Below the pieces are notes generated by a model, which was not told the origin of the DNA, ran no database searches, and worked only from the letters and a program-made list of their open reading frames with translations. The position numbers were made by a program, and so were the translations under genes. Below are positions 1 to 64,000 of a DNA stretch of 64,000 bases, piece after piece. How positions within the stretch are numbered: position 1 is the first letter of the stretch; each line of letters opens with the position of its first letter. Source of the stretch: Pontibacter sp. G13 (GTDB lineage: Bacteria; Bacteroidota; Bacteroidia; J057); contig NZ_CP134696.1 of NCBI RefSeq assembly GCF_031851795.1, positions 2,279,001 to 2,343,000 on the forward strand, read 5' to 3'.

Positions 1-430
1 GGGGGTTCATTCATGCCCCTATAGACCCCAAGTGGATATTTTGACATTTTTACGTATCCGAAAGAGAAACCATTTGTTCTCCCAAAAACAGGTACATACT
101 GCGCCCTCATAACCATTTCACCTAGCGAAAATACACCGATCCACAAGGTTAAATCTCTATAAAGTCATACCGCGGAGGTCAATTGTTTACCCCGAATTTT
201 CGTATATTGATATCTTAAGAAAATCCTCCCCATATCAACAATTGGGGAAAGGTTAGTTTGCCGGTTTTGGCATACTGCCTTGAATCAAACCTAACTCAGG
301 AATTGGACCTTTATTTTGGCGATCTCATCCAGAGAATCGTCCGTAGCCTTGATGTTTTTCTGCATAATCGAGGCTAGGAGATTTCAGGGCATGACATCGT
401 TGCACACATTTTTCAAGCAGTGAAATACCT
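1..430. other. Upstream non-coding stretch
   Basis: No convincing reading frame, RNA gene or promoter box was found here. The stretch is fairly A/T-rich and holds only short chance hairpins such as CCCCA/TGGGG around 228-246. It presumably carries the promoter of the regulator gene that starts at 431, but no clear TAnnTTTG box was seen. Confidence 0.5.
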
Positions 431-3379
431 ATGACTTTCCGCTACCTCGGATGTTTGGCCAGAAACATCTGGGAAATCTCGCTTATTGGGAGATTCACAC
501 AATCTTTCCTCCCAATATTCATCATTCTACTCCTGATCTTCATCGGGAGCTCCTTCCATGCACATGCGCAATCATTGGACTCCGCCCAGATTCTGGTTCG
601 GCAGATGATGGAAATGGACGAGGATTCTATCGACCGAGAGGTCATGAAGGGATTTTTGACCCATTACCCTGCACCAGAGCCCGCTACCGACTCCCTCATG
701 TTGGAAGAATTGGTGGATTTGGTGGACCGTCTCAATGACACTGAAGGCTCTATGAAGCTCAGTGAATGGATCGAGAGAGTCAGCATCCAGCATTTGGAAT
801 CAGGCAAAGACTCTGCACTTTTTGCCCCGACCCTGATCAGAAACTATCTGCAACGCGCCCGACTGGAAAGGCGATTGGGTCATGCTGAAGAAAGCCTTAC
901 GCTCCAATTCAAAGCGCTGGGATTGGCAGAAGAATTCAACGATACCCTCAAGATCATTTCAGCCCTCCAGAATGTCTCTACAACCTACTTCAATCAGGGC
1001 GAAGCCGACAGAGCCAGCGAATACATCCTCAAGGCCTACGAGATAGAAAAACAGTTTCATCCAAATGACATCTCGCTGATCACCCTGTACACGCTGTTTG
1101 AGCATTACATTGGGCAAGAAATGTATCCGGAGGCTGAGGACCTAGGAACCCAAGCCCTACAAAAGGCTATCGCCGAAAATCATACTCCATTTGAAGCGAT
1201 CATCCTTCGTTCGTTGGCCTATCTGACCTTTGAGCAGCAACAGTGGAAAGCCTCTTATGACTATGCGGCCAGATCTCTAGCCAAGCAGCAGGAGATCAAC
1301 ATGCTTCATCAAATGGCATACACACAATATCGCCTGAGTATGGCCGCACTGGAAATGGGTAATACCTCCCTTTCGCTGTCTCATGCTCGGGAACTAGAAG
1401 CGCTCAACCGCCAATTCCCCAATCCACAGAATAAAAGCCTGACCTACGAGACCCTGTACCTGACCAACAAGGCTGCGGGGAAATCTCGTCAAGCGCTAAA
1501 AGCCTACGAGCAATACATCGAACTCCGCGACTCCCTCAATGATGAGGATGCCAAGCGCAAGCTGCTCGATCAGGAATACGAGTATGAATATCAGCAGAAA
1601 GCCTTGGCAGATAGCTTGGAAAACGCATCTGTCCTCGCCTTGCAAGTAGAAGAGACAAAGCGCAAGCAGACGACTTCCTATCTGCTCATGGCCGTTTTGG
1701 GAATCGTGCTGATCTTCGGCTGGATGCTTTGGAACCGTTTTCAGATTACGCGTCGGCAGAAAGGCATCATCGAATCCGAAAAGGAAAAGCTGGACCAAGC
1801 TATCACTGAACTAGATTCAGCCAATCGCCAGCTACAGGAATTGGATGATTTCAAATCCCGCTTTTTCACCAATATCTCCCACGAATTCCGGACCCCCCTC
1901 ACGGTCATTCAGGGGATCATGAAGCAGATTCAAGAGACTCCAGAATCTTGGCTTGAACGAGGCTCCGAAATCGTCAATCGGAATGTCGCCAACCTCTTGG
2001 GGCTGGTGAACCAGATCTTGGACCTCCGGAAGATTGAATCCGGCAATCTGCCACTTCACATGATTCAGGATGATGTGGTCAAATTCCTCAAATTTGGGGT
2101 TTCGGTATTTGACTCGTTGGCAGCTAGCAAATCGGTGAAACTTGCCTTCGAAGGGCCCAATTCTGCCTTGCTGATGGACTTTGACCCTGACAAATTGGGG
2201 CAAATACAATCCAACCTACTGTCCAATGCCATCAAGTTCACAGGGCCAGATGGACAAGTCAACTTCAAGACCTATCGCTCCTCGGATGGCCAATTGGTCA
2301 TGGAGGTATCCGATACCGGACGAGGGATTGCCGACAATCAACTCCCGTTCATTTTTGATCGATTCTACCAAGTGGACTCCACCGATACCCGATCCGGGGA
2401 AGGCACTGGGATTGGTTTATCACTGACCCGCGAATTGGTGCAGCTCATGGATGGCTCCATCACTGTGGAGAGCACAGTCGGCCAAGGAACCACCTTCACG
2501 ATCAAGTTGCCCATTTCACAACAGGCTCAAAGGCAGAATTTCGCATTGGTACAAGCCCCTTCATTCTTGCCCAAGTATTCGGAGGTATTGGAACGTCCAG
2601 AAAAACAGGCCACAAACAAGGCAGAGCGCCCAACCTTGCTTTTGATCGAGGACAATCCTGACATTGTAGAATATCTCCATGCCTGTCTAGAGGATCAATA
2701 TGAGCTGTTTGCGGCTAGTGATGGAGAAGCAGGTGTTGCGGCGGCATTCGAGCAAGTGCCGGACATCATCATCAGCGATGTCATGATGCCTAAAATGAAC
2801 GGATATGAAGTCTGTGAAACGTTGAAACTGGATGAGCGCACGAGTCATATTCCCATTCTCATGCTTACTGCCAAAGCCGATCATGACTCGAAGCTTGAAG
2901 GCTACAAACGCGGCGCCGATGCCTATTTGACGAAGCCATTTGATCAGGCAGAACTCACCATCAGACTGGAGAAATTGCTGGAAATCAGAAAAACGCTCCA
3001 GCTCAGATATCAAGGAACCCAGCTGCCTGAACCGACAGAAGATCCCGTTCTTCAAGTCGAGGATGCCTTCATCACCCAAGTACGCGCACTGCTGCTGGAG
3101 CACCTTGACGATGCCACCTATCGAGGCGAGTCGCTCTGCAAGGATCTGGGGATGAGTCGTACCAACCTTCACCGGAAGATCAAGGCCCTCACAGGCATGC
3201 CGATCACTCGATTCATTCGCAGCGTCAAAATCGCTCAGGCTCAGGAGATGTTGAAGGAATCAGATCGCCAGATTTCCGAAGTGGCCTATGCAGTGGGATT
3301 CAATGATCCTGCGTATTTCACCCGAGTATTCAGTGAGGATATGGGGATTTCGCCGGGAGAATGGCGGGAAAAGCAGTAA
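431..3379 (+). CDS. TPR-sensor hybrid histidine kinase / response regulator / AraC regulator
   Basis: This is a one-protein signalling system that senses a cue, relays phosphate internally and binds DNA. An N-terminal hydrophobic segment ends in HAHAQS near residue 47, which fits a signal peptide or anchor. Helical TPR-like repeats follow (about 60-395), then a membrane helix (about 413-436) and a short coiled coil. The kinase core has an H-box with FTNISHEFRTPL (His484), an N-box LLSNAIKFT and G-boxes DTGRGI and GTGIGLSL. A receiver domain has Asp783 in ISDVMMP and Lys in LTKPF. The last ~100 residues are an AraC helix-turn-helix ending in ISPGEW. Unlike classical PUL hybrid regulators it lacks the Reg_prop/Y_Y_Y sensor. 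No PUL adjoins it, so its target is unknown. It converges on the LytTR operon. Confidence 0.9.
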   Translation: MTFRYLGCLARNIWEISLIGRFTQSFLPIFIILLLIFIGSSFHAHAQSLDSAQILVRQMMEMDEDSIDREVMKGFLTHYPAPEPATDSLMLEELVDLVDRLNDTEGSMKLSEWIERVSIQHLESGKDSALFAPTLIRNYLQRARLERRLGHAEESLTLQFKALGLAEEFNDTLKIISALQNVSTTYFNQGEADRASEYILKAYEIEKQFHPNDISLITLYTLFEHYIGQEMYPEAEDLGTQALQKAIAENHTPFEAIILRSLAYLTFEQQQWKASYDYAARSLAKQQEINMLHQMAYTQYRLSMAALEMGNTSLSLSHARELEALNRQFPNPQNKSLTYETLYLTNKAAGKSRQALKAYEQYIELRDSLNDEDAKRKLLDQEYEYEYQQKALADSLENASVLALQVEETKRKQTTSYLLMAVLGIVLIFGWMLWNRFQITRRQKGIIESEKEKLDQAITELDSANRQLQELDDFKSRFFTNISHEFRTPLTVIQGIMKQIQETPESWLERGSEIVNRNVANLLGLVNQILDLRKIESGNLPLHMIQDDVVKFLKFGVSVFDSLAASKSVKLAFEGPNSALLMDFDPDKLGQIQSNLLSNAIKFTGPDGQVNFKTYRSSDGQLVMEVSDTGRGIADNQLPFIFDRFYQVDSTDTRSGEGTGIGLSLTRELVQLMDGSITVESTVGQGTTFTIKLPISQQAQRQNFALVQAPSFLPKYSEVLERPEKQATNKAERPTLLLIEDNPDIVEYLHACLEDQYELFAASDGEAGVAAAFEQVPDIIISDVMMPKMNGYEVCETLKLDERTSHIPILMLTAKADHDSKLEGYKRGADAYLTKPFDQAELTIRLEKLLEIRKTLQLRYQGTQLPEPTEDPVLQVEDAFITQVRALLLEHLDDATYRGESLCKDLGMSRTNLHRKIKALTGMPITRFIRSVKIAQAQEMLKESDRQISEVAYAVGFNDPAYFTRVFSEDMGISPGEWREKQ

Positions 3380-3681
3380 GTCCCAAACGGTTTCCATCAT
3401 CGATTGAAAATTTGGAAAAAGGGAGTCCGTGTTTCGTGCAGGACTCCCACTACCTACTACTACCTAATGTTTCTTCATGGAGCAAAATAGCTCCCCAAGC
3501 GCTGCAAGACCGCCACAAATTCCTGTGAGCAAGGTGCTTCCGAGAAATTTCCCCATGTGGCGATCTCGTCAGGCTTGATATTTCGGTTGTGTTTTCTGGT
3601 GAATGTTGAGGCAAAGATTCCTCCGAGGCATGATTTCATCCTCTGTCCATGGCTGGCATGTCGCGTGGAAATTATGGGAGG
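3380..3681. other. Convergent intergenic region
   Basis: Gap between two convergent genes. It holds the hairpin at 3421-3448, a CTACTA triplet run right after it, and nothing recognisable beyond that. Confidence 0.5.
3421..3448 (-). terminator. Hairpin terminator, convergent region
   Basis: GGGAGTCC and GGACTCCC form an 8-bp perfect stem around a 12-base loop. On the minus strand the stem is followed by TTTTTCC, so it best fits termination of the LytTR operon. It also lies 42 bases after the plus-strand hybrid regulator and may stop both. Confidence 0.6.
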
Positions 3682-4392
3682 CTATTCAGTACCCGTGGGT
3701 TTTCGGACAAATTTCTGAATGAAATCTTCCTTGTAGGCTCGACCGATCGGGACCACCATTTCTGCCTCTAGGTACACCTGATTGCCAGACACCTTTTCGA
3801 TCCGAGCGGCATTGACAATATAGGATTTGTGCACACGGACGAATTGGTGGGAATCGAGACGTTTGAGCCAGTCCCGGAGGGATTCGGAGGATAGATATTT
3901 CTTGTCCGTAGTTTGGAGTTCGGTGTAGTCTGCATCTGAATGGATGTACACCAATTCTTCCGTTTTGAGGCGAATGTAATCGTGGCCAGATTTGATGAAT
4001 AATTCCCGCCTGGTGGCCGTAGGGGCAGGTGTATTCGCTTCGGTAGTTGGAGCAGGGATTTTGGAGACAGCCTGCACGAACCGCTGGAAGGAGAATGGCT
4101 TGAGCAGATAATCTACCACATTGAGATCGTAACTCTCCAACGCATAATCCGAAAATGCGGTCGTCAAGATCACATGCGGAGGATCGGGCAATATTTTGAG
4201 GAACTCGATCCCGGACAATTTCGGCAAGTGGACGTCCAAAAAGATCAACCCCACTTCGTGGCTTTTGAGAAACTCCATCGCTTGTATGGCATCAGAAAAT
4301 ACACCCAATAGATTGAGGGTTCCGATATCCTCGATGTATTTCCTGAGAATGCGCTGAGCTGGCGGCTGATCTTCTACGATAATACAATTCAT
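3682..4392 (-). CDS. LytTR-family response regulator
   Basis: A two-domain DNA-binding response regulator of 236 residues. The receiver domain (1-115) has Asp53 in IFLDVHLP as the phosphate acceptor, Thr77-Thr78 as switch residues and Lys98 in LLKPF. After a Pro/Thr-rich linker, residues about 128-230 form a LytTR DNA-binding domain (FIKSGHDYIRL, FVRVHKSYIVN, GRAYKEDF). Its ATG overlaps the stop of the upstream sensor kinase by four bases (ATGA), so the two are translationally coupled and almost surely cognate. The divergent TonB-linked receptor at 5686 is a plausible target because an inverted repeat lies between the operons. That link is inference. Confidence 0.92.
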   Translation of the reverse strand: MNCIIVEDQPPAQRILRKYIEDIGTLNLLGVFSDAIQAMEFLKSHEVGLIFLDVHLPKLSGIEFLKILPDPPHVILTTAFSDYALESYDLNVVDYLLKPFSFQRFVQAVSKIPAPTTEANTPAPTATRRELFIKSGHDYIRLKTEELVYIHSDADYTELQTTDKKYLSSESLRDWLKRLDSHQFVRVHKSYIVNAARIEKVSGNQVYLEAEMVVPIGRAYKEDFIQKFVRKPTGTE

Positions 4393-5420
4393 GTAGACGG
4401 AATGGAAGAAAGTGTGATTGCTAACCGAACTTCGAAGCGAGAATCTTGGTCTCGAATTTCCAGTTCATGAGCATTTGGATACAACAGTTGCAGACGTTTC
4501 CGGACGTTTTGCATCCCGATTCCTTTGGACAAATTGTCCGTATTGGCGACGGGGAAATAATTGTTGATACAGGTAAAATACAGCTTTCCTTCCGGGGAGA
4601 TCCGAAGATCCATATCGATGAAAATATTGTCGGACTGACTGGCTTGGCTATGCTTGAAAGCATTCTCCACAAAGACGATCAAGATCAACGGAGCTATCTG
4701 AAAATTGCCGGGGATATCCCCTACCCGCAGATTGACGGTCCCTCTTTCCTCGATTTGAAGCTCATTTAATTTAGTAAAGTTCTTCAAATGACGGATCTCC
4801 TTGGCAACAGGCACATATTCCTCGCGACAATCATACAGCATATACCGCAAGACCGAGCTTAGCTCCAAGATGATCTGAGGGGTCTTGGGCGAATCCTCGA
4901 TCGCATAGGAATAGAGGTTGTTCAGATTGTTGAACAGGAAATGAGGGTTGATTTGTGATTTCAGGAATTGCAGTTCGCTCTCCTCAATGGCTACCTTCAA
5001 CTCTTCTAGTTGTTGTTGCTTGACCAGTGCATCCCAAGCAAACTTACACCCAGACAGAATCACGATCACAGGCATCACATCCACCAAGGTATAGATCACC
5101 CCAGGAAATTTCTGTCCTTTTGTGTCGGGAAAATATACCTGTTCGAGCCCCAATTCCTCTATGACAATGACCCCAGTAATCACCGCTACTGTCCATAAAA
5201 AAAACGCCCAGTAGCGCCCCTTGTAAAAGAATCTAGGTAACAGCACATAATCGATGACCCATGCAGCAGCGGCATACGTCAGGAAGTAGACGATCTTTTC
5301 CTCATCAAAAAGCGCCCTATTGCGCTCCAATGAATAAGCAAAGAATACAATCAAGTGCAGGATGACCTGGAATATCCATTCGGCTTGGGTCCTACTGAAT
5401 CGATTGTATGTGATCGGCAT
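4389..5420 (-). CDS. LytS-type membrane sensor histidine kinase
   Basis: Membrane-bound kinase of 343 residues, first gene of a two-gene operon with the LytTR regulator. Four hydrophobic segments (about 15-32, 44-62, 69-90, 107-127) form a membrane sensor without a large periplasmic domain. A short helix leads into the His_kinase family motif SQINPHFLFNNLNNL, where His160 is the predicted phosphorylation site. The ATPase part follows with VFVENAFKHS (N-box) and KGIGMQNVRKRLQLLYP (G-box region). This architecture is typical of Bacteroidota LytS-like kinases paired with LytTR regulators. The signal it detects cannot be read from the sequence. Confidence 0.92.
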   Translation of the reverse strand: MPITYNRFSRTQAEWIFQVILHLIVFFAYSLERNRALFDEEKIVYFLTYAAAAWVIDYVLLPRFFYKGRYWAFFLWTVAVITGVIVIEELGLEQVYFPDTKGQKFPGVIYTLVDVMPVIVILSGCKFAWDALVKQQQLEELKVAIEESELQFLKSQINPHFLFNNLNNLYSYAIEDSPKTPQIILELSSVLRYMLYDCREEYVPVAKEIRHLKNFTKLNELQIEERGTVNLRVGDIPGNFQIAPLILIVFVENAFKHSQASQSDNIFIDMDLRISPEGKLYFTCINNYFPVANTDNLSKGIGMQNVRKRLQLLYPNAHELEIRDQDSRFEVRLAITLSSIPST

Positions 5421-5485
5421 GATCCGAACTTACCCACAATCCCCGAAATGAGGAAACTCATTCCTGCAAACCACCTTTCAGATCG

Positions 5486-5532
5486 GGTAAACGACAGATT
5501 TAGTCATGGAATCCGAAGGACTGCCGTTTACC
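5486..5532. promoter_or_regulatory. Inverted repeat between LytS operon and TonB-linked receptor
   Basis: GGTAAACGACAG (5486-5497) and CTGCCGTTTACC (5521-5532) are inverted copies matching at 11 of 12 positions, with 23 bases between them. The pair lies in the divergent intergenic region and may be an operator for the neighbouring LytTR regulator. It could also fold as an RNA hairpin. Confidence 0.45.
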
Positions 5533-5633
5533 TGAGAATCTCAGTCGTTGGGCGATTCTATTTTTATATCCCGATACAGGGCCTGTTTTTCGGGTTACAG
5601 GTGGAAACTTCACCATTCGTAAGAAAGGAATCC

Positions 5634-5641
5634 TAGTTTTG
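5634..5641 (+). promoter_or_regulatory. Candidate -7 promoter box for TonB-linked receptor
   Basis: TAGTTTTG fits the Bacteroidota -7 consensus TAnnTTTG and lies 44 bases before the start codon at 5686. No good TTG -33 element was seen at the usual distance, so the assignment is tentative. Confidence 0.4.
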
Positions 5642-5685
5642 CCTGCCTCAAAAAGACCATTCTGACTTACTGCAATCGATTTATC

Positions 5686-8064
5686 ATGAGATCCATTCAC
5701 CGATACTTGGCGATCTGGGCACTCTTGCTGTGTGCGTGTCCTGCTATTGCCCAAGCTCAGGGAATCGAATTTATTGGAAAAATTGTCACCTCACCCGGCA
5801 ATTCACCCATTGAATACGCTACCATACGCCTACTCGACGCCTCATCCAATGCTCCACTCGCAGGAACCACGACTGATGCCAATGGCGAATTCTCCCTACA
5901 ATCCCCCAAAGAACAAGTTGCGCTAGAAATCTCCTTTATCGGCTTCGAATCCCAGACAATCAAGGATTTCGCTGTCGAAGAAGGGAAGGTCAATCTAGGC
6001 ACCATTGCCCTCACAGAAACTCAAGTCACCATGGACGAAGTGGTGATTCAGGGCGAAAAATCCCAAATGGAATTCAAGCTCGATAAGCGGGTATTTCATG
6101 TGGGCAAGGACCTGAGTAGCACAGGAGCAAGCGCGCTGGAAGTGCTCAACAATGTTCCTTCGGTCAATGTCAATATCGAAGGGCAAATCAGCCTACGAGG
6201 AAGCCAAGGCGTTCAAATCCTCATCAATGGTAAGCCTTCGGTCATCGCCAGTGAAGATGGAAACATCCTCGGGACGCTTACCGCGGAAATGATCGAACGC
6301 ATCGAGGTGATCTCCAATCCATCGGCCAAATACGAGGCAGAAGGGACCTCCGGGATCATCAATATTGTCCTGAAAAAAGACGAGCGAAAAGGAATCAACG
6401 GGTCCATCACCCTCAATGGGGGAATTCCTCACAACCACAGTATTGGTGTCAGTCTCAACCGCCGGACGGAGAAATTCAATCTCTTCAGCCAGATCGGCGT
6501 GGGATATCGCGAACTCCCCAATGACCGAGAATTCATCAATGAAGACCTTGTAACCGGAACTCGCGTGGAAAGCATCGGGGAAGAATTCCGCAACGAGCAA
6601 TTTACCAACATCATCCTTGGGACCGACTATCACATCAATGATTACAACGTCCTGACCCTCTCCGGAAACTTTGCCTACGAGGTGGAGAGTCAACCTTCAG
6701 AGACGGAATTCTGGATGTATGACGGCAACGGAGATCTCCTTTCGCAGTGGAACCGTATCGAAGAAACCAGTGCCACCAACCCTAAGTACCAGTACGAATT
6801 CCAGTACGCCAAGGACTTCAAGGATCACAAGGACCACGATCTGATCTTCTCTGCTTTGGGAAATTTCTTTGGTAAGTCCTTGACCTCCGATTTCCTGAAT
6901 ACCACTGCTTCAGGTGAATCTTTTGATGGGCGCCAGCAAACGGAATCAGCCTTCCAAGAGGCCAAATACACCTTCAAGCTGGATTACACGAAGCCATTTT
7001 CGAAGCAATTCACCCTAGAAACAGGTAGCCAATACGTCATCAACGATGTGAGCAATGATTTCGCAGTCAGCAACTTCGTCAATGGAGAATGGGTGCCAGA
7101 CCAAGGACTGACCAATCTGTTTGAATACAACCAACGGGTGCTGGGTGTCTATGGAACAGGAGCCTTCGAAGGAGAACGTTGGGGACTCAAACTCGGATTG
7201 CGGATGGAACACACCGATCTGAACACCCTGCTGACGAATACCGGAGAGGCGAATTCCATTCAACTCACCAACTTGTTCCCATCTGCCCATACCTCCTTCA
7301 AGTTCAATGAGCGATTCTCGATGCAGGCGGGCTACTCTCGCCGGATTTACCGTCCGAGATTGTGGGACTTGAACCCATTCTTCAATATCCGCAACAACTT
7401 CACCATCCGTACCGGAAATCCTGAATTGTTGCCGGAATTCACGGATTCCTACGAATTGACGGGGATTATGGCCTGGGAGCAGGTATCATTCAATGTGGGC
7501 GTATTCCACCGATACACCACCGAAGTCATCGAGCGGGTAAGCATCTACGAAGATGAAGTGACGCGTACCATGCCTGTCAATCTGGGTACCAATCGCGCTA
7601 CAGGCTTCGAATTCAACGGAAAATACACGCCAATTAAGCAACTGTCCTTCAATGGCGATTTCAACTTCTTGTTCTTCGATCGGGAGGGAACCTTTGAGAA
7701 TCAGGTCATAGATTTCAGCGCAAGTCGCTACTCCGGAAAGCTGACGACCAAGCTCAAGCTCATCAAATCACTGGACATCGAGTTCACCACGCGGTACGAA
7801 TCCGAGTACCAGACAGTCCAAGGCCAAATTTCTGATGTATTTGTCATGGATGGTGGTGTACGTTTGAAGATTCTGAAAGGCAAGGGGATGTTCAATTTGA
7901 GTGTCCGTGATATCTTCGCTTCTCGCGTTCAGGAGTCCTGGGCCTACCAACCGACCTTCACCACCTATAGCCGTCGCCAGCGTGGTCGATTCATCACGCT
8001 TGGATTCAGCTATGGATTTGGCAAGGGCGAGGCCATGGAGTTCTCCGCACAAAAAAGACGATAA
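5686..8064 (+). CDS. TonB-linked outer membrane receptor
   Basis: Outer membrane beta-barrel receptor of 792 residues. The signal peptide ends at AIAQAQG (about residue 25). A carboxypeptidase-regulatory-like beta-sandwich follows (about 28-115: GKIVTSPGNSPIEYATI, ISFIGFESQ). Next comes a plug region (EVLNNVPSVNVNIEGQISLRG, RIEVISNPSAKYEAEGTSGIINI) and a long barrel in the style of the OMP_b-brl_3 family. It is shorter than SusC proteins and has no SusD partner, so it probably imports a small ligand or metal chelate. The next gene starts 20 bases downstream and encodes a PepSY-type membrane protein, a combination often seen with iron or siderophore uptake (inference). Divergent from the LytS/LytTR operon. 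Confidence 0.88.
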   Translation: MRSIHRYLAIWALLLCACPAIAQAQGIEFIGKIVTSPGNSPIEYATIRLLDASSNAPLAGTTTDANGEFSLQSPKEQVALEISFIGFESQTIKDFAVEEGKVNLGTIALTETQVTMDEVVIQGEKSQMEFKLDKRVFHVGKDLSSTGASALEVLNNVPSVNVNIEGQISLRGSQGVQILINGKPSVIASEDGNILGTLTAEMIERIEVISNPSAKYEAEGTSGIINIVLKKDERKGINGSITLNGGIPHNHSIGVSLNRRTEKFNLFSQIGVGYRELPNDREFINEDLVTGTRVESIGEEFRNEQFTNIILGTDYHINDYNVLTLSGNFAYEVESQPSETEFWMYDGNGDLLSQWNRIEETSATNPKYQYEFQYAKDFKDHKDHDLIFSALGNFFGKSLTSDFLNTTASGESFDGRQQTESAFQEAKYTFKLDYTKPFSKQFTLETGSQYVINDVSNDFAVSNFVNGEWVPDQGLTNLFEYNQRVLGVYGTGAFEGERWGLKLGLRMEHTDLNTLLTNTGEANSIQLTNLFPSAHTSFKFNERFSMQAGYSRRIYRPRLWDLNPFFNIRNNFTIRTGNPELLPEFTDSYELTGIMAWEQVSFNVGVFHRYTTEVIERVSIYEDEVTRTMPVNLGTNRATGFEFNGKYTPIKQLSFNGDFNFLFFDREGTFENQVIDFSASRYSGKLTTKLKLIKSLDIEFTTRYESEYQTVQGQISDVFVMDGGVRLKILKGKGMFNLSVRDIFASRVQESWAYQPTFTTYSRRQRGRFITLGFSYGFGKGEAMEFSAQKRR

Positions 8065-8084
8065 ACCTAGACTAACTGAGATTC

Positions 8085-8600
8085 ATGGGAAACAAGCACA
8101 GCACGGGATGGTACATGCGGGTGTTTCACCGATATTTGGGATACTTTCTCGCTGGTATCATGGCCGTTTACGCCATCAGTGGAATCGTTCTGATTTTTCG
8201 GGATACAGATTTCCTGAAGCGGGAAAGGCAAGTGGAAAAGACGGTAGCGGCCCACATTCCAGCGGAACAATTGGGCAAGGCGCTCGAAATCCGTAAGCTC
8301 AAAGTGGACAAGCAGGAAGGCGACCTCTTATACTTCAAAGGAGGAACTTACAATACAGCTACCGGAGCAGCGAGCTACACGGTCAAGGAGATGCCCTTTC
8401 TCATCGACAAGATGAATCATCTCCACAAGGCCAAGTCCGGCGATCCACTCTTTTTCCTGAACATCTTCTTTGGGATCTCACTGCTGTTTTTTGTGATCTC
8501 GACCTTCTGGATGTTCAGACCCAAGACCGCGATCTTCCGCAGGGGAATGTACTTCACGCTAGCCGGAATCGTACTGACCTTGCTGCTGATTTTCTTATAA
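8085..8600 (+). CDS. PepSY-associated transmembrane protein
   Basis: Small inner membrane protein of 171 residues. An N-terminal motif WYMRVFHRYLGYFLAGIM leads into the first membrane helix (about 18-38). A soluble periplasmic stretch follows (about 40-120, with a Met-Asn-His-Leu-His motif near 110), then two more helices (about 122-143 and 152-171). This is the layout of PepSY-associated membrane proteins, which in Bacteroidota often accompany TonB receptors and may act in reductive release of iron from chelates. It is co-transcribed with the receptor (20-base gap) and followed by a strong terminator. Confidence 0.8.
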   Translation: MGNKHSTGWYMRVFHRYLGYFLAGIMAVYAISGIVLIFRDTDFLKRERQVEKTVAAHIPAEQLGKALEIRKLKVDKQEGDLLYFKGGTYNTATGAASYTVKEMPFLIDKMNHLHKAKSGDPLFFLNIFFGISLLFFVISTFWMFRPKTAIFRRGMYFTLAGIVLTLLLIFL

Positions 8601-8684
8601 AATCGCTAAGGCGGAATTCGAACGGATCAGCCGCCAATAGCTGGAGCGTTTGAAAACCGATTCAATAACTTTATTGACATGACA

Positions 8685-8714
8685 AGCCAGTTGCTAGATG
8701 CAACTGGCTTTTTG
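8685..8714 (+). terminator. Rho-independent terminator
   Basis: AGCCAGTTGC / GCAACTGGCT gives a perfect 10-bp stem with loop TAGAT, followed by TTTTTGG. It ends the receptor-PepSY transcript. Confidence 0.9.
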
Positions 8715-8854
8715 GTCTTTTTGGGCTGAATGGCAACGGCTGTCTATTCGCTAGAAGGGGAAAGAATCGGGATTTTCCGGTCCATCTGCAACCCGGCGGC
8801 TCATCGTCCAGATTGGAGCCATACGAGAAGATCGCCGAGACACGCCCAACCCTT

Positions 8855-9466
8855 CTAAAATCCATATCCTACCCCGAAACCCATCTTCCCATAGGGCAGC
8901 AATCCGTAGTCCCAATGACCGACCATATCAAATGCGAATTGGGTGAATAGGTCGATGGGATGCCCTTGGATATTCAGCAGATGGTAGCCGATATTGGCGT
9001 TGAGCGCCGCCTTGAGGAAGGTCCGAGTTTGGTATTGGTTAGGTGCCTTGACCCAGACTTCATCTTCATAGATGTACTGGGGATCGGATTCGCGAAAAAA
9101 GCAGAGTCCTCCATCCAGCTGAAGTCCCGCCCAGAACTTCTGGGAGAAATTCCCTTGAAAGCCAATTCCCGTTTCCAGTGCATGCCAATCATGGAGGTAG
9201 AGATTGTTGGCGTATTCATATTGTAGTGCCACAAACCCTCGGCTCCGGGGATTTTTCCCCCAAAATCGCTGTAGCGCCACCGTGTATGCCGGGCGAATCA
9301 CCACATTGTGTGCAACGCCCAATTGGCCTACATCTTCGCTGTAAAGGATGTCTTGATGGCCTGCCTGGATCTGTACGCCCCAACGTTCTGTATGCTGGGC
9401 GAAGGCCAAATGGACCATCGAAATGAGGCCCATGCAGATGAGGCCTGATCGGATAAATCGCTTCAT
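8855..9466 (-). CDS. Predicted outer membrane beta-barrel protein
   Basis: 203 residues with a signal peptide (MKRFIRSGLICMGLISMVHLAFAQ). The mature part is rich in alternating aromatic/hydrophobic strands (VALQRFWGKNPRSRGFVALQYEY, GFQGNFSQKFWAGLQLDGG, GFGVGYGF) and ends in phenylalanine, as outer membrane barrels usually do. I do not recognise a named family. It begins 5 bases after the stop of the copper monooxygenase-like lipoprotein gene, so the two form an operon and may act together at the cell surface. Confidence 0.7.
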   Translation of the reverse strand: MKRFIRSGLICMGLISMVHLAFAQHTERWGVQIQAGHQDILYSEDVGQLGVAHNVVIRPAYTVALQRFWGKNPRSRGFVALQYEYANNLYLHDWHALETGIGFQGNFSQKFWAGLQLDGGLCFFRESDPQYIYEDEVWVKAPNQYQTRTFLKAALNANIGYHLLNIQGHPIDLFTQFAFDMVGHWDYGLLPYGKMGFGVGYGF

Positions 9467-9471
9467 GATGC

Positions 9472-10413
9472 CTAGAATCTGCGTGTGAAGAATAGAATGC
9501 CCATTTCGTCCTCGGAAGTAACCCCATAACGTATCTCGCGATCGGTCTCGTTTTCGTACGTGACGACCGTTCTCAAGCCTTCGCCAAAATCCAGTGTGAG
9601 CGGCGGATCAAAAAACACATAAGGCGGGTGCTGATAGTCCAGCGCGGTGTAGACCAGTTCTCCGTCTTGGGAGCCGCCCACTCGGTAGACCTGAAACATC
9701 TTGCCACGCTTGTGCATGTGGGAGAACAACTGGCGAATCTCCGTGCGCTCCTTGAAGATTTTCTCACGGGTGACCACAGTAGTCTGATTCGGTGGGAGGA
9801 TCAAGTTGCGTTGATTATTGATGTCGTCCATGTACAGAACCTCTTCCACTTCATCGAAGGGAATGGTGTGCATATTCAGGTATACCTCGCCGAAAATGAT
9901 CTCATCACTCACGTTGAAATAGTGGGAATTGATATCCATTGAGGCATTGGCAGGCACATACATCGCGACACCGTCTGGGAGGTCAAGGGTGAAATCTGGC
10001 TCCTGTGCGCCGCAATACATAGCTCCGGAGCCCATCGTCAGGCTGAAATTCGGACGGCCATCGGGGAGATTTTGATCACGCATCACGCCGATAGCGGGAT
10101 TGGCGGGATCATTTTCATCTTGGTAGCCATACGCGATCATGTGGTGCGTTCCGGGGCGGCACTTCACCTCGAATTTGTTGACGTACATGGGCGCATGGTT
10201 TCCTACGGGCATCCGAAGGAAAATCTCGCGTTCAAATCGAGCGGGAACAGGAAATGGGGGCACGTGGATCTGATAGCCGTCCGTAGAGGAGGGTGCTTCC
10301 AAACCTTCGAATGGGGGGATATCAGCAGCGTCGTACTTGATCGGCTTCACGCAGGTGGACACGATCAAGGCTAGACAAATCAGTAGAATTCCGGAAGAAA
10401 TACGCGTGTTCAT
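9472..10413 (-). CDS. Copper type II ascorbate-dependent monooxygenase-like lipoprotein
   Basis: 313 residues from the ATG at 10413. A longer frame reaches 10497, but the N-terminal export signal starts at 10413 (MNTRISSGILLICLALIVSTC), giving a probable lipoprotein with Cys21. The body matches the fold and ligand pattern of peptidylglycine/dopamine monooxygenases: His90-His91 in HHMIAYGY and His164 in NSHYFN (CuH site), His232 and His234 in FSHMHKRGKMFQVYRV and Met304 in SEDEMGILFF (CuM site). All six copper ligands are therefore present, which supports an active C-H hydroxylase or at least a copper-binding protein. Substrate is unknown. It is the first gene of a pair with a small barrel protein. 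Confidence 0.8.
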   Translation of the reverse strand: MNTRISSGILLICLALIVSTCVKPIKYDAADIPPFEGLEAPSSTDGYQIHVPPFPVPARFEREIFLRMPVGNHAPMYVNKFEVKCRPGTHHMIAYGYQDENDPANPAIGVMRDQNLPDGRPNFSLTMGSGAMYCGAQEPDFTLDLPDGVAMYVPANASMDINSHYFNVSDEIIFGEVYLNMHTIPFDEVEEVLYMDDINNQRNLILPPNQTTVVTREKIFKERTEIRQLFSHMHKRGKMFQVYRVGGSQDGELVYTALDYQHPPYVFFDPPLTLDFGEGLRTVVTYENETDREIRYGVTSEDEMGILFFTRRF

Positions 10414-10590
10414 CGAGTTGATTGCTTGGTGTATGTTACCCCAACTACCATCCAGCAGGCCAGAAGATGCATGAAATGCATCGCTTTCCATCGACACTGA
10501 ATGTCAGAGGGATAGAAATGATCGAGGGATTGATTCACTCACATCAAAAGATAAACACCTTACTTCATCCCGCAAAACAATTCTCAGCAC

Positions 10591-10620
10591 AAAAAAATTG
10601 CCCTGATCTCTCGGGGCAAT
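10591..10620 (-). terminator. Rho-independent terminator
   Basis: On the minus strand ATTGCCC...GGGCAAT forms a stem that is followed by a run of seven T. It lies 39 bases after the DUF6428 gene and ends the ArsR/DUF6428 unit. Confidence 0.85.
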
Positions 10621-10658
10621 CTCTAAGGAAGTTTGACAATACAATGTAAGGTTATCTA

Positions 10659-11132
10659 TCAGCAGCAACCGCCACCCGGCGTACAGCTGTTTCCAGCGGG
10701 GGTTGTGAGATCGACCATATTCAGTTTGGGTTTTTCTGCGGGGATGCCGCAAGATTCCTTGGCGAGGCAATCCGTAAACCGATTCGTCAGGAAGAATCGC
10801 TCCCCATCCGTGCTCAGGCCATATTTTCCGATGGTGTTGCCCTGATATTCCACTTCGATCTCCTGATCAGGAATTCCCAAGGTCTTCTCGGACAATTCGA
10901 TGATGCTGGTCAATTTTTGCGCGCCCAGACGGTGATGCACATCGTCAGAACTCCAAAGCTGGAAGTTTACCACAGATTCGTGGCGCACAGTCCCTCCACA
11001 ATCGATGAAGTGCTTGGTGACATGGCCAATCTCCGTTACGTGAAAATGTGCGGGAACCTCAGTTCCATCTGGCAATTGGAACGTCAGGACGTCCATATTG
11101 GCGAGGGCTTGCTTGACTTCGGATAGTTTCAT
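10659..11132 (-). CDS. DUF6428 family protein
   Basis: 157-residue cytosolic protein matching, from memory, the DUF6428 family found beside ArsR regulators in Bacteroidota (LPDGTEVPAHFHVTEIGHVTKHFIDCGG; FQLWSSDDVHHRL). No catalytic motif is known for the family. It has a conserved-looking Cys/His set (HFHVTE, DCGG) and ends in CTPGGGCC, a likely thiol metal- or metalloid-binding tail. It lies 55 bases after the arsR-type gene and has its own copy of the ArsR-type palindrome in that gap, so it is probably induced by the same metalloid. A chaperone or detoxification role is inference. Confidence 0.8.
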   Translation of the reverse strand: MKLSEVKQALANMDVLTFQLPDGTEVPAHFHVTEIGHVTKHFIDCGGTVRHESVVNFQLWSSDDVHHRLGAQKLTSIIELSEKTLGIPDQEIEVEYQGNTIGKYGLSTDGERFFLTNRFTDCLAKESCGIPAEKPKLNMVDLTTPAGNSCTPGGGCC

Positions 11133-11153
11133 CTCGTTTGTGTCTATATTTTC

Positions 11154-11169
11154 ATCGCAAAATTACGAT
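11154..11169 (-). promoter_or_regulatory. ArsR-type operator over promoter of DUF6428 gene
   Basis: ATCGCAAAATTACGAT, an imperfect palindrome of form ATCG-N8-CGAT, lies 22 bases upstream of the DUF6428 start. On the minus strand it contains TAATTTTG, a match to the phylum -7 box TAnnTTTG, so a repressor bound here would cover the promoter. A near-identical site precedes the arsR gene. Confidence 0.65.
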
Positions 11170-11187
11170 GGTGTAGTTCAAAAATTT

Positions 11188-11529
11188 TTAGTTGCAACAG
11201 ACTTCTTCTGGAGCGTTCACATGATCATCCCAGAATTGTCCAAAGAGTTTTTGTGCTTGTTCCCATCCTTTGGGGTCGATGCAGTAGCAGCTTTTGTGCG
11301 GAGCAATCTCCCCCTGTACCAGTCCAGCATCCTTGAGGACTTTGAGGTGTCTGGACACTGTGGATTGGGCCAACGGTAGTTCAAGTACAATATCTCCACA
11401 GACACAGCTTTCCTTGTGTGCCAATACTTGGAGGATGGCAATCCTCGCAGGATGCCCCAATGCCTTGGCAATTTCAGCGATTTGCTGCTGTTGTTCGGTG
11501 AACTCGTGTGTGCGAATCTTGGTACTCAT
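11188..11529 (-). CDS. arsR: ArsR-family metalloregulatory repressor
   Basis: 113-residue winged-helix repressor (recognition helix QSTVSRHLKVLKDAGLV). Cys42 and Cys44 in ESCVCGDI sit at the place of the ELCVCDL metalloid-binding motif of classical ArsR. Further cysteines occur as CYC (81, 83) and as a C-terminal pair (111-112), giving several possible As(III)/Sb(III) ligands. Family members leave DNA when metal binds. The gene is followed by the DUF6428 gene. A palindrome only 5 bases before its start codon contains its own promoter box, pointing to tight autorepression. No ars pump or reductase gene is in this window. Confidence 0.88.
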   Translation of the reverse strand: MSTKIRTHEFTEQQQQIAEIAKALGHPARIAILQVLAHKESCVCGDIVLELPLAQSTVSRHLKVLKDAGLVQGEIAPHKSCYCIDPKGWEQAQKLFGQFWDDHVNAPEEVCCN

Positions 11530-11534
11530 AATCT

Positions 11535-11550
11535 ATCGCAAATTTACGAT
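11535..11550 (-). promoter_or_regulatory. ArsR-type operator over arsR promoter
   Basis: ATCGCAAATTTACGAT is a 16-base near-perfect palindrome (ATCGnAAATTTnCGAT). Its minus strand contains TAAATTTG, a TAnnTTTG -7 box. A TTG lies at 11569-11571, 22 bases upstream. Transcription would start within a few bases of the ATG at 11529, so the mRNA would be nearly leaderless. Confidence 0.7.
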
Positions 11551-11630
11551 GGTATTTCCATTTCGTTCCAATATTCCGCAGACATTTTGTGGAATGAGGG
11601 ATACATTTTCCAGCTGGCCTCAAAACGCGA

Positions 11631-11654
11631 CAAGCTGCCCATTTGAGCAGCTTG
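11631..11654 (-). terminator. Weak hairpin after NarL-type regulator gene
   Basis: CAAGCTGC and GCAGCTTG form an 8-bp stem just after the stop of the response regulator gene. The following minus-strand bases (TCGCGTTTT) give only a poor U-tract. Confidence 0.45.
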
Positions 11655-11663
11655 AAGGAAGAT

Positions 11664-12371
11664 CTATGCTTTTTCCTGACAATCCTCATCCGGATCGACA
11701 AATCCTTGCCGGATCGCTTCCCGCACGAGGGAGGCGACATTGGGGACGCCAAATTTCTCCTTCAAATTGGCCCAATGATCCCTTACGGCATAGTGTGAGG
11801 TATTGCGCTTGTCGGCAATTTGCTTGGCAGAAAAGCCGCAAACGATCCATTCGAGGACATCTTGTTCTGCGGGAGTGAGCTTAATTTGGGTGGATTCTGC
11901 CTCATTGAAGTGCGGGCTCATAATTTTGCGCACCTCCGAACCGTAGTGATGGCCCTCATCCTGTACATGGTGGATCGCCTTAATGAGTTCTGGAAAGCGC
12001 GTCTCTTTATTGAGATAACCTGCCATGCCCATATTGACAAATTTCCGGAGGATTGTCGTCTCGAAATACGCCGTCATGACGAGAATCTTGGCTTCTGGAT
12101 CAGATGCAAGGATTTTTTCGGCGGCTTCTGCTCCATTCATCGTAGGCATCCGATAATCCATGAGGACTACATCGATATCATGCCGATTGTAGAGCGACCA
12201 TGCTTCTGCTCCATCTTGGGCTTCAGCCACAATCTGAATAGAATCGTCGAATTCCTGAATCGTTCGAATGCCTTCTCGATAGATTTCAGAGTCATCGGCC
12301 ACAAGTACGCGGATCGTCTTATCCACTGAGAACGAGGGCATTGAATTGTTAGAGTGTGAATTGAGAGTCAT
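11664..12371 (-). CDS. NarL/FixJ-family response regulator
   Basis: 235 residues. The receiver domain has acidic residues VADDSE, phosphate acceptor Asp72 in VVLMDYRMPTMNG and the switch region VMTAYFE. The output domain is a LuxR-type helix-turn-helix (LTPAEQDVLEWIVCGFSAKQIADKRNTSHYAVRDHWANLKEKFG). Translation could also start at Met11 (12341), since the receiver begins near residue 19. No kinase gene adjoins it. The three HisKA_3-type kinases further along the window are the family that usually pairs with such regulators. Output helix resembles the other NarL-type regulator at 30078, including the VxNxAxLVREAIRxG ending, so the two are probably paralogues. Confidence 0.9.
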   Translation of the reverse strand: MTLNSHSNNSMPSFSVDKTIRVLVADDSEIYREGIRTIQEFDDSIQIVAEAQDGAEAWSLYNRHDIDVVLMDYRMPTMNGAEAAEKILASDPEAKILVMTAYFETTILRKFVNMGMAGYLNKETRFPELIKAIHHVQDEGHHYGSEVRKIMSPHFNEAESTQIKLTPAEQDVLEWIVCGFSAKQIADKRNTSHYAVRDHWANLKEKFGVPNVASLVREAIRQGFVDPDEDCQEKA

Positions 12372-13043
12372 GACTTTGAAGATAAAAAGATGAACCTAAT
12401 TCGAATTCCTTCGATGACCAGAATCCAATCAAGAGGTCGATGTGTCTCGAATGTTACTCCCATAGGTACTGTCCTTTTTATCCGCAGATTAAGGGATCAT
12501 GTACCATCCTATCCACACACCCTAGAATTGGACTATGCCGTGAAGTTTGGTGAGTTGGACAAAGACAAGGCATGAGTCATCTTGCTCTATTGAGGCTCCG
12601 AAAACTCACTCATTTGATTATCCATTTACCAAAAGGAGGGGATGGTTATGCTTTTATAATAGATGTATCCTGATTTTCTTGAATTTCCTTAATTAAAGGG
12701 TATTCCAGCTAAAGATAAAGCATGAATTTCCATTCAATCAAGTGAAATTGTATATCCTCCTCCGAAAATAAATAGTGAATGCAAACAAATTCATAGATCT
12801 ATTTCTAGAGCGTTTCCACAAGCAAACGATGGATGAATCCTTGACATTAAGCCTACGCTTCACTTGACATTCGTCTCGTACTTTTCACAGTCGATGTTTC
12901 CCACTCTAGCCATTTTTAGATTTTCTTAATGATAGTTTTTGAGCAAGATTCGCTATATGTCATAAAGACAGCTGATCAAGAAACCGAAACCAGTAACCTT
13001 CAATTCAAAACAACATATAATCGCCACACATGGACAAACACCC
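12372..13043. other. A/T-rich intergenic region
   Basis: About 670 bases with no convincing gene on either strand. The single short frame at 12390 has no family-like sequence. No hairpin, tRNA or promoter pair stood out. It separates the start of the NarL-type regulator from the end of the PUL regulator and may be a decayed region. Confidence 0.45.
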
Positions 13044-16000
13044 CTATCGTTTCAGATCTTTCGGCAGGATCCCAAACTGCTTTTTGAAGCAATTACTGAA
13101 GTACTTGGGATCAGTGAATCCTACCTCATAGGCAGCTTCGGATACATTTACTTCTCCAGATTCCAGCAGTTGATGGGCTACATTCAATCTCAGGTGCCGG
13201 ATATACTCATTGATGGACAAGCCCGTCAATGCCTTCATTTTTCGAAGCACATTTCGCCTCCCCATCCCAAACGGTTCGCAGAAGGTCTCCACATCCAGAT
13301 TGCTGTTGGACAGGTGGTCCCGCACCGTTTCCTCGGCAAGTTTGAGAAATGCCCGATCCCTGTCTGTAGTTGCCAGTTTCTCAGGAGGAGAAAATGGATT
13401 TTGGGACAATTGCGAAATGAGTTTTGCTCGGGTGAAGAATAGGTTCTGAATTTTAAGTTGCAGGAGCTGAAAGGAAAATGGCTTGGCGATATAATCATCC
13501 GCACCTATGGAAAGCCCTGCCAACAGATTCTCCTCGCCCGATCTTGCCGTTACCAGTATCACGGGAATATGACTGGTACGATCATCCTCCTTCAAGGTCT
13601 TGCACAATTCAAAGCCATCCATTTCCGGCATCATCACATCGCTGATGACGAGATCGGGGAGCTCTTTTAAGGCCTTTTCACAGCCTTCTTTCCCATTCGC
13701 AGCCGTCACAATCTGGTACAGGGACTCCAATTGGGATCGCATGTAATTTCGGATATCCGCATGATCCTCTACGATCAAGATCGTTGGAAGGTCCTTGCCA
13801 CCCGTGGAAGGCAGAGCCGCTTCAACTCCCAATTCAAATTCTGAGGGCAGCGAAATCTCAGGATAAGTCATTTGAGGTTCCATTCCGTCCTGTGGCTGGG
13901 ACAAAATGGGCAATCGGACCTCAAAGCAGGCGCCTTGGTTTGGCGGACTGATCAATTCGATGCTTCCTCCTTGCAATTCCACCAATTCCTTGACCAACGC
14001 CAATCCAATTCCACTACTCGCAAATCCAGAGGGTCCCCCCTCGTAGAACCGATCAAAAATCCGGTTGCGTTGTTCTTCGGCAATCCCGGGCCCATCATCC
14101 CAGATCATGATCCGGAAGATTCGTGGATGATCCTTGGTTTCTGGAATATCCTGTATGTCCAACCAGATATTTCCGCCATCAGGCGCGTATTTACATGCAT
14201 TGGAGATGAGATTCGACAAGATCTTTTCCCAATGGTCCCAATCTACCCAAACCTCCTGTGGGGCATCTGGAAGTTGGAGGTGAAAAGTCAGCTGTTTGCG
14301 TTGCGCCCAATCATGAAAGGACTCCACCACGCCCCGAGTTTCAGCCACTACCTCGTATAGGCCCTTTCGAAGTTGAAAAGATCCACTATCCATCTTGCGA
14401 AAATCCAATAGTTGATTGATCAGCTTGGTCAGGGTTCGCGCATTCTGCCACATCAATTGGAAGCGAGACTGGGTAGATTCGGGATGCTTGTTCTGAGCGA
14501 TCATCTCCTCAAGCGGCCAAAGGATGAGATTGAGGGGAGTCCGAAGCTCATGCGAAATACTGGTAAAAAACTTCAATTTCGCTTCATTGAGGGTTCTGAC
14601 CTCATCAGCCAATTTTTGAATTTTCCGAGCTTGCTCTTCCAATTCCTGATTTTGCTGAATGAGCGCCTCATTCTGTCTGGAGATTTCGGTTCGTCGCTCT
14701 TCGCTCAAAGTAGTCGCCTCCTTGAGATCAGCGGTTCGAATGGCGACCTTGCGTTCGAGTTTTCGTTTGCTCCGTTTCAATTGAATGGTCCGCATCCGGA
14801 AATAGCCCAATACCAATCCAACCAGGAGCAATCCTGCCAAAATCTTCACATAAAGTAGCTCCCACCATGGAGGCGTGATCCTGAGCTTGATGGTGGTTCC
14901 CTGTTGATTCCAAACGCCGTCATTATTGGAGGCCTTCACATGAAAGGTGTATGTACCGGGGTCCAGATTGGTGTAGGTGGCATGATTTTGCGAGCCCACA
15001 TAATTCCAGATATCCTCGAATCCATCCAGCATGTAGGCAAATTGATTTCGCTCAGGCAGGAGGTAATTCAACGCGGAAAATTCGAACGTAATGACAGTTT
15101 GCTGATAATCCAATTCGATCAATTCGAGCTCAGAAACGGGTGCATTCAACCAAGCTCCTTCTCGAAAATCAACAGGTTTGTTGAAAAGCCTCATCTCCGT
15201 GATTTCCACGGGCGGCACAAACGGATTCCTGCGAATGGCCTTGGGATCAAATAGATTGAAGCCATATTGACCGCCAAATGCCAATGTACCGTCGGACAAT
15301 TGGCAATAAGCACCTCGTTTGAATTCACTCCCCTGAAGGCCGTCTTCTGGGGAAAAAACGTGAAACTGTTTGCGTTCAGGCTTGATGACTCCTTCTTCGA
15401 ATTTGCAAAGGCCTCGATGTGTACTGATCCACAAGTTTCCGGAAGCATCTTCTAGGATACCGGAAATGCTATTACTCGGCAACCCATCTGCCTCGGTATA
15501 GGTCGTGATCTGCACACCCGTCCTATCCACCCGAAACAGCCCTCGCTCCTTGGAGCCGACCCACAGATTGCCTTGGCTATCTTCCATGATCACCCCCGGA
15601 ATATCGAAATGCCCCTCTGGAGAACTATTGAAGCGCGAAAAGGTCAAGGTCCGATAATCGAATACTTCAAGGCCTTTGCCTGTCTGGACCAAGAGTCTCC
15701 CGAGTCTATCCTCAAAAATTCCATAGATGAAATTGTCTATCAATGAGGAAGAATCATTGGGTCTATGCTGAAATTGGGTGAATGTTTTGGTATCAGGGTC
15801 GAAGAGATTCAAGCCACCAGACATTGTACCGATCCAGATCAGTCCTCTTAGGTCTTGATAAATGGCATTCACATGACGTCCGCTCAGGCTTTTGGGATGA
15901 TTGGGATCATGGGTAAATCTATCGATATGCCGAAGATCCGAGCCAAAAACATCGATTCCCCCATCGTAGGTACCGACCCACATTCGTCCTTCCCGATCTG

Positions 16001-17264
16001 CAAGCAAGGACAAAATCGCCTGATTTTGAAGCCCTTCATCTAGGCCAATATACCGAAACGCACCGCTTTGGGGATTCAAGATATTCACCCCTCCCCCATC
16101 CGTTCCAATCCATAATTGCCCTGAATCGTCCTCTTCCAAGCTGGTAACATGATTGTTGTTGAGACCATCCACCTGTGCTCGATACCTCAGAAACGGTTTA
16201 TCCCATTTCGAGAAGTAATTCACTCCGCCATTGTAGCTCCCCGCCCATAGGATCTCTGTATCCGAATCAAAATAGAGTGCATGAATCGAATTGGAATTGA
16301 TGCTGCTTGGATCTGTAAAATCGGGCTTCCAATACTGAAAGGTCTGGCGCTGAATGTCGAATACATTGAGGCCGCCTCCTTCTGTTGCGACGAAAAGTAG
16401 ATTCTCCCCATCACCTTCGAGCGCCAGAATGGTATTATGACCGATCCCGCCCTTTTGGTTGGACGAATGGAGATAGCGCCTGATCGCGCCAGTCTGAAGA
16501 TTGAGTTGGTTGAGTCCGCCTCCCCATGTCCCAATCCACAAATCCCCGTATTTGTCCTGATAAAGATCGGTTACATCGTTGGATGACAGGGTGGATGATT
16601 GATCTTGATCGTGCAGGAAACGGGTAAATGTCCCTTGTGATGCATCCAGCCTATTCAGCCCTTGTTTGGTTCCGATCCAAAATACGCCTTCCTTATCTTC
16701 CAAAATACTGGTTACCAGCCCGGGAGTGATGGAGCGGGAATCCTGAGGATCATGCTTGAAGCTCTGAACGCGTCCGGAAGCAGGATCTAAAATCTCAAGC
16801 CCATAGTCAGTCCCAAGCCAAATTCTACCGCTTCGATCTGGATATATGACCTTGATTCTGTTGCCCATCACCGAATGCGCAAGGGTATCATTGCTGGTAA
16901 ATTGGGTGAAGGTTTCTGTACGGGGATCAAATCGATTCAGTCCGAAACTGAAGGTTCCCACCCAAAGATTGCCCGCTCGGTCAACCGCCATTGACTCAAT
17001 GAAATTGTCGGTAAGCTGGGTCTCTGGCCCCTTCATGAGTGCCCTAAAAGCAGTGCCGTCATATCTGTTCAATCCATTGAAAGTCCCAAACCACATATAC
17101 CCAGATTGGTCCTTTACAATGCTTTTTACCCAATTGTTGGAAAGGCCATCTTCAACGGTAAGGTGCTTAAAAAACGGCCGCGACAGTTGGCCCCACCCTG
17201 TCTGCGATATCAGAAGCATCAGGATGAAACCAAGCGCATTGAATAAATTCGTCCTTCTATTCAT
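13044..17264 (-). CDS. Hybrid two-component system regulator of the polysaccharide utilisation locus
   Basis: 1406-residue classical HTCS. A signal peptide (MNRRTNLFNALGFILMLLISQTGWG) is followed by about 14 two-component-propeller repeats (typical strands WFGTFNGLNRYDG, WIGTWGGGLNQLN) and a Y_Y_Y domain (about 770-840: YMLDGFEDIWNYVG, PGTYTFHVKASNNDGVW). Then come one membrane helix, a coiled coil, the kinase core with His905 in FTSISHELRTPL, the ATPase (SNACKYAP, DGPGIAEE, GIGLALVKEL), a receiver with Asp1209 in VISDVMMP, and an AraC helix-turn-helix at the C-terminus. Such proteins bind an oligosaccharide in the periplasm and activate the adjoining SusC operon. It is encoded downstream of the PUL on the same strand, behind a terminator, so it is probably transcribed separately. 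Confidence 0.95.
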   Translation of the reverse strand: MNRRTNLFNALGFILMLLISQTGWGQLSRPFFKHLTVEDGLSNNWVKSIVKDQSGYMWFGTFNGLNRYDGTAFRALMKGPETQLTDNFIESMAVDRAGNLWVGTFSFGLNRFDPRTETFTQFTSNDTLAHSVMGNRIKVIYPDRSGRIWLGTDYGLEILDPASGRVQSFKHDPQDSRSITPGLVTSILEDKEGVFWIGTKQGLNRLDASQGTFTRFLHDQDQSSTLSSNDVTDLYQDKYGDLWIGTWGGGLNQLNLQTGAIRRYLHSSNQKGGIGHNTILALEGDGENLLFVATEGGGLNVFDIQRQTFQYWKPDFTDPSSINSNSIHALYFDSDTEILWAGSYNGGVNYFSKWDKPFLRYRAQVDGLNNNHVTSLEEDDSGQLWIGTDGGGVNILNPQSGAFRYIGLDEGLQNQAILSLLADREGRMWVGTYDGGIDVFGSDLRHIDRFTHDPNHPKSLSGRHVNAIYQDLRGLIWIGTMSGGLNLFDPDTKTFTQFQHRPNDSSSLIDNFIYGIFEDRLGRLLVQTGKGLEVFDYRTLTFSRFNSSPEGHFDIPGVIMEDSQGNLWVGSKERGLFRVDRTGVQITTYTEADGLPSNSISGILEDASGNLWISTHRGLCKFEEGVIKPERKQFHVFSPEDGLQGSEFKRGAYCQLSDGTLAFGGQYGFNLFDPKAIRRNPFVPPVEITEMRLFNKPVDFREGAWLNAPVSELELIELDYQQTVITFEFSALNYLLPERNQFAYMLDGFEDIWNYVGSQNHATYTNLDPGTYTFHVKASNNDGVWNQQGTTIKLRITPPWWELLYVKILAGLLLVGLVLGYFRMRTIQLKRSKRKLERKVAIRTADLKEATTLSEERRTEISRQNEALIQQNQELEEQARKIQKLADEVRTLNEAKLKFFTSISHELRTPLNLILWPLEEMIAQNKHPESTQSRFQLMWQNARTLTKLINQLLDFRKMDSGSFQLRKGLYEVVAETRGVVESFHDWAQRKQLTFHLQLPDAPQEVWVDWDHWEKILSNLISNACKYAPDGGNIWLDIQDIPETKDHPRIFRIMIWDDGPGIAEEQRNRIFDRFYEGGPSGFASSGIGLALVKELVELQGGSIELISPPNQGACFEVRLPILSQPQDGMEPQMTYPEISLPSEFELGVEAALPSTGGKDLPTILIVEDHADIRNYMRSQLESLYQIVTAANGKEGCEKALKELPDLVISDVMMPEMDGFELCKTLKEDDRTSHIPVILVTARSGEENLLAGLSIGADDYIAKPFSFQLLQLKIQNLFFTRAKLISQLSQNPFSPPEKLATTDRDRAFLKLAEETVRDHLSNSNLDVETFCEPFGMGRRNVLRKMKALTGLSINEYIRHLRLNVAHQLLESGEVNVSEAAYEVGFTDPKYFSNCFKKQFGILPKDLKR

Positions 17265-17430
17265 GGCTCATTCCTTGTTCGGGAGTAGTAGATTCTAGTA
17301 GAGAAAATCAATTTACGTAACGATCCCCGTGATTGCCAAATATTGGAATTACGCGAATCATGTAAATTCCCCTAAACGGACCAAACAGCGTAAGCTACAG
17401 GGTATGATCTAGCGAAAGGTATGCTGATTG

Positions 17431-17465
17431 AAAAGTAAAAGAGACTGCCCAACAGACAGTCTCTT
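17431..17465 (-). terminator. Rho-independent terminator of the PUL operon
   Basis: On the minus strand AAGAGACTG...CAGTCTCTT (9 bp, 9-base loop) is followed by TTTTACTTTT. It ends the transcript after the SGNH hydrolase and separates it from the HTCS gene. Confidence 0.85.
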
Positions 17466-17491
17466 GCAATCAGGACAGATATCAGAATGAA

Positions 17492-20257
17492 CTATCTGCT
17501 TAGTTGAATTTTCTGGGTGTAGACTTGGCCTTCTACCTCTACCAAGCATACATACAATTGATTTGGGAGTGTGGGATTTCCTGTCCAATTCCACTCGTGG
17601 GTTCCCTGCGCATATATACCTTCAGCGAGCGTTTCGACCACTTTTCCGGTCATATCACAGACTGAAATCCGCAATTGAGCTGAGGAAGAAAGGGAAAATC
17701 GGATCTTAGCCTCATCTACCACTGGATTGGGATAAATCTCGAAATATCCTTTTCCGGGGATTTCTTCCAATGCGGTAATGATCTGGGCCGCATCAACTTC
17801 CTCGATTTGGTTCATCGATTGGGCATCGTTGCGATAAGGATCGGTTCCTCTCAACCCTTGACCGTCCAATGGCGCATAAAGTGTCAAACTCGATTTGAGC
17901 ATGGTTCCCTGAACCAAAGCTGCGACCTCTTGCTCATTCATGCCAGACCGGAAAATCATCCACTCCTTGAAATCAGCCACAGGGCTATTCTCCTCACTGA
18001 GGAAAAATTCGTCGACTTCGAGATTTTCATCGAAAGATCCCTGCATTTCCTCATCTACATAGACGATAGTTTTGCCCCAAGCATAGTAATGGGAAATCGT
18101 GATTCGGTGCCATTGGCCGTCATTCACGACGTCCGTTCCAGCAACTGCCACACCGAGGTCATTCACGTAATCGAGACTTCCTGTGGATTCATTGATTAGT
18201 AGACCTCCAAATCCCTGGTCATCCTTGGTAAATCCGCCAATCGGCCCATGCCCACTGGTGCGGATATCGAAACTCACGGTAAAGGGATGAAGGATCCCAT
18301 CAGGGGTGAAGGACAATTGATAATCTGTAACAGACTGATCAATGGTGAGATAAGTACTATCCACCTTGTGCGGCTGAGGCTTGCCAGCATGAAGCGCGTC
18401 CATGAGAGAAGGCACCATCGCGTAGAAGAATTCTGTATGCCCGGCAGTATTGGGGTGGTAGGGATCAGCCTCATACCCTGTAGACCATTGCCCCAGTCCA
18501 TTGTCAATGGCCCCCAATACATTGATACTGGCAACGTCCCACTCATGGATCAGCATATTCATATCCTTGGTGAACTGATACTCCGTATTGTCAAAATCCG
18601 CACGAGCATAACAATTGACAACGATGGGTTCGATTCCATTTTGGCGGGATTGATCGATCAAGGTTTCCATATTGTCCCGGAATCGATTGAAGGCAGTTTG
18701 GCCGTTTGAGGAGATCCCCTCATTGCCAAGCGACAATCCGTAGATCACATAGCTTCCACATAGCGGGATCAGATCGGTCTCCCAACGGTTCATGACATCC
18801 ACTGTGTTGTTTCCTCCGATGGAAATGTTGGCCATACTCCAAGCCAATCCTTCTCCTGTACCTGCTCGGGCATCTAGCAATTGGCCGTACTGAAAGGCAT
18901 ATCCCTCGCTATTGGTAGCCCCATATCCATCCGCTACAGAAGATCCCATCACCGCCACCAGCAGAGAATCCTGCACGGGACAAGGAGGCTCCGGCTCGGG
19001 AAGTGCCTCGATTTCAGTGATGCGCATCAACCCCAAATAGGCAAATCCTCCGGTAATCACAGACACATCCAAAGTGATCATCCCTTGGGCATTGGGGCTC
19101 AATGTATCGCTGATCGCTACTGTACCGACATTGCCGTTGTAGCCAATTCCGCCCAAATCAGTACCGGAAGTCTGCAGAGAATCCGTCGAAGTATTTTCTC
19201 CCGTCAGAATGTAGGAGGTAATTCGATCAGATCCGCTATTTCTGGTACCAAAAAATTCGAATACATACCGACTTGTGGTATCCAAACCGCCCATTTCCAA
19301 GGCTGAGGAATTGGTAGTGAAAAAGTAATCTTGAGTGGCAGTGGCAACCGCCAAGCTTCCGAGCAGGGAATCTTCAGGAGCAAGAAGGCCGCCATTCTGA
19401 ATGCCATTTTTCTGGAATCCGGTGGTGATTTGAATATAGGCACCTGTAGAATCTTCATCCTTAGTCAGCAAGGACACGGGGCTCGCAGCAGCAGCAGTTT
19501 CCACGACATTGTTCCAATACTGCCCATAGCCATCCGGACTGACCGTGATGTTTCCGTTTGTTACATCATTGGGGCCAAAATCCACCAACATGGTCGGATG
19601 ATCATCGACTTCCTCCATCTTAATCGCACCGAGGTAGGCAAACCCTCCCTCCACTACATCGAGATTCAACACAATTCGACCATTTGCATTTGGACGAATT
19701 GGAGGCGTGATGACAACAGTTGAATTATTTCCGTTATACCCAGCTCCTCCAAGATCCGTCCCAGAAGTCTGAAGCGAATCGACATAGGCATTGGCACCGG
19801 AAAACGCGTATTCGGTCACACGGGTCAAAGTGGTATTTCGAGTACCAAAGAGCGTAAACACATATCCCTTGCCCGGATTTAACCCATCTAGGGCAATTGT
19901 ACCACTGGAAGTCGTAAAGAAGTAATCTTGGGTCGCGGTAGCAATCGCAAGATCTCCCAGCAAAGAATCTTCCGGAGCAAGCAATCCTCCGTTTTGAATT
20001 CCATTGGACAAGAACCCTGAGAGATTCTTGATCTGAATGTCTGTAGATTGATTGTCAATCGTCAAGGCATCAGAATTGGGGGTTCCTGCCGAACCACCGA
20101 TCAAATTGGTCCAGTAATGTCCATTGGCATCCGCACCTGTCGTGATATTGCCATTGGTTACATCGTTTGGACCGAGGTCAAATAAGAAGGTCCTATTTTG
20201 GGCGAAAAGATTGGTACTCATCAACAGGCACCAACCGAAGATTATCATTTTGTTCAT
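17492..20257 (-). CDS. Secreted multidomain SGNH hydrolase with type IX secretion tail
   Basis: 921 residues. The ATG at 20257 is chosen over one at 20281 because AAGGA lies about 9 bases upstream and the signal peptide starts here (MNKMIIFGWCLLMSTNLFAQ). Two tandem ~200-residue beta-domains open the protein, each with FGPNDVTNGNIT-type and NGIQNGGLLAPEDSLLG motifs, so this is an internal duplication of a malectin-like or CBM-like module. The SGNH esterase domain has Ser440 in GSSVADG, SIGGNN, GLSLGNEG and Asp598/His601 in DPYHP. A LamG-like sandwich follows (about 650-810). The last ~80 residues (YPNPVVDEAKIRFSL ... QKIQLSR) are a type A sorting domain for T9SS. It probably deacylates the glycan outside the cell. 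It follows the GH97 gene by 28 bases. Confidence 0.88.
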   Translation of the reverse strand: MNKMIIFGWCLLMSTNLFAQNRTFLFDLGPNDVTNGNITTGADANGHYWTNLIGGSAGTPNSDALTIDNQSTDIQIKNLSGFLSNGIQNGGLLAPEDSLLGDLAIATATQDYFFTTSSGTIALDGLNPGKGYVFTLFGTRNTTLTRVTEYAFSGANAYVDSLQTSGTDLGGAGYNGNNSTVVITPPIRPNANGRIVLNLDVVEGGFAYLGAIKMEEVDDHPTMLVDFGPNDVTNGNITVSPDGYGQYWNNVVETAAAASPVSLLTKDEDSTGAYIQITTGFQKNGIQNGGLLAPEDSLLGSLAVATATQDYFFTTNSSALEMGGLDTTSRYVFEFFGTRNSGSDRITSYILTGENTSTDSLQTSGTDLGGIGYNGNVGTVAISDTLSPNAQGMITLDVSVITGGFAYLGLMRITEIEALPEPEPPCPVQDSLLVAVMGSSVADGYGATNSEGYAFQYGQLLDARAGTGEGLAWSMANISIGGNNTVDVMNRWETDLIPLCGSYVIYGLSLGNEGISSNGQTAFNRFRDNMETLIDQSRQNGIEPIVVNCYARADFDNTEYQFTKDMNMLIHEWDVASINVLGAIDNGLGQWSTGYEADPYHPNTAGHTEFFYAMVPSLMDALHAGKPQPHKVDSTYLTIDQSVTDYQLSFTPDGILHPFTVSFDIRTSGHGPIGGFTKDDQGFGGLLINESTGSLDYVNDLGVAVAGTDVVNDGQWHRITISHYYAWGKTIVYVDEEMQGSFDENLEVDEFFLSEENSPVADFKEWMIFRSGMNEQEVAALVQGTMLKSSLTLYAPLDGQGLRGTDPYRNDAQSMNQIEEVDAAQIITALEEIPGKGYFEIYPNPVVDEAKIRFSLSSSAQLRISVCDMTGKVVETLAEGIYAQGTHEWNWTGNPTLPNQLYVCLVEVEGQVYTQKIQLSR

Positions 20258-20285
20258 AGCAAGTAATCCTTTAAAAATCATGATA

Positions 20286-22328
20286 TTATGGCTTCATGGA
20301 CAGTTGTTCATCAACCGGATAAATGCTGATGGCAGCACCACCGCTCCTTGCCAGCCAAACTCGAATTTTATCTGAATGCTTGACAAAGCGTTCCTCTATT
20401 TCGTAGGCTTCGGGATTATTCTGATAATCTGCGTCGGGGGCATCACGGTAGATTCGAGCTCGATACAATTGATCCGGCTTCAAGAAATCTAGCGTGAGAT
20501 TCACCTCCCGAGATTGTTCGTCAGTCACCGCTCCCACAAACCAATTTTCGGTCCCACGCTCTTGTCGGGCAATGGCCAGCATGTCGCCGATTTCAGCTTC
20601 CAACACACGGGTGGTTTCCCAATCCACGCCCACTTCTCGAATGAATTGAAAGGCATCTGGATACCGTTCATAGTGTTCGGGCAGATCACATGCCATTTGC
20701 ATGGGCGAATAGATGGTCACATACAGCGCCAATTGTTTCGCCAAGGTGGTATTGACCTGATTGTCGGGCTTGGATGAAATCCGAAGATCAAATGCACCGG
20801 GGGTAAAATCCATCGGTCCGGCGAGGTATCGGGTAAAAGGCAAGATCGTCTGGTGGTTGGGTGGATTTCCTCCATCCGAAGCCCAAGCATTGAATTCTTG
20901 GCCACGGGCCCCCTCTCGGGAAATGATATTGGGGAAAGTCCTGCGCTCGCCGGTATCTTTGATCGGCTCATGCGCCACGACCGCAATTTTGTGCTTGGCT
21001 GCCAGTTTGATCACTTTCTGAAAATGATCGACATAGGATTGGCCGTGATGAAATTTGCCATTGGCGAGAATATTGCCGTGCTCCACATATCCCGTTTTGA
21101 CCGCCTTGACACCATGATCATCCATTAGGGCAAACGCATCGGCCATCTGGCGTTCATAATGATCCACATCTCCGGAGGTTTCATGATGCCCAACGAGGTA
21201 CACACCTTTTGTCTCGGCATAGCGAGAGATCTCCTCTAGGTCATAATCGGGATATGCTTCCGTGAAGCTGAAAACCGATCCATCCTCCACCCAATTGTGG
21301 TCCCAGCCTGTATTCCAGCCTTCCACCAATACTCCATCAAATCCATGGGTTTCTGCAAAATCGATGTATCGCTTGGCATTCTCGGTTGTGGCGGCATGAT
21401 TTCCTCCCGAGGCCCACGTGCCCTTTCCGATATGCATTTCCCACCAAATCCCCACATATTTGCCGGGCTTGAACCAAGAGACATCCCCCAGTTGATTCGG
21501 CTCATTGAGGTTGAGAATCAGATAGGAAGTGATGAGATCGGCAGGTTTTTGGGCAATCTGAATCGTCCGCCAAGGGGTGTGTCCCGGAGCACTGACGAAT
21601 GCCCGGCTTTCCTCCTCCCGGCTATAGGGAACCAGCTCGGCTTGCAGCCGCGTTCCTCCGTCGGCATCAATCACCATGCTGGAATATTGCGCCAAAGCAG
21701 CTTCATGGATACTCAGGCAAATTCCTTCCTGATTTTGGAAGGTGACGGGGGTATGTACTTTCCCCATTTCAGCGGTGACGGATGATTGGTACAGATATTC
21801 GTAGCGATTGGATTCATAAGCCGGAATCCACCATGCTTGGGGATTGCCCACCAGATGAAATTCAGTCAATTCATCCAAAATCTCGAAATTCCTCAAATGC
21901 TCCTGCTCGGGGAATTCATACCTGAATCCGATCCCGTCATTGAATACCCGGAATACCAGATCGATGGAGCGTTGCTCATGTTTTCGTTCTCTCAAGGACA
22001 GCTTAAGTTCACGATATTGGTTTCGGATATGGCGCTCCTCTCCCCAAGGTTGCTCCCAGGTTTCGTCAAAATCGTTTCGGGAGACTGCCGTTACCGTGAA
22101 TCCATCTCTAAGGTCAGGCAAGTGATTGAGGTCAAACCCCAAATAGGAGGTATCCACCACTGCTTGATCCCAAGCCGATACGCGGTAAAAAGGGCGCCCA
22201 GTTTCATCCAGCCCTACCCGCACCGAAATGGCGCCATCAGGGCTCTCGATGTCGTACTTCTGGGCAAATGGGTCCCCACAGCCTGCCAGAAAAATGATCC
22301 ATCCCAGCAGGTAGCATAAATGTTTCAT
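20286..22328 (-). CDS. Glycoside hydrolase family 97 alpha-glycosidase (SusB-like) lipoprotein
   Basis: 680 residues from the ATG at 22328. The frame extends to 22424 but the lipoprotein signal MKHLCYLLGWIIFLAGC (lipobox LAGC) fixes the start. The N-terminal GH97 beta-domain spans about 20-290 (DGIGFRYEFPEQ). The catalytic barrel has GVLVEGWNTGWDHNW, GHHETSGDVDHYERQM and SREGARGQEFNAW. In the VKTGYV segment Gly413 stands where retaining members have an Asp nucleophile. From family knowledge this marks inverting, SusB-type alpha-glucosidases, which use water activated by glutamates. A C-terminal beta domain follows. It would trim alpha-glucooligosaccharides in the periplasm or at the membrane. 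Part of the SusC-led operon. Confidence 0.93.
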   Translation of the reverse strand: MKHLCYLLGWIIFLAGCGDPFAQKYDIESPDGAISVRVGLDETGRPFYRVSAWDQAVVDTSYLGFDLNHLPDLRDGFTVTAVSRNDFDETWEQPWGEERHIRNQYRELKLSLRERKHEQRSIDLVFRVFNDGIGFRYEFPEQEHLRNFEILDELTEFHLVGNPQAWWIPAYESNRYEYLYQSSVTAEMGKVHTPVTFQNQEGICLSIHEAALAQYSSMVIDADGGTRLQAELVPYSREEESRAFVSAPGHTPWRTIQIAQKPADLITSYLILNLNEPNQLGDVSWFKPGKYVGIWWEMHIGKGTWASGGNHAATTENAKRYIDFAETHGFDGVLVEGWNTGWDHNWVEDGSVFSFTEAYPDYDLEEISRYAETKGVYLVGHHETSGDVDHYERQMADAFALMDDHGVKAVKTGYVEHGNILANGKFHHGQSYVDHFQKVIKLAAKHKIAVVAHEPIKDTGERRTFPNIISREGARGQEFNAWASDGGNPPNHQTILPFTRYLAGPMDFTPGAFDLRISSKPDNQVNTTLAKQLALYVTIYSPMQMACDLPEHYERYPDAFQFIREVGVDWETTRVLEAEIGDMLAIARQERGTENWFVGAVTDEQSREVNLTLDFLKPDQLYRARIYRDAPDADYQNNPEAYEIEERFVKHSDKIRVWLARSGGAAISIYPVDEQLSMKP

Positions 22329-22499
22329 GTCTTGATTGTCAATTGAGGGCAGATTTTGATGTCTTCCGTCAGGAGATCCGCTCGAAAAGCGTAGGACCTT
22401 CCGAAGAATCCTGTGCTCATGCACAAAATTCCTCGGGAAGGGTTCAATTCATCTATTGGGGGTGAAGGCTCTGAATACAGCCTCGTGTGATCGCCCGGA

Positions 22500-23723
22500 C
22501 TAGTTGGGCTCGATCGTCAGTGTGCGACCGTCATCCTCGGAATTGATGGTAAAGGTCACTTTGTAGGTTCCTCCAATGGTGACAAAATAGTTGTCCTGCC
22601 CTTCTTCCTTGATGATCAGATCATTGTCGAATGCAGAACCTACCTTATTGGCACCACCATACGTGATCCAAGCTCCTCCATCGGCATCCTCGCGCAGGAC
22701 AAATGCACGGTCTTGGATCAAATCCAAAGTCCATTCCCAATGGTACAGGTTGCCATCTTGGGTCGGGGTCTTTTTCAGGTGAATGTCGTCCCATGCCCCT
22801 TCCGTTGTTCCATCTGCATAGTAAGCGTTGCCAAACCATCCATACGAAACCGTGGAGTAATCCACCAAGAGTTCACCGGTCTTGACTTTGGATTCTTCCC
22901 ATTCGCCCGTAGAAGCATCATAGGAAAGGGTGATCGTGAACAAGCCGGTCTCCTTGTTGGGGATATTGTCCAAATAGTACCCGACTTGATTGATTCCGGT
23001 ATCCCAAGCTTCGCCGTAGTCCGGAACCCCCAGACTGGACATCGTTACAGCGGTATTGCCTTCGAATACATGCCAGCCTTCATTGAAGCGATAGCGATAT
23101 CCTGCCGCGCCGTACATCGGAACTTCCGTAGCCTCAAACACGGTCCCATTTGCATCGGTAGATTTTAGGGGAATGGAGGTACTGGTAGCCCATTGACCTT
23201 CAGTTGCGTCTCCAATCATTTGTGCCTTCACTTCCATCAGGATGAACTTGGTTTCGTTCAAATCCACAAACAGATAGTAAAGCCCCTCCTCGTTCACCCG
23301 AATAGGGTCTCCGTCTTTGATCAATTCTCCCTGAATGACCAGGTCATTGATGGTACTCCCGGCCATGATCGCACTATCGAGAGTCCCTCCATTGGTGGCT
23401 CCATAGGTAGTGCCGATTTCATTCTCTACGAATGTGAGCGAAATGGTACTGTTGGCCCCGATATACATGAATTTGCCATAGTATCCGGGGAGATTATCCG
23501 TCTGTGCACCTTTCCCAGGGTCTAGGACCGCGAGGTTCACCTTGGATTCAGGCGTACCCAATTCTGTGGCGATGGTATTGGTACCGGTAACATAGAGTCC
23601 ATCCAAATTGGGCAGGAGCTCAATGGGTTCTGGATCAACGGGAGTTTCTGAACAAGCAGAGAATATGAACCCGATAATTAGGCATGCGAATAGCCATACA
23701 CGAGAAATGACAAGATTTTTCAT
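22500..23723 (-). CDS. SusE/SusF-like surface glycan-binding lipoprotein
   Basis: 407 residues with lipoprotein signal MKNLVISRVWLFACLIIGFIFSAC (Cys24). The body contains serial beta-sandwich modules: an N-terminal region with LDGLYVTGTNT, and later modules with NGTVFEATEVPMYGAAGYRYRFNEGWHVFEG and AYYADGTTEGAWDDIHL. It ends in GTYKVTFTINSEDDGRTLTIEPN, a pattern shared with SusE/SusF proteins. These bind starch or other glycans at the cell surface without hydrolysing them. Aromatic residues suited to sugar stacking (Trp, Tyr) are frequent. Its place between the GH99-like and GH97 genes supports the role. Confidence 0.82.
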   Translation of the reverse strand: MKNLVISRVWLFACLIIGFIFSACSETPVDPEPIELLPNLDGLYVTGTNTIATELGTPESKVNLAVLDPGKGAQTDNLPGYYGKFMYIGANSTISLTFVENEIGTTYGATNGGTLDSAIMAGSTINDLVIQGELIKDGDPIRVNEEGLYYLFVDLNETKFILMEVKAQMIGDATEGQWATSTSIPLKSTDANGTVFEATEVPMYGAAGYRYRFNEGWHVFEGNTAVTMSSLGVPDYGEAWDTGINQVGYYLDNIPNKETGLFTITLSYDASTGEWEESKVKTGELLVDYSTVSYGWFGNAYYADGTTEGAWDDIHLKKTPTQDGNLYHWEWTLDLIQDRAFVLREDADGGAWITYGGANKVGSAFDNDLIIKEEGQDNYFVTIGGTYKVTFTINSEDDGRTLTIEPN

Positions 23724-23756
23724 GCTGATGTAGGATTGATAAAATGAGGGTAAATG

Positions 23757-24971
23757 CTAGAGACCGCTCAGCAAGGATTCTGCTTGAGCTACATCTAGTT
23801 GATTGAGTGCATTGAAAACCGCATCAAGGGTTTGCTGGGCATCGGGATCGTTTGCAAGTGCTTTTCTCTGGGTGTAATACTCGAAAACGATCTCTAGTTC
23901 ATGGCGTCCATAAGGGACTCCGGCGAATGCTTGAATCTGTTCCAAAAATTGATATTCAAACTCCACCGTGGGTTCTATCATGGTTCCTTCTCCGAAATCA
24001 TTCCAAGTAACGAGTTGGAGATAAGGCGCATTTTCGTCTGCCGCCAATTGCAATTGATCGGCGAACGTCTGTCCGTTTTGATGGTCAAGAAAGCCATAGC
24101 TTTGCCCCCAACCCCCCTGCACGTAGTAGTCATGAAAGCCCGGACAAGCAGCCCCGAGTTTCACTCCGACATTCGAGGAATAAAAGCTGCTCATACTTCC
24201 CAATCCGGGATCGAAATCCACCCAGGCAAATTCGCCAGATGCTTTTGAACCGATCATGTGATCAAATCCCCAAAGCGGCAAAAAGGTGGTGGGACTGGAA
24301 AGACTTCCCAGAATCTGTGTCCACTGTGTCGATGACTGGAAATACCGAGGGCCAAACGTCAGCAATAGCGGCTTGCCATTCATCTGAATGTATCTATCGG
24401 AGCTGAAGTATTCGGTCTCCAGATATTCCATATCCATTTTAGCGGCATCCAAGGCGGAAAAAGTGTTTCTCCGGCCGACTTCCTCCGCCGTGAACTCCTC
24501 ATACACAATCCCGAATTCTAGGCCCGTTCGTCCTACTCCATCGATCAGCGCATTGCTGTTGTTAAGATTGGCACCGTAATCCAGCACATTGTGAGAGCCA
24601 TACCAGTCGATGAGCACCCCATCAATGCCAGCGTATTTCATGAGCAGCAGATGATAATCCACCAAGTCAGGATCTCCAGAATCATAGGGCCCCACCAATG
24701 GGTAATAATGCGCCGCTATTTCACGCTGACCATTGGACAAAACCTCAGAAGGGTTGCGGTTGGCCATTCTCCAGTGAGAACCCCAATATCCCGAATACTC
24801 CTTGCTGTGAAACCAAGGCATATAATGCATGTACAGGCGGGTGGAATTGGTCTTGGACACCGCCACTGGCTCAGCAGGAGCAGGGTCCGGGGTGATTGGT
24901 TTCTCGGGTGTACAATTGCATACCAGCAGCAACAGGACTGCGAAGGTGAGAGGTAAAGCTTGTCTGATCAT
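23757..24971 (-). CDS. GH99/GH71-like glycoside hydrolase lipoprotein
   Basis: 404 residues with a lipoprotein-type signal (MIRQALPLTFAVLLLLVCNC). The barrel shows hallmarks of the GH99/GH71-like group: YMPWFHSKEYSGYWGSHW near the start, HYYPLVGPYDSGDPDLVDYHLLLMKYAGIDGVLIDWYG, then YEEF and VTWNDFGEGTMIEP, where acidic residues (Asp of IDWYG, Glu of YEEF, Glu of GEGTMIEP) are candidate catalysts. GH99 enzymes cleave alpha-mannans and GH71 enzymes alpha-1,3-glucans. The family alone does not decide the substrate, but the SusB-like neighbour favours an alpha-glucan. Its ATG overlaps the susD stop by four bases, so translation is coupled. Confidence 0.8.
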   Translation of the reverse strand: MIRQALPLTFAVLLLLVCNCTPEKPITPDPAPAEPVAVSKTNSTRLYMHYMPWFHSKEYSGYWGSHWRMANRNPSEVLSNGQREIAAHYYPLVGPYDSGDPDLVDYHLLLMKYAGIDGVLIDWYGSHNVLDYGANLNNSNALIDGVGRTGLEFGIVYEEFTAEEVGRRNTFSALDAAKMDMEYLETEYFSSDRYIQMNGKPLLLTFGPRYFQSSTQWTQILGSLSSPTTFLPLWGFDHMIGSKASGEFAWVDFDPGLGSMSSFYSSNVGVKLGAACPGFHDYYVQGGWGQSYGFLDHQNGQTFADQLQLAADENAPYLQLVTWNDFGEGTMIEPTVEFEYQFLEQIQAFAGVPYGRHELEIVFEYYTQRKALANDPDAQQTLDAVFNALNQLDVAQAESLLSGL

Positions 24972-26530
24972 TCGTATCCGGTACTGGGTGAAACATTGGG
25001 ATTGTTGTCCACTTCCTGCAGTGGCACTGGGTAGTAGTAGTCTTTTTCCTGATAGACAATCTCTCCTTGGGTGACTCGCAAATCATTGTACTTCAAGACT
25101 TCTTCCTCCACGATTCCCCAGCGGACGATGTCATACCATCTGTGCCCTTCTGCGAATAATTCTCTGAATCGTTCCTCGCGGATAGAATCGCGCAACTGGA
25201 CACCAGAGAACCCCACAAAATCCACCTCCATACTTGAAACTTCAGGATCGAGACCATAGGCTCTACGGCGCACCTTGTTGGTAAATTCGGCGGCTTGGGC
25301 ATCCTGACCTTGGGCGTTGAGGGCTTCCGCATGCATCAGGTAAATGTCCGACAGGCGCATGAGCACATAGTTGATCCCGCTATTCCGATTGGTGGAATAC
25401 ACCGAATAATCTTGTGGAACATATTTCCGGAAGCTATGGCCCGTGAAGTTGAACTCACTTCTTCCAGCAGGCTCCATCGCTCCAGAAACGGTTGCTGCAG
25501 AGTCTTCAGGCGCATAGGTGCAGATCTTCAATCGAGGATCTTCTCCGAATCGGAAAATATTCACTCCGTGGGGTGTACAGTTACTCCATCCACGTCCGGG
25601 CGGTGCCAGTGTCAAGGCAATTCCCGACCCTAGTCCATTTTCCCAAATATTCTGCTGGAGGTCGATCGTGTAGTTTAATTCCACAATCGTCTCTCGGCTA
25701 AATTCCAATTTGCCTTGGAAAATCTGGTCGTACTCTTCAAAGGTCACGAGATCGAATTCCCCTGAAAAAATCACCTCTTCAAAATATGCGGTCGCTTTCT
25801 CGAAATCTTCTCGGTACAGATGCACCTTTCCCAAGTAGCCCTTTGCTGCCCATTTGTTCACTCGGGCGATATCGCTATCTCCCCAAAACTCCGGGAGCAA
25901 TTGCTCTGCTTGTTCTAGGTCAGCCACGATTTGGTCGTAAACTTCCCCTACGGTAGCTCGCGGCAGCATCATCTCCTCCCGGGTGGTAGGCACTTTCAGA
26001 TGAAGCGGTACAGCCAGACGGTTGGGATCATCCGCATAGGAATCCTCTCCCCAAAGCCGGACCATGTGGAAATAGGCCAAGGCACGCAGGAAGTACGCCT
26101 GCCCCTGGATTCTATCCATTTCCTCGATTTCAGCTGGCGTAGGTGATTCATTTTCCAGATACTTGGGAGCATTCTCTAGGACATCATTGGCACGTGACAC
26201 CACACGGTACCATCCTCTCCATGCCACAAGTACCCAATTATCACCGCTGGTCACCTCATTCCGACATTGGGCATTCCAGTAATCAGATGCATGTGGCAAA
26301 GCCAACAAGGTCTGGATATAGAATGCTTGCCCGAAAAGGTCGAGGCTTTTGGTGGCGGAATACGCACCGTTCAACGCCAGATTGAAATTTTCCGTGCTAG
26401 TGAAGAAGGTCTCAGCAACCAGTTCATTTGGATTGGTCACGTTCAAGAATTCATCCTCGGCGCAAGCAGCCAGGCCGCATAGCGAGGCCCCGACTACAAG
26501 CCCTTTGCAGATATTCCAAAAATATTTCAT
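24968..26530 (-). CDS. SusD/RagB-family nutrient-binding lipoprotein
   Basis: 520 residues, a normal SusD length, with lipoprotein signal ending LCGLAAC (Cys23). The N-terminal SusD motif FFTSTENFNLALNGAYSAT is followed by TPR-like helices (IQGQAYFLRALAYFHMVRLWGEDSY; ARVNKWAAKGYLGKVHLYREDFEKA). The C-terminal part has the RagB/SusD signature YVLMRLSDIYLMHAEALNAQ and IREERFRELFAEGHRWYDIVRWG. It forms the lid of the SusC transporter and captures oligosaccharide at the cell surface. Start lies 11 bases after the susC stop. Confidence 0.96.
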   Translation of the reverse strand: MKYFWNICKGLVVGASLCGLAACAEDEFLNVTNPNELVAETFFTSTENFNLALNGAYSATKSLDLFGQAFYIQTLLALPHASDYWNAQCRNEVTSGDNWVLVAWRGWYRVVSRANDVLENAPKYLENESPTPAEIEEMDRIQGQAYFLRALAYFHMVRLWGEDSYADDPNRLAVPLHLKVPTTREEMMLPRATVGEVYDQIVADLEQAEQLLPEFWGDSDIARVNKWAAKGYLGKVHLYREDFEKATAYFEEVIFSGEFDLVTFEEYDQIFQGKLEFSRETIVELNYTIDLQQNIWENGLGSGIALTLAPPGRGWSNCTPHGVNIFRFGEDPRLKICTYAPEDSAATVSGAMEPAGRSEFNFTGHSFRKYVPQDYSVYSTNRNSGINYVLMRLSDIYLMHAEALNAQGQDAQAAEFTNKVRRRAYGLDPEVSSMEVDFVGFSGVQLRDSIREERFRELFAEGHRWYDIVRWGIVEEEVLKYNDLRVTQGEIVYQEKDYYYPVPLQEVDNNPNVSPSTGYE

Positions 26531-26541
26531 CGTCGAGTAGC

Positions 26542-29500
26542 TTAAAGGTTGATATCTAGTCCTCCACCGATGGTTCGTGTGGCAGGGTATTGCCCAAAAT
26601 CGACCCCACGGCTTAGATTCGAACCTGCGATCTCGGGATCGAATCCGCTGTATTTGGTCAGGGTGAATAAGTTATTGGCGTGTGCATAGAATCTGATTGA
26701 TCGAACCTTGCCGATTCGTTCCAGCCAATTCTTGGGGACATTGAACCCAATCTGAGCATTCCTGAGCCTGAAGTAGGAGCCATCCTCCATAAAGTATGTC
26801 GAGGGTCTGCTGAAGTTCCCATTCGGGTCGCTAGCAATGTTGCGGGGGTGTCGAGTTGGATTTTCGACGGTCCAGGCTTCGTAGATATCGGTGGTGGTAT
26901 TGGCATCTCCGAAGAAATTGCGCGTGTAGGCGAGATTGGCATTGAAGACATCCACGCCTTGCAATCCTTGAAACTGAAGGAGCAGATCCATCTTGCCTCC
27001 GAAATCCAGATTCACATTCAGCCCATACATCATCTTGGGCCATGGATTGCCGATGAATGTGCGATCGTGTTCCCAAGTAATCTCTCCATCTGGAACCCCG
27101 TCCGGACCACTCAGATCCTGATACATGAGGTCTCCAGGGCCGGTGCCTGCTTCCTGATAGATCCCATCTGCTGCGAATGTATTGATCGCAAATACATCGC
27201 TTTCTGAATTGAGGATCTGCTGAACCTTGAATCCATAGAAGCTGGAAATGGGCATCCCTGCTTGGGTTCTGGTCATTCCTCCGATTTGGCCGCCGCCAGA
27301 CCCTCCCGTGATGTATTCTTCGGCATTGAGCTTAAGGATCTCATTTTTCAGAAATGAAGTATTGGCACCTATCGAAAGCTTAGTCTTTCCGAACTGCTTC
27401 CGATATCGAAGGTCTAGATCCAACCCCATGTTGCGCATGGTCCCGACATTGACTTCTGGAATGATTGGATTGAAATTGTGGGTGGAGATTCCCACTGAAT
27501 AGGGAATGGGCACACCGTACAACAGATCTTTGGTATCCTTGATGTAGAAATCCATGGAGAAAGCGAGCGTTCCCTTCCAGAATTCTGCATCAAGCCCGAC
27601 ATTGGTCATTTGTACTTCTTCCCATTTGACCTCTGCATTTGGGAATCTACTGAGGTAAAATCCAGCTACTCGATCCTGCCCATTGGCATCGAAGGCATAG
27701 GAGGCGAAACGCGAGGTATAGGTTTTGGAATAAATGAAATCTCCAATTTTGTCTGAACCGAGTGTCCCCCAACTGGCACGGAGTTTCAGGTTGGATAACC
27801 AATCGACTGGCTCCAGAAACCGCTCCTCAGAGATTCGCCATGCTGCCGAGAAGGAAGGGAAGATCCCCCAGATATTTTCCGGGCTGAATTTGGGAGCAGA
27901 AGCATCTCTCCGAACATTGGCTTCGAACAGATATTTCTCCTTGAAGTTGTAGTTGATCCGGGCAAATTGCGACAGCAGTCGTTTTTGATAGACCGAATTG
28001 CGATCCGTCACATTGAACGTTCCCGTGGCTAGATTGAAGCTGCTTGCCACTTCTACCGGGAAATCCGTAGCGGTGGCATTAAAGTGCGTACTCTGAAACT
28101 GGGAAGCTTCATACCCCACCATTCCCCGAAAGAAATGATTGCCCAATTGCCGCTCATAAGTTGCGACCATGTTGGCAATAATTGTTTCGTCCTGAGCGGT
28201 GGAATATGTCAGCGAATTGATCGGATTGGCAAACGCCCCATAATCGAATCCTTCGCTAAAGGCATTCCCCAAATAAGTCATGAAGTTGTAGCCGACCCGT
28301 GCCCGGATCATCAGGCCTTTCAGGGGATTGGCTTCGGCAAACAAGTTGCCATCGATCCGATTGTATGCCCGCTTTTCGTGCCGTTGCATTTGAGAGGCGA
28401 CTGGGTTCGGACCTTGGAAATATACTGGCGCGCGCCCCCATCCACCGTAGGGATTGGTCTCATCGTAGATCGGCATGATCGGAAGGGATCGGTAAGGAAT
28501 AGCTCCTGAGTAGTTCTCATTGAAGTTGTCAATGGGATTTTCGGATACTCTTGAAATCAACACTCGTTCGCCAATTTTCAGCCAATCTGCCAACTCGAAG
28601 TCGGAATTGAATCGTAGGCTCAGACGCTGGAAGGAATTATCGATCAGAATGCCCGCCTCATCGTCATACCCCAAGGACAGGAAGTAACTGGACTTTTCCG
28701 TTCCTTTGGCGATGGAAAAATCATGGTAATGAGAAAATCCAGATCCTCCATAATAAGCGCCGAGCCAATCCGTATCATGCTCCCAATTGTCCCAAGCGGG
28801 TTCAGGGTTTTGACCAGCATTGATCCGGGATTCACGTTTGAACCTGACAAAATCTTCACTCCCTAGCAATTCAGGCAAGCGAATTGGGGAAACCTTGGCG
28901 AAAGAGCTCCGATAGGTGATATCGGTTCGGCCCGCTTTTCCTCGCTTGGTAGTGATCAAAATGACTCCATGCGCGGCTTCCGCTCCATAAATGGCTGAGG
29001 AGGCGGCATCTTTGAGGATTTCGATGGACTCAATATCGTCCAAGTTGAAATGGTTGCCGGGGCTCATCTTCATTCCATCTACAATCCACAACGGTTGGGT
29101 ATTGCCAATACTTCCGACTCCCCGTATGTGGATAGTTGGAGCGCCTCCCGGAGCACCTCCCCCCTTTGAGACCATCACACCGGATGCCATGCCCTGAAGC
29201 GCTTGATCCACCCGCACGATGGGTCGATTCTCTAGGTTTTCAGTATTCACGGAGGTGATTGCTCCTGTAAGATTGGATCGCTTCTGCTGGCCATAGCCCA
29301 CGATCACCACTTCATCCACCGATTCCACCTGAGGACTCAAAGTGATTTCTATGAGATCCTGAGCGCCAACCGGTACATCCTTGGGGGCAAACCCGATGTA
29401 GCTCACGACCAATATGTCAGCTTCGGAAACCTGTAATTGGAATTCGCCTTTTTCATCTGTGTAGGTCCCTCGGGTGGTCTCCTTCACCCGAATAGATACG

Positions 29501-29661
29501 CCAGAAAGGGGTTGATCCGCTTCCTGTGAATACACGACTCCCTGAATAAGCCTTGTTGGAGCTTGTGCAGAAAGTGTCATCGCGGTTCCCAGAATGAGGA
29601 TAAACATCCAAATACATTCTTTGGTGGGAACATGTAGTAGTTGTCTCGATAAGTGGTTCAT
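26542..29661 (-). CDS. SusC/RagA-family TonB-linked glycan transporter
   Basis: 1039 residues from the ATG at 29661. A GTG at 29685 is rejected because a promoter box lies only two bases above it and a short AGGG precedes the ATG. The protein has an export signal ending LSAQA, a carboxypeptidase-like domain (IQGVVYSQEADQPLSGVSI, VVSYIGFAPKDV), and a TonB-box-like EVVIVGYGQQKRSNLTGAI. The SusC plug signature is present (ALQGMASGVMV, IRGVGS, PLWIVDGM, DIESIEILKDAASSAIYG, GVILITTKRGK), followed by a 22-strand-type barrel. It imports oligosaccharides across the outer membrane with the adjoining SusD. First gene of the PUL operon. Confidence 0.96.
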   Translation of the reverse strand: MNHLSRQLLHVPTKECIWMFILILGTAMTLSAQAPTRLIQGVVYSQEADQPLSGVSIRVKETTRGTYTDEKGEFQLQVSEADILVVSYIGFAPKDVPVGAQDLIEITLSPQVESVDEVVIVGYGQQKRSNLTGAITSVNTENLENRPIVRVDQALQGMASGVMVSKGGGAPGGAPTIHIRGVGSIGNTQPLWIVDGMKMSPGNHFNLDDIESIEILKDAASSAIYGAEAAHGVILITTKRGKAGRTDITYRSSFAKVSPIRLPELLGSEDFVRFKRESRINAGQNPEPAWDNWEHDTDWLGAYYGGSGFSHYHDFSIAKGTEKSSYFLSLGYDDEAGILIDNSFQRLSLRFNSDFELADWLKIGERVLISRVSENPIDNFNENYSGAIPYRSLPIMPIYDETNPYGGWGRAPVYFQGPNPVASQMQRHEKRAYNRIDGNLFAEANPLKGLMIRARVGYNFMTYLGNAFSEGFDYGAFANPINSLTYSTAQDETIIANMVATYERQLGNHFFRGMVGYEASQFQSTHFNATATDFPVEVASSFNLATGTFNVTDRNSVYQKRLLSQFARINYNFKEKYLFEANVRRDASAPKFSPENIWGIFPSFSAAWRISEERFLEPVDWLSNLKLRASWGTLGSDKIGDFIYSKTYTSRFASYAFDANGQDRVAGFYLSRFPNAEVKWEEVQMTNVGLDAEFWKGTLAFSMDFYIKDTKDLLYGVPIPYSVGISTHNFNPIIPEVNVGTMRNMGLDLDLRYRKQFGKTKLSIGANTSFLKNEILKLNAEEYITGGSGGGQIGGMTRTQAGMPISSFYGFKVQQILNSESDVFAINTFAADGIYQEAGTGPGDLMYQDLSGPDGVPDGEITWEHDRTFIGNPWPKMMYGLNVNLDFGGKMDLLLQFQGLQGVDVFNANLAYTRNFFGDANTTTDIYEAWTVENPTRHPRNIASDPNGNFSRPSTYFMEDGSYFRLRNAQIGFNVPKNWLERIGKVRSIRFYAHANNLFTLTKYSGFDPEIAGSNLSRGVDFGQYPATRTIGGGLDINL

Positions 29662-29686
29662 AATCCCTGAGTAGATTTGAATCACT

Positions 29687-29694
29687 CAAAACTA
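29687..29694 (-). promoter_or_regulatory. Candidate -7 promoter box of the SusC operon
   Basis: TAGTTTTG on the minus strand fits TAnnTTTG and lies 25 bases before the susC ATG. Transcription would start near 29681. The -33 region is not recognisable, which suits a promoter that needs an activator. Confidence 0.5.
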
Positions 29695-29719
29695 TATGGG
29701 ATCAGGCCATTGAATAGGG

Positions 29720-29732
29720 GAAAAATTCCACA
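29720..29732 (+). promoter_or_regulatory. Operator-like motif copy 1 upstream of susC
   Basis: GAAAAATTCCACA, a degenerate copy of the element found at 29764-29794 and 29889. It sits about 40 bases upstream of the predicted susC transcription start, a usual place for an activator. Confidence 0.4.
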
Positions 29733-29763
29733 AAAAGGCAGAACAATCGGACGGTTGGCTAGG

Positions 29764-29794
29764 TGTCCTATTTTTCAGGGAGAAAAATAGGACA
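29764..29794. promoter_or_regulatory. Perfect inverted repeat upstream of susC
   Basis: TGTCCTATTTTTC (29764-29776) and GAAAAATAGGACA (29782-29794) are perfect 13-base inverted copies around AGGGA. The half-site recurs at 29720 and 29889. It is a candidate binding site for the AraC domain of the PUL hybrid regulator (inference). It could alternatively act as a terminator for the upstream regulator transcript. Confidence 0.55.
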
Positions 29795-29888
29795 TACAAA
29801 TTTTTGCAAAAATTAATGAGGGCTAAAAAATCGGCCTTCATTGAGCAGGATGGCATGATTCAAGGAAATATGCAGTGTTGTGTATGGG

Positions 29889-29901
29889 GAAAAATTGGAC
29901 A
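29889..29901 (+). promoter_or_regulatory. Operator-like motif copy 3 upstream of susC
   Basis: GAAAAATTGGACA, which differs from the half-site GAAAAATAGGACA at one base. It lies about 205 bases upstream of the predicted susC transcription start. Confidence 0.4.
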
Positions 29902-30002
29902 TTGAATCTGGCAATTGATTTACATTTTTTCGACAGGATTTTCCGCGATTTTAGCTTTCGTGTCGGTCCACGAAGATGCATTTCCCTCAATTTCGAGTAA
30001 GC

Positions 30003-30034
30003 AACAAGAAAGCCGCCTCCATTCAGAAGCGGCA
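30003..30034 (-). terminator. Rho-independent terminator
   Basis: On the minus strand GCCGCTTC-TGAATG-GAGGCGGC forms an 8-bp stem with one wobble pair, followed by TTTCTTGTT. It ends the NarL-type regulator transcript before the PUL. Confidence 0.7.
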
Positions 30035-30077
30035 GATCATTTTTGGTAGGTGAGAGCATGGGTGCTACCCGATCCAC

Positions 30078-30749
30078 TCATTCATCGAGGGTATCCAGAT
30101 TATCGAGGTCCACATACCCCAATCTGATCGCTTCTCGGACGAGTGCTGCTGCATTCCGGACCCCAAACTTAGCCATGAGATTTTTGCGGTACTCCCTGAC
30201 TGTGGTTGCTTGAATATCCAGAATATTGGCGATGTCAGGGCTGGTATACCCTTCGACAATGTGCTTGAGTACTTTTCGTTCCTGGCCAGTGAGTGCGATC
30301 TCAATCCGCTCTGGCTTGTCGGCTTTCGACTTCTCCAGTTCGATTTTTTTCATGATGCTTTCTTCATATACGTGGGCGCCCCGATATACCTTTTTGATCG
30401 CCTGAATGATATCACGCCCTTTTGCTTCCTTCAATAGATATCCTCCCACATCTAAATTGAGAAATTCCATGGCCATCTGCGGTTCGTTGGAAACGGTCAA
30501 CATGAGAATTTCACAGTTAGGAAACGAACTGATGATTTTGGGAGCAGTCTCTAAGCCATTCATGACAGGCATGCTGATATCCAGCAAGACAATGTCTGCA
30601 TTTTGGCTACTGAGGAAAGCCAGTGCTTCAGCACCATTTCCTGCCATTCCGACTACTTCAATTTCATCGTCCATCTCTAGGGTCATCTGTAACCCATCAC
30701 GATAGATGGGATGATCATCTACGAGAAGTACTTGAATCTTATCAGGCAT
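30078..30749 (-). CDS. NarL/FixJ-family response regulator
   Basis: 223 residues. The receiver has LLVDDHPIYRDGL, Asp57 in IVLLDISMPVMNG and Lys in GYLLKEAKG. The LuxR-type helix-turn-helix reads LTGQERKVLKHIVEGYTSPDIANILDIQATTVREYRKNLMAKFGV. It lies downstream of the TPR histidine kinase at 31553 on the same strand, but with an 800-base gap, so pairing is likely yet not proven. The regulator resembles the one at 11664. It is upstream of the PUL on the same strand with a terminator between, so a role in PUL control is not indicated. Confidence 0.9.
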   Translation of the reverse strand: MPDKIQVLLVDDHPIYRDGLQMTLEMDDEIEVVGMAGNGAEALAFLSSQNADIVLLDISMPVMNGLETAPKIISSFPNCEILMLTVSNEPQMAMEFLNLDVGGYLLKEAKGRDIIQAIKKVYRGAHVYEESIMKKIELEKSKADKPERIEIALTGQERKVLKHIVEGYTSPDIANILDIQATTVREYRKNLMAKFGVRNAAALVREAIRLGYVDLDNLDTLDE

Positions 30750-31552
30750 ATTTATAGGAAACTAAACGATGATACGTGAATCTGATAAAGTGACCAGCGC
30801 GTTGAAAATATCTTGGTCCCTTTCGCCAACTGTTCCGAAAAGCATGACACATCGCAATTCCATATTATTCAATAACCTAATTATATCCAACTTGCGGGTA
30901 CATTTTACCCGGATATCCCCTGATTGAGTAGGTGGATCATTCCATCTCAGGCTACTCCCCTCTTCTCTCTGCGAAAAGTTGGATAGGCCCAGACCAGTCG
31001 GCTTTTCTCAAGCTGTACTTGAGGGTTGCGAACTGATCTGGTACCGGACGACTAATTGGATCCTGAATTTGATTACGTCCATACATCATTCATTCACAGA
31101 ATAATGGGTAATTGAATAGAAATGGATTAAGCTGATTCATCCTAGAAAATAGGGGGGAGTGCCAAACAAGTCACCCTCCCCCACGATTCAAGAAATGGTA
31201 CTCTTAAATGGAAGTGCAGGCTTGTCTTGAGTGTCTTTGTGCCACGCTATTCATAGACGATTTTGGTTGTGCTTGACGCTTGCAAATTGCCCAAACGACC
31301 TCATTCACACCATCCCCAATTTTGCTCGATTGCCCCCCCATATTGAGGGTGGAATCCGAACGAGGGTCTCGCCATTACAATACTCACCATTCAATCCCAT
31401 CAGGTGCAAGATCTTTTATCTTTCCTTCACATGATCAAATAGCAAGATTTGACAGAATATTACCACCCCGCGAATGGTAATAAAGTGCCTCCAATGGGCG
31501 GAGTCTCCCTACGAATGGGGGATTGTAGGTTGGAGAAGAGCGTTTCAGGAGA
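30750..31552. other. Intergenic region between regulator and kinase
   Basis: About 800 bases without a credible gene. It holds a G-rich/C-rich hairpin (31152-31182) and a short inverted repeat TATTACCA/TGGTAATA at 31458-31482. Two overlapping plus-strand frames near 31231-31480 have no family-like sequence and were not called. Confidence 0.45.
31152..31182 (-). terminator. Possible terminator downstream of TPR kinase
   Basis: GGGGGGAGTG and CACCCTCCCCC pair with a small bulge around CCAAACAAGT. The minus-strand continuation is TATTTTC. It lies 370 bases beyond the kinase stop, so it may instead belong to an untranslated leader of the regulator gene. Confidence 0.4.
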
Positions 31553-33481
31553 TTAGTCCAGATCTGCGATCCAGCCAAGGTCATCAGTGGGTTTAGCTCC
31601 TTCGGGATGCCAGTTTCCTTGAACTCGGATACAGGTGCCTGCTCCCGGCGAGGTTTTCAGGTCATATTGAGCGCCCAGTCGTCTCACACGAGCATCCAAG
31701 GTCATGAAGCCTATTCCATCCCCTTCCGAGGCTTTTGCGGGATCAAAGCCTTTGCCATCATCGGTAATTTCGAGCGTTAGGATCTCGTCGGAGCGATCCA
31801 AAAAGATGATCACTTGGTTGGGATCGGCATGCTTGATCGCATTTTGGAGGGAAGATTCGATGATTCGATAGAGATCGATCTTGGCCCATTTGGCCATCGG
31901 ATCTGTCCAACTTCCGGTAACTCTCAACTCCAGCTTGAATGGCAATGCCTCGGCCTTTCTATCCAGGAGAGCTTGGGTAGCTTGCGGGAGGCTCAGGTAG
32001 TTCAGTGAGCTAGAAAAAAGGTCATGGGACATATTCCGCACACGCTGAGAAGTTTGCTGGGTATAGTCTTTCACCTTTCCCCAAAGCTCATCGGAAGCGG
32101 TCCCGGATTGTAAAATCTCGAGATACCTACTGATGCCCAATATGTCGGGCGCAACAGAATCATGTAGATCTTCGGCAATCTCTTTTCGCTCTTTTTCCTG
32201 CGCGACATGAAGCGCATGAAGCACTCGTTCTTTATTCAAGGTCTTCATTTCACTAACGGCCAATTTCATCTTTTGCCGATTCCAGCCTATCCAACCAGCT
32301 GAAAGTGCGAATATCAAGAGCATGATAGTGCCTCCAATCCCCTGCCAGAGTCTCAGCTCCTTTTGCTTTTGCTTAGCATGGACCCTGGCTATGTCGGTTT
32401 CATGTTTGGCGATAGCATCCTGCGAATTCATATACATGACAGAGTCTTTGGCATCCGAATGATAGTAGAGATACAATAGTGCGCTATCCATTTCTCCCAG
32501 TTCTTCCCACGCCGCTCCCGAAACCCAGTACACCGTCTCCAATATCCTGTAATCTTGAATGTTTGCACACACACTCGCTAGCTTATTCAAATCAGTGGAG
32601 ACAGACAGAGAGTCATAGTCCCCCATGAGATCTCGCTGAATCTTCGCATTGAGGTATGAAAGGATATTCAGCTCTAACTGACCGTAGTATTGAAAATCTC
32701 CTGCCTCCATGATTTGCTCTACCTCATCTAGAATGGGTTCATAATCCTCTATCGAGGAACTATCCAAAACATGGACCTGAAGTTGTAAGAGCAACATGTC
32801 CAACAACTGTAAGGAGTCTCCAAATGAGCGCACACATTCCTCCAAGGCCTTAGCTCTTCTCAACACCTCTTCATGGTTTTCGGTTACCACCAAGTATCCC
32901 ATCATCCCTACCCTTGCCCGAATGGACACCCAGGTGCATCCCTTGCTTCGGGAAATGACGGATTCAAAAGCTTCTTTGGCGAATTCCTCCTGGTAGTTGG
33001 CCATATACATATCCGCTATGACCAACTGCATAGAATCTACCAGTCCTTGGCAGCATTCGACCATAGAACGGTTGGCCTCCCAAAGCGATGCGTAGTGAAA
33101 AGCAGAATCCAACTCGTAAATATTCGAATAGAAGGAAATAGCCGAACCATACGCTCTTAGAGCCTCACGCTCATTGGAAGATTTCACTCGAATATGAAAA
33201 GCCCGATTCATGTAGGAATAGCCAATTTGTGGCTCATCGGTATTTGAATATAGGTAAGCCAGACACACTGAGGCGTATGCCACCGCAGTCGAATCTCCTT
33301 GAGAGACAGCCAGATTTAAGCCCTGGGTCCCAAAAGTCAGTCCAGCATCAATATCAAAACTCTCCTCCAATGCAGCCCAAGCTGAATCCACTAGAATCCT
33401 CGCGTCTTGGTCGGGAGACTGTCCCGCTATAGATCCCAATCCGAGGAACAGAAATCCTAAGCTGGCAAACAAGCTTTTCAT
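31553..33481 (-). CDS. TPR-domain sensor histidine kinase (HisKA_3 type)
   Basis: 642 residues. A signal peptide ends near GSIAGQ, then an extracytoplasmic helical region with TPR-like repeats (about 30-370), a membrane helix (IGGTIMLLIFALSAGWIGW, about 383-401) and a coiled coil. The dimerisation/phosphorylation box is EIAEDLHDSVAPDILG with His440, as in NarX/DesK-type kinases. The ATPase has SSLQNAIKHA, ITDDGKGFD and GDGIGFMTLDARVRRLG. The usual partner would be a NarL-type regulator such as the one at 30078. It is paralogous to the next kinase: both share WAKxDLYRIIE and a C-terminal tail ending KPTDDLGWIADLD or its variant. Confidence 0.92.
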   Translation of the reverse strand: MKSLFASLGFLFLGLGSIAGQSPDQDARILVDSAWAALEESFDIDAGLTFGTQGLNLAVSQGDSTAVAYASVCLAYLYSNTDEPQIGYSYMNRAFHIRVKSSNEREALRAYGSAISFYSNIYELDSAFHYASLWEANRSMVECCQGLVDSMQLVIADMYMANYQEEFAKEAFESVISRSKGCTWVSIRARVGMMGYLVVTENHEEVLRRAKALEECVRSFGDSLQLLDMLLLQLQVHVLDSSSIEDYEPILDEVEQIMEAGDFQYYGQLELNILSYLNAKIQRDLMGDYDSLSVSTDLNKLASVCANIQDYRILETVYWVSGAAWEELGEMDSALLYLYYHSDAKDSVMYMNSQDAIAKHETDIARVHAKQKQKELRLWQGIGGTIMLLIFALSAGWIGWNRQKMKLAVSEMKTLNKERVLHALHVAQEKERKEIAEDLHDSVAPDILGISRYLEILQSGTASDELWGKVKDYTQQTSQRVRNMSHDLFSSSLNYLSLPQATQALLDRKAEALPFKLELRVTGSWTDPMAKWAKIDLYRIIESSLQNAIKHADPNQVIIFLDRSDEILTLEITDDGKGFDPAKASEGDGIGFMTLDARVRRLGAQYDLKTSPGAGTCIRVQGNWHPEGAKPTDDLGWIADLD

Positions 33482-33644
33482 GAACAGGTATTTTGGGTGG
33501 GAAGGTAGTTGATGCTAGAAAGCATCGAAATTAAACGATTTCAGGAAATACACTCTATGATAAATAATTATCGTATATGATCCATCTCCATCACCCATTT
33601 GAGGGGCGTATTACCATGCGCATGGCAGCCTGATTAGACATACA

Positions 33645-33678
33645 AAAAACCGAGCCTGAATCATCAAGCTCGGTTTTT
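33645..33678 (-). terminator. Rho-independent terminator
   Basis: AAAAACCGAGC and GCTCGGTTTTT form a perfect 11-bp stem with a 12-base loop. The minus strand continues into T residues. It ends the transcript of the 652-residue kinase. Confidence 0.9.
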
Positions 33679-33715
33679 CGGGAATTTCGCGAAAAGCCCT
33701 TGATTTGGGTGGTCC

Positions 33716-35674
33716 TTATAAATTCGCCAGTGAATCTAGATTGTCACTGGGTTTGCTCTCCGGGTCAGGCCATGGGCAGGTAATAGAAATGGAGGTTCCT
33801 TTTCCGATTTCCGGATCGATGGAATACGTACCACGAAGCCTATCTACTCTGTCAGCAAGGGTCAACATGCCGATACCGTCGCTTTCCTTTGCTTTTTCTT
33901 TATCAAATCCCCGCCCATTGTCTTCGATCAGGACTGTCAATTCATGATCCCGACAGACGAGCAAGATGGAGATCAAATCTGCCTGGGCATACTTTTGCGC
34001 ATTGTTGAGGGAAGTTTCTATGATTCGGTAGAGATCCACCTTGGCCCATTCAGCCATCGGTTTTTCCCAATTTCCCTCAATCACCAGCTCAGTTGGGGTT
34101 CCGGCACCTTCGTTTCGATCTGAGAGCTCCTTTACAGCCTCTGGGAAGCCGAGGGATTCAAAAGCCCCAGCATACAATTCATGGGAAAGCTCTCGAATAG
34201 TCTGAAGTGCGCCATCTAGCAGGTCGATAGATTTATCATAGCGTTCATCTTCGAGCTGATATTGGTCCCTGAAGAAATCGAAACGCTGGGAAAGAGAGCC
34301 CAAAGTCGCCGCAACACTGTCGTGCAACAAGCCCGAGATACGCTTCCTTTCCTGTTCTTGAGACTCTCTCAAGGCTTTCAGAACTCGAGAAGCTCCGAGC
34401 ATTTTGAGTTTATTGATCGATGCATTCACCTTGAGTCGCTCCTCTCTTCTTTTGATCTTCAGGCCCCACAAAATGCCACTAAATGCCAGAATCACGAATA
34501 TGATTCCAGCTATGGCGACTTGGTTTTGCCTGTCTTTGGCATCGTTTGCTTCTTTTAGCCTATCATTTTTCTTCCAAAGCCTTATGCTTTCATTCCTTTC
34601 GGAAAGCAATAATTTCCTATCATCCCATATGCTATCCTGAAGAATTAATGCAGTTTCAAAGAACACATTCGCTTTTTCAATATTTCCTAAATCTCTATGC
34701 AGGTTTCCGATATGTTCAAAAAGGCTTTTCTGATTTTCCAAGACTAACACATTGGTTGAAATCTCTGAGTATGAGATTCCATTTACTATGTCTAGGGCAG
34801 ACAATGAATCTTTTTTTATATAAAGAAAATACTTAGCAATACTAATATTTGCCTGATAATACGATTCATAAGTATCGTAATACCCATCATATTCTTGAAT
34901 AAGAAGTCTCATTTCCTCAAAAGCCTCCTCGGCAGCACTTGAATTTCCATAGCCTTCGAAATACATGGACAATTGTGTATTTAAGGCTTTTAGTAGGCTG
35001 CTTGAATCACCCAAAGCTCGTGCACAGGCAAGGTGACGGTCCAAGATTTTGTATTTCTTATCGTTTTCCTTGAGGAAGGAATCATTCTGAGAGTTTAGGA
35101 AGTTATCTATGATTCCAGATGCAGCCATGAATGTGGGATTTGCACATTCTGAATTACGATTCAAAACCCTTAAAAAGCACGCGTTCCCAATGTCTTCCTG
35201 ATAGTTGCGAGAATAATATAAGCCAATATTTACCTCCACCGTATCTTTTAGGCCCAATTCGGACTCTAATATTCCTAGCTCTTCCAGTTCTCCATAAAAA
35301 TACTCTACAGAATCCATTTCCCCTCTCAATTCGAGTACCTGAAAATAAAATAAGTACCCTAAAATTTGATCCCTTGGATCGGAGGAATTCTTCCTCAAAT
35401 GGAAAGCTTTATTGCCATGATAATTCATGGAATCATATTCCTCTTTTCCTAACCAAAGATAAAAGAGCGCAACGTGAAATTCTGAAACCTGAAACGCATC
35501 ACCGCATTCAACAACAATTGAGAGTCCGTTTTTGGCGTTCCGTAAGGCTTCATCAATTTCTCCTTTACCCCTTAATCGGTAGATTTCCTTTAGGTCTGCT
35601 GAAAAATCACATGCATAAGTATGCTGGAAACCCACCAACAGAATCGTCAATATTATCAGACAAAAATGCTTCAT
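33716..35674 (-). CDS. TPR-domain sensor histidine kinase (HisKA_3 type), A/T-rich sensor half
   Basis: 652 residues. The signal peptide ends around HTYACD. TPR-like helices fill about 25-370 (LRNAKNGLSIVVECGD; IGNLHRDLGNIEKANVFFETALILQ), followed by a membrane helix (VAIAGIIFVILAFSGILWGL), coiled coil and H-box RISGLLHDSVAATLGSL with His451. The ATPase has TSLNNAQKYA, IEDNGRGFD and SDGIGMLTLADRVDRLRG. The kinase half aligns well with the neighbour at 31553, whereas the sensor half does not. DNA encoding the sensor half is visibly A/T-rich (12 G/C of 60 at 34801-34860, against 27 of 60 at 33841-33900), suggesting a recent domain exchange. Cognate regulator unknown. Confidence 0.9.
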   Translation of the reverse strand: MKHFCLIILTILLVGFQHTYACDFSADLKEIYRLRGKGEIDEALRNAKNGLSIVVECGDAFQVSEFHVALFYLWLGKEEYDSMNYHGNKAFHLRKNSSDPRDQILGYLFYFQVLELRGEMDSVEYFYGELEELGILESELGLKDTVEVNIGLYYSRNYQEDIGNACFLRVLNRNSECANPTFMAASGIIDNFLNSQNDSFLKENDKKYKILDRHLACARALGDSSSLLKALNTQLSMYFEGYGNSSAAEEAFEEMRLLIQEYDGYYDTYESYYQANISIAKYFLYIKKDSLSALDIVNGISYSEISTNVLVLENQKSLFEHIGNLHRDLGNIEKANVFFETALILQDSIWDDRKLLLSERNESIRLWKKNDRLKEANDAKDRQNQVAIAGIIFVILAFSGILWGLKIKRREERLKVNASINKLKMLGASRVLKALRESQEQERKRISGLLHDSVAATLGSLSQRFDFFRDQYQLEDERYDKSIDLLDGALQTIRELSHELYAGAFESLGFPEAVKELSDRNEGAGTPTELVIEGNWEKPMAEWAKVDLYRIIETSLNNAQKYAQADLISILLVCRDHELTVLIEDNGRGFDKEKAKESDGIGMLTLADRVDRLRGTYSIDPEIGKGTSISITCPWPDPESKPSDNLDSLANL

Positions 35675-35752
35675 ACCGCATTGATTTTAGAAAAAATTCA
35701 ACCAGAAATAGGCTATACGATAATTGATTGGATACAAATAAATCCCTTTTCA

Positions 35753-35788
35753 GGAAAAAAGCATACCCCACAAAATTACGGGGCATGC
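35753..35788 (-). terminator. Rho-independent terminator
   Basis: On the minus strand GCATGCCCC...GGGGTATGC forms a stem with one wobble pair, followed directly by TTTTTT. It ends the two-gene unit of the 888- and 231-residue proteins. Confidence 0.9.
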
Positions 35789-35797
35789 TAATATCTA

Positions 35798-36493
35798 TTA
35801 GATATCTCCCTTGATGAAAATATTTGCCTGAATGTTCAAAGACTTGATTTTCTTCTTTTTCGGATCAGTGTACTTTTGGAGGAAGATCTGATACTCCACG
35901 ATTTCATCTCCATCGTCGGTTTTTTCCAAAAGCCCCGTAAGATCAATCTTCTTCAATGTTGAACCCCGGTTCCCAGATACTTCCAACAAAACTTCCTGAT
36001 AGTATTCAGTCTCTCCGCCATTGATTCTACTTTTCACCGGCTGACTGATTTGTGAGATACTACCACTAGCCTCCAAATACAGATATACCTGTCCTCCAAA
36101 ATCCTTGGTTCCCGGCACATTCCCATATTCATACCAGAGGTGGATATATGGCAGATCATGTGGATCTGTACCCGTGGAAGCATTTGGATTTCGCTCAACC
36201 TGCATACTGTCAGATTCTGATCCACGATTGACGGTTACCGATACTCCCTTACCGATTTGGGTTTCAGTCTTATTGGGAAGGACAGTAATGGATTTGAGCT
36301 CCACATCGTCTGCGTCGTTTCCTGCTTGGTTGAGGTCAATCACCAAGGTAGAGTAGGACGATGCACTAGCTGCATCTGTGAAGGTTTCATGGGTAATGGA
36401 GTCTCCAGACCGGGCGGCGACGCCTACGTCAAGTTTATACGTATCCGAGTCCTTCAACAGAAGTACATAAGGTTTGCTTCTAACGAGTGACAT
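35798..36493 (-). CDS. Unrecognised protein encoded with tectonin-trypsin fusion
   Basis: 231 residues and no family that I recognise. There is no signal peptide or membrane segment. Predicted strands alternate with acidic, Gly/Ser-rich loops (VLLLKDSDTYKLDVGVAARSGD; YIHLWYEYGNVPGTKDFGGQVYLYLEASGS), suggesting two beta-sandwich-like halves. The last third is lysine-rich (YTDPKKKKIKSLNIQANIF). It starts 29 bases after the stop of the protease gene and shares its terminator, so the two are one operon. It may be a partner, substrate or inhibitor of the protease (inference). Confidence 0.75.
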   Translation of the reverse strand: MSLVRSKPYVLLLKDSDTYKLDVGVAARSGDSITHETFTDAASASSYSTLVIDLNQAGNDADDVELKSITVLPNKTETQIGKGVSVTVNRGSESDSMQVERNPNASTGTDPHDLPYIHLWYEYGNVPGTKDFGGQVYLYLEASGSISQISQPVKSRINGGETEYYQEVLLEVSGNRGSTLKKIDLTGLLEKTDDGDEIVEYQIFLQKYTDPKKKKIKSLNIQANIFIKGDI

Positions 36494-36522
36494 TTTGAAA
36501 TGTATTTAAGGTTTGAAAAGGA

Positions 36523-39189
36523 TTATTTGTTGTGATTGAGTACATTCAGTTTTTGGCACGACTCAGCGTTTTTATGAATGGGGCCTAGTCTATTTGGAGA
36601 TGAAAACCCGTCTTCCATCACCCAGTCACTTCTTCCATTCATGAGCATACCGATCCACTCGTGGGTTAATCTATCAAACACGGGCGATCCCGAATTCCCA
36701 CCAAATGCATCTACGGTTGCTTTGAAATAGCTTGAATTATTATCGGCTTGTCTTACCTTCCCTCCAGAAGACCAGATCTGTACGAGACCTATTGGGTGTC
36801 CAAGCATATACACTGACCGAAAATTTCGAAGTATGGGAGATAGATGGGGAGAGATAGGTACCGCTCCTTTAACGGGGCGGTCTAGCTGCAAGAGAGCCCA
36901 ATCATATTCTATGGATCTCTGGTATTTTTCCACCTGTACGGGACGATATATGTCTCGACTATTCACTACAGAATAAGGATTGTGAGGATGGTATTTTCTA
37001 AAGCACCGGATCAGTACGATTCCATTCAGATCAATTTGCCCATCTCGAAAGTCTGAAGAGCTGCTATTTTGGTTATATCCAATCATGTGAGCGCAGGTCA
37101 AGACTTGATCAGATTCGAGTAGAGTTGCAGTCCCTTTGGCACCGATCTTTTCGTCTATATAGGGCATGGAATCATCATCCCAGATAAAGCCCCATTTGTC
37201 CCAGAGTGCCTGCGTTTTTGATTTCAGCTTCAAGTGGGATACTCCCTGTTGAGACCTGGGCTCAGAACTATCAGAATCACAAGGCGGAAGATTTCCCTGA
37301 ATGGGGCTTACCGCCTCAGCGTCAAATACTGCAAGGACAGATTTTCCGTGTTTTAGCACTTCATCTTCTACCTTTAGATAGGGTATCCCACGCTCATCCA
37401 ATGCCCAAATGGTACCTTCTGAGGCCATCCAGATCTTGGACTCTTCATTCGGTGCAGAGCAAATGTCGGTTGATGGGGTCGAAGGAGCGTCTGTAGGTCG
37501 GACGGGAAATTGGAACAGCTTGCCGTCCGTATTCCGCCAAATACACAGATCCTCGAGGTACACCACGGAATCGATAGATCCCTCAGTAATTGTATCTGTT
37601 CTCACGAATAGCCAACCCTCGTGGGTCAATTGGTATATGAACAAATCCTGCTCCCGGTAGATACAAACCTGATTGTTGTTGCCGCCTTTCAATCCCTTGA
37701 CTCCTTGGATATTTAGCAGTTGATCAGTCCCCATCAGTGAGGGAAAACATAGGGAGGTTCGATATGAATTAGAATTCCCCTCATTGCGAACATGAACATA
37801 TCCAATATTACCCGATTGTGTCGCAACCCAAATAGCCGTTTCACTATTCCCCTTGATACCGGCAGCGATTTTATCGATGGGATCATCTAGCTGGTGGACT
37901 GACAAAAGCTCAGTCTCGATGTAAGTATCCGGACCATCCAACCTCAATTGGAGTAGAAAGAGGCAATGATCTTCGCTCAATCCAACTGCTAAGCTCAATA
38001 CTGAGCTACCCAATTCGGGGTGATCTCGATAGGTACAGGCCACCCAATCGGCAATGGTTGCGAGTTCCTTGAGTTTAAAATCCTCTTGCAAACTTCCTTC
38101 AACCCAATGGATGCCCCATTCTTGCCGTTCATTGTGGAAGACTGCACGACTGGCATACCAAAGTCCCTCATCATCGAGGGCCCATGCTAGATCTTTCGAA
38201 TATGGCTGTAAAGTCTTCAAAGGTTGGGGGAGTTCACTCTTCTGCCAACCTGATAGCTGGATAGATTTTCGGTGAATCATCCCAGCATCATCCAGGAGAT
38301 AGGGAATCCCATCCACCCCAACTTCCAATTCGCGGTAAGGTATCTTTCCCTCTTTCGGTCGCTCCAACGGCTTTAGATCACTTAGTGTGAACGTATTGAC
38401 GGATCCATCAAACAGTATAGAGCCACTCCAAATCTCACATTCGGTCATGAACCATACAATCAGTCGAGCCTCCGTACCGTCCGGATCAAAGTAGTAGTCA
38501 GGATTGACGATTTTCAGGTCGTGCAATTTGATCTGATCGAATTCGGAGCTGGCAATCTCTACCTCTATCCAGCCTTTTATCTTGAAGATCTGATTATGGG
38601 TTATCAGTAATTTGCGCTCTTCCTTATCCCATCCCAATACAACCTCATAGCCCCCCGCTAGATCTAGCTTGAAACTGTCCAGAATCGTGAATCGCGGACT
38701 AGAATTATTGCCAGAACCATCCTTTTTGCTCCACACTTGGCGAAATCCCCCAATCCATTTCACGGCCTCTCCCTGAGGATTGAGTCCCCATACAGAGGTA
38801 TCACTCCCAACCACCAGTTTGTGGGGTACTTTATCTTGATGACTTTTGTTGATGCTATCGAATTTAAGCTTGATCTCAAACTCCGAACCATTCCATCTGA
38901 CCAGATCCTTTTCCGGAATCGTGATTCCCCATACAGCTCCATCCCTACCTACCGACAACGTTTCGAACTTTTTACCAGGAACGATTTCAAATTCAGAGCC
39001 ATTCCAATAAAAAGGATGTCCCTCTCTATTGAGCGCCCAGACATGATCTGGATTTCCCACGCTGATAGATTTGAATTGGTCGATCGAAGCTTCCGGCATG
39101 GGAAAAATACCCGTTTTGGCCGGTTGATCGTAGGTGCATTTCAAATCCGAATCACCGTATATGACTTTTGTTGCATTGGTAGTGATCAT
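36523..39189 (-). CDS. Tectonin-like propeller fused to trypsin-like serine protease
   Basis: 888 residues. Residues about 35-640 contain repeated beta-propeller strands of tectonin type: a VWALNREGHPFYWNGSEFE pattern recurs as VWGITIPEKDLVRWNGSEFE, VWGLNPQGEAVKW, AWALDDEGLWY, IWALDERGIPYLK. Residues about 660-880 are a chymotrypsin/V8-like protease with His701 in LTCAHMIGY, Asp763 in YDWALLQLD and Ser833 in GGNSGSPVFD, a complete triad. No signal peptide or membrane helix is visible, unlike most bacterial members of this protease family. The propeller could bind a glycan or protein cue and gate the protease. It is co-transcribed with an unrecognised 231-residue protein. Function is inferred; no close relative is known to me. 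Confidence 0.8.
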   Translation of the reverse strand: MITTNATKVIYGDSDLKCTYDQPAKTGIFPMPEASIDQFKSISVGNPDHVWALNREGHPFYWNGSEFEIVPGKKFETLSVGRDGAVWGITIPEKDLVRWNGSEFEIKLKFDSINKSHQDKVPHKLVVGSDTSVWGLNPQGEAVKWIGGFRQVWSKKDGSGNNSSPRFTILDSFKLDLAGGYEVVLGWDKEERKLLITHNQIFKIKGWIEVEIASSEFDQIKLHDLKIVNPDYYFDPDGTEARLIVWFMTECEIWSGSILFDGSVNTFTLSDLKPLERPKEGKIPYRELEVGVDGIPYLLDDAGMIHRKSIQLSGWQKSELPQPLKTLQPYSKDLAWALDDEGLWYASRAVFHNERQEWGIHWVEGSLQEDFKLKELATIADWVACTYRDHPELGSSVLSLAVGLSEDHCLFLLQLRLDGPDTYIETELLSVHQLDDPIDKIAAGIKGNSETAIWVATQSGNIGYVHVRNEGNSNSYRTSLCFPSLMGTDQLLNIQGVKGLKGGNNNQVCIYREQDLFIYQLTHEGWLFVRTDTITEGSIDSVVYLEDLCIWRNTDGKLFQFPVRPTDAPSTPSTDICSAPNEESKIWMASEGTIWALDERGIPYLKVEDEVLKHGKSVLAVFDAEAVSPIQGNLPPCDSDSSEPRSQQGVSHLKLKSKTQALWDKWGFIWDDDSMPYIDEKIGAKGTATLLESDQVLTCAHMIGYNQNSSSSDFRDGQIDLNGIVLIRCFRKYHPHNPYSVVNSRDIYRPVQVEKYQRSIEYDWALLQLDRPVKGAVPISPHLSPILRNFRSVYMLGHPIGLVQIWSSGGKVRQADNNSSYFKATVDAFGGNSGSPVFDRLTHEWIGMLMNGRSDWVMEDGFSSPNRLGPIHKNAESCQKLNVLNHNK

Positions 39190-39793
39190 GGAATTATGGT
39201 TTTCGAGATCTAAAGAGGGATGACCGTTATGTAACAGGTATCTTATGAGATTTCATTATTCAGAAATTAGACTTATTACGAAATATACTAAATACCAATT
39301 CATTCTACCCCTCAAAATCAAAAGGCGTGTGAGCAGGCCCACAAGGGGCCTGCAGGTGATAATTGGATCCATCGATTGATATGTTCTTGCACCAGTCACA
39401 CGATATGTTTTAGATCATAGATTGTATCATATCGGGGAATAAGGAGGTACCCTTTCTCTTGACAGCCCCTTCAATCCACAACCTGTTTTCGTAGCTTAAG
39501 ATTCTTTGGATAATTCCCCTATTGGGATTGAAACAAAGGAAGGAATTGATCTCATATCAAAACACCCCGACTTTTGGTTGAGGCCCCCCTACTTTTGAGG
39601 GTATTGCACACATTTTAGGGAAAGATACCCGCATAAAATTGGGAGTCATTTAGCACAGGGCGGCTGGTTTCTTGAAATGCCTAGAGGAAAGCAATCCCCT
39701 TGGCTGAGCCGGATTTCGTCTGATGCGGAGATAGGTGGGCAATCCAGCTCCATGACAGCTTGCATATCTGGATGGATTCCGTTAATATTCAGA
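39190..39793. other. Divergent intergenic region upstream of hmgA
   Basis: About 600 bases with no credible gene. A perfect hairpin GCAGGCCC-ACAAG-GGGCCTGC lies at 39333-39353 but has no U-tract. TACTTTTG at 39590-39597 resembles a plus-strand -7 box without a well-placed partner. The protease operon promoter should be at the left end but was not identified. Confidence 0.45.
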
Positions 39794-39807
39794 CTTGACA
39801 TGTCAAG
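39794..39807. promoter_or_regulatory. Palindromic operator 1 of hmgA
   Basis: CTTGACATGTCAAG, a perfect 14-base palindrome. The 12-base core TTGACATGTCAA recurs identically 51 bases downstream. It lies upstream of the predicted hmgA promoter. Confidence 0.7.
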
Positions 39808-39834
39808 AATCTGGTCTTGTTTTAGAGATCCTGC

Positions 39835-39842
39835 TATCTTTG
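39835..39842 (+). promoter_or_regulatory. Candidate -7 promoter box of hmgA
   Basis: TATCTTTG matches TAnnTTTG exactly. A TTG at 39817-39819 is 15 bases upstream, slightly short of the usual spacing. Transcription would begin near 39848, inside operator 2. Confidence 0.55.
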
Positions 39843-39844
39843 TT

Positions 39845-39858
39845 ATTGACATGTCAAT
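39845..39858. promoter_or_regulatory. Palindromic operator 2 of hmgA
   Basis: ATTGACATGTCAAT, a perfect 14-base palindrome with the same core as operator 1. It overlaps the predicted transcription start, so a bound repressor would block initiation. Confidence 0.7.
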
Positions 39859-39886
39859 TAATTTGCGCCCCTAAGATCTCGATCCT

Positions 39887-41059
39887 ATGCCCATTTATCA
39901 CCGCCTTGGGAAGATTCCTCCCAAGCGCCATACACAATTCCGCAAACCAGACGGCAGTCTCTACCAAGAGCAGTTGTTCGGTACGATTGGATTCGATGGG
40001 ATGTCTTCGCTACTCTACCACGAGCATCCACCTACTCACGTCAAGGAAATTCTAAAATCCACTGATGTATCTCCCAAGATCGCAGTGACCAAGAATATCC
40101 ACTCTCGCAAGCTGGTCGGCTTCGATGTCCCTCCACAGGATGACTTCCTCGATAGCCGAGAGACCTTGCTAGTCAACACTGATGTTCACGTCGGAGTGGC
40201 AGCCCCACGCAAATCCCTGCGCGAGTATTTCTACAAAAATGCGGATGCCGATGAGATGTTATTCATCCACAAAGGGACGGGGACGCTCCGTACCCAATTG
40301 GGGAATATTCCCTTCGAATATGGGGACTACCTGATCATTCCGAGAGGCATCATTTATCAAATTGATTTCGATACGGAGGACAATCGCATCCTGTATGCAG
40401 AATCCTTCCACCCCATTTATACCCCCAAACGCTACCGCAACTGGTTCGGCCAATTGTTGGAGCACTCCCCATTCTGTGAGCGGGACTACAAATTGCCACA
40501 GGATTTGGAGACGCATGACGAGCAAGGCGACTTCGTGATCAAGGTCAAGAAGGAAGGCACGCTCCACGAGTTGCTCTACGATTATCATCCATTTGACGTA
40601 GTGGGCTGGGACGGCTACAATTTCCCTTATGGCTTCTCGATCCACAATTTCGAGCCGATTACGGGCCGTGTCCATCAGCCACCTCCGGTACACCAGACCT
40701 TCGAGACCAAAGCGTTCGTGATCTGTTCGTTTTGTCCACGTCTGTACGACTATCATCCCAAGGCCATTCCCGCTCCCTACAACCACTCCAACATCGACTC
40801 CGATGAGGTGCTGTACTACGTAGATGGGGATTTCATGAGCCGCAACGATATCGGTCCGGGACATATCAGCTTGCATCCAGCCGGCATTCCACATGGTCCT
40901 CACCCTGGCGCTTACGAACGAAGCATCGGTCAGACAGTCACGGAAGAATTGGCGGTGATGATCGATACCTTCAAGCCGCTTCAGGTCACGGAAAATGCCC
41001 TCAAAATCGACGATGGGAAATATTACCAATCGTGGATGGGTAAGAAGAAATTGACTTGA
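39887..41059 (+). CDS. hmgA: Homogentisate 1,2-dioxygenase
   Basis: 390-residue cytosolic non-haem iron enzyme that opens the ring of homogentisate to maleylacetoacetate in tyrosine/phenylalanine breakdown. Family motifs include YHRLGKIPPKRHTQFR at the start, ADEMLFIHKGTGTLRTQLG and IIPRGIIYQIDF for the first cupin. In the C-terminal cupin the iron ligands are His300 and Glu307 in NHSNIDSDE and His336 in AGIPHGPH. It stands alone as a gene; no fahA or hppD neighbour is present. Its promoter is bracketed by two identical palindromes, indicating dedicated control by a dimeric repressor not encoded here. A strong terminator follows. Confidence 0.95.
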   Translation: MPIYHRLGKIPPKRHTQFRKPDGSLYQEQLFGTIGFDGMSSLLYHEHPPTHVKEILKSTDVSPKIAVTKNIHSRKLVGFDVPPQDDFLDSRETLLVNTDVHVGVAAPRKSLREYFYKNADADEMLFIHKGTGTLRTQLGNIPFEYGDYLIIPRGIIYQIDFDTEDNRILYAESFHPIYTPKRYRNWFGQLLEHSPFCERDYKLPQDLETHDEQGDFVIKVKKEGTLHELLYDYHPFDVVGWDGYNFPYGFSIHNFEPITGRVHQPPPVHQTFETKAFVICSFCPRLYDYHPKAIPAPYNHSNIDSDEVLYYVDGDFMSRNDIGPGHISLHPAGIPHGPHPGAYERSIGQTVTEELAVMIDTFKPLQVTENALKIDDGKYYQSWMGKKKLT

Positions 41060-41081
41060 TCGTCCTTCTGAAATGATCTCT

Positions 41082-41126
41082 AGCCCCAGACTTCACAAAT
41101 CCTGTGTAGTTTGGGGCTTGTCTTTT
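41082..41126 (+). terminator. Rho-independent terminator of hmgA
   Basis: AGCCCCAGACTTCACA pairs with TGTGTAGTTTGGGGCT (one wobble, one mismatch) around AATCC and is followed by TGTCTTTT. Confidence 0.85.
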
Positions 41127-41287
41127 GGGTAAAAAGATCACTTCCGACTTTGCTCCATCATTGGCACATTTCCTCCTAATCCGCTTTCGCTATGAATGCT
41201 TTTCTTCAGGCTATCGGCCAATACGTTTCTCTGTCAAATGCACTGATAGAGGATCTGCACGCGTCCGCACATGCGGTGGAGTTCACG

Positions 41288-41323
41288 AAAAAAGGAGACC
41301 GCCGATTTGGCGATCTCCTTTTT
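41288..41323 (-). terminator. Bidirectional terminator after cytochrome gene
   Basis: AAAAAGGAGA..GCC-GATTT-GGC..TCTCCTTTTT forms a stem with A and T tracts on both sides, so it can act in both directions. It lies 25 bases beyond the cytochrome stop codon. Confidence 0.85.
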
Positions 41324-41347
41324 GGGTAAAATGGTCGGGCTAGGGAA

Positions 41348-41686
41348 TTATTCCAAATACCCTCCGTCGGCCCATTCAGCGATCAGATCACGCTGACTCA
41401 CTTCCAGCAATCCAGTCGGTGGCATAGGAGCTTGGCCATCATTCATCCGTTGGATAACGGCTCCATTTTGAGTGGCATCTTTCAGGTTGGCATAAGTCGA
41501 AAGGTCTACATCTCCTGATGGTTCTGTGCCACTGTGGCATCCCGTACAGTAGAGATCCATGATCGGTTTCACGTCTGCTGTGTAGGTAATTTCCACAGTA
41601 GGCGTGTTTTCAGGCTCGGTGTTCTCGGTACAGCTGATGGCCAATCCTAATATCATGGCGGGCACCATCCATCTCCAGTAAGTCAT
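41348..41686 (-). CDS. Monohaem c-type cytochrome lipoprotein
   Basis: 112 residues with a lipoprotein signal (MTYWRWMVPAMILGLAISC, Cys19). The haem site is CTGCH at 47-51, and Met88 in APMPPTG is the probable second axial ligand. The domain is short (about 75 residues) and resembles the cytochrome-c modules of Bacteroidota surface lipoproteins (YTADVKPIMDLYCTGCHSG). It probably carries electrons on the periplasmic face of a membrane. It is a single-gene unit with no oxidase or dehydrogenase neighbour, so its partner is unknown. Confidence 0.88.
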   Translation of the reverse strand: MTYWRWMVPAMILGLAISCTENTEPENTPTVEITYTADVKPIMDLYCTGCHSGTEPSGDVDLSTYANLKDATQNGAVIQRMNDGQAPMPPTGLLEVSQRDLIAEWADGGYLE

Positions 41687-42261
41687 AGGTGTATTGTTTG
41701 GGTGGGAAATCTTTTCCCCGATGGGTTGGATATCCCGTTCAGGTAAAAGATTAATCCGAAACTAACACTTTACCAGTTTTCAAATCTTAGGGATTATGGA
41801 GAAATATCCTGAACGTGTCTCAGTGGGACCCAAGGGAGTCAAAGCAGGTGTTGAATTACGACTTTCCCAAATAAAGCGGTCTTTAAAAATGGTAGCCAGA
41901 TCCTACCCCCCAAATGAAGGGGAGACTTCACAAAAAGGAGGGACGATGCTACATTTATAGGGATAGCAAATCCAACTTCTCCCCTCTTTATTTGCAGGAC
42001 CAGATCAAGAGATGAAACACAATATCCTATGTCCATTCAAGAATGGTAGGGGGATAGCAATTCTTCCCCAATCACTTTATTTGATTTCTTTTGTTCCTAC
42101 AGCATGTACTGATCTGTCAACTTGGATCAGCATGACTCTGGCCAAGTCATGCTATTTCCTTGTTTCCATCTCACAATCAACCATGATGATTACACGTTAC
42201 TTCTCCACCTCGGACAGATGGATCGGCACAACTGCTTGGAATACCTCCCAACGCGACCTCA
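41687..42261. other. Intergenic region before short histidine kinase
   Basis: About 575 bases between divergent genes with no credible coding sequence. A short hairpin GCATGAC/GTCATGC lies at 42130-42152, overlapping an alternative ACTTGG/CCAAGT pairing. No promoter box of the TAnnTTTG type was placed with confidence. Confidence 0.4.
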
Positions 42262-43245
42262 ATGAACCTTATCCAAATCTTATGTGATCCACCTGGAAAT
42301 TATTCTTTATCCAATGAATTCGTTTCCCCTTCCCCCATCCCATTGACCTTCAATCATTTATTCTCATCCTCTTTTTTCGAACCGATTCAAGCCGGGCCGC
42401 TAGACCTTTTGCTACAGATTTCCCTGCCCAGTTTTTGGGAATCCATTGCCTGTCTCACCTTCATTACCTTGGGGATTGTCAATGGAATCTGGATATATGT
42501 GCAGTACCGTCAAAAGCAAAGACGCGAGGCCGAGCACAGTTTGATCGACCAAAAACTGGAATCCAGGGCTGATGCCATCCAGCAATCCATTCAGTGGGGA
42601 GAAGAGTCTCGCAGGAAGGAACTGGCGATGGATATTCACGATTCGGTAGGCGGAATGCTCAGTACGCTTTTTCAGCGGTTTGATATGCTCAAGGAGCGAC
42701 ACGAAATCCAAGATGACCAATACGATCACAGCTTGGAACTCATCCATGAAACGCTTCAAAAAGTCAGGACCGTTACACGTCCGATGTTTGCAGGCAGTAT
42801 ATCGCCTGTGGGGTTGGTAGATGCCGTGCGGACCTTGGCGGATTTCATCTCGGAATTTAGCGACTTGCATGTACAGGTCCATTCGCACGACTTGACGCCT
42901 GACACCTTGCCCGAATACGTCCGAACAGATGTATTGAGATTGGTCCAAAGTGCCATGTCCAACACATTGAAATTTGGCCATGCCAATCAAGCGGAGATCA
43001 TCCTGACCCTCCGCAAAAAAGATCACGAACTCAGTATTCTCATCGAAGATGATGGGGTAGGATTCAAACCGAATCTCACTTCCGCAAATCCGGATCTCAA
43101 GAGATTCAAGGATCGGATCGATCGTCTCAGTGGAGCGCTAATCGTGGATAGCAACCATGGAAAGGGCACGAGACTCTCCATCAATATTCCGTTGGAAGAT
43201 TACTATTCGACCCTTGCCCAACCGCTCCCCGATAAACCCGAATAA
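42262..43245 (+). CDS. Short membrane-anchored histidine kinase (HisKA_3 type)
   Basis: 327 residues. The N-terminus has one clear membrane helix (about 57-77, IACLTFITLGIVNGIWIYV) and no recognisable sensor domain. The H-box is ELAMDIHDSVGGMLSTLF with His126, followed by an ATPase with MSNTLKFGHA, IEDDGVGF and KRFKDRIDRLSGAL. It resembles the kinase halves of the two TPR kinases (the LFQRFDML and SQRFDFF segments match) but lost or never had the TPR sensor. The start is uncertain because no other ATG precedes the helix. No regulator gene adjoins it; the gene is single, with its own terminator. Confidence 0.82.
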   Translation: MNLIQILCDPPGNYSLSNEFVSPSPIPLTFNHLFSSSFFEPIQAGPLDLLLQISLPSFWESIACLTFITLGIVNGIWIYVQYRQKQRREAEHSLIDQKLESRADAIQQSIQWGEESRRKELAMDIHDSVGGMLSTLFQRFDMLKERHEIQDDQYDHSLELIHETLQKVRTVTRPMFAGSISPVGLVDAVRTLADFISEFSDLHVQVHSHDLTPDTLPEYVRTDVLRLVQSAMSNTLKFGHANQAEIILTLRKKDHELSILIEDDGVGFKPNLTSANPDLKRFKDRIDRLSGALIVDSNHGKGTRLSINIPLEDYYSTLAQPLPDKPE

Positions 43246-43262
43246 ACACGCCCTAATGCGTC

Positions 43263-43306
43263 CCCCGGTTCGGAATTCAATGAATGCCGGCCGGGGAATT
43301 TTTTGG
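43263..43306 (+). terminator. Rho-independent terminator
   Basis: CCCCGG and CCGGGG pair, with an inner CGG/CCG extension, and are followed by AATTTTTTGG. It ends the short kinase transcript. Confidence 0.75.
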
Positions 43307-43410
43307 TTTGAGTGCCTACGCCACCTATGCGCATTCCATCAAATCCAGTCCCCCTTTCTTTCCCTATCCCCCTGTTGGGATGATTCTGATTCGCCAACGT
43401 CCCCTTTTGA

Positions 43411-46725
<3,315 letters not shown>

Positions 46726-46751
46726 ATACATCATCCCTTGTACATCATCGA

Positions 46752-46790
46752 AAGCCCCGCAGATCATTCAGATTTGCGGGGCTTGTGTTT
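46752..46790 (+). terminator. Rho-independent terminator of beta-galactosidase gene
   Basis: AAGCCCCGCAGATC pairs with GATTTGCGGGGCTT around ATTCA, followed by GTGTTT. Confidence 0.8.
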
Positions 46791-46856
46791 GGAGCGATTC
46801 AGGCAATCGAAGCACGCTGCTATTCCTTTTTCTGCGAAGGAAACTGTTGCTGCCCC

Positions 46857-47207
46857 CTAACCTTTCCACCCGCCGATCAAGTTGAGGAGCCGATCCGCCA
46901 ACGCATTCGTCTCACGCTTGGCCACTTCATCCGGGATGGTATTTTTGATGACTTGACGGGAAAGCCTGACGAACTCTCCACGGATGATCGCCAACGCATT
47001 GAGCGCCTCTTGATCTAGGTAGCCAGTCAAAAAATCGTCCGCCATATCCAATGCGGATTCCAGATCGCCCCGCTGAATGCAGGCTCTAATCTCATTCAGG
47101 ACCATCGGTGGCTGCCCAGAAGCTTTCCGAGGAGCATGACCGTGATAATGGATCTCCGAGCGGTTCGTGATCTCGGAGTTGTGGATGTCGCTGAAGTTGT
47201 CTCCCAT
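46857..47207 (-). CDS. Protein with effector-associated-like (EAD11-type) domain
   Basis: 116 residues from the ATG at 47207, chosen because it lies 10 bases after the upstream stop. A frame start at 47312 would overlap that gene. The first ~25 residues form a short motif, GDNFSDIHNSEITNRSEI. The C-terminal ~75 residues are a small helical bundle matching the pattern of effector-associated domains (IRACIQRGDLESALDMADDF; LAIIRGEFVRLSRQ; DEVAKRETNALADRLLNLI). Such domains act as adaptors in bacterial conflict systems, bringing effectors such as proteases, caspases or TIR domains to a sensor. No effector is fused here. Co-transcribed with the DUF6232 gene, whose product ends in a related motif. 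Confidence 0.72.
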   Translation of the reverse strand: MGDNFSDIHNSEITNRSEIHYHGHAPRKASGQPPMVLNEIRACIQRGDLESALDMADDFLTGYLDQEALNALAIIRGEFVRLSRQVIKNTIPDEVAKRETNALADRLLNLIGGWKG

Positions 47208-47217
47208 AGCGTTCGGA

Positions 47218-47814
47218 TTAATAGGTGGTGACTTTGCTGCGGTTGGTGATATTGGAATTGGCGATGTCTTGGAAGATGTCTCCGTTTTGGATGGATCTGT
47301 TGTCTTGGACATAATGGATGTCTCCCGAGTGGAAATTCGCGATGATCGCCTTCTGGCTATCGTGATTCATTGCGATGGTGATGTCCCGGAACAGGCGGTT
47401 GATGAACTCCCGATTATTACTCACGAGCTTTTCGCGGCTAGAGGAAGTCTCGATGACGAGTCCATAGTGTCGAGTTACTTGATCTTTCTTTTGGGTGCGC
47501 TCATAAATCCCATAGCCGATGATGGCAATTCCCACTAGCCCCACCAAGGCGAAGAGGGATTCTTCGGTATTATTAGATAGCCAGTACCCAATGAACGCGA
47601 GCACCATCCCCACCAAGTACATCGCAGGCTTGATGCGATAAATCGCCTTGTAGGTGGTTTTGTAACCGTAAATCCAGATGCGATTGACATTGCTGATCTG
47701 GACGGTTTTACCGCTGTACGTGATCGTCCTTGAGGTGAAAATAAACTTCCTCACATCAAAGTTCTCGGACAGCTGATCGGATTGCTCCACAGAAGCATTT
47801 TGACGATATGCCAT
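47218..47814 (-). CDS. DUF6232-like membrane protein
   Basis: 198 residues. An N-terminal beta-rich part (KFIFTSRTITYSGKTVQISNVNRIWIYGYKTTY) is followed by two adjacent membrane helices (about 75-92 and 95-115) and a second beta/alpha part (HYGLVIETSSSREKLVSNNREFINRLFRDITIAM), the pattern of DUF6232 as I remember it. The C-terminus carries NGDIFQDIANSNITNRSKV, which parallels the opening motif of the next protein. Function unknown; the shared motif suggests the two proteins assemble on a common surface at the membrane. First gene of a two-gene operon; no promoter box found. Confidence 0.72.
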   Translation of the reverse strand: MAYRQNASVEQSDQLSENFDVRKFIFTSRTITYSGKTVQISNVNRIWIYGYKTTYKAIYRIKPAMYLVGMVLAFIGYWLSNNTEESLFALVGLVGIAIIGYGIYERTQKKDQVTRHYGLVIETSSSREKLVSNNREFINRLFRDITIAMNHDSQKAIIANFHSGDIHYVQDNRSIQNGDIFQDIANSNITNRSKVTTY

Positions 47815-48004
47815 AAGTAGGATATTTTAAAACAATCATAATATCCTACTATATACAATTTAAGCAAGCAGCTTTTCCCCCTGCTTTTGAGGGGGTTAAG
47901 GGGATTCATTTAGGTTTGAATGCAATGATTGAAAATGAGGGAAGCATGGATTCCCCCAGAGGAGACACGGACGAGATCTCAGTCAATACCTCATCCTTCT
48001 GAAT

Positions 48005-48142
48005 CGTGCGGACGGCCTGCGGCGGCGCAAAGTGCCTGGAGTGGCCGACCTTGGGAGGAGTCTGCCATCCGGAGGGGGCGGCATCTCGCCTCCGGATGGG
48101 AGACCGAGCGTTAGCGAGCACGAAAGGGACTGACCAGCCGAC
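48005..48142. repeat. Dispersed structured repeat, copy 1
   Basis: About 138 bases that align with 63210-63348 nearly end to end. A central hairpin has arms 48060-48075 and 48089-48104 (16 positions, one G-G mismatch). The outer ends CGTGC (48005-48009) and GCACG (48118-48122) can also pair. Three stem pairs differ from copy 2 by compensatory changes, so the fold rather than the sequence is kept. Confidence 0.85.
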
Positions 48143-48153
48143 TGATCAGTCCC
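48126..48153 (-). terminator. Possible terminator of sulfatase gene
   Basis: GGGACTGACCA pairs with TGATCAGTCCC (one wobble) around GCCGAC. On the minus strand only TTTCG follows, so it is a weak terminator. It overlaps the end of repeat copy 1. Confidence 0.45.
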
Positions 48154-48198
48154 AAGCGGAAATTGGAGGTAGGTTCGGCTGGATGCGCCCAAACCCTC

Positions 48199-50091
48199 CT
48201 ACCAGAAATCTTTGTAAATCAAGGGTTCGCCAGTATGCTCATGCAGGATCATCTCACACAATTGCCCTACGGAGAAATAATCCTTGCGCTCGTTGGAGAA
48301 GGCCAGTAGCTCCCGTACGAAATCCAGTCTATGGGGAATTTTTGGGGAATATTGCAGCATCTGCATGACCTGTACAGCCAATCTATGCTGGCCGCCGAAA
48401 GCATGTTCGTGCAGCAGTTTCCAGCCTCGTTCCTCGTCCAGATAATGGAAGGCCATGAGCGCGGCTTCGATCTGTACGGGCGCAAACGGATCTTCCATCG
48501 CCTGATAAATCGCTGCTGAATCAGCCACAATCGCGGCCCCTTGTTGACGCAGACCAATCGCAGCCCAGTAGCGTACGATGGAATCCCGATGGGTGAGCTG
48601 GGCCAATTGCATCGGCAGGACGCCCTGACCTTGGCCTACCAGCTGGGCTGTCAGGTAAATGGCCGGAAAATCATAGTCGCCGGATTCACGGAACTCGTAT
48701 GCCGTAGCGCTATCGGAGAATTGATCCAGCACATATTCAGGGACAAAATGGATATCACGAGCCGCCAGAACCTCTGTGTTGAGTCGCTTGCGCATACGCT
48801 CCAGTTGGGCTTGATGCTGGGGATCGTTCGCCAGATTGTGAATCTCCCAAGGGTCGGCTTCGAGATCGTACAGATACTCGATTTCACGAGGTTCGAAATA
48901 GCGGCTCTGGACCTCGTTCATCAGCCCCTCGCGATGGGCCTTCCGAAGCAACTGAAGCGTACGTCCGTAATCGTGATATTTCTGCCAGCGATGCTCTGGC
49001 ACATCTGGCATGAACGTCCGCGTGTAAACGTATTTGCCCATCGTCACGCTACGTGCCAATTCGGGGCTTGTGCCTGTGCGATCCACGGAATGAACGAGCC
49101 ATCCTTCAGAATCCACTCGGGCTTCTCCCAAAAATGGCCGACCTTTCAAATGCTCGGGAATCTCCGCTCCGGCAAGGCTCAACAGGGTCGGTGCCAAATC
49201 CTCGAAGGAGACCATTTCCTCCGTCACAACGCCTGTACCCCACGGGGATAGATGCTTGTACTTTTCGGGAAACCACATGATGAACGGCACGCGATACCCC
49301 AGTCCATTGGCGTGGGTCTTGCCGCGGGCCATGCCCTCCCCGTGATCCGCGAAAGAGAAAATGATGGTTTCCTCCAGAAGATGTTCACGTTCCAATCGCT
49401 TGATCAGGGTATCCATCTGCTGGTCAAACAAGGACACGCCGTGATAGATCCGGGCATATTCCTTGCGCAATTCTGGCGATTCGAAGTAGAAGGGCGGCAT
49501 ATCGATCTCTGCCTCCGAGATGATTTCGGATTCGTCCAACTTCTCAAGCACCTGTTTCTCGAAGAACGAATAGGGATTGGTCATCGTCCGAGACTGGTGG
49601 GTGGAGTTGAAGTTGAACACCGAAAAGAACGGCTGTCCTTCGGCACGATTCCACCAGCCCGCTTTGCCAGAAGATTCATCCCAAGCCTCACGGACAATTC
49701 GTTTGGCATCGGTGGTGTTGTAGTCGGTCTTTTTGTTGTTGGTGGTGTAATAGCCCACCTCCCGCATGTAGGCTGGAAATCCCGTGATAAAATCCGGAAT
49801 CGGTTGTGGTCCACGGTGACAGCCTGTACCCATCGCGTAGGTGCGGACCCCCGTGATGAGCGCGCTTCTGCTCGGCGAGCACACGGCTCCTGTGGAGTAC
49901 GCCCTGTCAAATCGAACCCCCTCCTGCGCCAGTCGATCGAAATTGGGCGAATGCACCCACGGATTGCCGTAGCACCCTAGGAAGTGCGGCGAGGTATCCT
50001 CGAAGGTCAGCCAGAGGATATTCGGACGGTCCTGAGCAAATGTCAGTATCGGTATGAACAAGCCCAACAAGCAGGCGAGGGTCTTCATCAT
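48199..50091 (-). CDS. Secreted type I sulfatase
   Basis: 630 residues with signal peptide MMKTLACLLGLFIPILTFAQ. Cys71 in AVCSPSRSALITG is the formylglycine site (CxPSR). Metal ligands lie in ILWLTFEDTSP and FADHGEGMARGKTH. The fold resembles heparan N-sulfatase/sulfamidase-like members (YFEPREIEYLYDLEADPWEIHNLAND). The C-terminal ~130 residues (LAQLTHRDSIVRYWAAIGLRQQG) form HEAT-like helices, an extension seen in some bacterial sulfatases. It needs an anaerobic or FGE-type maturase that is not in the window. It would release sulfate from a sulfated glycan. It is 174 bases downstream of the hydrolase operon, same strand. Confidence 0.9.
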   Translation of the reverse strand: MMKTLACLLGLFIPILTFAQDRPNILWLTFEDTSPHFLGCYGNPWVHSPNFDRLAQEGVRFDRAYSTGAVCSPSRSALITGVRTYAMGTGCHRGPQPIPDFITGFPAYMREVGYYTTNNKKTDYNTTDAKRIVREAWDESSGKAGWWNRAEGQPFFSVFNFNSTHQSRTMTNPYSFFEKQVLEKLDESEIISEAEIDMPPFYFESPELRKEYARIYHGVSLFDQQMDTLIKRLEREHLLEETIIFSFADHGEGMARGKTHANGLGYRVPFIMWFPEKYKHLSPWGTGVVTEEMVSFEDLAPTLLSLAGAEIPEHLKGRPFLGEARVDSEGWLVHSVDRTGTSPELARSVTMGKYVYTRTFMPDVPEHRWQKYHDYGRTLQLLRKAHREGLMNEVQSRYFEPREIEYLYDLEADPWEIHNLANDPQHQAQLERMRKRLNTEVLAARDIHFVPEYVLDQFSDSATAYEFRESGDYDFPAIYLTAQLVGQGQGVLPMQLAQLTHRDSIVRYWAAIGLRQQGAAIVADSAAIYQAMEDPFAPVQIEAALMAFHYLDEERGWKLLHEHAFGGQHRLAVQVMQMLQYSPKIPHRLDFVRELLAFSNERKDYFSVGQLCEMILHEHTGEPLIYKDFW

Positions 50092-50265
50092 GAGAAATCC
50101 TTTTCCCCAATGATAAGTGTCTTGGGCTTAGAAAGCACTCATGGAGGAGATTCTGAGACAGTTGTCGCGCGGATTGAGAAATAAGAGGTAGTAGGGGAAA
50201 GTTGCCGGATGATATTCCGCCGCTGGATGGAGAACGTTTTCTCTCCACCTCGATCCATAGGCCAA

Positions 50266-51192
50266 CTATTCGCTGATCAAAAACTCCAACACCGCTTCCT
50301 CAAATGCAGCTGCCTGTTCATACATGGCAAAATGGCCCGCATTGGGGAGCATCACCAGAGTTCCATCTCCCAACGCGTCGACTCCTGCTTGCCCGACTTG
50401 CTCAGTCGTCAGGGTAGGGTGTAGATAGCGATTGGGGATCAATTGGTCTTCTGCGCCATAAACTGCCAGCACCGGTATCTTCAAAGCTCCCAGACGATCG
50501 AATACCGGACCTCCGAGCATGCCCTTGACCGAATTGGAAATCACCTGCGTGTACGCCTTGAAATCACTCGTCCGCTTGAGGGCAAACCGATCCTGAATCA
50601 TCGCCTCCACATCCTCAGGCATGTTGGAGAAGTTCAGACCGAAATTGATGCGGATCTGGGATTCAGGCGTAGCTTCCACCATCTCAGGGGTAGTAACTCC
50701 CATGATGGCAGCGCCTTCCTGCTCAGTAAACGTCTCAAATCCCGCGGGAGCGACCAACACCAATTGCTGAATGCGTTCTGGCTGCTTGAGCGCAACAGTC
50801 ACGGCAATCTGTCCGCCCATAGAGTGGCCAAATAGTACGGGAGACTCAATCTCCATACTATCCAGAAATTCCAAAACTCGGTCCGCGTACCAATCCATCG
50901 AGCCTGCATGGGCACGCTGGGTGGATTGACCATACCCCGGCAGATCGATGGCGATGCAACGGGCATGCTGAGAGAATGCTTCCAAATTTCTATTCCATGC
51001 GGGCGAGTAACTCCCCAATCCGTGGATGAATACCCAGGTCTGTTCCCCATCTCCCAGCTCGGAGTAGGCGATCTGCCAATCATCGGCGAGTGGTTGGCGC
51101 TGGATCGGAAACTGATAAGCTTCAGTCTGGGCGGAAAGGGGGAATGGAATCAGCATGGCAAACATCAGTAGTAGTTGGGTCCAATTTTTCAT
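50266..51192 (-). CDS. Exported alpha/beta hydrolase
   Basis: 308 residues with signal peptide MKNWTQLLLMFAMLIPFPLSAQ. Triad: Ser124 in FGHSMGG, Asp249 in YGAEDQLIP, His287 in NAGHFAMYE. The oxyanion motif is HGLGSYS. Typical esterase/lipase or acylhydrolase of the AB_hydrolase_1 group. It starts 12 bases after the acyl-CoA ligase stop, so it is the last gene of the symporter-ligase-hydrolase operon. It may release an acid from an ester in the periplasm, which the symporter and ligase then take up and activate (inference). Confidence 0.88.
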   Translation of the reverse strand: MKNWTQLLLMFAMLIPFPLSAQTEAYQFPIQRQPLADDWQIAYSELGDGEQTWVFIHGLGSYSPAWNRNLEAFSQHARCIAIDLPGYGQSTQRAHAGSMDWYADRVLEFLDSMEIESPVLFGHSMGGQIAVTVALKQPERIQQLVLVAPAGFETFTEQEGAAIMGVTTPEMVEATPESQIRINFGLNFSNMPEDVEAMIQDRFALKRTSDFKAYTQVISNSVKGMLGGPVFDRLGALKIPVLAVYGAEDQLIPNRYLHPTLTTEQVGQAGVDALGDGTLVMLPNAGHFAMYEQAAAFEEAVLEFLISE

Positions 51193-51204
51193 GCGAATAG
51201 GAGA

Positions 51205-52719
51205 TTAGGCGTGGGAAGTTTCAAGTACAGTTTGCAGGAGTTTTCTACGGTCGATCTTGCCCGTGGCATTTTTGGGCAAGGTGGCGACCACATGAAGGGT
51301 CTTGGGGATTTTGTATCCTGCCAAGAGCGTTTTGGCAAAAGCCTTGATATCGTCTAGGGAAAGCTGTTTCCCCCGTTCGAAGACCACCACAGCACAGCCA
51401 CATTCCCCCCATTTCTCGTGCGGTATCGGAACGACCACCACTTCGTTGATGGCCGGATGCATGCGCAGTGCCCGCTCCACTTCCGCGGGATAAACATTCT
51501 CTCCTCCGGAGATGAACATGTGTTTTTTGCGATCGACGACAAAGAAGTAGCCTTCTGTATCGCGGATGACCATGTCTCCGGTATGTAGCCACCCATCTTG
51601 AATGTGCGTGGCCGTAGCCGTAGGATTTTCCCAGTATCCGGGGGTGACGACTGCTCCCCGCACACACAATTCACCCGATTGCCCATCCGGAACAGGTTGG
51701 TGGTCATCGTCTAGGATTTTGACTTCGAGGTAGAAATTGGGCTGTCCGATGCTTCCCTTTTTGCGGATGGCGTCTTGCTGATGCAGGGAAAACAGATTGG
51801 GGCCCGCCTCGGTCATACCGAATCCTTGCCGCACGGGAACGCCCTTATCTGCCCACGTTTCGATCAGCGGAATCGGCATGGGTTCACCGCCCACCACCAT
51901 GTAGCGCAATGCTTCCATATCCGTCGATTCGAAGTTGGGACATTCAGCCATCATCTTCAGCATCGTCGGTACGCCCATCGCGATCGTGACTCGATATTGA
52001 TCCATTGCCTGCAAGACCTCCCCTGCATCAAATTGCTTCATCAGACACGTCCAAGCGCCATGATGCAGAAACGGCGTCAATAGGACATTCCATCCACCTG
52101 TGTGAAATGGCGGCATGAAATTCAGCGTCCGGTCATCCGAAGTGAGATTCAACCGAAGGGCCGTATTGAGGCTATTCCACAGCAACATCCGATGGGTGTA
52201 GATCACGCCTTTGGGAATGCCCGTAGTCCCCGAAGTGTAGAGAATGAAGATGGGATGATCTTGATCAAACTCAATCTCCGGCAACGGGGATTCCAGCGAA
52301 ACGCCCCCTACCCCATCCAACAATTCCTCCAAATGACTATGCGGAAGCGGATGTTTCTCCAATATCGACCAGCCGAGCTCGCGCAAGGCAGGATCGGTCA
52401 AGAGCAATTTAGGCTCACAATTCTGGAGAATTTCCCGAAGCTCAGGACACGCCAATCGATAATTCAATGGCACGAGGATGATCCCGGTCTTTTGCGCTGC
52501 GGAAAAAAGCACCACCATTTCGAGGGAGTTTTCCGCCAACATGGCCACACGATCGCCGGATTTCAAGCCTAGCTCATAGATCCACCAACGGGCGGTCTGC
52601 TCGGCCAGGCGATTGAGTTCACCGTAGGTCAATTCCCGTTCGCGGCCCCATTCCGTAATGGCCGTCTTGTGGGGCTGATAGATGGCTTGCTTGCCGATCC
52701 AGTCAAATTGGGTCAACAT
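51205..52719 (-). CDS. Acyl-CoA synthetase (AMP-forming)
   Basis: 504-residue ANL-family ligase that activates a carboxylic acid with ATP and CoA. Motifs: phosphate-binding FILYTSGTTGIPKGVIYTH (about 165-183), QGFGMTEAGP, WLHTGDM, DRKKHMFISGGENVYPAEVE and the C-terminal lysine in NATGKIDRRKLL. Closest in style to medium/long-chain fatty acyl or aromatic acid CoA ligases; the exact acid is not evident. It starts 9 bases after the symporter stop and is followed 12 bases later by the alpha/beta hydrolase. Confidence 0.93.
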   Translation of the reverse strand: MLTQFDWIGKQAIYQPHKTAITEWGRERELTYGELNRLAEQTARWWIYELGLKSGDRVAMLAENSLEMVVLFSAAQKTGIILVPLNYRLACPELREILQNCEPKLLLTDPALRELGWSILEKHPLPHSHLEELLDGVGGVSLESPLPEIEFDQDHPIFILYTSGTTGIPKGVIYTHRMLLWNSLNTALRLNLTSDDRTLNFMPPFHTGGWNVLLTPFLHHGAWTCLMKQFDAGEVLQAMDQYRVTIAMGVPTMLKMMAECPNFESTDMEALRYMVVGGEPMPIPLIETWADKGVPVRQGFGMTEAGPNLFSLHQQDAIRKKGSIGQPNFYLEVKILDDDHQPVPDGQSGELCVRGAVVTPGYWENPTATATHIQDGWLHTGDMVIRDTEGYFFVVDRKKHMFISGGENVYPAEVERALRMHPAINEVVVVPIPHEKWGECGCAVVVFERGKQLSLDDIKAFAKTLLAGYKIPKTLHVVATLPKNATGKIDRRKLLQTVLETSHA

Positions 52720-52728
52720 AACTCGGGA

Positions 52729-54267
52729 TTAGGGGGTATGGAGGGGTTCGGTTTCTGAAGAATGGAGTTGAGCAGAGTCCTCGGATTTTTCCGAAGCATT
52801 GCGAAAGACAAGATACAGGATTCCTGCGACCAACAAGGCTGCCAAAATCGCCCAAGTCGAGGCGATCGCGGGATTCTTGATGGCTTGGCCACGCATGTAC
52901 GGGGTGAATTCGCCGTAGTACACGCCAAAATGAACCACAATGGCGGTGACCGAAGCGGCAATGGGCGCAACCTTGGGGGTATGCTTCATGAAGGTTCCCA
53001 TCAGCACAGGGACAAAGGCCGCAGAGAAATAGGCGTACACGCCGTTCTGGGCAAAAATCGCTACGCTGAGATTGGGATGCAGCAATTGATCCAATGACAA
53101 CATGAAGGTGACGACCGCCAACACCGCGATCACCACACGGTTCAGCAAGATTTTTTGAGACTCAGATTGGAGCGAAGCCACAGGTTTCCAGTCGCCGAGT
53201 AGATCTGCTGTAATCGTCGTCGAGAGCGATTGGATCAATCCCTCCAACGTGGAGATCCCCGCCGAAATCAGCCCCAGTACCACAATCAATCCCATCCACA
53301 CCGGAAATTCCGCGAGCACATATTGTGGGATGATTCCGTCCATCGCCATGACCTCACCTGCGACCGTCAAGTCGGGAAACTCCAGCCGCGCATACAATCC
53401 CGTACACACCACTGCGAAAAACAGGATCTCCACCACAATGGCGATGAACAGGTATTGGTTGACTTGCTTACCGGATTTCAGGAGGAGCGATTTGGTGATG
53501 ATATGCGGTTGGCAGACAATCGCCACCCCGATCACCACCTGACAGAAGATAATCTCGAAATAGTCCCGAAACAGCGGACTCTCAGGATTCGTGGCTTTCC
53601 CCAAGGCAGGGTCGATGGCATTCAGTCGCTCCACAAAGCCCATCACGCCTTCCTTGAAATGCTCGTAGCCCGATCCTAACAAGAAGATCGCGACGACGAG
53701 CATCAAGAGTGCTTGAATGGTATTCGTGTAGACCATCGAGTTGGCACCGCCGAACATCATGTATCCGAAGATAAACACCACCACTCCGGCCAGTACGCCG
53801 ATTTCATTCACCCCCAGCGAGACCGCCAGCACCTTGGAGATCCCCACGCAGATCAGAACGATAAACGTGATCAGCAACAGCGAAAGCACCGAAAACCAGC
53901 GTTTGAATCCTTCGCTCCCAAATCGACTGCCCATCCATTGCGCCATCGTAAGCGCCGCCACCTGATCCCCATGTTTCCGAAATCCCTTCGTCAGCACGAT
54001 CAGCGACACCAATGCAGCCAACGGCAGGACCACCACGAATGATAGTACCGCCGGAAGCCCATACATGGCCGCAAACCCCGGATTGATGATAAAGGTCGCC
54101 GCACTCGTCATCGAGGCAGCCAGCGACAAGGCCACCGCCCACGGCGCAAAAGAGACACTCCCCTTGGCGTAGTCCGCAAGACTCTGCGTCCGGCGTGCAC
54201 CCCGAATCACCAGGTACACGACGATCGCCATATAAATCGAAATCAAGATCCAACTGGCAGTTTGCAT
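52729..54267 (-). CDS. Sodium:solute symporter (SSS family)
   Basis: 512 residues with about 13 membrane helices. Family features include an N-terminal helix, SLADYAKGSVSFAPWAVALSLAASMTSAATFI and the GLISAGISTLEGLIQSLSTT segment carrying the serines of the conserved Na+ site. It resembles acetate/pantothenate/proline-type carriers (ActP/PanF/PutP). Given the adjoining acyl-CoA ligase it probably imports a carboxylate with Na+. It is the first gene of the operon; a small hairpin with U-tract lies 58 bases before its start. Confidence 0.92.
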   Translation of the reverse strand: MQTASWILISIYMAIVVYLVIRGARRTQSLADYAKGSVSFAPWAVALSLAASMTSAATFIINPGFAAMYGLPAVLSFVVVLPLAALVSLIVLTKGFRKHGDQVAALTMAQWMGSRFGSEGFKRWFSVLSLLLITFIVLICVGISKVLAVSLGVNEIGVLAGVVVFIFGYMMFGGANSMVYTNTIQALLMLVVAIFLLGSGYEHFKEGVMGFVERLNAIDPALGKATNPESPLFRDYFEIIFCQVVIGVAIVCQPHIITKSLLLKSGKQVNQYLFIAIVVEILFFAVVCTGLYARLEFPDLTVAGEVMAMDGIIPQYVLAEFPVWMGLIVVLGLISAGISTLEGLIQSLSTTITADLLGDWKPVASLQSESQKILLNRVVIAVLAVVTFMLSLDQLLHPNLSVAIFAQNGVYAYFSAAFVPVLMGTFMKHTPKVAPIAASVTAIVVHFGVYYGEFTPYMRGQAIKNPAIASTWAILAALLVAGILYLVFRNASEKSEDSAQLHSSETEPLHTP

Positions 54268-54324
54268 AGCTTTCGTAGTAGTCAGTAATCGAAGTTGTGA
54301 GTAGAAACCTCCCTCGGCTTCGTG

Positions 54325-54345
54325 AAAAAGGGCCCAAAGGCCCTA
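54325..54345 (-). terminator. Short terminator or attenuator before symporter operon
   Basis: On the minus strand AGGGCC-TTTG-GGCCCT is followed by TTTTC. It lies 58 bases upstream of the symporter start, so it either ends read-through from the right or attenuates the operon. Confidence 0.55.
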
Positions 54346-54430
54346 CAAACAATCATATCCTGGAGCCGTCCCAATCTGTGGGATTGGCATCGTGGGACCC
54401 GGTTTCCTATCGGGCATGATGACGAGTTGG

Positions 54431-54545
54431 AGCATTTGGGCGTGCCTCGGCGTGCTGGGCATATCGGTCGCTCCTTGGCAAGGTCGCCGCCGAGTCAGGC
54501 TGTCCACGGGTTTGCTGCGCTCCGTCTTCGGGGATCGAGTTTCCT
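54431..54545. repeat. GGGCGT...GGCTGTCC-type intergenic repeat
   Basis: The stretch has GGGCGTGCC, GGGCATATCGGTCGCTCC, CAGGCTGTCC and TTTGCTGCGCTCCG in this order. From memory this resembles a family of dispersed intergenic elements common in Bacteroidota genomes (GGGCGT..., ...GGGCTGTCC, CGCTCC). Only one copy is seen in the window. Confidence 0.5.
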
Positions 54546-54737
54546 CAGGGTGTTCTCCTAACCGTCGATCACACTTGGCATTGGGTCCCGACGATTCAGG
54601 GGCTTTTCAGAACGCCTTTTGGGTCATGATTCCTTGCGCGGCCTCATTTCCCATTCTCCCTCAGACTGCTCGTAACCTCGCACCGTTTCCATCCTTCACG
54701 CCACACCAGCCATCCGCACCTCAACCTCTTTCTCCCC

Positions 54738-54766
54738 AAAAAGGGCAGGCCCCATACCTGCCCTTT
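54738..54766 (-). terminator. Rho-independent terminator of KAS III-like gene
   Basis: AAAGGGCAGG / CCTGCCCTTT forms a perfect 10-bp stem with a 7-base loop. On the minus strand TTTTTGGGG follows. Confidence 0.88.
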
Positions 54767-54852
54767 CAAAAATCTGCAACATAGTATGGTTGGTCCCACC
54801 TGTAGAACTTCTCCGCATGAGATCTCCGTACAGCGTGGAACAGCTCCAGAAA

Positions 54853-55842
54853 TCAATATCTAAACAGCGCTCCCGCGAAGCTCAATCCGCCTCCTGAACC
54901 CAGGAAGAACAACAGATCCCCGCGCTTGATTTTTCCGTGTCCCAGCGCATCGTGCAGGGCCATCGGGATACAGGCTGAACCGGTATATCCATTGTGATGC
55001 ATCACGGTATGCGCCTTGGCACGTGGCAATTCCAAGCGATCCATCGTCTCCCAGATGCTGTTGATATTGATCTGTGTGATCAGAAACTGAGAGATGTCGG
55101 CAGGCTCGACTCCCGCTTTGGCACAGAGATCTCGGATCATTTGGGACCAGACCTCAGGATTCAATTCCTTCGGGAATCGCTTCACGAATTTCAACTTGTG
55201 ATCCTGCTGAGACACAACCGCTTCAGTGATGGGTTCGCGAGTTCCGCCCGCATAGATGCCCATCCATTCGTTGTACTGTCCTTGGCTTCTGAGCATGCTC
55301 CCCAAGAATCCTCGGTCTTGGGTTTCTTCGGACTTCAGGATCGCACAGGCAGCACCATCTGCAAAGAGGGTAACCGTCTTCTTGTCCAGCTGATTGAGAT
55401 ATTTACTCATGGCATAGGCACCAATTACCAGAATGTGCTGGTAGTGCTCATCCGATTGGATGTACTTGGCTGCCACATCCATTGCGGTCACAAATCCCGC
55501 ACAGGCAGTATTCAGATCGAAGGTTCCGGCATTGACCGCACCGAGTCGATCTTGCACGACCGAAGCCGTAGATGGAGAGATGAATTCCGGCGTATCGGTG
55601 GCGATGATGATCAGATCCAGATCTTCCGGAGTCAACCTCGCCTGCTCCAATGCTTGTCTCGCCGCCCGTTCGCAGAGGTCGGCGGTAGACTCGTCATCGG
55701 CACACCAGTTCCGGTTATAGATTTGGACATTTTCCTCCAGCCAGTCGCTGACATTCTCCTGCAAGAGATCATTGAAATACTGGTTGGACAAAGTTCGCGT
55801 GGGCGTATAGGACCCAGTCGCGTGTATGACTGCTTTCCGCAT
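54853..55842 (-). CDS. KAS III-like thiolase-fold acyltransferase with altered active site
   Basis: 329 residues, the length and fold of FabH. The nucleophile Cys114 is present in LNTACAGF. By eye alignment to E. coli FabH, the catalytic His of PHQAN is replaced by Thr256 (LITQIN) and the catalytic Asn of HGNTSA by Tyr286 (NGYTGSA). His and Asn support malonyl decarboxylation, so the protein probably does not carry out standard fatty acid initiation. Acyl transfer or a thioesterase-like reaction from the Cys-bound acyl group is more likely (inference). A FabG-type reductase gene lies 55 bases upstream on the same strand, suggesting one operon. Confidence 0.82.
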   Translation of the reverse strand: MRKAVIHATGSYTPTRTLSNQYFNDLLQENVSDWLEENVQIYNRNWCADDESTADLCERAARQALEQARLTPEDLDLIIIATDTPEFISPSTASVVQDRLGAVNAGTFDLNTACAGFVTAMDVAAKYIQSDEHYQHILVIGAYAMSKYLNQLDKKTVTLFADGAACAILKSEETQDRGFLGSMLRSQGQYNEWMGIYAGGTREPITEAVVSQQDHKLKFVKRFPKELNPEVWSQMIRDLCAKAGVEPADISQFLITQININSIWETMDRLELPRAKAHTVMHHNGYTGSACIPMALHDALGHGKIKRGDLLFFLGSGGGLSFAGALFRY

Positions 55843-55897
55843 GATTCGGGGTTGATGAAAAAATAAAGCTAGGAACGATGGCGAAAACGCTCCGCGG

Positions 55898-56641
55898 CTA
55901 GACTGTCAGGCCGCCATCGACACTCAGGCAATGCCCTGAAATGAACGCCGCATCGTCAGAAGCAAGGAATGCATACGCCGCTGCGATTTCCGAGGGTTCA
56001 CCCAAGCGAGGCACGGGTGTTTTGGAAGTGATGGAGTTGAGCACTTTTTCAGGGACTGTCAAGACCATTTCCGTCGCGATGAAGCCCGGCGCGATCGCAT
56101 TCACGGTGATGCCCTTTTTGCCGAGCTCACGCGCCCAGACTTTGGTCATGCCGATCAGGCCGGATTTGGCCGCTACATAGTTGGTCTGCCCATAATTGCC
56201 GTACAACGCCACCACAGAAGCAGCATTGATGATGCGGCCATATTGATTCTCCACCATGAACTTGGACACCGCCTTGGTGCAGTAGAACACGCCCGAGAGA
56301 TTCACGTCGATCACTTGCTTCCACTGATCCTCGGTCATTTTGGCGAGCGAAGCATCGCGAGTGATTCCTGCATTGTTCACGAGGATATCGATTTTCCCAA
56401 ATTGGTCGAATACTTCTTGGGCGGCGGCTTCTACATTGGCCAGCGTACGGGTGTCCACCTTCATGAAGTGTGGATCGTACTCACCGCCCGAAAGTGCGGA
56501 TACGGCTACTGCTCCCGCAGCTTCGTCGATATCCCAGATGACAACCTGTGCGCCTTCTTGCACGAAACGCTCAGAGGTCGCGCGGCCGATGCCTTTGGCT
56601 CCGCCTGTGATGATGGCAACTTTGCCAGATAACCTACTCAT
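55898..56641 (-). CDS. 3-oxoacyl-[ACP]/acetoacetyl-CoA reductase-type SDR
   Basis: 247-residue classical short-chain dehydrogenase. NAD(P) motif TGGAKGIGR (12-20), NNAG (89-92), active-site Asn114, Ser142, Tyr155 and Lys159 (NYVAAKS). Sequence style matches FabG/PhaB reductases (NNAGITRDASLAKMTEDQW). The likely reaction is reduction of a 3-oxoacyl thioester. It starts a unit with the KAS III-like gene 55 bases downstream. A thioester-linked product made or processed by both is plausible. No phaC or acyl carrier protein gene is nearby. Confidence 0.9.
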   Translation of the reverse strand: MSRLSGKVAIITGGAKGIGRATSERFVQEGAQVVIWDIDEAAGAVAVSALSGGEYDPHFMKVDTRTLANVEAAAQEVFDQFGKIDILVNNAGITRDASLAKMTEDQWKQVIDVNLSGVFYCTKAVSKFMVENQYGRIINAASVVALYGNYGQTNYVAAKSGLIGMTKVWARELGKKGITVNAIAPGFIATEMVLTVPEKVLNSITSKTPVPRLGEPSEIAAAYAFLASDDAAFISGHCLSVDGGLTV

Positions 56642-56968
56642 GATGAGATTGATACTGTAGTCTTATTCCGAAAAAACAGTTGCGAGATCGTGAAAGCTGT
56701 CCAAAGCTTTACGGGTCCAGCTCCACTCATTCCGGTGGGGGTAAGGGCGCCGGAATAGAAAGGTTGGTGGGTGGCTATCCGACTCCGACCCGGCATTCGG
56801 ATCGGAGGTCGAATAGCTACTATTTACTACTACACAATGATTCAAACTGTAGATAGCTGCTTGCTTTAGAAGCGAAAACCATCCATTTCAGGTGCCCGAC
56901 ATGTGTGCATGAAGGACTTGAACCGGAAAGTTCGCAGCAGCCATACAAGCATGAAACAGCTTCCTTGC
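56642..56968. other. Intergenic region with two hairpins
   Basis: Between the receptor stop and the reductase start. ATTCCGG (56729-56735) and CCGGAAT (56750-56756) form one stem. GCTATCCGACTCCGA (56774-56788) pairs with TCGGAGGTCGAATAGC (56802-56817), with one bulge, in a second. Neither has a U-tract. They may form a leader or a factor-dependent termination region. Confidence 0.5.
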
Positions 56969-59437
56969 CTAGTTCCCAGGATTTGGGAGGTTCACCTTCA
57001 ACTCCGCGGAGATCAATCGGCCGATGAATGGAGATGCCACAAATTCGCGCACATCCGCATCGAAGAGATTGGTCACCTGTGCCGATACGGTGAACATGTC
57101 GTTGATGCGGTAGCCAGCAGCTACATCCACATTCACGAATCCGCCCAACTGCCCGTAGTTCCAAGTTCTGCCATATCGTGCATTCTCTACGATTCCGAGG
57201 TCTTCATTCGCAGCGGCAGCGACATTGATTCCGGAGAAGAAATCATATCCATCCACCCAGCGGACCAAGGTATTCGCAAAGAATTTCTGATGGCTATAGG
57301 TCAAGCCCACGGAGAGTTTGTGAGCTGGTGTATTGATCGGAAGATCGGTCGGCAATACCACACCATCCCCATTTCCATCATTGGCCATGTCCGTTTCATC
57401 GAGATCGTACCCGAAGTATGAGTAGTTCAGATTCGCCTTGAATTGGTCGTTGAAGTAGTAGTTCAAGCCCAAGTCAAATCCATAGGTATTCACCTGTCCG
57501 AAGTTCAAGTAGGTCAACAAGAATCCAGAACCAGCTTCTGGCGTACCGGGGATCACTTCGCTCATCGGAGTCTCCCCACGCATAGTCACAGTGCGGCCAT
57601 TGGTAGCGATATTCGTCAGCGGGCTCAAAAAGTCCTTGGACATGTTGAAGTATGCATTCGCATCGATGAAGAGCTTTTTCTGAATGTCGCCTTTGTAGCC
57701 AATCTCGATGGTGTTGATTTTTTCCACCTGAAGCGGATCGATTACGGTTCCGTCAGACAAAGTGAAGCCTTCGCCATTCCCTAGTACCAAGCCTCCAAAC
57801 AAGTCTCCGCTCAAGTTCAAGATCGTCGGAGCGGCAATTCCTTTTCCGTAAGTCAAGCGGAATACGCCGTGGTCAGTGATGCCCAACAAAGCCGCTTTCG
57901 GGATCAAGTTGAAGCCATACAATTCGTGGTAGTCCGCACGCATCGCGCCGACAAACTTGATGTGCTCGCCAAAGAGGCGCTCCACCTGTGCATATACACC
58001 GATCTGATCGAGGACAATCGGATTGTCTGGATCATCCAATAGATAGGTGCCCAAGCTGTTGGCAATATCGCGCTGTACTTGCGTACCGACGATGTATTGG
58101 AACCCAGCTACCTCATTGTTGTACTGAATCTCACCATTGATTCGGCGAGACTTGTCCTTGAAGATCGCCCCACGCGCCAAGTCGATCCCGGTGGTATCAC
58201 TCAATGGGAAGTATTGGTTGGTGTAGGACATTTGACGGGCATAATCCTCGCTGAATCCATTGGCGATGTAGGAGGTGTAGTTTTGGGTGCGTTGATTGAT
58301 CGCGTAGGTGCTGTCCGTTCCACTCCAAGTGTGGTACAATTGCGCGAAGAGTCGCGGAGATTTGTACTGTGCATGGAAATAGGCCACACGCCAGTCCTTG
58401 ATCTGGTTACGACCAGCATTGGTGGCGGCGAGGTTGTTGTTGTTGGAAGCGCCGTAGGTCAGGATGATATCGTTGTTTTTCTTCGGCGTGTAGTAAAGGG
58501 AAGCTTCGCCCTTGACGGTGTTGAAGGTACGGTCCAGATCCAGTTCATCGAAAGCGAAATCTCCGATGTAGACGGTATCCATGTACTCGAAATCTTCACC
58601 TTGTGTGTATTCTGCGTTGATTTTGAACGCCAATTTGTCATTGATGACCGTGGCATTTCTCACACGACCAGTCAAAACGCTCTGGTTTCCGCCACCCAAA
58701 GCGATGGTCGTCCCTTCGGAGTCACGAGGGTCTTTGGAGATGGTATTGACCAAGCCGTTGTGGGCATTGGGACCGTACAGCGCAGCGGATGGTCCGAGGA
58801 TCACCTCTACGCGCTCGATGTCTTCCTTGATGGTCGGAGAGAATGAACCGAATGGCAATCCTGTCGCGATCAAGCTGGACAGACGGCCATCGTTCATTTG
58901 GAGGTTTTTGGGATTAAATGCGCTATTGAATCCGCGCACATTGATACCGGTTCCCAAAACGCCTGTACGGATGAAATCCACCCCTTTTTGACGTGCGAGC
59001 AATTCTCCGGTATTGAATCCGGCGTGCTCCTCGTAGTCTTCGGCGTTGATGATGGAAATGGTGGCGGGTGCCTGCGTTACTTTCTCAGGACGGCGGGAAG
59101 CGGAAATGACCACCTCGTCTCCGATGAAAGCAGATTCCTTGAGGGAAAAATTGCGCTCAACCGTGGCGTTGGCTGCGAATGTGATGTCCTCGGCGATGCC
59201 TTCGAATCCAATGTAGGAAACGACCACCTCGTAGGTTCCGGCAGGAATTTCGTTCAGGGTGAAGGAACCATCGTCTTCTGCGAATGTTCCCATCGTCGTG
59301 CCTTTCAGCATGATCTGGGCACCAGAAAGTGGTTCTTGAGATGTAGCGTGCGAGATCGTACCAGTCAGACGGGCATTTTGCGCCCAGATAAAGCCTGCGG
59401 TACACAAAAAGAGTAGCGTAAATAAGCCTCTTTTCAT
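56969..59437 (-). CDS. TonB-dependent outer membrane receptor
   Basis: 822 residues from the ATG at 59437, where the signal peptide starts (MKRGLFTLLFLCTAGFIWAQ). The open frame to 59539 adds a non-export-like leader and would cover a palindrome. A carboxypeptidase-regulatory-like domain (about 22-105, LTGTISHATSQEPLSGAQIML, VVSYIGFEG) precedes a plug with EVVISASRRPEKVTQAPATISII, LLARQKGVDFIRTGVLGTGINVRGFNS and RVEVILGPSAALYGPNAHNGLVNTISK. The barrel ends in ELKVNLPNPGN. Closest to CirA/FepA-like receptors, not SusC. Ligand unknown. Single-gene unit. Confidence 0.92.
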   Translation of the reverse strand: MKRGLFTLLFLCTAGFIWAQNARLTGTISHATSQEPLSGAQIMLKGTTMGTFAEDDGSFTLNEIPAGTYEVVVSYIGFEGIAEDITFAANATVERNFSLKESAFIGDEVVISASRRPEKVTQAPATISIINAEDYEEHAGFNTGELLARQKGVDFIRTGVLGTGINVRGFNSAFNPKNLQMNDGRLSSLIATGLPFGSFSPTIKEDIERVEVILGPSAALYGPNAHNGLVNTISKDPRDSEGTTIALGGGNQSVLTGRVRNATVINDKLAFKINAEYTQGEDFEYMDTVYIGDFAFDELDLDRTFNTVKGEASLYYTPKKNNDIILTYGASNNNNLAATNAGRNQIKDWRVAYFHAQYKSPRLFAQLYHTWSGTDSTYAINQRTQNYTSYIANGFSEDYARQMSYTNQYFPLSDTTGIDLARGAIFKDKSRRINGEIQYNNEVAGFQYIVGTQVQRDIANSLGTYLLDDPDNPIVLDQIGVYAQVERLFGEHIKFVGAMRADYHELYGFNLIPKAALLGITDHGVFRLTYGKGIAAPTILNLSGDLFGGLVLGNGEGFTLSDGTVIDPLQVEKINTIEIGYKGDIQKKLFIDANAYFNMSKDFLSPLTNIATNGRTVTMRGETPMSEVIPGTPEAGSGFLLTYLNFGQVNTYGFDLGLNYYFNDQFKANLNYSYFGYDLDETDMANDGNGDGVVLPTDLPINTPAHKLSVGLTYSHQKFFANTLVRWVDGYDFFSGINVAAAANEDLGIVENARYGRTWNYGQLGGFVNVDVAAGYRINDMFTVSAQVTNLFDADVREFVASPFIGRLISAELKVNLPNPGN

Positions 59438-59474
59438 GAGTCCAAACATTTGTAGTAAACGAGTAGTCAAAAAC

Positions 59475-59491
59475 AACCTCTTCAAGAGGTT
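59475..59491. promoter_or_regulatory. Palindrome upstream of TonB-dependent receptor
   Basis: AACCTCTT-C-AAGAGGTT is a perfect 17-base palindrome, 37 bases before the receptor ATG. It may be an operator or a leader hairpin. A short GCCTA/TAGGC pair follows at 59501-59518. Confidence 0.4.
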
Positions 59492-59680
59492 TCCTAAACG
59501 GCCTAAATTCTTGTAGGCAGATGAAAAGCGAGCATTCATCTTCCTACTTACGATGCTTCGAAGTAATTCTAACTTAACAAGGACTCTGGGCTTACTGGGT
59601 TCGACTTTCCAAAAATAGGGGGTCGACTATTTAACCAAATCCACAAGACTATTGAGCAAAAGCAGGCTATTTTTCTCCAA

Positions 59681-59701
59681 AACCCCAAAAATCATGGGGT
59701 T
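59681..59701 (-). terminator. Terminator-like hairpin overlapping stop codon
   Basis: AACCCC-AAAAATCAT-GGGGTT overlaps the stop codon of the 498-residue protein gene. On the minus strand TTGG follows. Weak stem of 6 bp. Confidence 0.4.
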
Positions 59702-61188
59702 GACTGAGACTCCAAAGTATGGGTCAATTCGACGATGGGGTCCATGCCCCACTTATTTTTGGGGAGGGTGAGCAACTCGTCCCATTGGATGGCTCCGACG
59801 ATCTCCGGCGCAAAAGGCTTGAGTTCGTCCACCAAGGTTTTGGCAAGTTGGATATTTCGCGGGCTACGCTGCAGGTCTTTGAGCGAGTCTTGAATCTGGC
59901 CGATCAGTCTCCGCTGACTGAGTTTTCCTTCGTGATATTGTGCCCAACCGACATACCAGCGCAGCGTCGGGAGATAATTGGGTCGATGGCGGTAGGTATG
60001 CTCGCGATTCATGAGTTTGTGCTTGTTGACCAGCTGGAGCATGGAGGCACTTTTTTCCTGGACCAATAGCGCCTTGAGGTAGGAAGTGAAAAATAAGTGC
60101 CAGCGATGAGCCATGACTTCCTGCGAATATCCCCGGAGGAAGGATTCTGCATATTGCTCCGCCTCGGCAGGCAGGCCTGATTCGATGAGACACCGAATGT
60201 AAAAGGACGCGAACCCCACCCGTTCATGGGCATTTCGAGAATTGCGCAGCTCCGGAAACGCCGAACGCATGAGCTCCATCGCGGCGGGCTGATTGTGCCG
60301 CCGGAGTAGGATCGCGCTGAGTTTGTTGACATACAGCAGATAATCGGAGCCTTTGTATTTGATGGCAAGATAGCCGAATTGCTCCGCGCGGGCCAGATCC
60401 CCGAGCTGGGCATGCAGGGTGAGGCGATTGGCGTAGTAATTCGCCAAAATCCTCCGGGAATAGAACATGCCCTGTCGCATCCATCCATCGATCCGGTCAT
60501 AGAGCGCCAGTTGCTTGTGCAGCTGCCGATAATTCATGTAGATGAAGGTCAGCCGCACGATGGCCATGTAGCGATTCAGCCCGTCCAGCGACTCGTCTTG
60601 GATCATGGTGTTGAGCCATTCCTCCCACTGTCGGGACTCCGTCGCCTGGCTGGAATACTGCGCCGTGATGTCCTGCGACACCCGATGCAATTGCGCAAAG
60701 ACCTCCCTTGATCGCTCAAACGCTGCCTGATGGTCATCCAGAAATTGGTGGACAGTCGCATGGGCCTTGTATCGCATCCGGATCAGCAGAAACTGGCGAA
60801 ACTGCACCGCCAGCTCATAGAACTTCACGAAATAGTAATCCGAGGTTCGCGCGGCTTTGATGGCCCGGAGGAGTTCCTTTTCCTCGGTGGGTGTGATGGC
60901 ATCGGTCATGAGGCTGCGCTCCATCTGACTGATCCAGTCAAACTGGCGGTCCACATCGATCTGGGAGAGTTTGGTCTGCGCCCACTTCATCCAACGCGAG
61001 TATTTGCGCTTGTCGATGGATGCATCGAGTTCGCGGTGGGGGTCCGGCCGAGCGACCAGTTCCTCCACTTGTTGGAGAATACGCAGATTGTCCGCATCCG
61101 CAAATTGTTGGATGTGGGCAAGATATGCGGGTTCATGCGGCATGAGTTCCCCGCAATACGCCCGAAATTTGGCAAGTTTGGCCTTCAT
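59692..61188 (-). CDS. Uncharacterised helical-repeat (TPR-like) protein
   Basis: 498 residues, no signal peptide or membrane helix. Predicted to be almost all helix with TPR-like pairs (AQLGDLARAEQFGYLAIKYKG; SGLPAEAEQYAESFLRGYSQEV; YVNKLSAILLRRHNQPAAMELM). I recognise no named family; large cytosolic proteins of this kind are common in Bacteroidota and have no known role. Basic and aromatic residues are frequent in the N-terminal half. It is a single-gene unit at the edge of the repeat region and is divergent from nothing recognisable. Confidence 0.75.
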   Translation of the reverse strand: MKAKLAKFRAYCGELMPHEPAYLAHIQQFADADNLRILQQVEELVARPDPHRELDASIDKRKYSRWMKWAQTKLSQIDVDRQFDWISQMERSLMTDAITPTEEKELLRAIKAARTSDYYFVKFYELAVQFRQFLLIRMRYKAHATVHQFLDDHQAAFERSREVFAQLHRVSQDITAQYSSQATESRQWEEWLNTMIQDESLDGLNRYMAIVRLTFIYMNYRQLHKQLALYDRIDGWMRQGMFYSRRILANYYANRLTLHAQLGDLARAEQFGYLAIKYKGSDYLLYVNKLSAILLRRHNQPAAMELMRSAFPELRNSRNAHERVGFASFYIRCLIESGLPAEAEQYAESFLRGYSQEVMAHRWHLFFTSYLKALLVQEKSASMLQLVNKHKLMNREHTYRHRPNYLPTLRWYVGWAQYHEGKLSQRRLIGQIQDSLKDLQRSPRNIQLAKTLVDELKPFAPEIVGAIQWDELLTLPKNKWGMDPIVELTHTLESQSTP

Positions 61189-61295
61189 CGCAGCATCAAT
61201 CCGTAGGAGTCCTTTTTCCGGCAGCGCCGGATATTCAAGATAATGGAATGTGGCGGGAGTGGCAAATGGGGGAGCGATGGGTGTGATCGGCGTGG

Positions 61296-61349
61296 CGATA
61301 TCCCGGGACGATATCCCGGGGGCGATATCCCGGGGGCGATATCCGGGAA
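61296..61349. repeat. Short tandem repeat CGATATCCCGGGR
   Basis: Four direct units of 13-14 bases (61296, 61309, 61323, 61337), with a fifth CGATATC start at 61350 running into the first hairpin core. Each contains the palindrome CCCGGG (the fourth unit has lost one C). Confidence 0.8.
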
Positions 61350-61356
61350 CGATATC

Positions 61357-61376
61357 CCGGGCAATGAATTGCCCGG
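61357..61376. repeat. Hairpin core copy 1
   Basis: CCGGGCAATGAATTGCCCGG, a perfect 9-bp stem with loop GA, followed by a conserved tail with GTCGCGCCTACAGCGCTTG. First of six copies; spacing to copy 2 is 410 bases. Confidence 0.85.
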
Positions 61377-61385
61377 CTGTGATAT

Positions 61386-61533
61386 GTCGCGCCTACAGCG
61401 CTTGCATGGATGATGATGAGGCCAGAACGTCTCCGATGCCCAAGCCTCGCACGTCATCTTCGACGGCAATGGGCCCTGGCTTGTGTGTAGGCGCCGATCG
61501 GGGATCTCCTGAGCGCGAGCAGGAATGCCAAGC
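61386..61533. repeat. Repeat module B, copy 1
   Basis: 148 bases that appear identical by eye to 62439-62586. Starts in the shared GTCGCGCCTACAGC tail and ends at AATGCCAAGC. Confidence 0.8.
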
Positions 61534-61766
61534 GAAAAAAATGCCTCATGCTGCAAAATTCCGACGCGGTGGCGCCTGTGGGTGGGGGAATTTATGCGGG
61601 ATCCCACGCTTTGTGCATGCTAGGGCTCGTCTTTTTTCAGGAGAGGAATGAGGGCCATGTTACTCCCTTGGCATCCATCCTGCCCTGTGGGCGCCCTACC
61701 GCGGAATTGAGCAGGAGCCGGATTACCCACGGGCCAGTGCACTTGCCGAAATCCGCCTCAGGATTT

Positions 61767-61786
61767 CCGGGCAATGAATTGCCCGG
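61767..61786. repeat. Hairpin core copy 2
   Basis: Same 20-base hairpin as copy 1. It is preceded by the conserved CTTGCCGAAATCCGCCTCAG segment and followed by module A, which itself has an inverted repeat (CCCGCAAAATTCC at 61847 with GGAATTTATGCGGG at 61884). Confidence 0.85.
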
Positions 61787-62069
61787 TTGTGGGATGTCGC
61801 GCCTACAGTGCTTGCATGGATGCCAAGCGCTAAAATATTGCCTCATCCCGCAAAATTCCGACGCGGTGGCGCCTGTGGGTGGGGGAATTTATGCGGGATC
61901 CCACGCCTCGTGCATGCTAGGGCTTGTCTTTTGTCGGGAGAGGAATGAGGGCCATGTTTCTCCCTCTCCCTTGGCATCCATCCTGCCCTGCGGGCGCCCA
62001 ATCCCGGAATTTAGCAGGAGCCGGATTACCCACGGGCCAGTGCACTTGCCGAAATCCGCCTCAGGATTT

Positions 62070-62089
62070 CCGGGCAATGAATTGCCCGG
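62070..62089. repeat. Hairpin core copy 3
   Basis: Same 20-base hairpin, 303 bases after copy 2, followed by another module A and by the insert CAGAGTTTGTTTGGGCCGA near 62363. Confidence 0.85.
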
Positions 62090-62409
62090 TTGTGGGATGT
62101 CGCGCCTACAGTGCTTGCATGGATGCCAAGCGCTAAAATATTGCCTCATCCCGCAAAATTCCGACGCGGTGGCGCCTGTGGGTGGGGGAATTTATGCGGG
62201 ATCTCACGCCTCGTGCATGCTGGGGCTCGTCTTTTATCGGGAGAGGAATGAGGGCCATATTACTCCCTTGGCATCCGTCCTGCCCTGTGGGCGCCCTACC
62301 GCGGAATTGAGCAGGAGGCGGATTACCCACGGGCCAGTGCACTTGCCGAAATCCGCCTCAGCAGAGTTTGTTTGGGCCGATGCACTTGCCGAAATCCGCC
62401 TCAGGATTT

Positions 62410-62429
62410 CCGGGCAATGAATTGCCCGG
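62410..62429. repeat. Hairpin core copy 4
   Basis: Same 20-base hairpin, followed by module B copy 2 and then by a unique segment (about 62587-62712) not seen elsewhere in the window. Confidence 0.85.
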
Positions 62430-62438
62430 TTGTGGGAT

Positions 62439-62586
62439 GTCGCGCCTACAGCGCTTGCATGGATGATGATGAGGCCAGAACGTCTCCGATGCCCAAGCCT
62501 CGCACGTCATCTTCGACGGCAATGGGCCCTGGCTTGTGTGTAGGCGCCGATCGGGGATCTCCTGAGCGCGAGCAGGAATGCCAAGC
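62439..62586. repeat. Repeat module B, copy 2
   Basis: Second copy of the 148-base module found at 61386-61533. No differences were seen by eye, which points to recent duplication. Confidence 0.8.
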
Positions 62587-62768
62587 CTACTCCACATGCC
62601 CCCGCGGCGATCTCCTTGGATGCCATGCAAGCTCAGGGAGATTCCGGATAGGGCTCCAGCGCGAGGGCCGTGGCAGATGCCCTTCCGGAATGACGTGATG
62701 GGGGGATTCTGAGCAGGAGGCGGATTACCCACGGGCCAGTACACTTGCCGAAATCCGCCTCAGGATTT

Positions 62769-62788
62769 CCGGGCAATGAATTGCCCGG
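62769..62788. repeat. Hairpin core copy 5
   Basis: Same 20-base hairpin, followed by module A. Confidence 0.85.
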
Positions 62789-63101
62789 TTGTGGGATGTC
62801 GCGCCTACAGCGCTTGGATGGATGCCAAGCGAAAAAATATTGCCTCATCCCGCAAAATTCCGACGCGGTGGCGCCTGTGGGTGGGGGAATTTATGCGGGA
62901 TCTCACGCTTTGTGCATGCTAGGGCTTGTCTTTTTTCAGGAGCGGAATGAGGGCCATGTTTCTCCCTTGGCATCCATCCTGCCCTGCGGGCGCCCAATCC
63001 TTAGCAGGAGCCGGATTACCCACGGGCCAGTGCACTTGTCGAAATCCGCCTCAGCAGAGTTTGTTTGGGCCGATGCACTTGCCGAAATCCGCCTCAGATT
63101 T

Positions 63102-63121
63102 CCGGGCAATGAATTGCCCGG
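63102..63121. repeat. Hairpin core copy 6
   Basis: Last copy of the 20-base hairpin. Its tail runs directly into the long hairpin at 63131-63176. Confidence 0.85.
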
Positions 63122-63130
63122 TTGTGGAAT

Positions 63131-63176
63131 GTCGCGCCTACAGCGCTTGGATGTTTGAAAGCGCTGTAGGCGCGAC
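63131..63176. repeat. Perfect 18-bp hairpin ending the array
   Basis: GTCGCGCCTACAGCGCTT (63131-63148) meets its exact reverse complement at 63159-63176 across a 10-base loop. The left arm is the tail present after each hairpin core, so this is one tail facing an inverted copy of itself. Confidence 0.85.
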
Positions 63177-63209
63177 ACCTCGCAGGCATGGGTTTCCAAC
63201 CCTTGACCT

Positions 63210-63348
63210 CGTGCGGATGGCTTGCGGCGGCGCGAAGTGCCTGGAGTGGCCGACCTTCGGGAGGAGTCTCGCATCTGGGGGCGGCGATCTATCGCCCCCA
63301 GATGCGAGACCGAGCGCCAGCGAGCACGGAAGGGACTGACCTGCCGAC
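63210..63348. repeat. Dispersed structured repeat, copy 2
   Basis: About 139 bases matching 48005-48142. The central stem here is perfect over 18 bp (63266-63283 with 63293-63310, loop 9 bases). Flanking blocks GCGGCGGCGCGAAGTGCC and GAGCACGGAAGGGACTGAC are almost identical to copy 1, while the stem differs in a paired fashion. Confidence 0.85.
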
Positions 63349-63535
63349 TCCTGATGCCAAGAAAGGAAATCCATGCCCAGATCGGCAGGGCGCGCCCTAC
63401 TCTCCCAAAACAATCATCCCGGAAACCTACACTTGCAAAGCCGTGCAGATCTCCGGGAAAGCGTTCATCATGATCACGCATGATGAATCCTTAGATACCC
63501 GTATATAATCGGTATGAGTGCGTTACCTAATAGGC

Positions 63536-64000
63536 TTAGGAGAAGAACAATCCTCCGTTGATGTCGATGTTGGCACCGGTGATGAAGGAAGCTTCCTCAG
63601 ACACGAGGTACGCTACGAGGTCAGCTACTTCGTCAGGCTGTCCTTCGCGCTTCAACGGGGTAGCGGAAGCCACCTTGGTACGCACCTCATCCTTGGTGAA
63701 TGTATCGTGGAAGGTGGTGTCGATCATGCCTGGGCAAAGGGCGTTCACACGGATCTTGCGAGGTCCGAGTTCTTTGGCCAATGCGCGGGTGAAGGTCATG
63801 ACAGCGCCTTTGGAAGTCGCGTACGCCATCGCACCTGGGCCACCGCCATCACGGCCGGCCTGAGAGCTGAAGTTGATGATGCTACCACCATCGCCGTTCA
63901 TGCGCTCCACAACTGCTTTGGACACGAGGAATGCGGACTTCAGGTTGATGTCCATCACGCTATCCCAGAACGCCTCGTCCATCTCGTCGATCTTCTTACG
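63536..64000 (-). CDS. Short-chain dehydrogenase (5' end beyond window)
   Basis: The gene runs off the right edge: in-frame codons RKKIDE precede the ATG at 63982, so that ATG is internal and the N-terminal NAD(P)-binding part is missing here. The visible C-terminal ~154 residues contain the active-site Asn in MDINLKSAF, Ser in INFSSQAG and Tyr-x-x-x-Lys in AYATSKGAV, then [14 protein letters not shown] and the family ending [16 protein letters not shown]. It is an SDR oxidoreductase of the FabG/glucose-dehydrogenase-like group; substrate not evident. It is not close to the FabG-type gene at 55898. Confidence 0.9.

Follow-up and report, generated by a model that had tools for sequence, protein, structure and literature searches.

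What is the function of a trypsin-like protease that carries a tectonin-type propeller and no signal peptide, where does it act, and what part is played by the small gene behind it? The locus lies in a window of 64,000 nucleotides (the whole stretch of DNA that was analysed) from a Bacteroidota-type host genome of 7.67 Mb that is 98% complete. Five Trypsin_2 proteins are encoded elsewhere in this genome and no second tectonin protein was found in its 7.67 Mb. The reading that we tentatively favour, at a probability of about 0.45, is a propeller-gated, self-activating two-gene protease module that is not exported by Sec and whose partner acts on the protease domain. Coordinates are collected in Table 1.

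Table 1. Positions of the protease gene, its partner and neighbouring features in the window.
Feature	Position	Strand	Basis or remark
Tectonin-propeller/trypsin-like protease gene, 888 aa	36523..39189	-	No signal peptide; ORF list, Pfam
Motif KVIYGDSD, residues 8-15 (family N-terminal motif (K/R)-VIYGxDDR)	39145..39168	-	Predicted cut between Lys8 and Val9
Inserted propeller-type region, residues ~37-612	37354..39081	-	Pfam Tectonin 39-141, internal repeats, low-confidence model
Protease barrel, residues ~660-888	36526..37212	-	Pfam, alignment, model
His701	37087-37089	-	Catalytic triad, alignment
Asp763	36901-36903	-	Catalytic triad, alignment
S1 Asp827	36709-36711	-	Alignment
Ser833	36691-36693	-	Catalytic triad, alignment
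Partner gene, 231 aa, pI 4.9, no cysteine, family unassigned	35798..36493	-	29 bp 3′ of protease gene
Intrinsic terminator	35760..35789	-	13-bp stem and T run; closes the two-gene unit
HisKA_3 histidine kinase, first gene 3′ of the pair	33716..35674	-	Pfam; kinase likewise after the Flexithrix pair (putative association)
Another histidine kinase of this kind	31553..33481	-	Pfam
LuxR-type response regulator	30078..30749	-	Pfam; counterpart beyond the kinase in Flexithrix

Protease barrel, N-terminal motif and propeller region

A sequence-only reading had described this protein as a propeller fused to a protease with an intact catalytic triad, and both points held. The Tectonin profile (PF19193; residues 39-141, E 1.2e-9, 38.4 bits against a cut-off of 30) and Trypsin_2 (PF13365; residues 686-848, E 1.4e-14, above cut-off) are matched within one 888-aa chain, whilst His701, Asp763, Ser833 and the oxyanion-hole GNSGS are invariant in a 28-row alignment of relatives. 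Asp827, six residues before Ser833, is nearly invariant in the same alignment and occupies the position of trypsin Asp189 (chymotrypsin position 189, six before Ser195), from which cleavage after Lys or Arg is predicted; an active enzyme of this specificity is the natural prediction. The AlphaFold model reaches a pLDDT of 80-95 in most blocks from residue 690 onward and the modelled barrel superposes on V8, Esp, Spl and trypsins at a Z of ~15, so there is no sign of the collapsed active site that the same reading had said would count against it. With its triad, GNSG, Trypsin_2 match and fold Z of 15, the protein is an S1 (chymotrypsin-fold) serine protease. By sequence profile the nearest solved proteins are a bacterial glutamyl endopeptidase and trypsins; by sequence and by fold the closest structures include glutamyl endopeptidase, V8, Esp and Spl, with trypsins level with these.

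The relatives share a further landmark that had not been noted before. A VIYG-x-D-D/N-R motif stands 202-244 residues ahead of the catalytic Ser (~205 in most) in 71 of 91 relative rows; in 53 of these 71, K or R precedes it. It follows the signal peptide directly in secreted relatives, and in signal-less ones it comes after ~55 residues with an ELLxELRxRE-like start. The (K/R)-VIYG motif resembles the mature N-terminus of V8-type (S1B) proteases, where that terminus contributes to the S1 site and is present only once the propeptide has been removed (PMC5508998). In the window protease an exact KVIYG stands at residues 8-12, for which a rough estimate of chance occurrence within the first 20 residues is ~1e-5; after VIYG the chain diverges (DSDLKC against the family DDRxD). 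Membership of the V8-like S1B group thus fits the KVIYGDSD at residues 8-15, but the DDR part has diverged, and V8 and trypsin structures score equally by Z against the modelled barrel.

The window motif is 825 residues ahead of Ser833, which places the propeller inside the protease, with the activation end before it and the barrel behind it. The simplest reading of the chain is that the protease would start at residue 9 and that the propeller-type region was inserted before the barrel, a topology that the literature cited here does not describe. Therefore, whilst the propeller does precede the barrel, as first proposed, it is nested after the protease's own N-terminal motif. Nor does all of the claim of a large propeller stand: three blades are clear, at 42, 78 and 125 (internal repeats), but those near residues 285, 330, 450 and 580 are degenerate and the Tectonin match covers only profile positions 2-89 of 216. 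With a mean pLDDT mostly below 50 over residues 1-650, the AlphaFold model is too uncertain for a blade count, and a comparison with the closed, six-bladed, carbohydrate- or LPS-binding Tectonin propeller goes through a model with pLDDT <50 over most of that region. No full-length relative of the protease was found in 13 family genomes, 395 phylum genomes, viral contigs or phages, so that maintenance of the window architecture by selection is conjectural. The propeller might serve as nothing more than an inert spacer.

The partner gene and its conservation

The terminator sets in 8 bp past the partner's stop codon (35789-35760); because so strong a terminator lies directly 3′ of the partner, protease and partner form a single transcription unit. 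The gene upstream of the protease is divergently oriented and ~700 bp distant. That the partner is co-transcribed and of no recognised family, as had been suggested, is borne out by this shared terminator and by searches of Pfam (E up to 1), PADLOC and PHROGs, none of which gave a family match. An NCBIfam hit to hept-6-ulosonate synthase (E 0.002) was discarded at 17 bits against a cut-off of 241. Relatives of the partner were likewise absent from genome contigs, viral contigs, phages, plasmids and the PDB, and a single-sequence search of 295 class genomes found none besides a weak match to release factor RF3. This match is an ungapped likeness of partner residues 85-154 (36032-36241) over 70 residues to RF3 switch I-II, at 15.6 bits; it has P ~2e-7 for the single pair and beats 1000 shuffles and all unrelated ORFs tested. 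We reject kinship with RF3 as chance, as the comparison was post hoc with an E of 1e-3 to 1e-2 per genome, the Flexithrix partners described below do not have this stretch and the poor model is all-beta.

The partner is very acidic, hydrophilic, cysteine-free and lysine-tailed, a composition that may fit an inhibitor, a substrate or a chaperone alike. Its AlphaFold model (mean pLDDT 40) was left out of the fold search. A gasdermin pore former was also considered; the partner has no PADLOC or Pfam match, its related partners are 138 aa long and the low pLDDT of its model applies here too.

Conservation of the pair was found, but thinly, in one lineage only. In Flexithrix dorotheae and in a related genome, G921 (protease 79% identical), a 138-codon gene lies 30-40 bp 3′ of the protease gene (L058 and L145, respectively). 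The first ~100 residues of its product resemble the window partner (MN-KPHVFLAKLSNTRFKL against KPYVLLLKDSDT-YKL). For the first 110 residues of the window partner, the observed score was reached by 2 of 3000 shuffles for Flexithrix and 18 of 3000 for G921. Moreover, when the 59 relative loci that have an immediately downstream ORF are compared, these two partners rank first, G921 being tied with one other locus. Pairwise BLASTP gave E ~0.01 at 25-30% identity over the first half only, and hhalign with a two-row input gave a non-significant probability of 1.7%. Homology of the window and Flexithrix-lineage partners is thus likely but not proven. In the tree, the Flexithrix and G921 proteases have the shortest paths to the window protease, a placement that depends on a long branch (4.5) and an unsupported fork. 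The N-terminal half of these two proteases is a different domain and not tectonin; in Flexithrix its only match is a weak one to Nal1_C (E 0.046). Since the related partners track the protease domain and not the sensor, the partner probably acts on the protease itself, which argues for an inhibitor, a substrate or a chaperone of that enzyme.

In both genomes the pair is followed by a TPR/HisKA_3 kinase and then by a LuxR-type regulator, which in G921 is truncated by the contig end; the window has genes of the same types after its pair. As the window genome has ~15 such kinases, chance adjacency of one to the pair is well below 1%. The adjacent kinase is the third of 18 matches to the Flexithrix kinase in the window genome, not its one-to-one best match, so the link is positional only; control of the unit by kinase and regulator may be considered on this footing.

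Relatives, defence context and export

Of at least 560 relatives of the protease in a scan of a genome collection with a small alignment, the best 80 come from Bdellovibrionota, Elusimicrobiota, Pseudomonadota, Bacillota, Actinomycetota, Cyanobacteriota, archaea and further groups. In signal-less members the protease is joined to four ricin-type lectin repeats (L080, 7527-9425), FG-GAP repeats (L074, 930-2354) or a PPC module (L049, 7950-9233), and one has an apparent B-lectin-like tail (L044, 7755-9158); the hosts of these four are Actinomycetota and archaea. Two proteins from Parachlamydiaceae, 1467 and 1589 aa long (L052, 173-4573; L105, 7686-12452), combine a KAIY/KALYG start with a trypsin domain; in the former, NACHT and HEAT repeats come after this domain in a STAND-like architecture. 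On plasmids of Rhizobium and Bradyrhizobium (L039 and L028) relatives lie beside a caspase-fold C25 peptidase and a ferritin-like protein, and the Rhizobium relative also adjoins a System 3-type trypsin-NucA fusion. The same plasmid cluster holds an S8 peptidase, AbiE genes and a DyP peroxidase and is a recurrent multi-protease cluster. Two other Bacteroidota genomes encode secreted relatives (L036, 9660-13654; L147, 7756-12050), each adjoining a similar secreted protein of 930-1006 aa, which makes another conserved pair, and two signal-less Bacillota relatives (L068, 8956-9822; L056, 10012-10860) lie near astacin/matrixin-like metalloprotease genes. The (K/R)-VIYG proteases are thus a large family of many phyla, in which some branches are secreted, others lack a signal peptide and the binding modules can be exchanged.

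The suggestion of a defence-island context was not borne out. No credible PADLOC match was found among the seven other window proteins that were scanned, and those of the protease itself (RT-Protease_XI, 1e-6; LmuA, 2.5e-3) reflect only the generic protease fold. Trypco, EAD, STAND and MoxR/vWA signatures are absent from the unit and from the scanned window proteins, and no Trypco1/2 or MoxR-vWA gene stands beside the protease gene among the neighbours that were read or scanned. An Endonuclease_NS (NucA) domain is likewise missing from the unit and was found only beside the Rhizobium relative. The neighbours of the pair are sugar-metabolism and two-component genes. Elsewhere in the window, an open frame (61548-62420, + strand) consists of near-identical repeats (QNSDAVAPVGGGIYAGSHA...); it reflects an array of repeated DNA and is not an evident gene. 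By analogy, a conflict role of the window protease is possible, because its relatives in other phyla sit in the conflict-type architectures described above (trypsin-NACHT-HEAT, trypsin-NucA neighbour).

Lastly, the reported lack of an export signal was confirmed. Neither protease nor partner has a hydrophobic stretch in its first 60 residues, and the frame is open for just 21 codons upstream of the protease ATG, which encode no signal peptide. The chain ends in the protease without a T9SS C-terminal domain (Pfam). Neither an eCIS core protein nor a contractile sheath was found in the genome at E up to 0.01, and export by an eCIS was rejected on that ground. The lack of all of these favours the cytosol as the probable place of action of the protease. 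In a separate Bacteroidota genome (G031) a 557-aa tectonin protein is encoded close to genes for an eCIS_core protein and an AAA ATPase (L035, 4451-9236), suggesting that tectonins may be cargo or parts of such particles.

Proposed working, rival explanations and known systems

For the propeller-gated module we envisage the following working. The enzyme would be made as a nearly inactive zymogen whose chain begins MITTNATK/VIYGD (the slash marks the cut), and would trim its own N-terminus by means of its Lys/Arg specificity, with Asp827 forming the floor of the S1 pocket; a cut after Lys8 is a testable prediction of this zymogen model. The new N-terminus would have to pass the inserted propeller to reach the barrel, and a ligand on the propeller may favour or block activation. 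The partner would act on the protease domain, with which related partners stay despite the exchanged sensor; its likeliest role is that of an inhibitor or a dedicated substrate. That ligand-gated zymogen and dedicated substrate or inhibitor together make up a compact sensing cascade with an exchangeable sensor is a further step that we consider unlikely.

Alternatively, the protease might be a cytosolic conflict effector, its propeller sensing a product of an invader and its active site cleaving the partner as a pro-effector of arrest or death. The Parachlamydiaceae proteins and the Rhizobium neighbour, which recalls System 3 (PMC7159879), are in keeping with this, as are the swapped sensor with retained protease and partner in the Flexithrix lineage and the established activation of a neighbouring pro-effector by proteolysis in nuclease-protease pairs (PMC12799240). 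However, the missing conflict signatures, the metabolic and two-component neighbours and an acidic, hydrophilic partner devoid of any effector motif make this possible but doubtful. Should the protease instead leave the cell in some unusual way, by lysis or unrecognised secretion, the propeller would act as a targeting lectin, the enzyme would cut the surface proteins of other cells and the partner would be an immunity inhibitor or carrier. Signal peptides are missing from many well-known bacterial lectins, signal-less lectins that exit cells are known, and the ricin-type and FG-GAP fusions and the tectonin protein of the G031 eCIS locus point the same way. Against this, there are tectonin proteins of the same family with signal peptides (G085) and the host offers neither eCIS core, contractile sheath nor T9SS domain; we think this route improbable. 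The self-activating module remains our preferred reading. Sensor-switched intracellular trypsin-like proteases of bacteria feature increasingly in work on immunity and cell death.

Of the known systems, the V8/glutamyl endopeptidases (S1B; BIGEP 1p3c, V8 1qy6, Esp 4jcn) share the barrel, the triad and GNSGS, as well as an N-terminal motif of V-I type that directly follows their maturation cut. In contrast to them, the window protease has an Asp at the trypsin-189 position that suggests Lys/Arg rather than Glu specificity, lacks a signal peptide and has ~600 residues inserted behind the motif. With the Tectonin family (PF19193; TECPR1/MBHA-type) it shares the three clear blades and a match above cut-off, but its propeller region is larger, degenerate in the middle and nested in a protease. 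The trypsin-based conflict systems VMAP/Trypco and System 3 (PMC7159879) also have a signal-less trypsin-like protease, an exchangeable domain and a small co-encoded protein, whereas Trypco, EAD, NucA, STAND and MoxR are all absent from the window unit. The HamM/HamA and Avs1 nuclease-protease pairs (PMC12799240) likewise join a protease to a co-transcribed partner; theirs is an MBL-fold nuclease, usually encoded upstream, whereas the window partner lies downstream and matches no family. The Streptomyces umbrella toxin pair UmbA-UmbB (PMC11062931) combines a lectin-type module and a trypsin fold with a small partner, the N-terminus of which enters the cleft of the trypsin domain. A similar adaptor pair, with the protease domain mainly as a docking module whose cleft holds the partner N-terminus, would agree with the N-terminal half being the conserved part of the window partner and with Umb1 at rank 31 of the Foldseek matches. 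We hold it to be very unlikely: UmbA is secreted and its trypsin domain catalytically inactive, whereas the window protease is signal-less and, with triad, GNSGS and S1 Asp intact, predicted to be active.

Follow-up and report, generated by a model that had tools for sequence, protein, structure and literature searches.

A dispersed family of possibly mobile structured elements with a covarying branched fold in Pontibacter sp. G13

A 64,000-nucleotide stretch of the Pontibacter sp. G13 genome (the window) contains two copies of a sequence that differ in their central stems, which raises the questions of whether a folded molecule is under selection and whether the repeat is a small RNA, a mobile hairpin or a REP-like sequence. 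Both copies are real and start at 48005 and 63210, as the initial annotation had placed them. Its ends at 48142 and 63348 fall short: the element extends to 48193 and 63400, where a further hairpin (P5) lies together with the 3′ side of P1, the helix that closes the fold. The near-identical sequences that it called flanks are near-identical, but they are the conserved core of the element itself. Comparison of the stems by eye confirmed the reported paired changes (C-G/G-C, C-G/T-A and A-T/G-C) and the G-G mismatch of copy 1, where copy 2 has C-G; the stem arms are 16 nt and 94% complementary in copy 1, and 18 nt and 100% complementary in copy 2. A third copy in the window had been missed. Subfamilies A, B, C and D were distinguished, and both reported copies belong to subfamily A. 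The copies and their parts, with scores from models R1 and R2, are as follows.

48005–48193 (+): copy 1, subfamily A, 189 nt; 177.6 bits (R1), 68.6 bits (R2)
48024–48029 (+): copy 1, P1 5′ strand GGCGCA; partner 48184–48189
48031–48037 (+): copy 1, P2 5′ strand (AGT, mismatched G, CCT); partner 48125–48131; the mismatch is column 32/287 in alignment A3
48060–48104 (+): copy 1, P4, variable long stem-loop; arms 48060–48075 and 48089–48104
48134–48182 (+): copy 1, P5 hairpin; 48134–48141 pairs with 48175–48182
48184–48193 (+): copy 1, P1 3′ strand TGCGCC and tail CAAA; from the sequence and alignment A3
54435–54720 (−): third copy, long variant, 286 nt, enlarged P4 domain; 63.4 bits, E 3e-10 (R1), 45.3 bits (R2)
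63210–63400 (+): copy 2, subfamily A, 191 nt; 200.7 bits (R1), 72 bits (R2)
63229–63234 (+): copy 2, P1 5′ strand GGCGCG; partner 63391–63396
63266–63310 (+): copy 2, P4 stem-loop; arms 63266–63283 and 63293–63310
63340–63389 (+): copy 2, P5 hairpin; 63340–63347 pairs with 63382–63389
63391–63400 (+): copy 2, P1 3′ strand CGCGCC and tail; from the sequence

Copy number and covariation of the fold

A covariance-model search recovered 136 copies in tiles totalling 2.06 Mb of the 7.67-Mb genome, equivalent to about one copy per 15 kb and 1.3% of the examined tiles, and extrapolating to about 500 copies (507) genome-wide. This total was left after 13 of 48 rows matched by model R1 were dropped (12 antisense to the P4 palindrome alone and one weak 102-nt partial), along with 3 of 104 rows from a further search (two antisense P4-only matches and one cut at a tile end). 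Copies range from 158 to 286 nt, and from 186 to 193 nt among the 29 in alignment A1, from which one copy (L018) was omitted because it has an extra hairpin. Alignment A3, fitted to the covariance model, contains 132 rows from 97/101 tile or window sources, includes one row cut at a tile end, and lacks five of the 136 copies.

The shared branched fold is closed by helix P1 and contains P2, which bears a homopurine mismatch, as well as P3, the variable P4 and the hairpin P5; a CAAA(U) tail follows at the 3′ end. In the model-fitted alignment of 132 copies, 96.6% of 4121 pair cells hold standard pairs, 40 of the 43 base pairs show changes on both sides (a value as high in 0/500 shuffles), and the top ten mutual-information column pairs are all pairs of the model. 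None of 500 shuffles reached any of five measures, either in 29 copies or in 132. In a plain alignment that drew 27 sequences from five genomes, 95.4% of 613 cells held standard pairs and 17 of 23 pairs were doubly changed (0/500 shuffles). Among 23 nearest-neighbour pairs of copies with 80–90% identity, both bases had changed at 36 base pairs and one base at 10, where 4.2 and 73.6 were expected; 191 of 506 P5-loop sites differ between these same sisters. P1 is fully paired (6/6) in 128 of 131 copies, and the P2 position at column 32/287 covaries between G.G and A.A. A pseudoknot between the 5′ tail and the P5 loop was sought, and none is among the 45 pairs listed. Had further copies lacked an excess of paired changes, the initial annotation would have been contradicted; the excess is present. 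Together, the covariation in 29, 27 and 132 sequences and the compensated changes between sisters strongly support, at the level of sequence comparison, selection that keeps the element's fold.

Genomic placement and distribution among relatives

Gene neighbourhoods were assigned with a simple custom gene finder. Convergent spacers hold 66 of the 136 copies vs 18.6% of spacer length, while divergent spacers hold six vs 22.3%; most copies thus sit clear of promoters. Seven copies overlap a called gene by at least 50 nt. Where two copies lie at most 150 nt apart, 15 of 16 pairs are inverted 5′-to-5′ (p 1e-8). We found neither a replication-strand bias (72 minus vs 64 plus, with no regional trend) nor any protein family enriched next to copies; of the 1497 called genes, 216 are near a copy, and the best uncorrected p is 0.011. 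On the sense strand, the promoter motif TAnnTTTG occurs in 3 of the 102 windows of 120 nt that lie upstream of copies; it precedes genes in 116 of 818 cases, and downstream of convergent genes it occurs in 1 of 97. With no promoter signal upstream of copies, the idea of a small RNA expressed as a gene is without support. On the antisense strand, the motif occurs in 7 of 102 windows covering the last 60 nt upstream, vs 1/102 and 0/102 in two farther windows. By eye and uncounted, the spacers between gene and element often carry a T-tailed hairpin; a terminator scan was too strict.

That the element is mobile, as initially suggested, is supported by closely similar copies in unrelated surroundings and by a patchy distribution in relatives. 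Copies at new sites show a sharp 3′ boundary. One pair with 97% core identity lies 33 kb apart in unrelated surroundings, and all nine pairs with core identity of at least 0.88 are 10–65 kb apart, six of the nine deriving from four copies. In addition, the P4 domain has been swapped between two copies 1.9 kb apart. One relative (G051) has a copy downstream of a gene whose counterparts in three congeners lack one there, in an imperfect empty-site comparison. Three of 13 genomes of one family match, with an estimated 500 copies, 43 matches in 150 scored candidates, and a single match, respectively; the other ten gave no match among the at most 150 candidates scored per genome. Absences in relatives are not firm, because at most 11, 65 or 150 candidates were scored per genome, search by search. 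Core matches in other hosts span 104–169 nt. One position is retained in four species of one genus, by apparently the same aldehyde dehydrogenase gene (Pfam was run on one of the four).

Searches of phage and plasmid records with three blastn queries returned no match. Target-site duplications of at least 5 bp were not found, own-flank direct matches being no longer than those between the flanks of different copies; duplications of 2–4 bp are below the resolution of this comparison. Flanking inverted repeats were not found around copies. An inverted GGATGA...TCATCC around the element was an impression only, dropped after the flank comparison. Terminal inverted repeats are likewise absent, as the ends GTGCGG... 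and ...CGCCCAAA are not mutual inverted repeats.

A proposed mobile element and its rivals

We tentatively favour, with confidence just short of even, the reading that these are dispersed non-autonomous mobile elements of Bacteroidota whose working form is one strand in the conserved branched fold. The folded strand would be RNA or single-stranded DNA, and a trans-acting protein may recognise the P1/P2 mismatch and P5 and then copy or move the element, with P4 as a putative exchangeable domain. Copies would persist where no promoter is broken, and their folding would be kept by something at each site or by highly effective gene-conversion turnover. Counting against this reading, no mover was found among the Y1, RVT_1, RRXRR and neighbour-family searches; the RRXRR profile (IscB) has no match in the genome, and its controls were equally silent. 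The lack of target-site duplications of at least 5 bp and of flanking inverted repeats, the position retained in four congeneric species and the imperfect empty-site comparison also weigh against it, as do the opposite-strand folding energies and the non-significant G.U asymmetry outside subfamily A that are given below.

Intact helices at 10–20% divergence are unexpected for inert mobile copies and argue for function at each site. A host-functional structured element, in which every copy acts locally as RNA in 3′ regions, is a possible but distinctly less probable alternative; it could serve as an RNA barrier, a protein platform or an insulator between convergent transcription units. If each copy acts at its site, the fold would be kept copy by copy, consistent with the near-universal pairing of P1 and the compensated sister changes, and the location of copies at gene ends and the position kept beside the apparent aldehyde dehydrogenase gene in four congeneric species point the same way. 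Against it stand the missing sense-strand promoter signal (TAnnTTTG in 3/102 windows), the ten of 13 family genomes without a match (at most 150 candidates scored each), and the 44 of 136 copies whose upstream neighbour gene is not directed into the element's sense strand, yet where P1/P5 pairing is equally intact: non-standard P1/P5 cells amount to 0.4% in the (−,−) neighbour class and 0.8–2.6% in the other classes (131 copies).

Which strand folds bears on whether the element instead acts as DNA. Across all helices, leaving out the constant G.T pair at column 82/228, G.T outnumbers A.C 57 to 20 (p 3e-5), and this excess of G.U over A.C points to the strand given here. Subfamily A accounts for the asymmetry (31 to 1); counts are 9:6 in B and 15:11 in C/D, neither significant, together 26 to 19 as a subset of the 57 to 20. 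One P4 pair contributes six A.C, and in C/D the helices P1–P3 and P5 alone give 11 to 9. The asymmetry supports the strand given here clearly in subfamily A and falls short of significance in B and C/D. Folding energies lie farther from shuffled ones for the opposite strands (z −3.5, −4.7) than for the strands given (−2.4, −3.6). Among non-majority cells of P1–P3 and P5, G.T makes up 31 of 592, compared with 38 of 256 in 25 tRNAs, a threefold depletion, and the G.T fraction in P4 (0.127) is close to that of tRNAs. A DNA-level chromosome element, acting as duplex or cruciform like a REP/BIME site that binds gyrase or a nucleoid protein, or that insulates, would fit the hundreds of intergenic copies, the inverted close pairs, the non-significant asymmetry in B and C/D, and the paucity of G.U pairs relative to tRNAs. 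The subfamily A asymmetry is unexpected were both strands alike in action, the covarying G.G/A.A position suits a folded strand, and presence among relatives is patchy; we consider this explanation improbable.

Two further explanations fare worse. That a Y1 (RAYT/IS200) transposase moves the copies as a REP-like element, a linkage raised in the initial annotation, is strongly disfavoured: the copies are dispersed, intergenic and in inverted pairs, and the genome has two Y1 genes, but other palindromes border both, model R1 finds no element within 3.2–3.3 kb around either, and size and branched fold differ from REP. It is also very unlikely that the element is a programmable RNA with unconserved inserts as guides, by bridge-RNA or omega-RNA-like logic. 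The P4 insert of subfamily C is indeed unrelated between copies yet near-constant in length (83.3 nt, s.d. 2.8, stem included, n=32), but the longest exact matches of P5 loops or inserts to their own flanks are no better than to other copies' flanks, inserts have no matches elsewhere in the 27% of the genome examined beyond hits of 15–19 nt (a mis-parsed insert containing core sequence set aside), and inserts are no more structured than shuffled ones; the 52-row insert/loop sets include a few D-type rows with loosely parsed P4 (e.g. L154:10953).

Returning to the mobile-element reading, a broader claim, which we regard as doubtful at present, is that the family represents a new class of bacterial genetic element: a SINE-like or single-stranded DNA-borne folded parasite or symbiont of Bacteroidota, present in anything from a single copy to hundreds. 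A protein would recognise its conserved core, its cassette domain would be exchangeable (in one subfamily with a fixed-length, copy-specific insert), selection would act at each site once a copy has inserted, and the mobilising enzyme would be one yet to be recognised. At roughly one copy per 15 kb, the family has no match in Rfam 15 as searched, and its covariation is very strong. The copies form a natural set of compensatory mutants, allow one to ask whether a promoterless-looking strand folds and is used in vivo, and prompt a search, in a large phylum of ecological importance, for what mobilises them. They also speak to a long-standing question: are dispersed structured repeats parasites, or do they belong to host regulation?

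Comparison with known systems

The element holds as undescribed against Rfam 15 as searched, where no family reached threshold for it; a literature search gave no pointer to it, which is weak evidence. It may conceivably be the same as the GUCCY-hairpin motif, which is listed for Bacteroidetes and Proteobacteria and has no Rfam accession there (PMC2864571), though that name suggests one hairpin. Traits of DDE-type MITEs (target-site duplication of at least 5 bp, terminal inverted repeats) and of IS110 bridge RNA or seekRNA (loops that would pair with the target next to the element) were not seen in the element. Nor was the intron-type reverse transcriptase of a group II intron derivative seen in the genome. 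A group II intron origin was rejected, as the genome's one protein with an RVT_1 match belongs among the DRT-type reverse transcriptases of defence systems (best PADLOC model RT_UG17); the nearest element to its gene among those found is 4.2 kb away (L090:2548).

The many intergenic copies, palindromic structure and inverted pairs resemble REP, REPIN and BIME sequences; two reports describe REP-type palindromes kept by complementary changes and arranged in inverted pairs (PMC2817692, PMC6006769). Unlike REP, a palindrome of 20–40 nt (PMC3733652) that has a GT[AG]G foot, the element is 158–286 nt long and branched with a conserved core, and unlike RAYT-linked REP it has no linked Y1 gene. Acido-Lenti-1 (RF01687), of which the Rfam search found four copies in the window, is likewise a dispersed hairpin in the same region, but is a 46-nt single hairpin of other sequence; hairpins similar to it border a Y1 transposase gene. 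HEARO, the IscB omega-RNA, is also a structured RNA of about 200 nt, dispersed and often without its ORF, although its covariance model gave no match to the element in the Rfam searches, even at permissive thresholds. Integron attC sites share folding on one strand and a terminal domain that is free in sequence; unlike attC, the element occurs as single dispersed copies and pairs, with a branched core.

A dispersed family with a constrained fold

The initial annotation described long stems in which both partners had changed together in two stretches of the window, and inspection of both sequences upheld the stems and the paired changes. Alignment of 30 oriented copies places the start of the conserved unit near GTGCGG and its end at CGCCCAAA(T), with a length of 186–193 nt in the 29 copies of alignment A1. 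The fold comprises a closing helix (P1), a helix with a homopurine mismatch (P2), P3, a variable P4, and a hairpin (P5). The window holds three copies:

48005–48193, + strand: copy 1, limits from the aligned unit
63210–63400, + strand: copy 2, limits from the aligned unit
54435–54720, - strand: third copy, 286 nt

The evidence fixes that this dispersed family has a real, constrained fold. In A1, from which the structure was itself derived, standard pairs fill 98.5% of the 1244 pair cells and 25 of 43 pairs carry double changes. Double-change cells number 117, vs. 22 after shuffling, and none of 500 shuffles reached the observed values; when the partners are offset by one to three columns, pairing falls to 33–47%. 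A3, an alignment of 132 copies fitted to the covariance model R1, contains 96.6% standard pair cells, double changes in 40 of 43 pairs, and 760 such cells vs. 192 in shuffles. Among well-filled columns, model pairs occupy all top ten places by mutual information. P1 takes eleven distinct forms, all fully Watson-Crick (GGCGTG/CACGCC, 47; GGCGTA/TACGCC, 35; GGTGTG/CACACC, 13; GGGGTG/CACCCC, 10; GGCGAT/ATCGCC, 7; and six rarer), and its pairing is complete in 128 of 131 copies. One position within P2 (A3 columns 32/287) covaries, mostly as a homopurine mismatch (G.G in 66 of 132 copies, A.A in 48, others in 18). The same four core helices are found in a plain alignment (A4) comprising 27 sequences of five genomes, where 95.4% of 613 cells are paired and 17 of 23 pairs show double changes (0 of 500 shuffles).

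Nearest-neighbour copies share a median identity of 78%. In 23 such pairs at 80–90% identity, 36 base pairs changed in both partners and 10 in a single partner (7 via G.U), vs. 4.2 double and 73.6 single changes expected with independent sides; across these sister pairs, 191 of the 506 P5-loop sites differ. The 73 pairs at 70–80% identity gave 183 double and 53 single changes vs. 28.9 and 361 expected; the 4 pairs at ≥90% identity gave 1 and 2, counts too small for a judgement. Once inserted, copies thus do not seem free to decay. P1 and P5 pairing is equally intact in copies where no neighbour points into the sense strand.

Folding energy does not choose the strand: the two assigned strands have z-scores of -2.4 and -3.6, the complementary ones -3.5 and -4.7. 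Over 42 A3 pairs, omitting the constant G.T pair at columns 82/228, G.T outnumbers A.C by 57 to 20 (binomial 3e-5, on cells that are not independent), and tRNAs of the same genome tiles, used as a control, gave 38 to 0. By length-defined subfamily, A has 31 G.T against 1 A.C, B has 9 against 6, and C/D have 15 against 11; the asymmetry is not significant in B or C/D. In subfamily A, which includes copies 1 and 2, the G.T excess points to the plus-oriented element strand. The G.U share is 0.148 in tRNAs, 0.052 in P1–P3 plus P5, and 0.127 in P4; because the core tolerates so little G.U, the folded form could also be single-stranded DNA. The evidence fixes the strand at most for subfamily A and does not fix RNA over single-stranded DNA.

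Abundance, P4 modules, and genomic placement

Copy 2 was used as a query against the genome that contains the window (7.67 Mb in 3 contigs; window at C1:2279001–2343000). With 40 of 208 candidates scored, this returned 50 rows, namely 40 places, among them copy 2 itself, plus 10 antisense matches to its palindrome. R1, built from 29 copies, gave 2005 candidates at first look and matched 150 of the 150 scored. An unbiased count over contiguous tiles (2.06 Mb including the window) recovered 136 elements, dropped rows excluded, or 66 per Mb, which extrapolates to about 507 in the 7.675 Mb genome. R2, a more general model with eight sequences of this genome among its sources, gave 133 matches in 1.944 Mb of the same tiles, nearly all coinciding by inspection with R1 places. 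The 136 elements range from 158 to 286 nt and fall into classes A (184–194 nt, 41 copies), B (≤172 nt, 30), C (205–220 nt, 35), D (221–235 nt, 20), and other (10). The small contig C3 also carries copies, for example at 7065–7215, 81594–81743, and 91846–91996.

P4 is an exchangeable domain. The copies at L171:9527–9735 and L171:11414–11579, 1.9 kb from each other, have a near-identical 5′ flank, 5′ tail, P1, P5, and P5 loop around unrelated P4 sequences, a domain swap best read as recombination between copies. P4 inserts of the C and D types are unrelated between copies, with identity close to that of shuffled inserts even at core identity 0.8–0.87; those of subfamily C have a near-constant length (83.3, s.d. 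2.8, n = 32). Inserts showed no excess of structure over shuffled inserts and no complementarity to their own flanks beyond the level seen with flanks of other copies. Compared with 27% of the genome (tiles), they gave 29 non-self matches, of which all those ≥20 nt came from one misparsed insert containing core sequence and the others were 15–19 nt.

By the calls of a simple gene finder, convergent genes flank 66 of the 136 copies and divergent genes flank 6; the other 64 lie between co-directional genes, 38 in antisense and 26 in sense orientation (p 0.17). Convergent and divergent spacers make up 18.6% and 22.3% of spacer length. Fifteen of the 16 pairs <150 nt apart are arranged 5′-to-5′ and one 3′-to-3′; the 5′-to-5′ pairs mostly combine two different length classes, and nine have gaps of 7–17 nt. 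No protein family was significantly enriched beside copies. On the sense strand, the 120 nt upstream of single copies held no excess of the Bacteroidota promoter motif TAnnTTTG, which occurred at 3 of 102 such copies vs. 116 of 818 windows before genes. A small excess was seen opposite to the element strand in the last 60 nt upstream (7 of 102 vs. 1 and 0 farther away).

Spread and relatives

Nine pairs among the 136 copies have core identity 0.88–0.97, and all lie 10–65 kb apart against a background of 10% of pairs within 100 kb, in a comparison of tile copies where six of the nine pairs come from four copies. The two copies of the best pair, with 97% core identity and separated by 33 kb, match from six bases 5′ of CGTGCGG through CCCAAAT, and their surroundings are unrelated. 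Direct or inverted matches between the two flanks of one copy showed no excess.

Similar sequences occur in other Bacteroidota and are common in flavobacteria. R1 matched in 3 of 40 genomes searched as relatives, the window's own included. With ≤150 candidates scored, R2 matched 3 of 13 genomes of the family (the window's own; G009, 43 matches; G007, 1), and with ≤11 scored per genome, 11 of 296 in a phylum sample, again including the window's own. A pattern scan of named genomes found 21 stretches, which were sorted by eye. Fifteen, all in Bacteroidota MAGs, extend into the element; one in a Proteobacteria MAG resembles it; and five lack its continuation (two Acidobacteriota, one Gemmatimonadetes, two rumen Bacteroidetes). 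Four genomes of one genus hold 3, 2, 1, and 1 matches, and in each one copy adjoins seemingly the same aldehyde dehydrogenase gene (Pfam run for one of the four loci, L201), ≤10 nt from the gene's stop in three genomes and ~270 nt away in the fourth, with a varying neighbour on the other side. A copy 3′ of a deoxyhypusine synthase gene in G051 has no counterpart at that place in three congeners, whose spacers also differ otherwise.

Readings and comparison with known families

We tentatively read the element as mobile, with a folded single-strand form, at a confidence just short of even. A host-functional element is an unlikely reading and a DNA-level element an improbable one, and the three are not fully exclusive. 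The evidence does not fix any mover, nor what keeps each copy folded.

The two Y1 transposase genes (RAYT/IS200) are disfavoured as movers, both being bordered by repeats other than the element; the second (ORF of 181 aa) is flanked by another palindrome family (ggacttccggaccgtg..., L113 1130–1260 and 1850–2060). The sole RVT_1 match was also set aside, being closest to the DRT model RT_UG17, with a SLATT partner, and 4.2 kb from the nearest element found. At this locus (L220 219–2334), a defence reverse transcriptase of the DRT type, for which RT_UG17 was the best PADLOC model, is encoded together with an RTasSLATT membrane protein. RRXRR had no match in the genome, with an uninformative control.

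Rfam 15 at gathering level placed no family on the element in the window, and permissive thresholds at three loci from this genome plus seven from others gave on the element only mir-617 at the P4 palindrome, below threshold with 27.1 and 24.4 bits against a cut-off of 80. Among the literature matches listed, titles and abstract beginnings held nothing pointing to the element. Acido-Lenti-1 (RF01687) has four gathering-level matches in the window (61357–61402, 62410–62455, 62769–62814, and 63102–63147), and hairpins that resemble it by eye flank the stronger Y1 transposase gene on both sides (L112 1100–2300). Because such look-alike hairpins border a Y1 gene, this comparison suggests that RF01687, an sRNA in Rfam, may be a REP-like palindrome.
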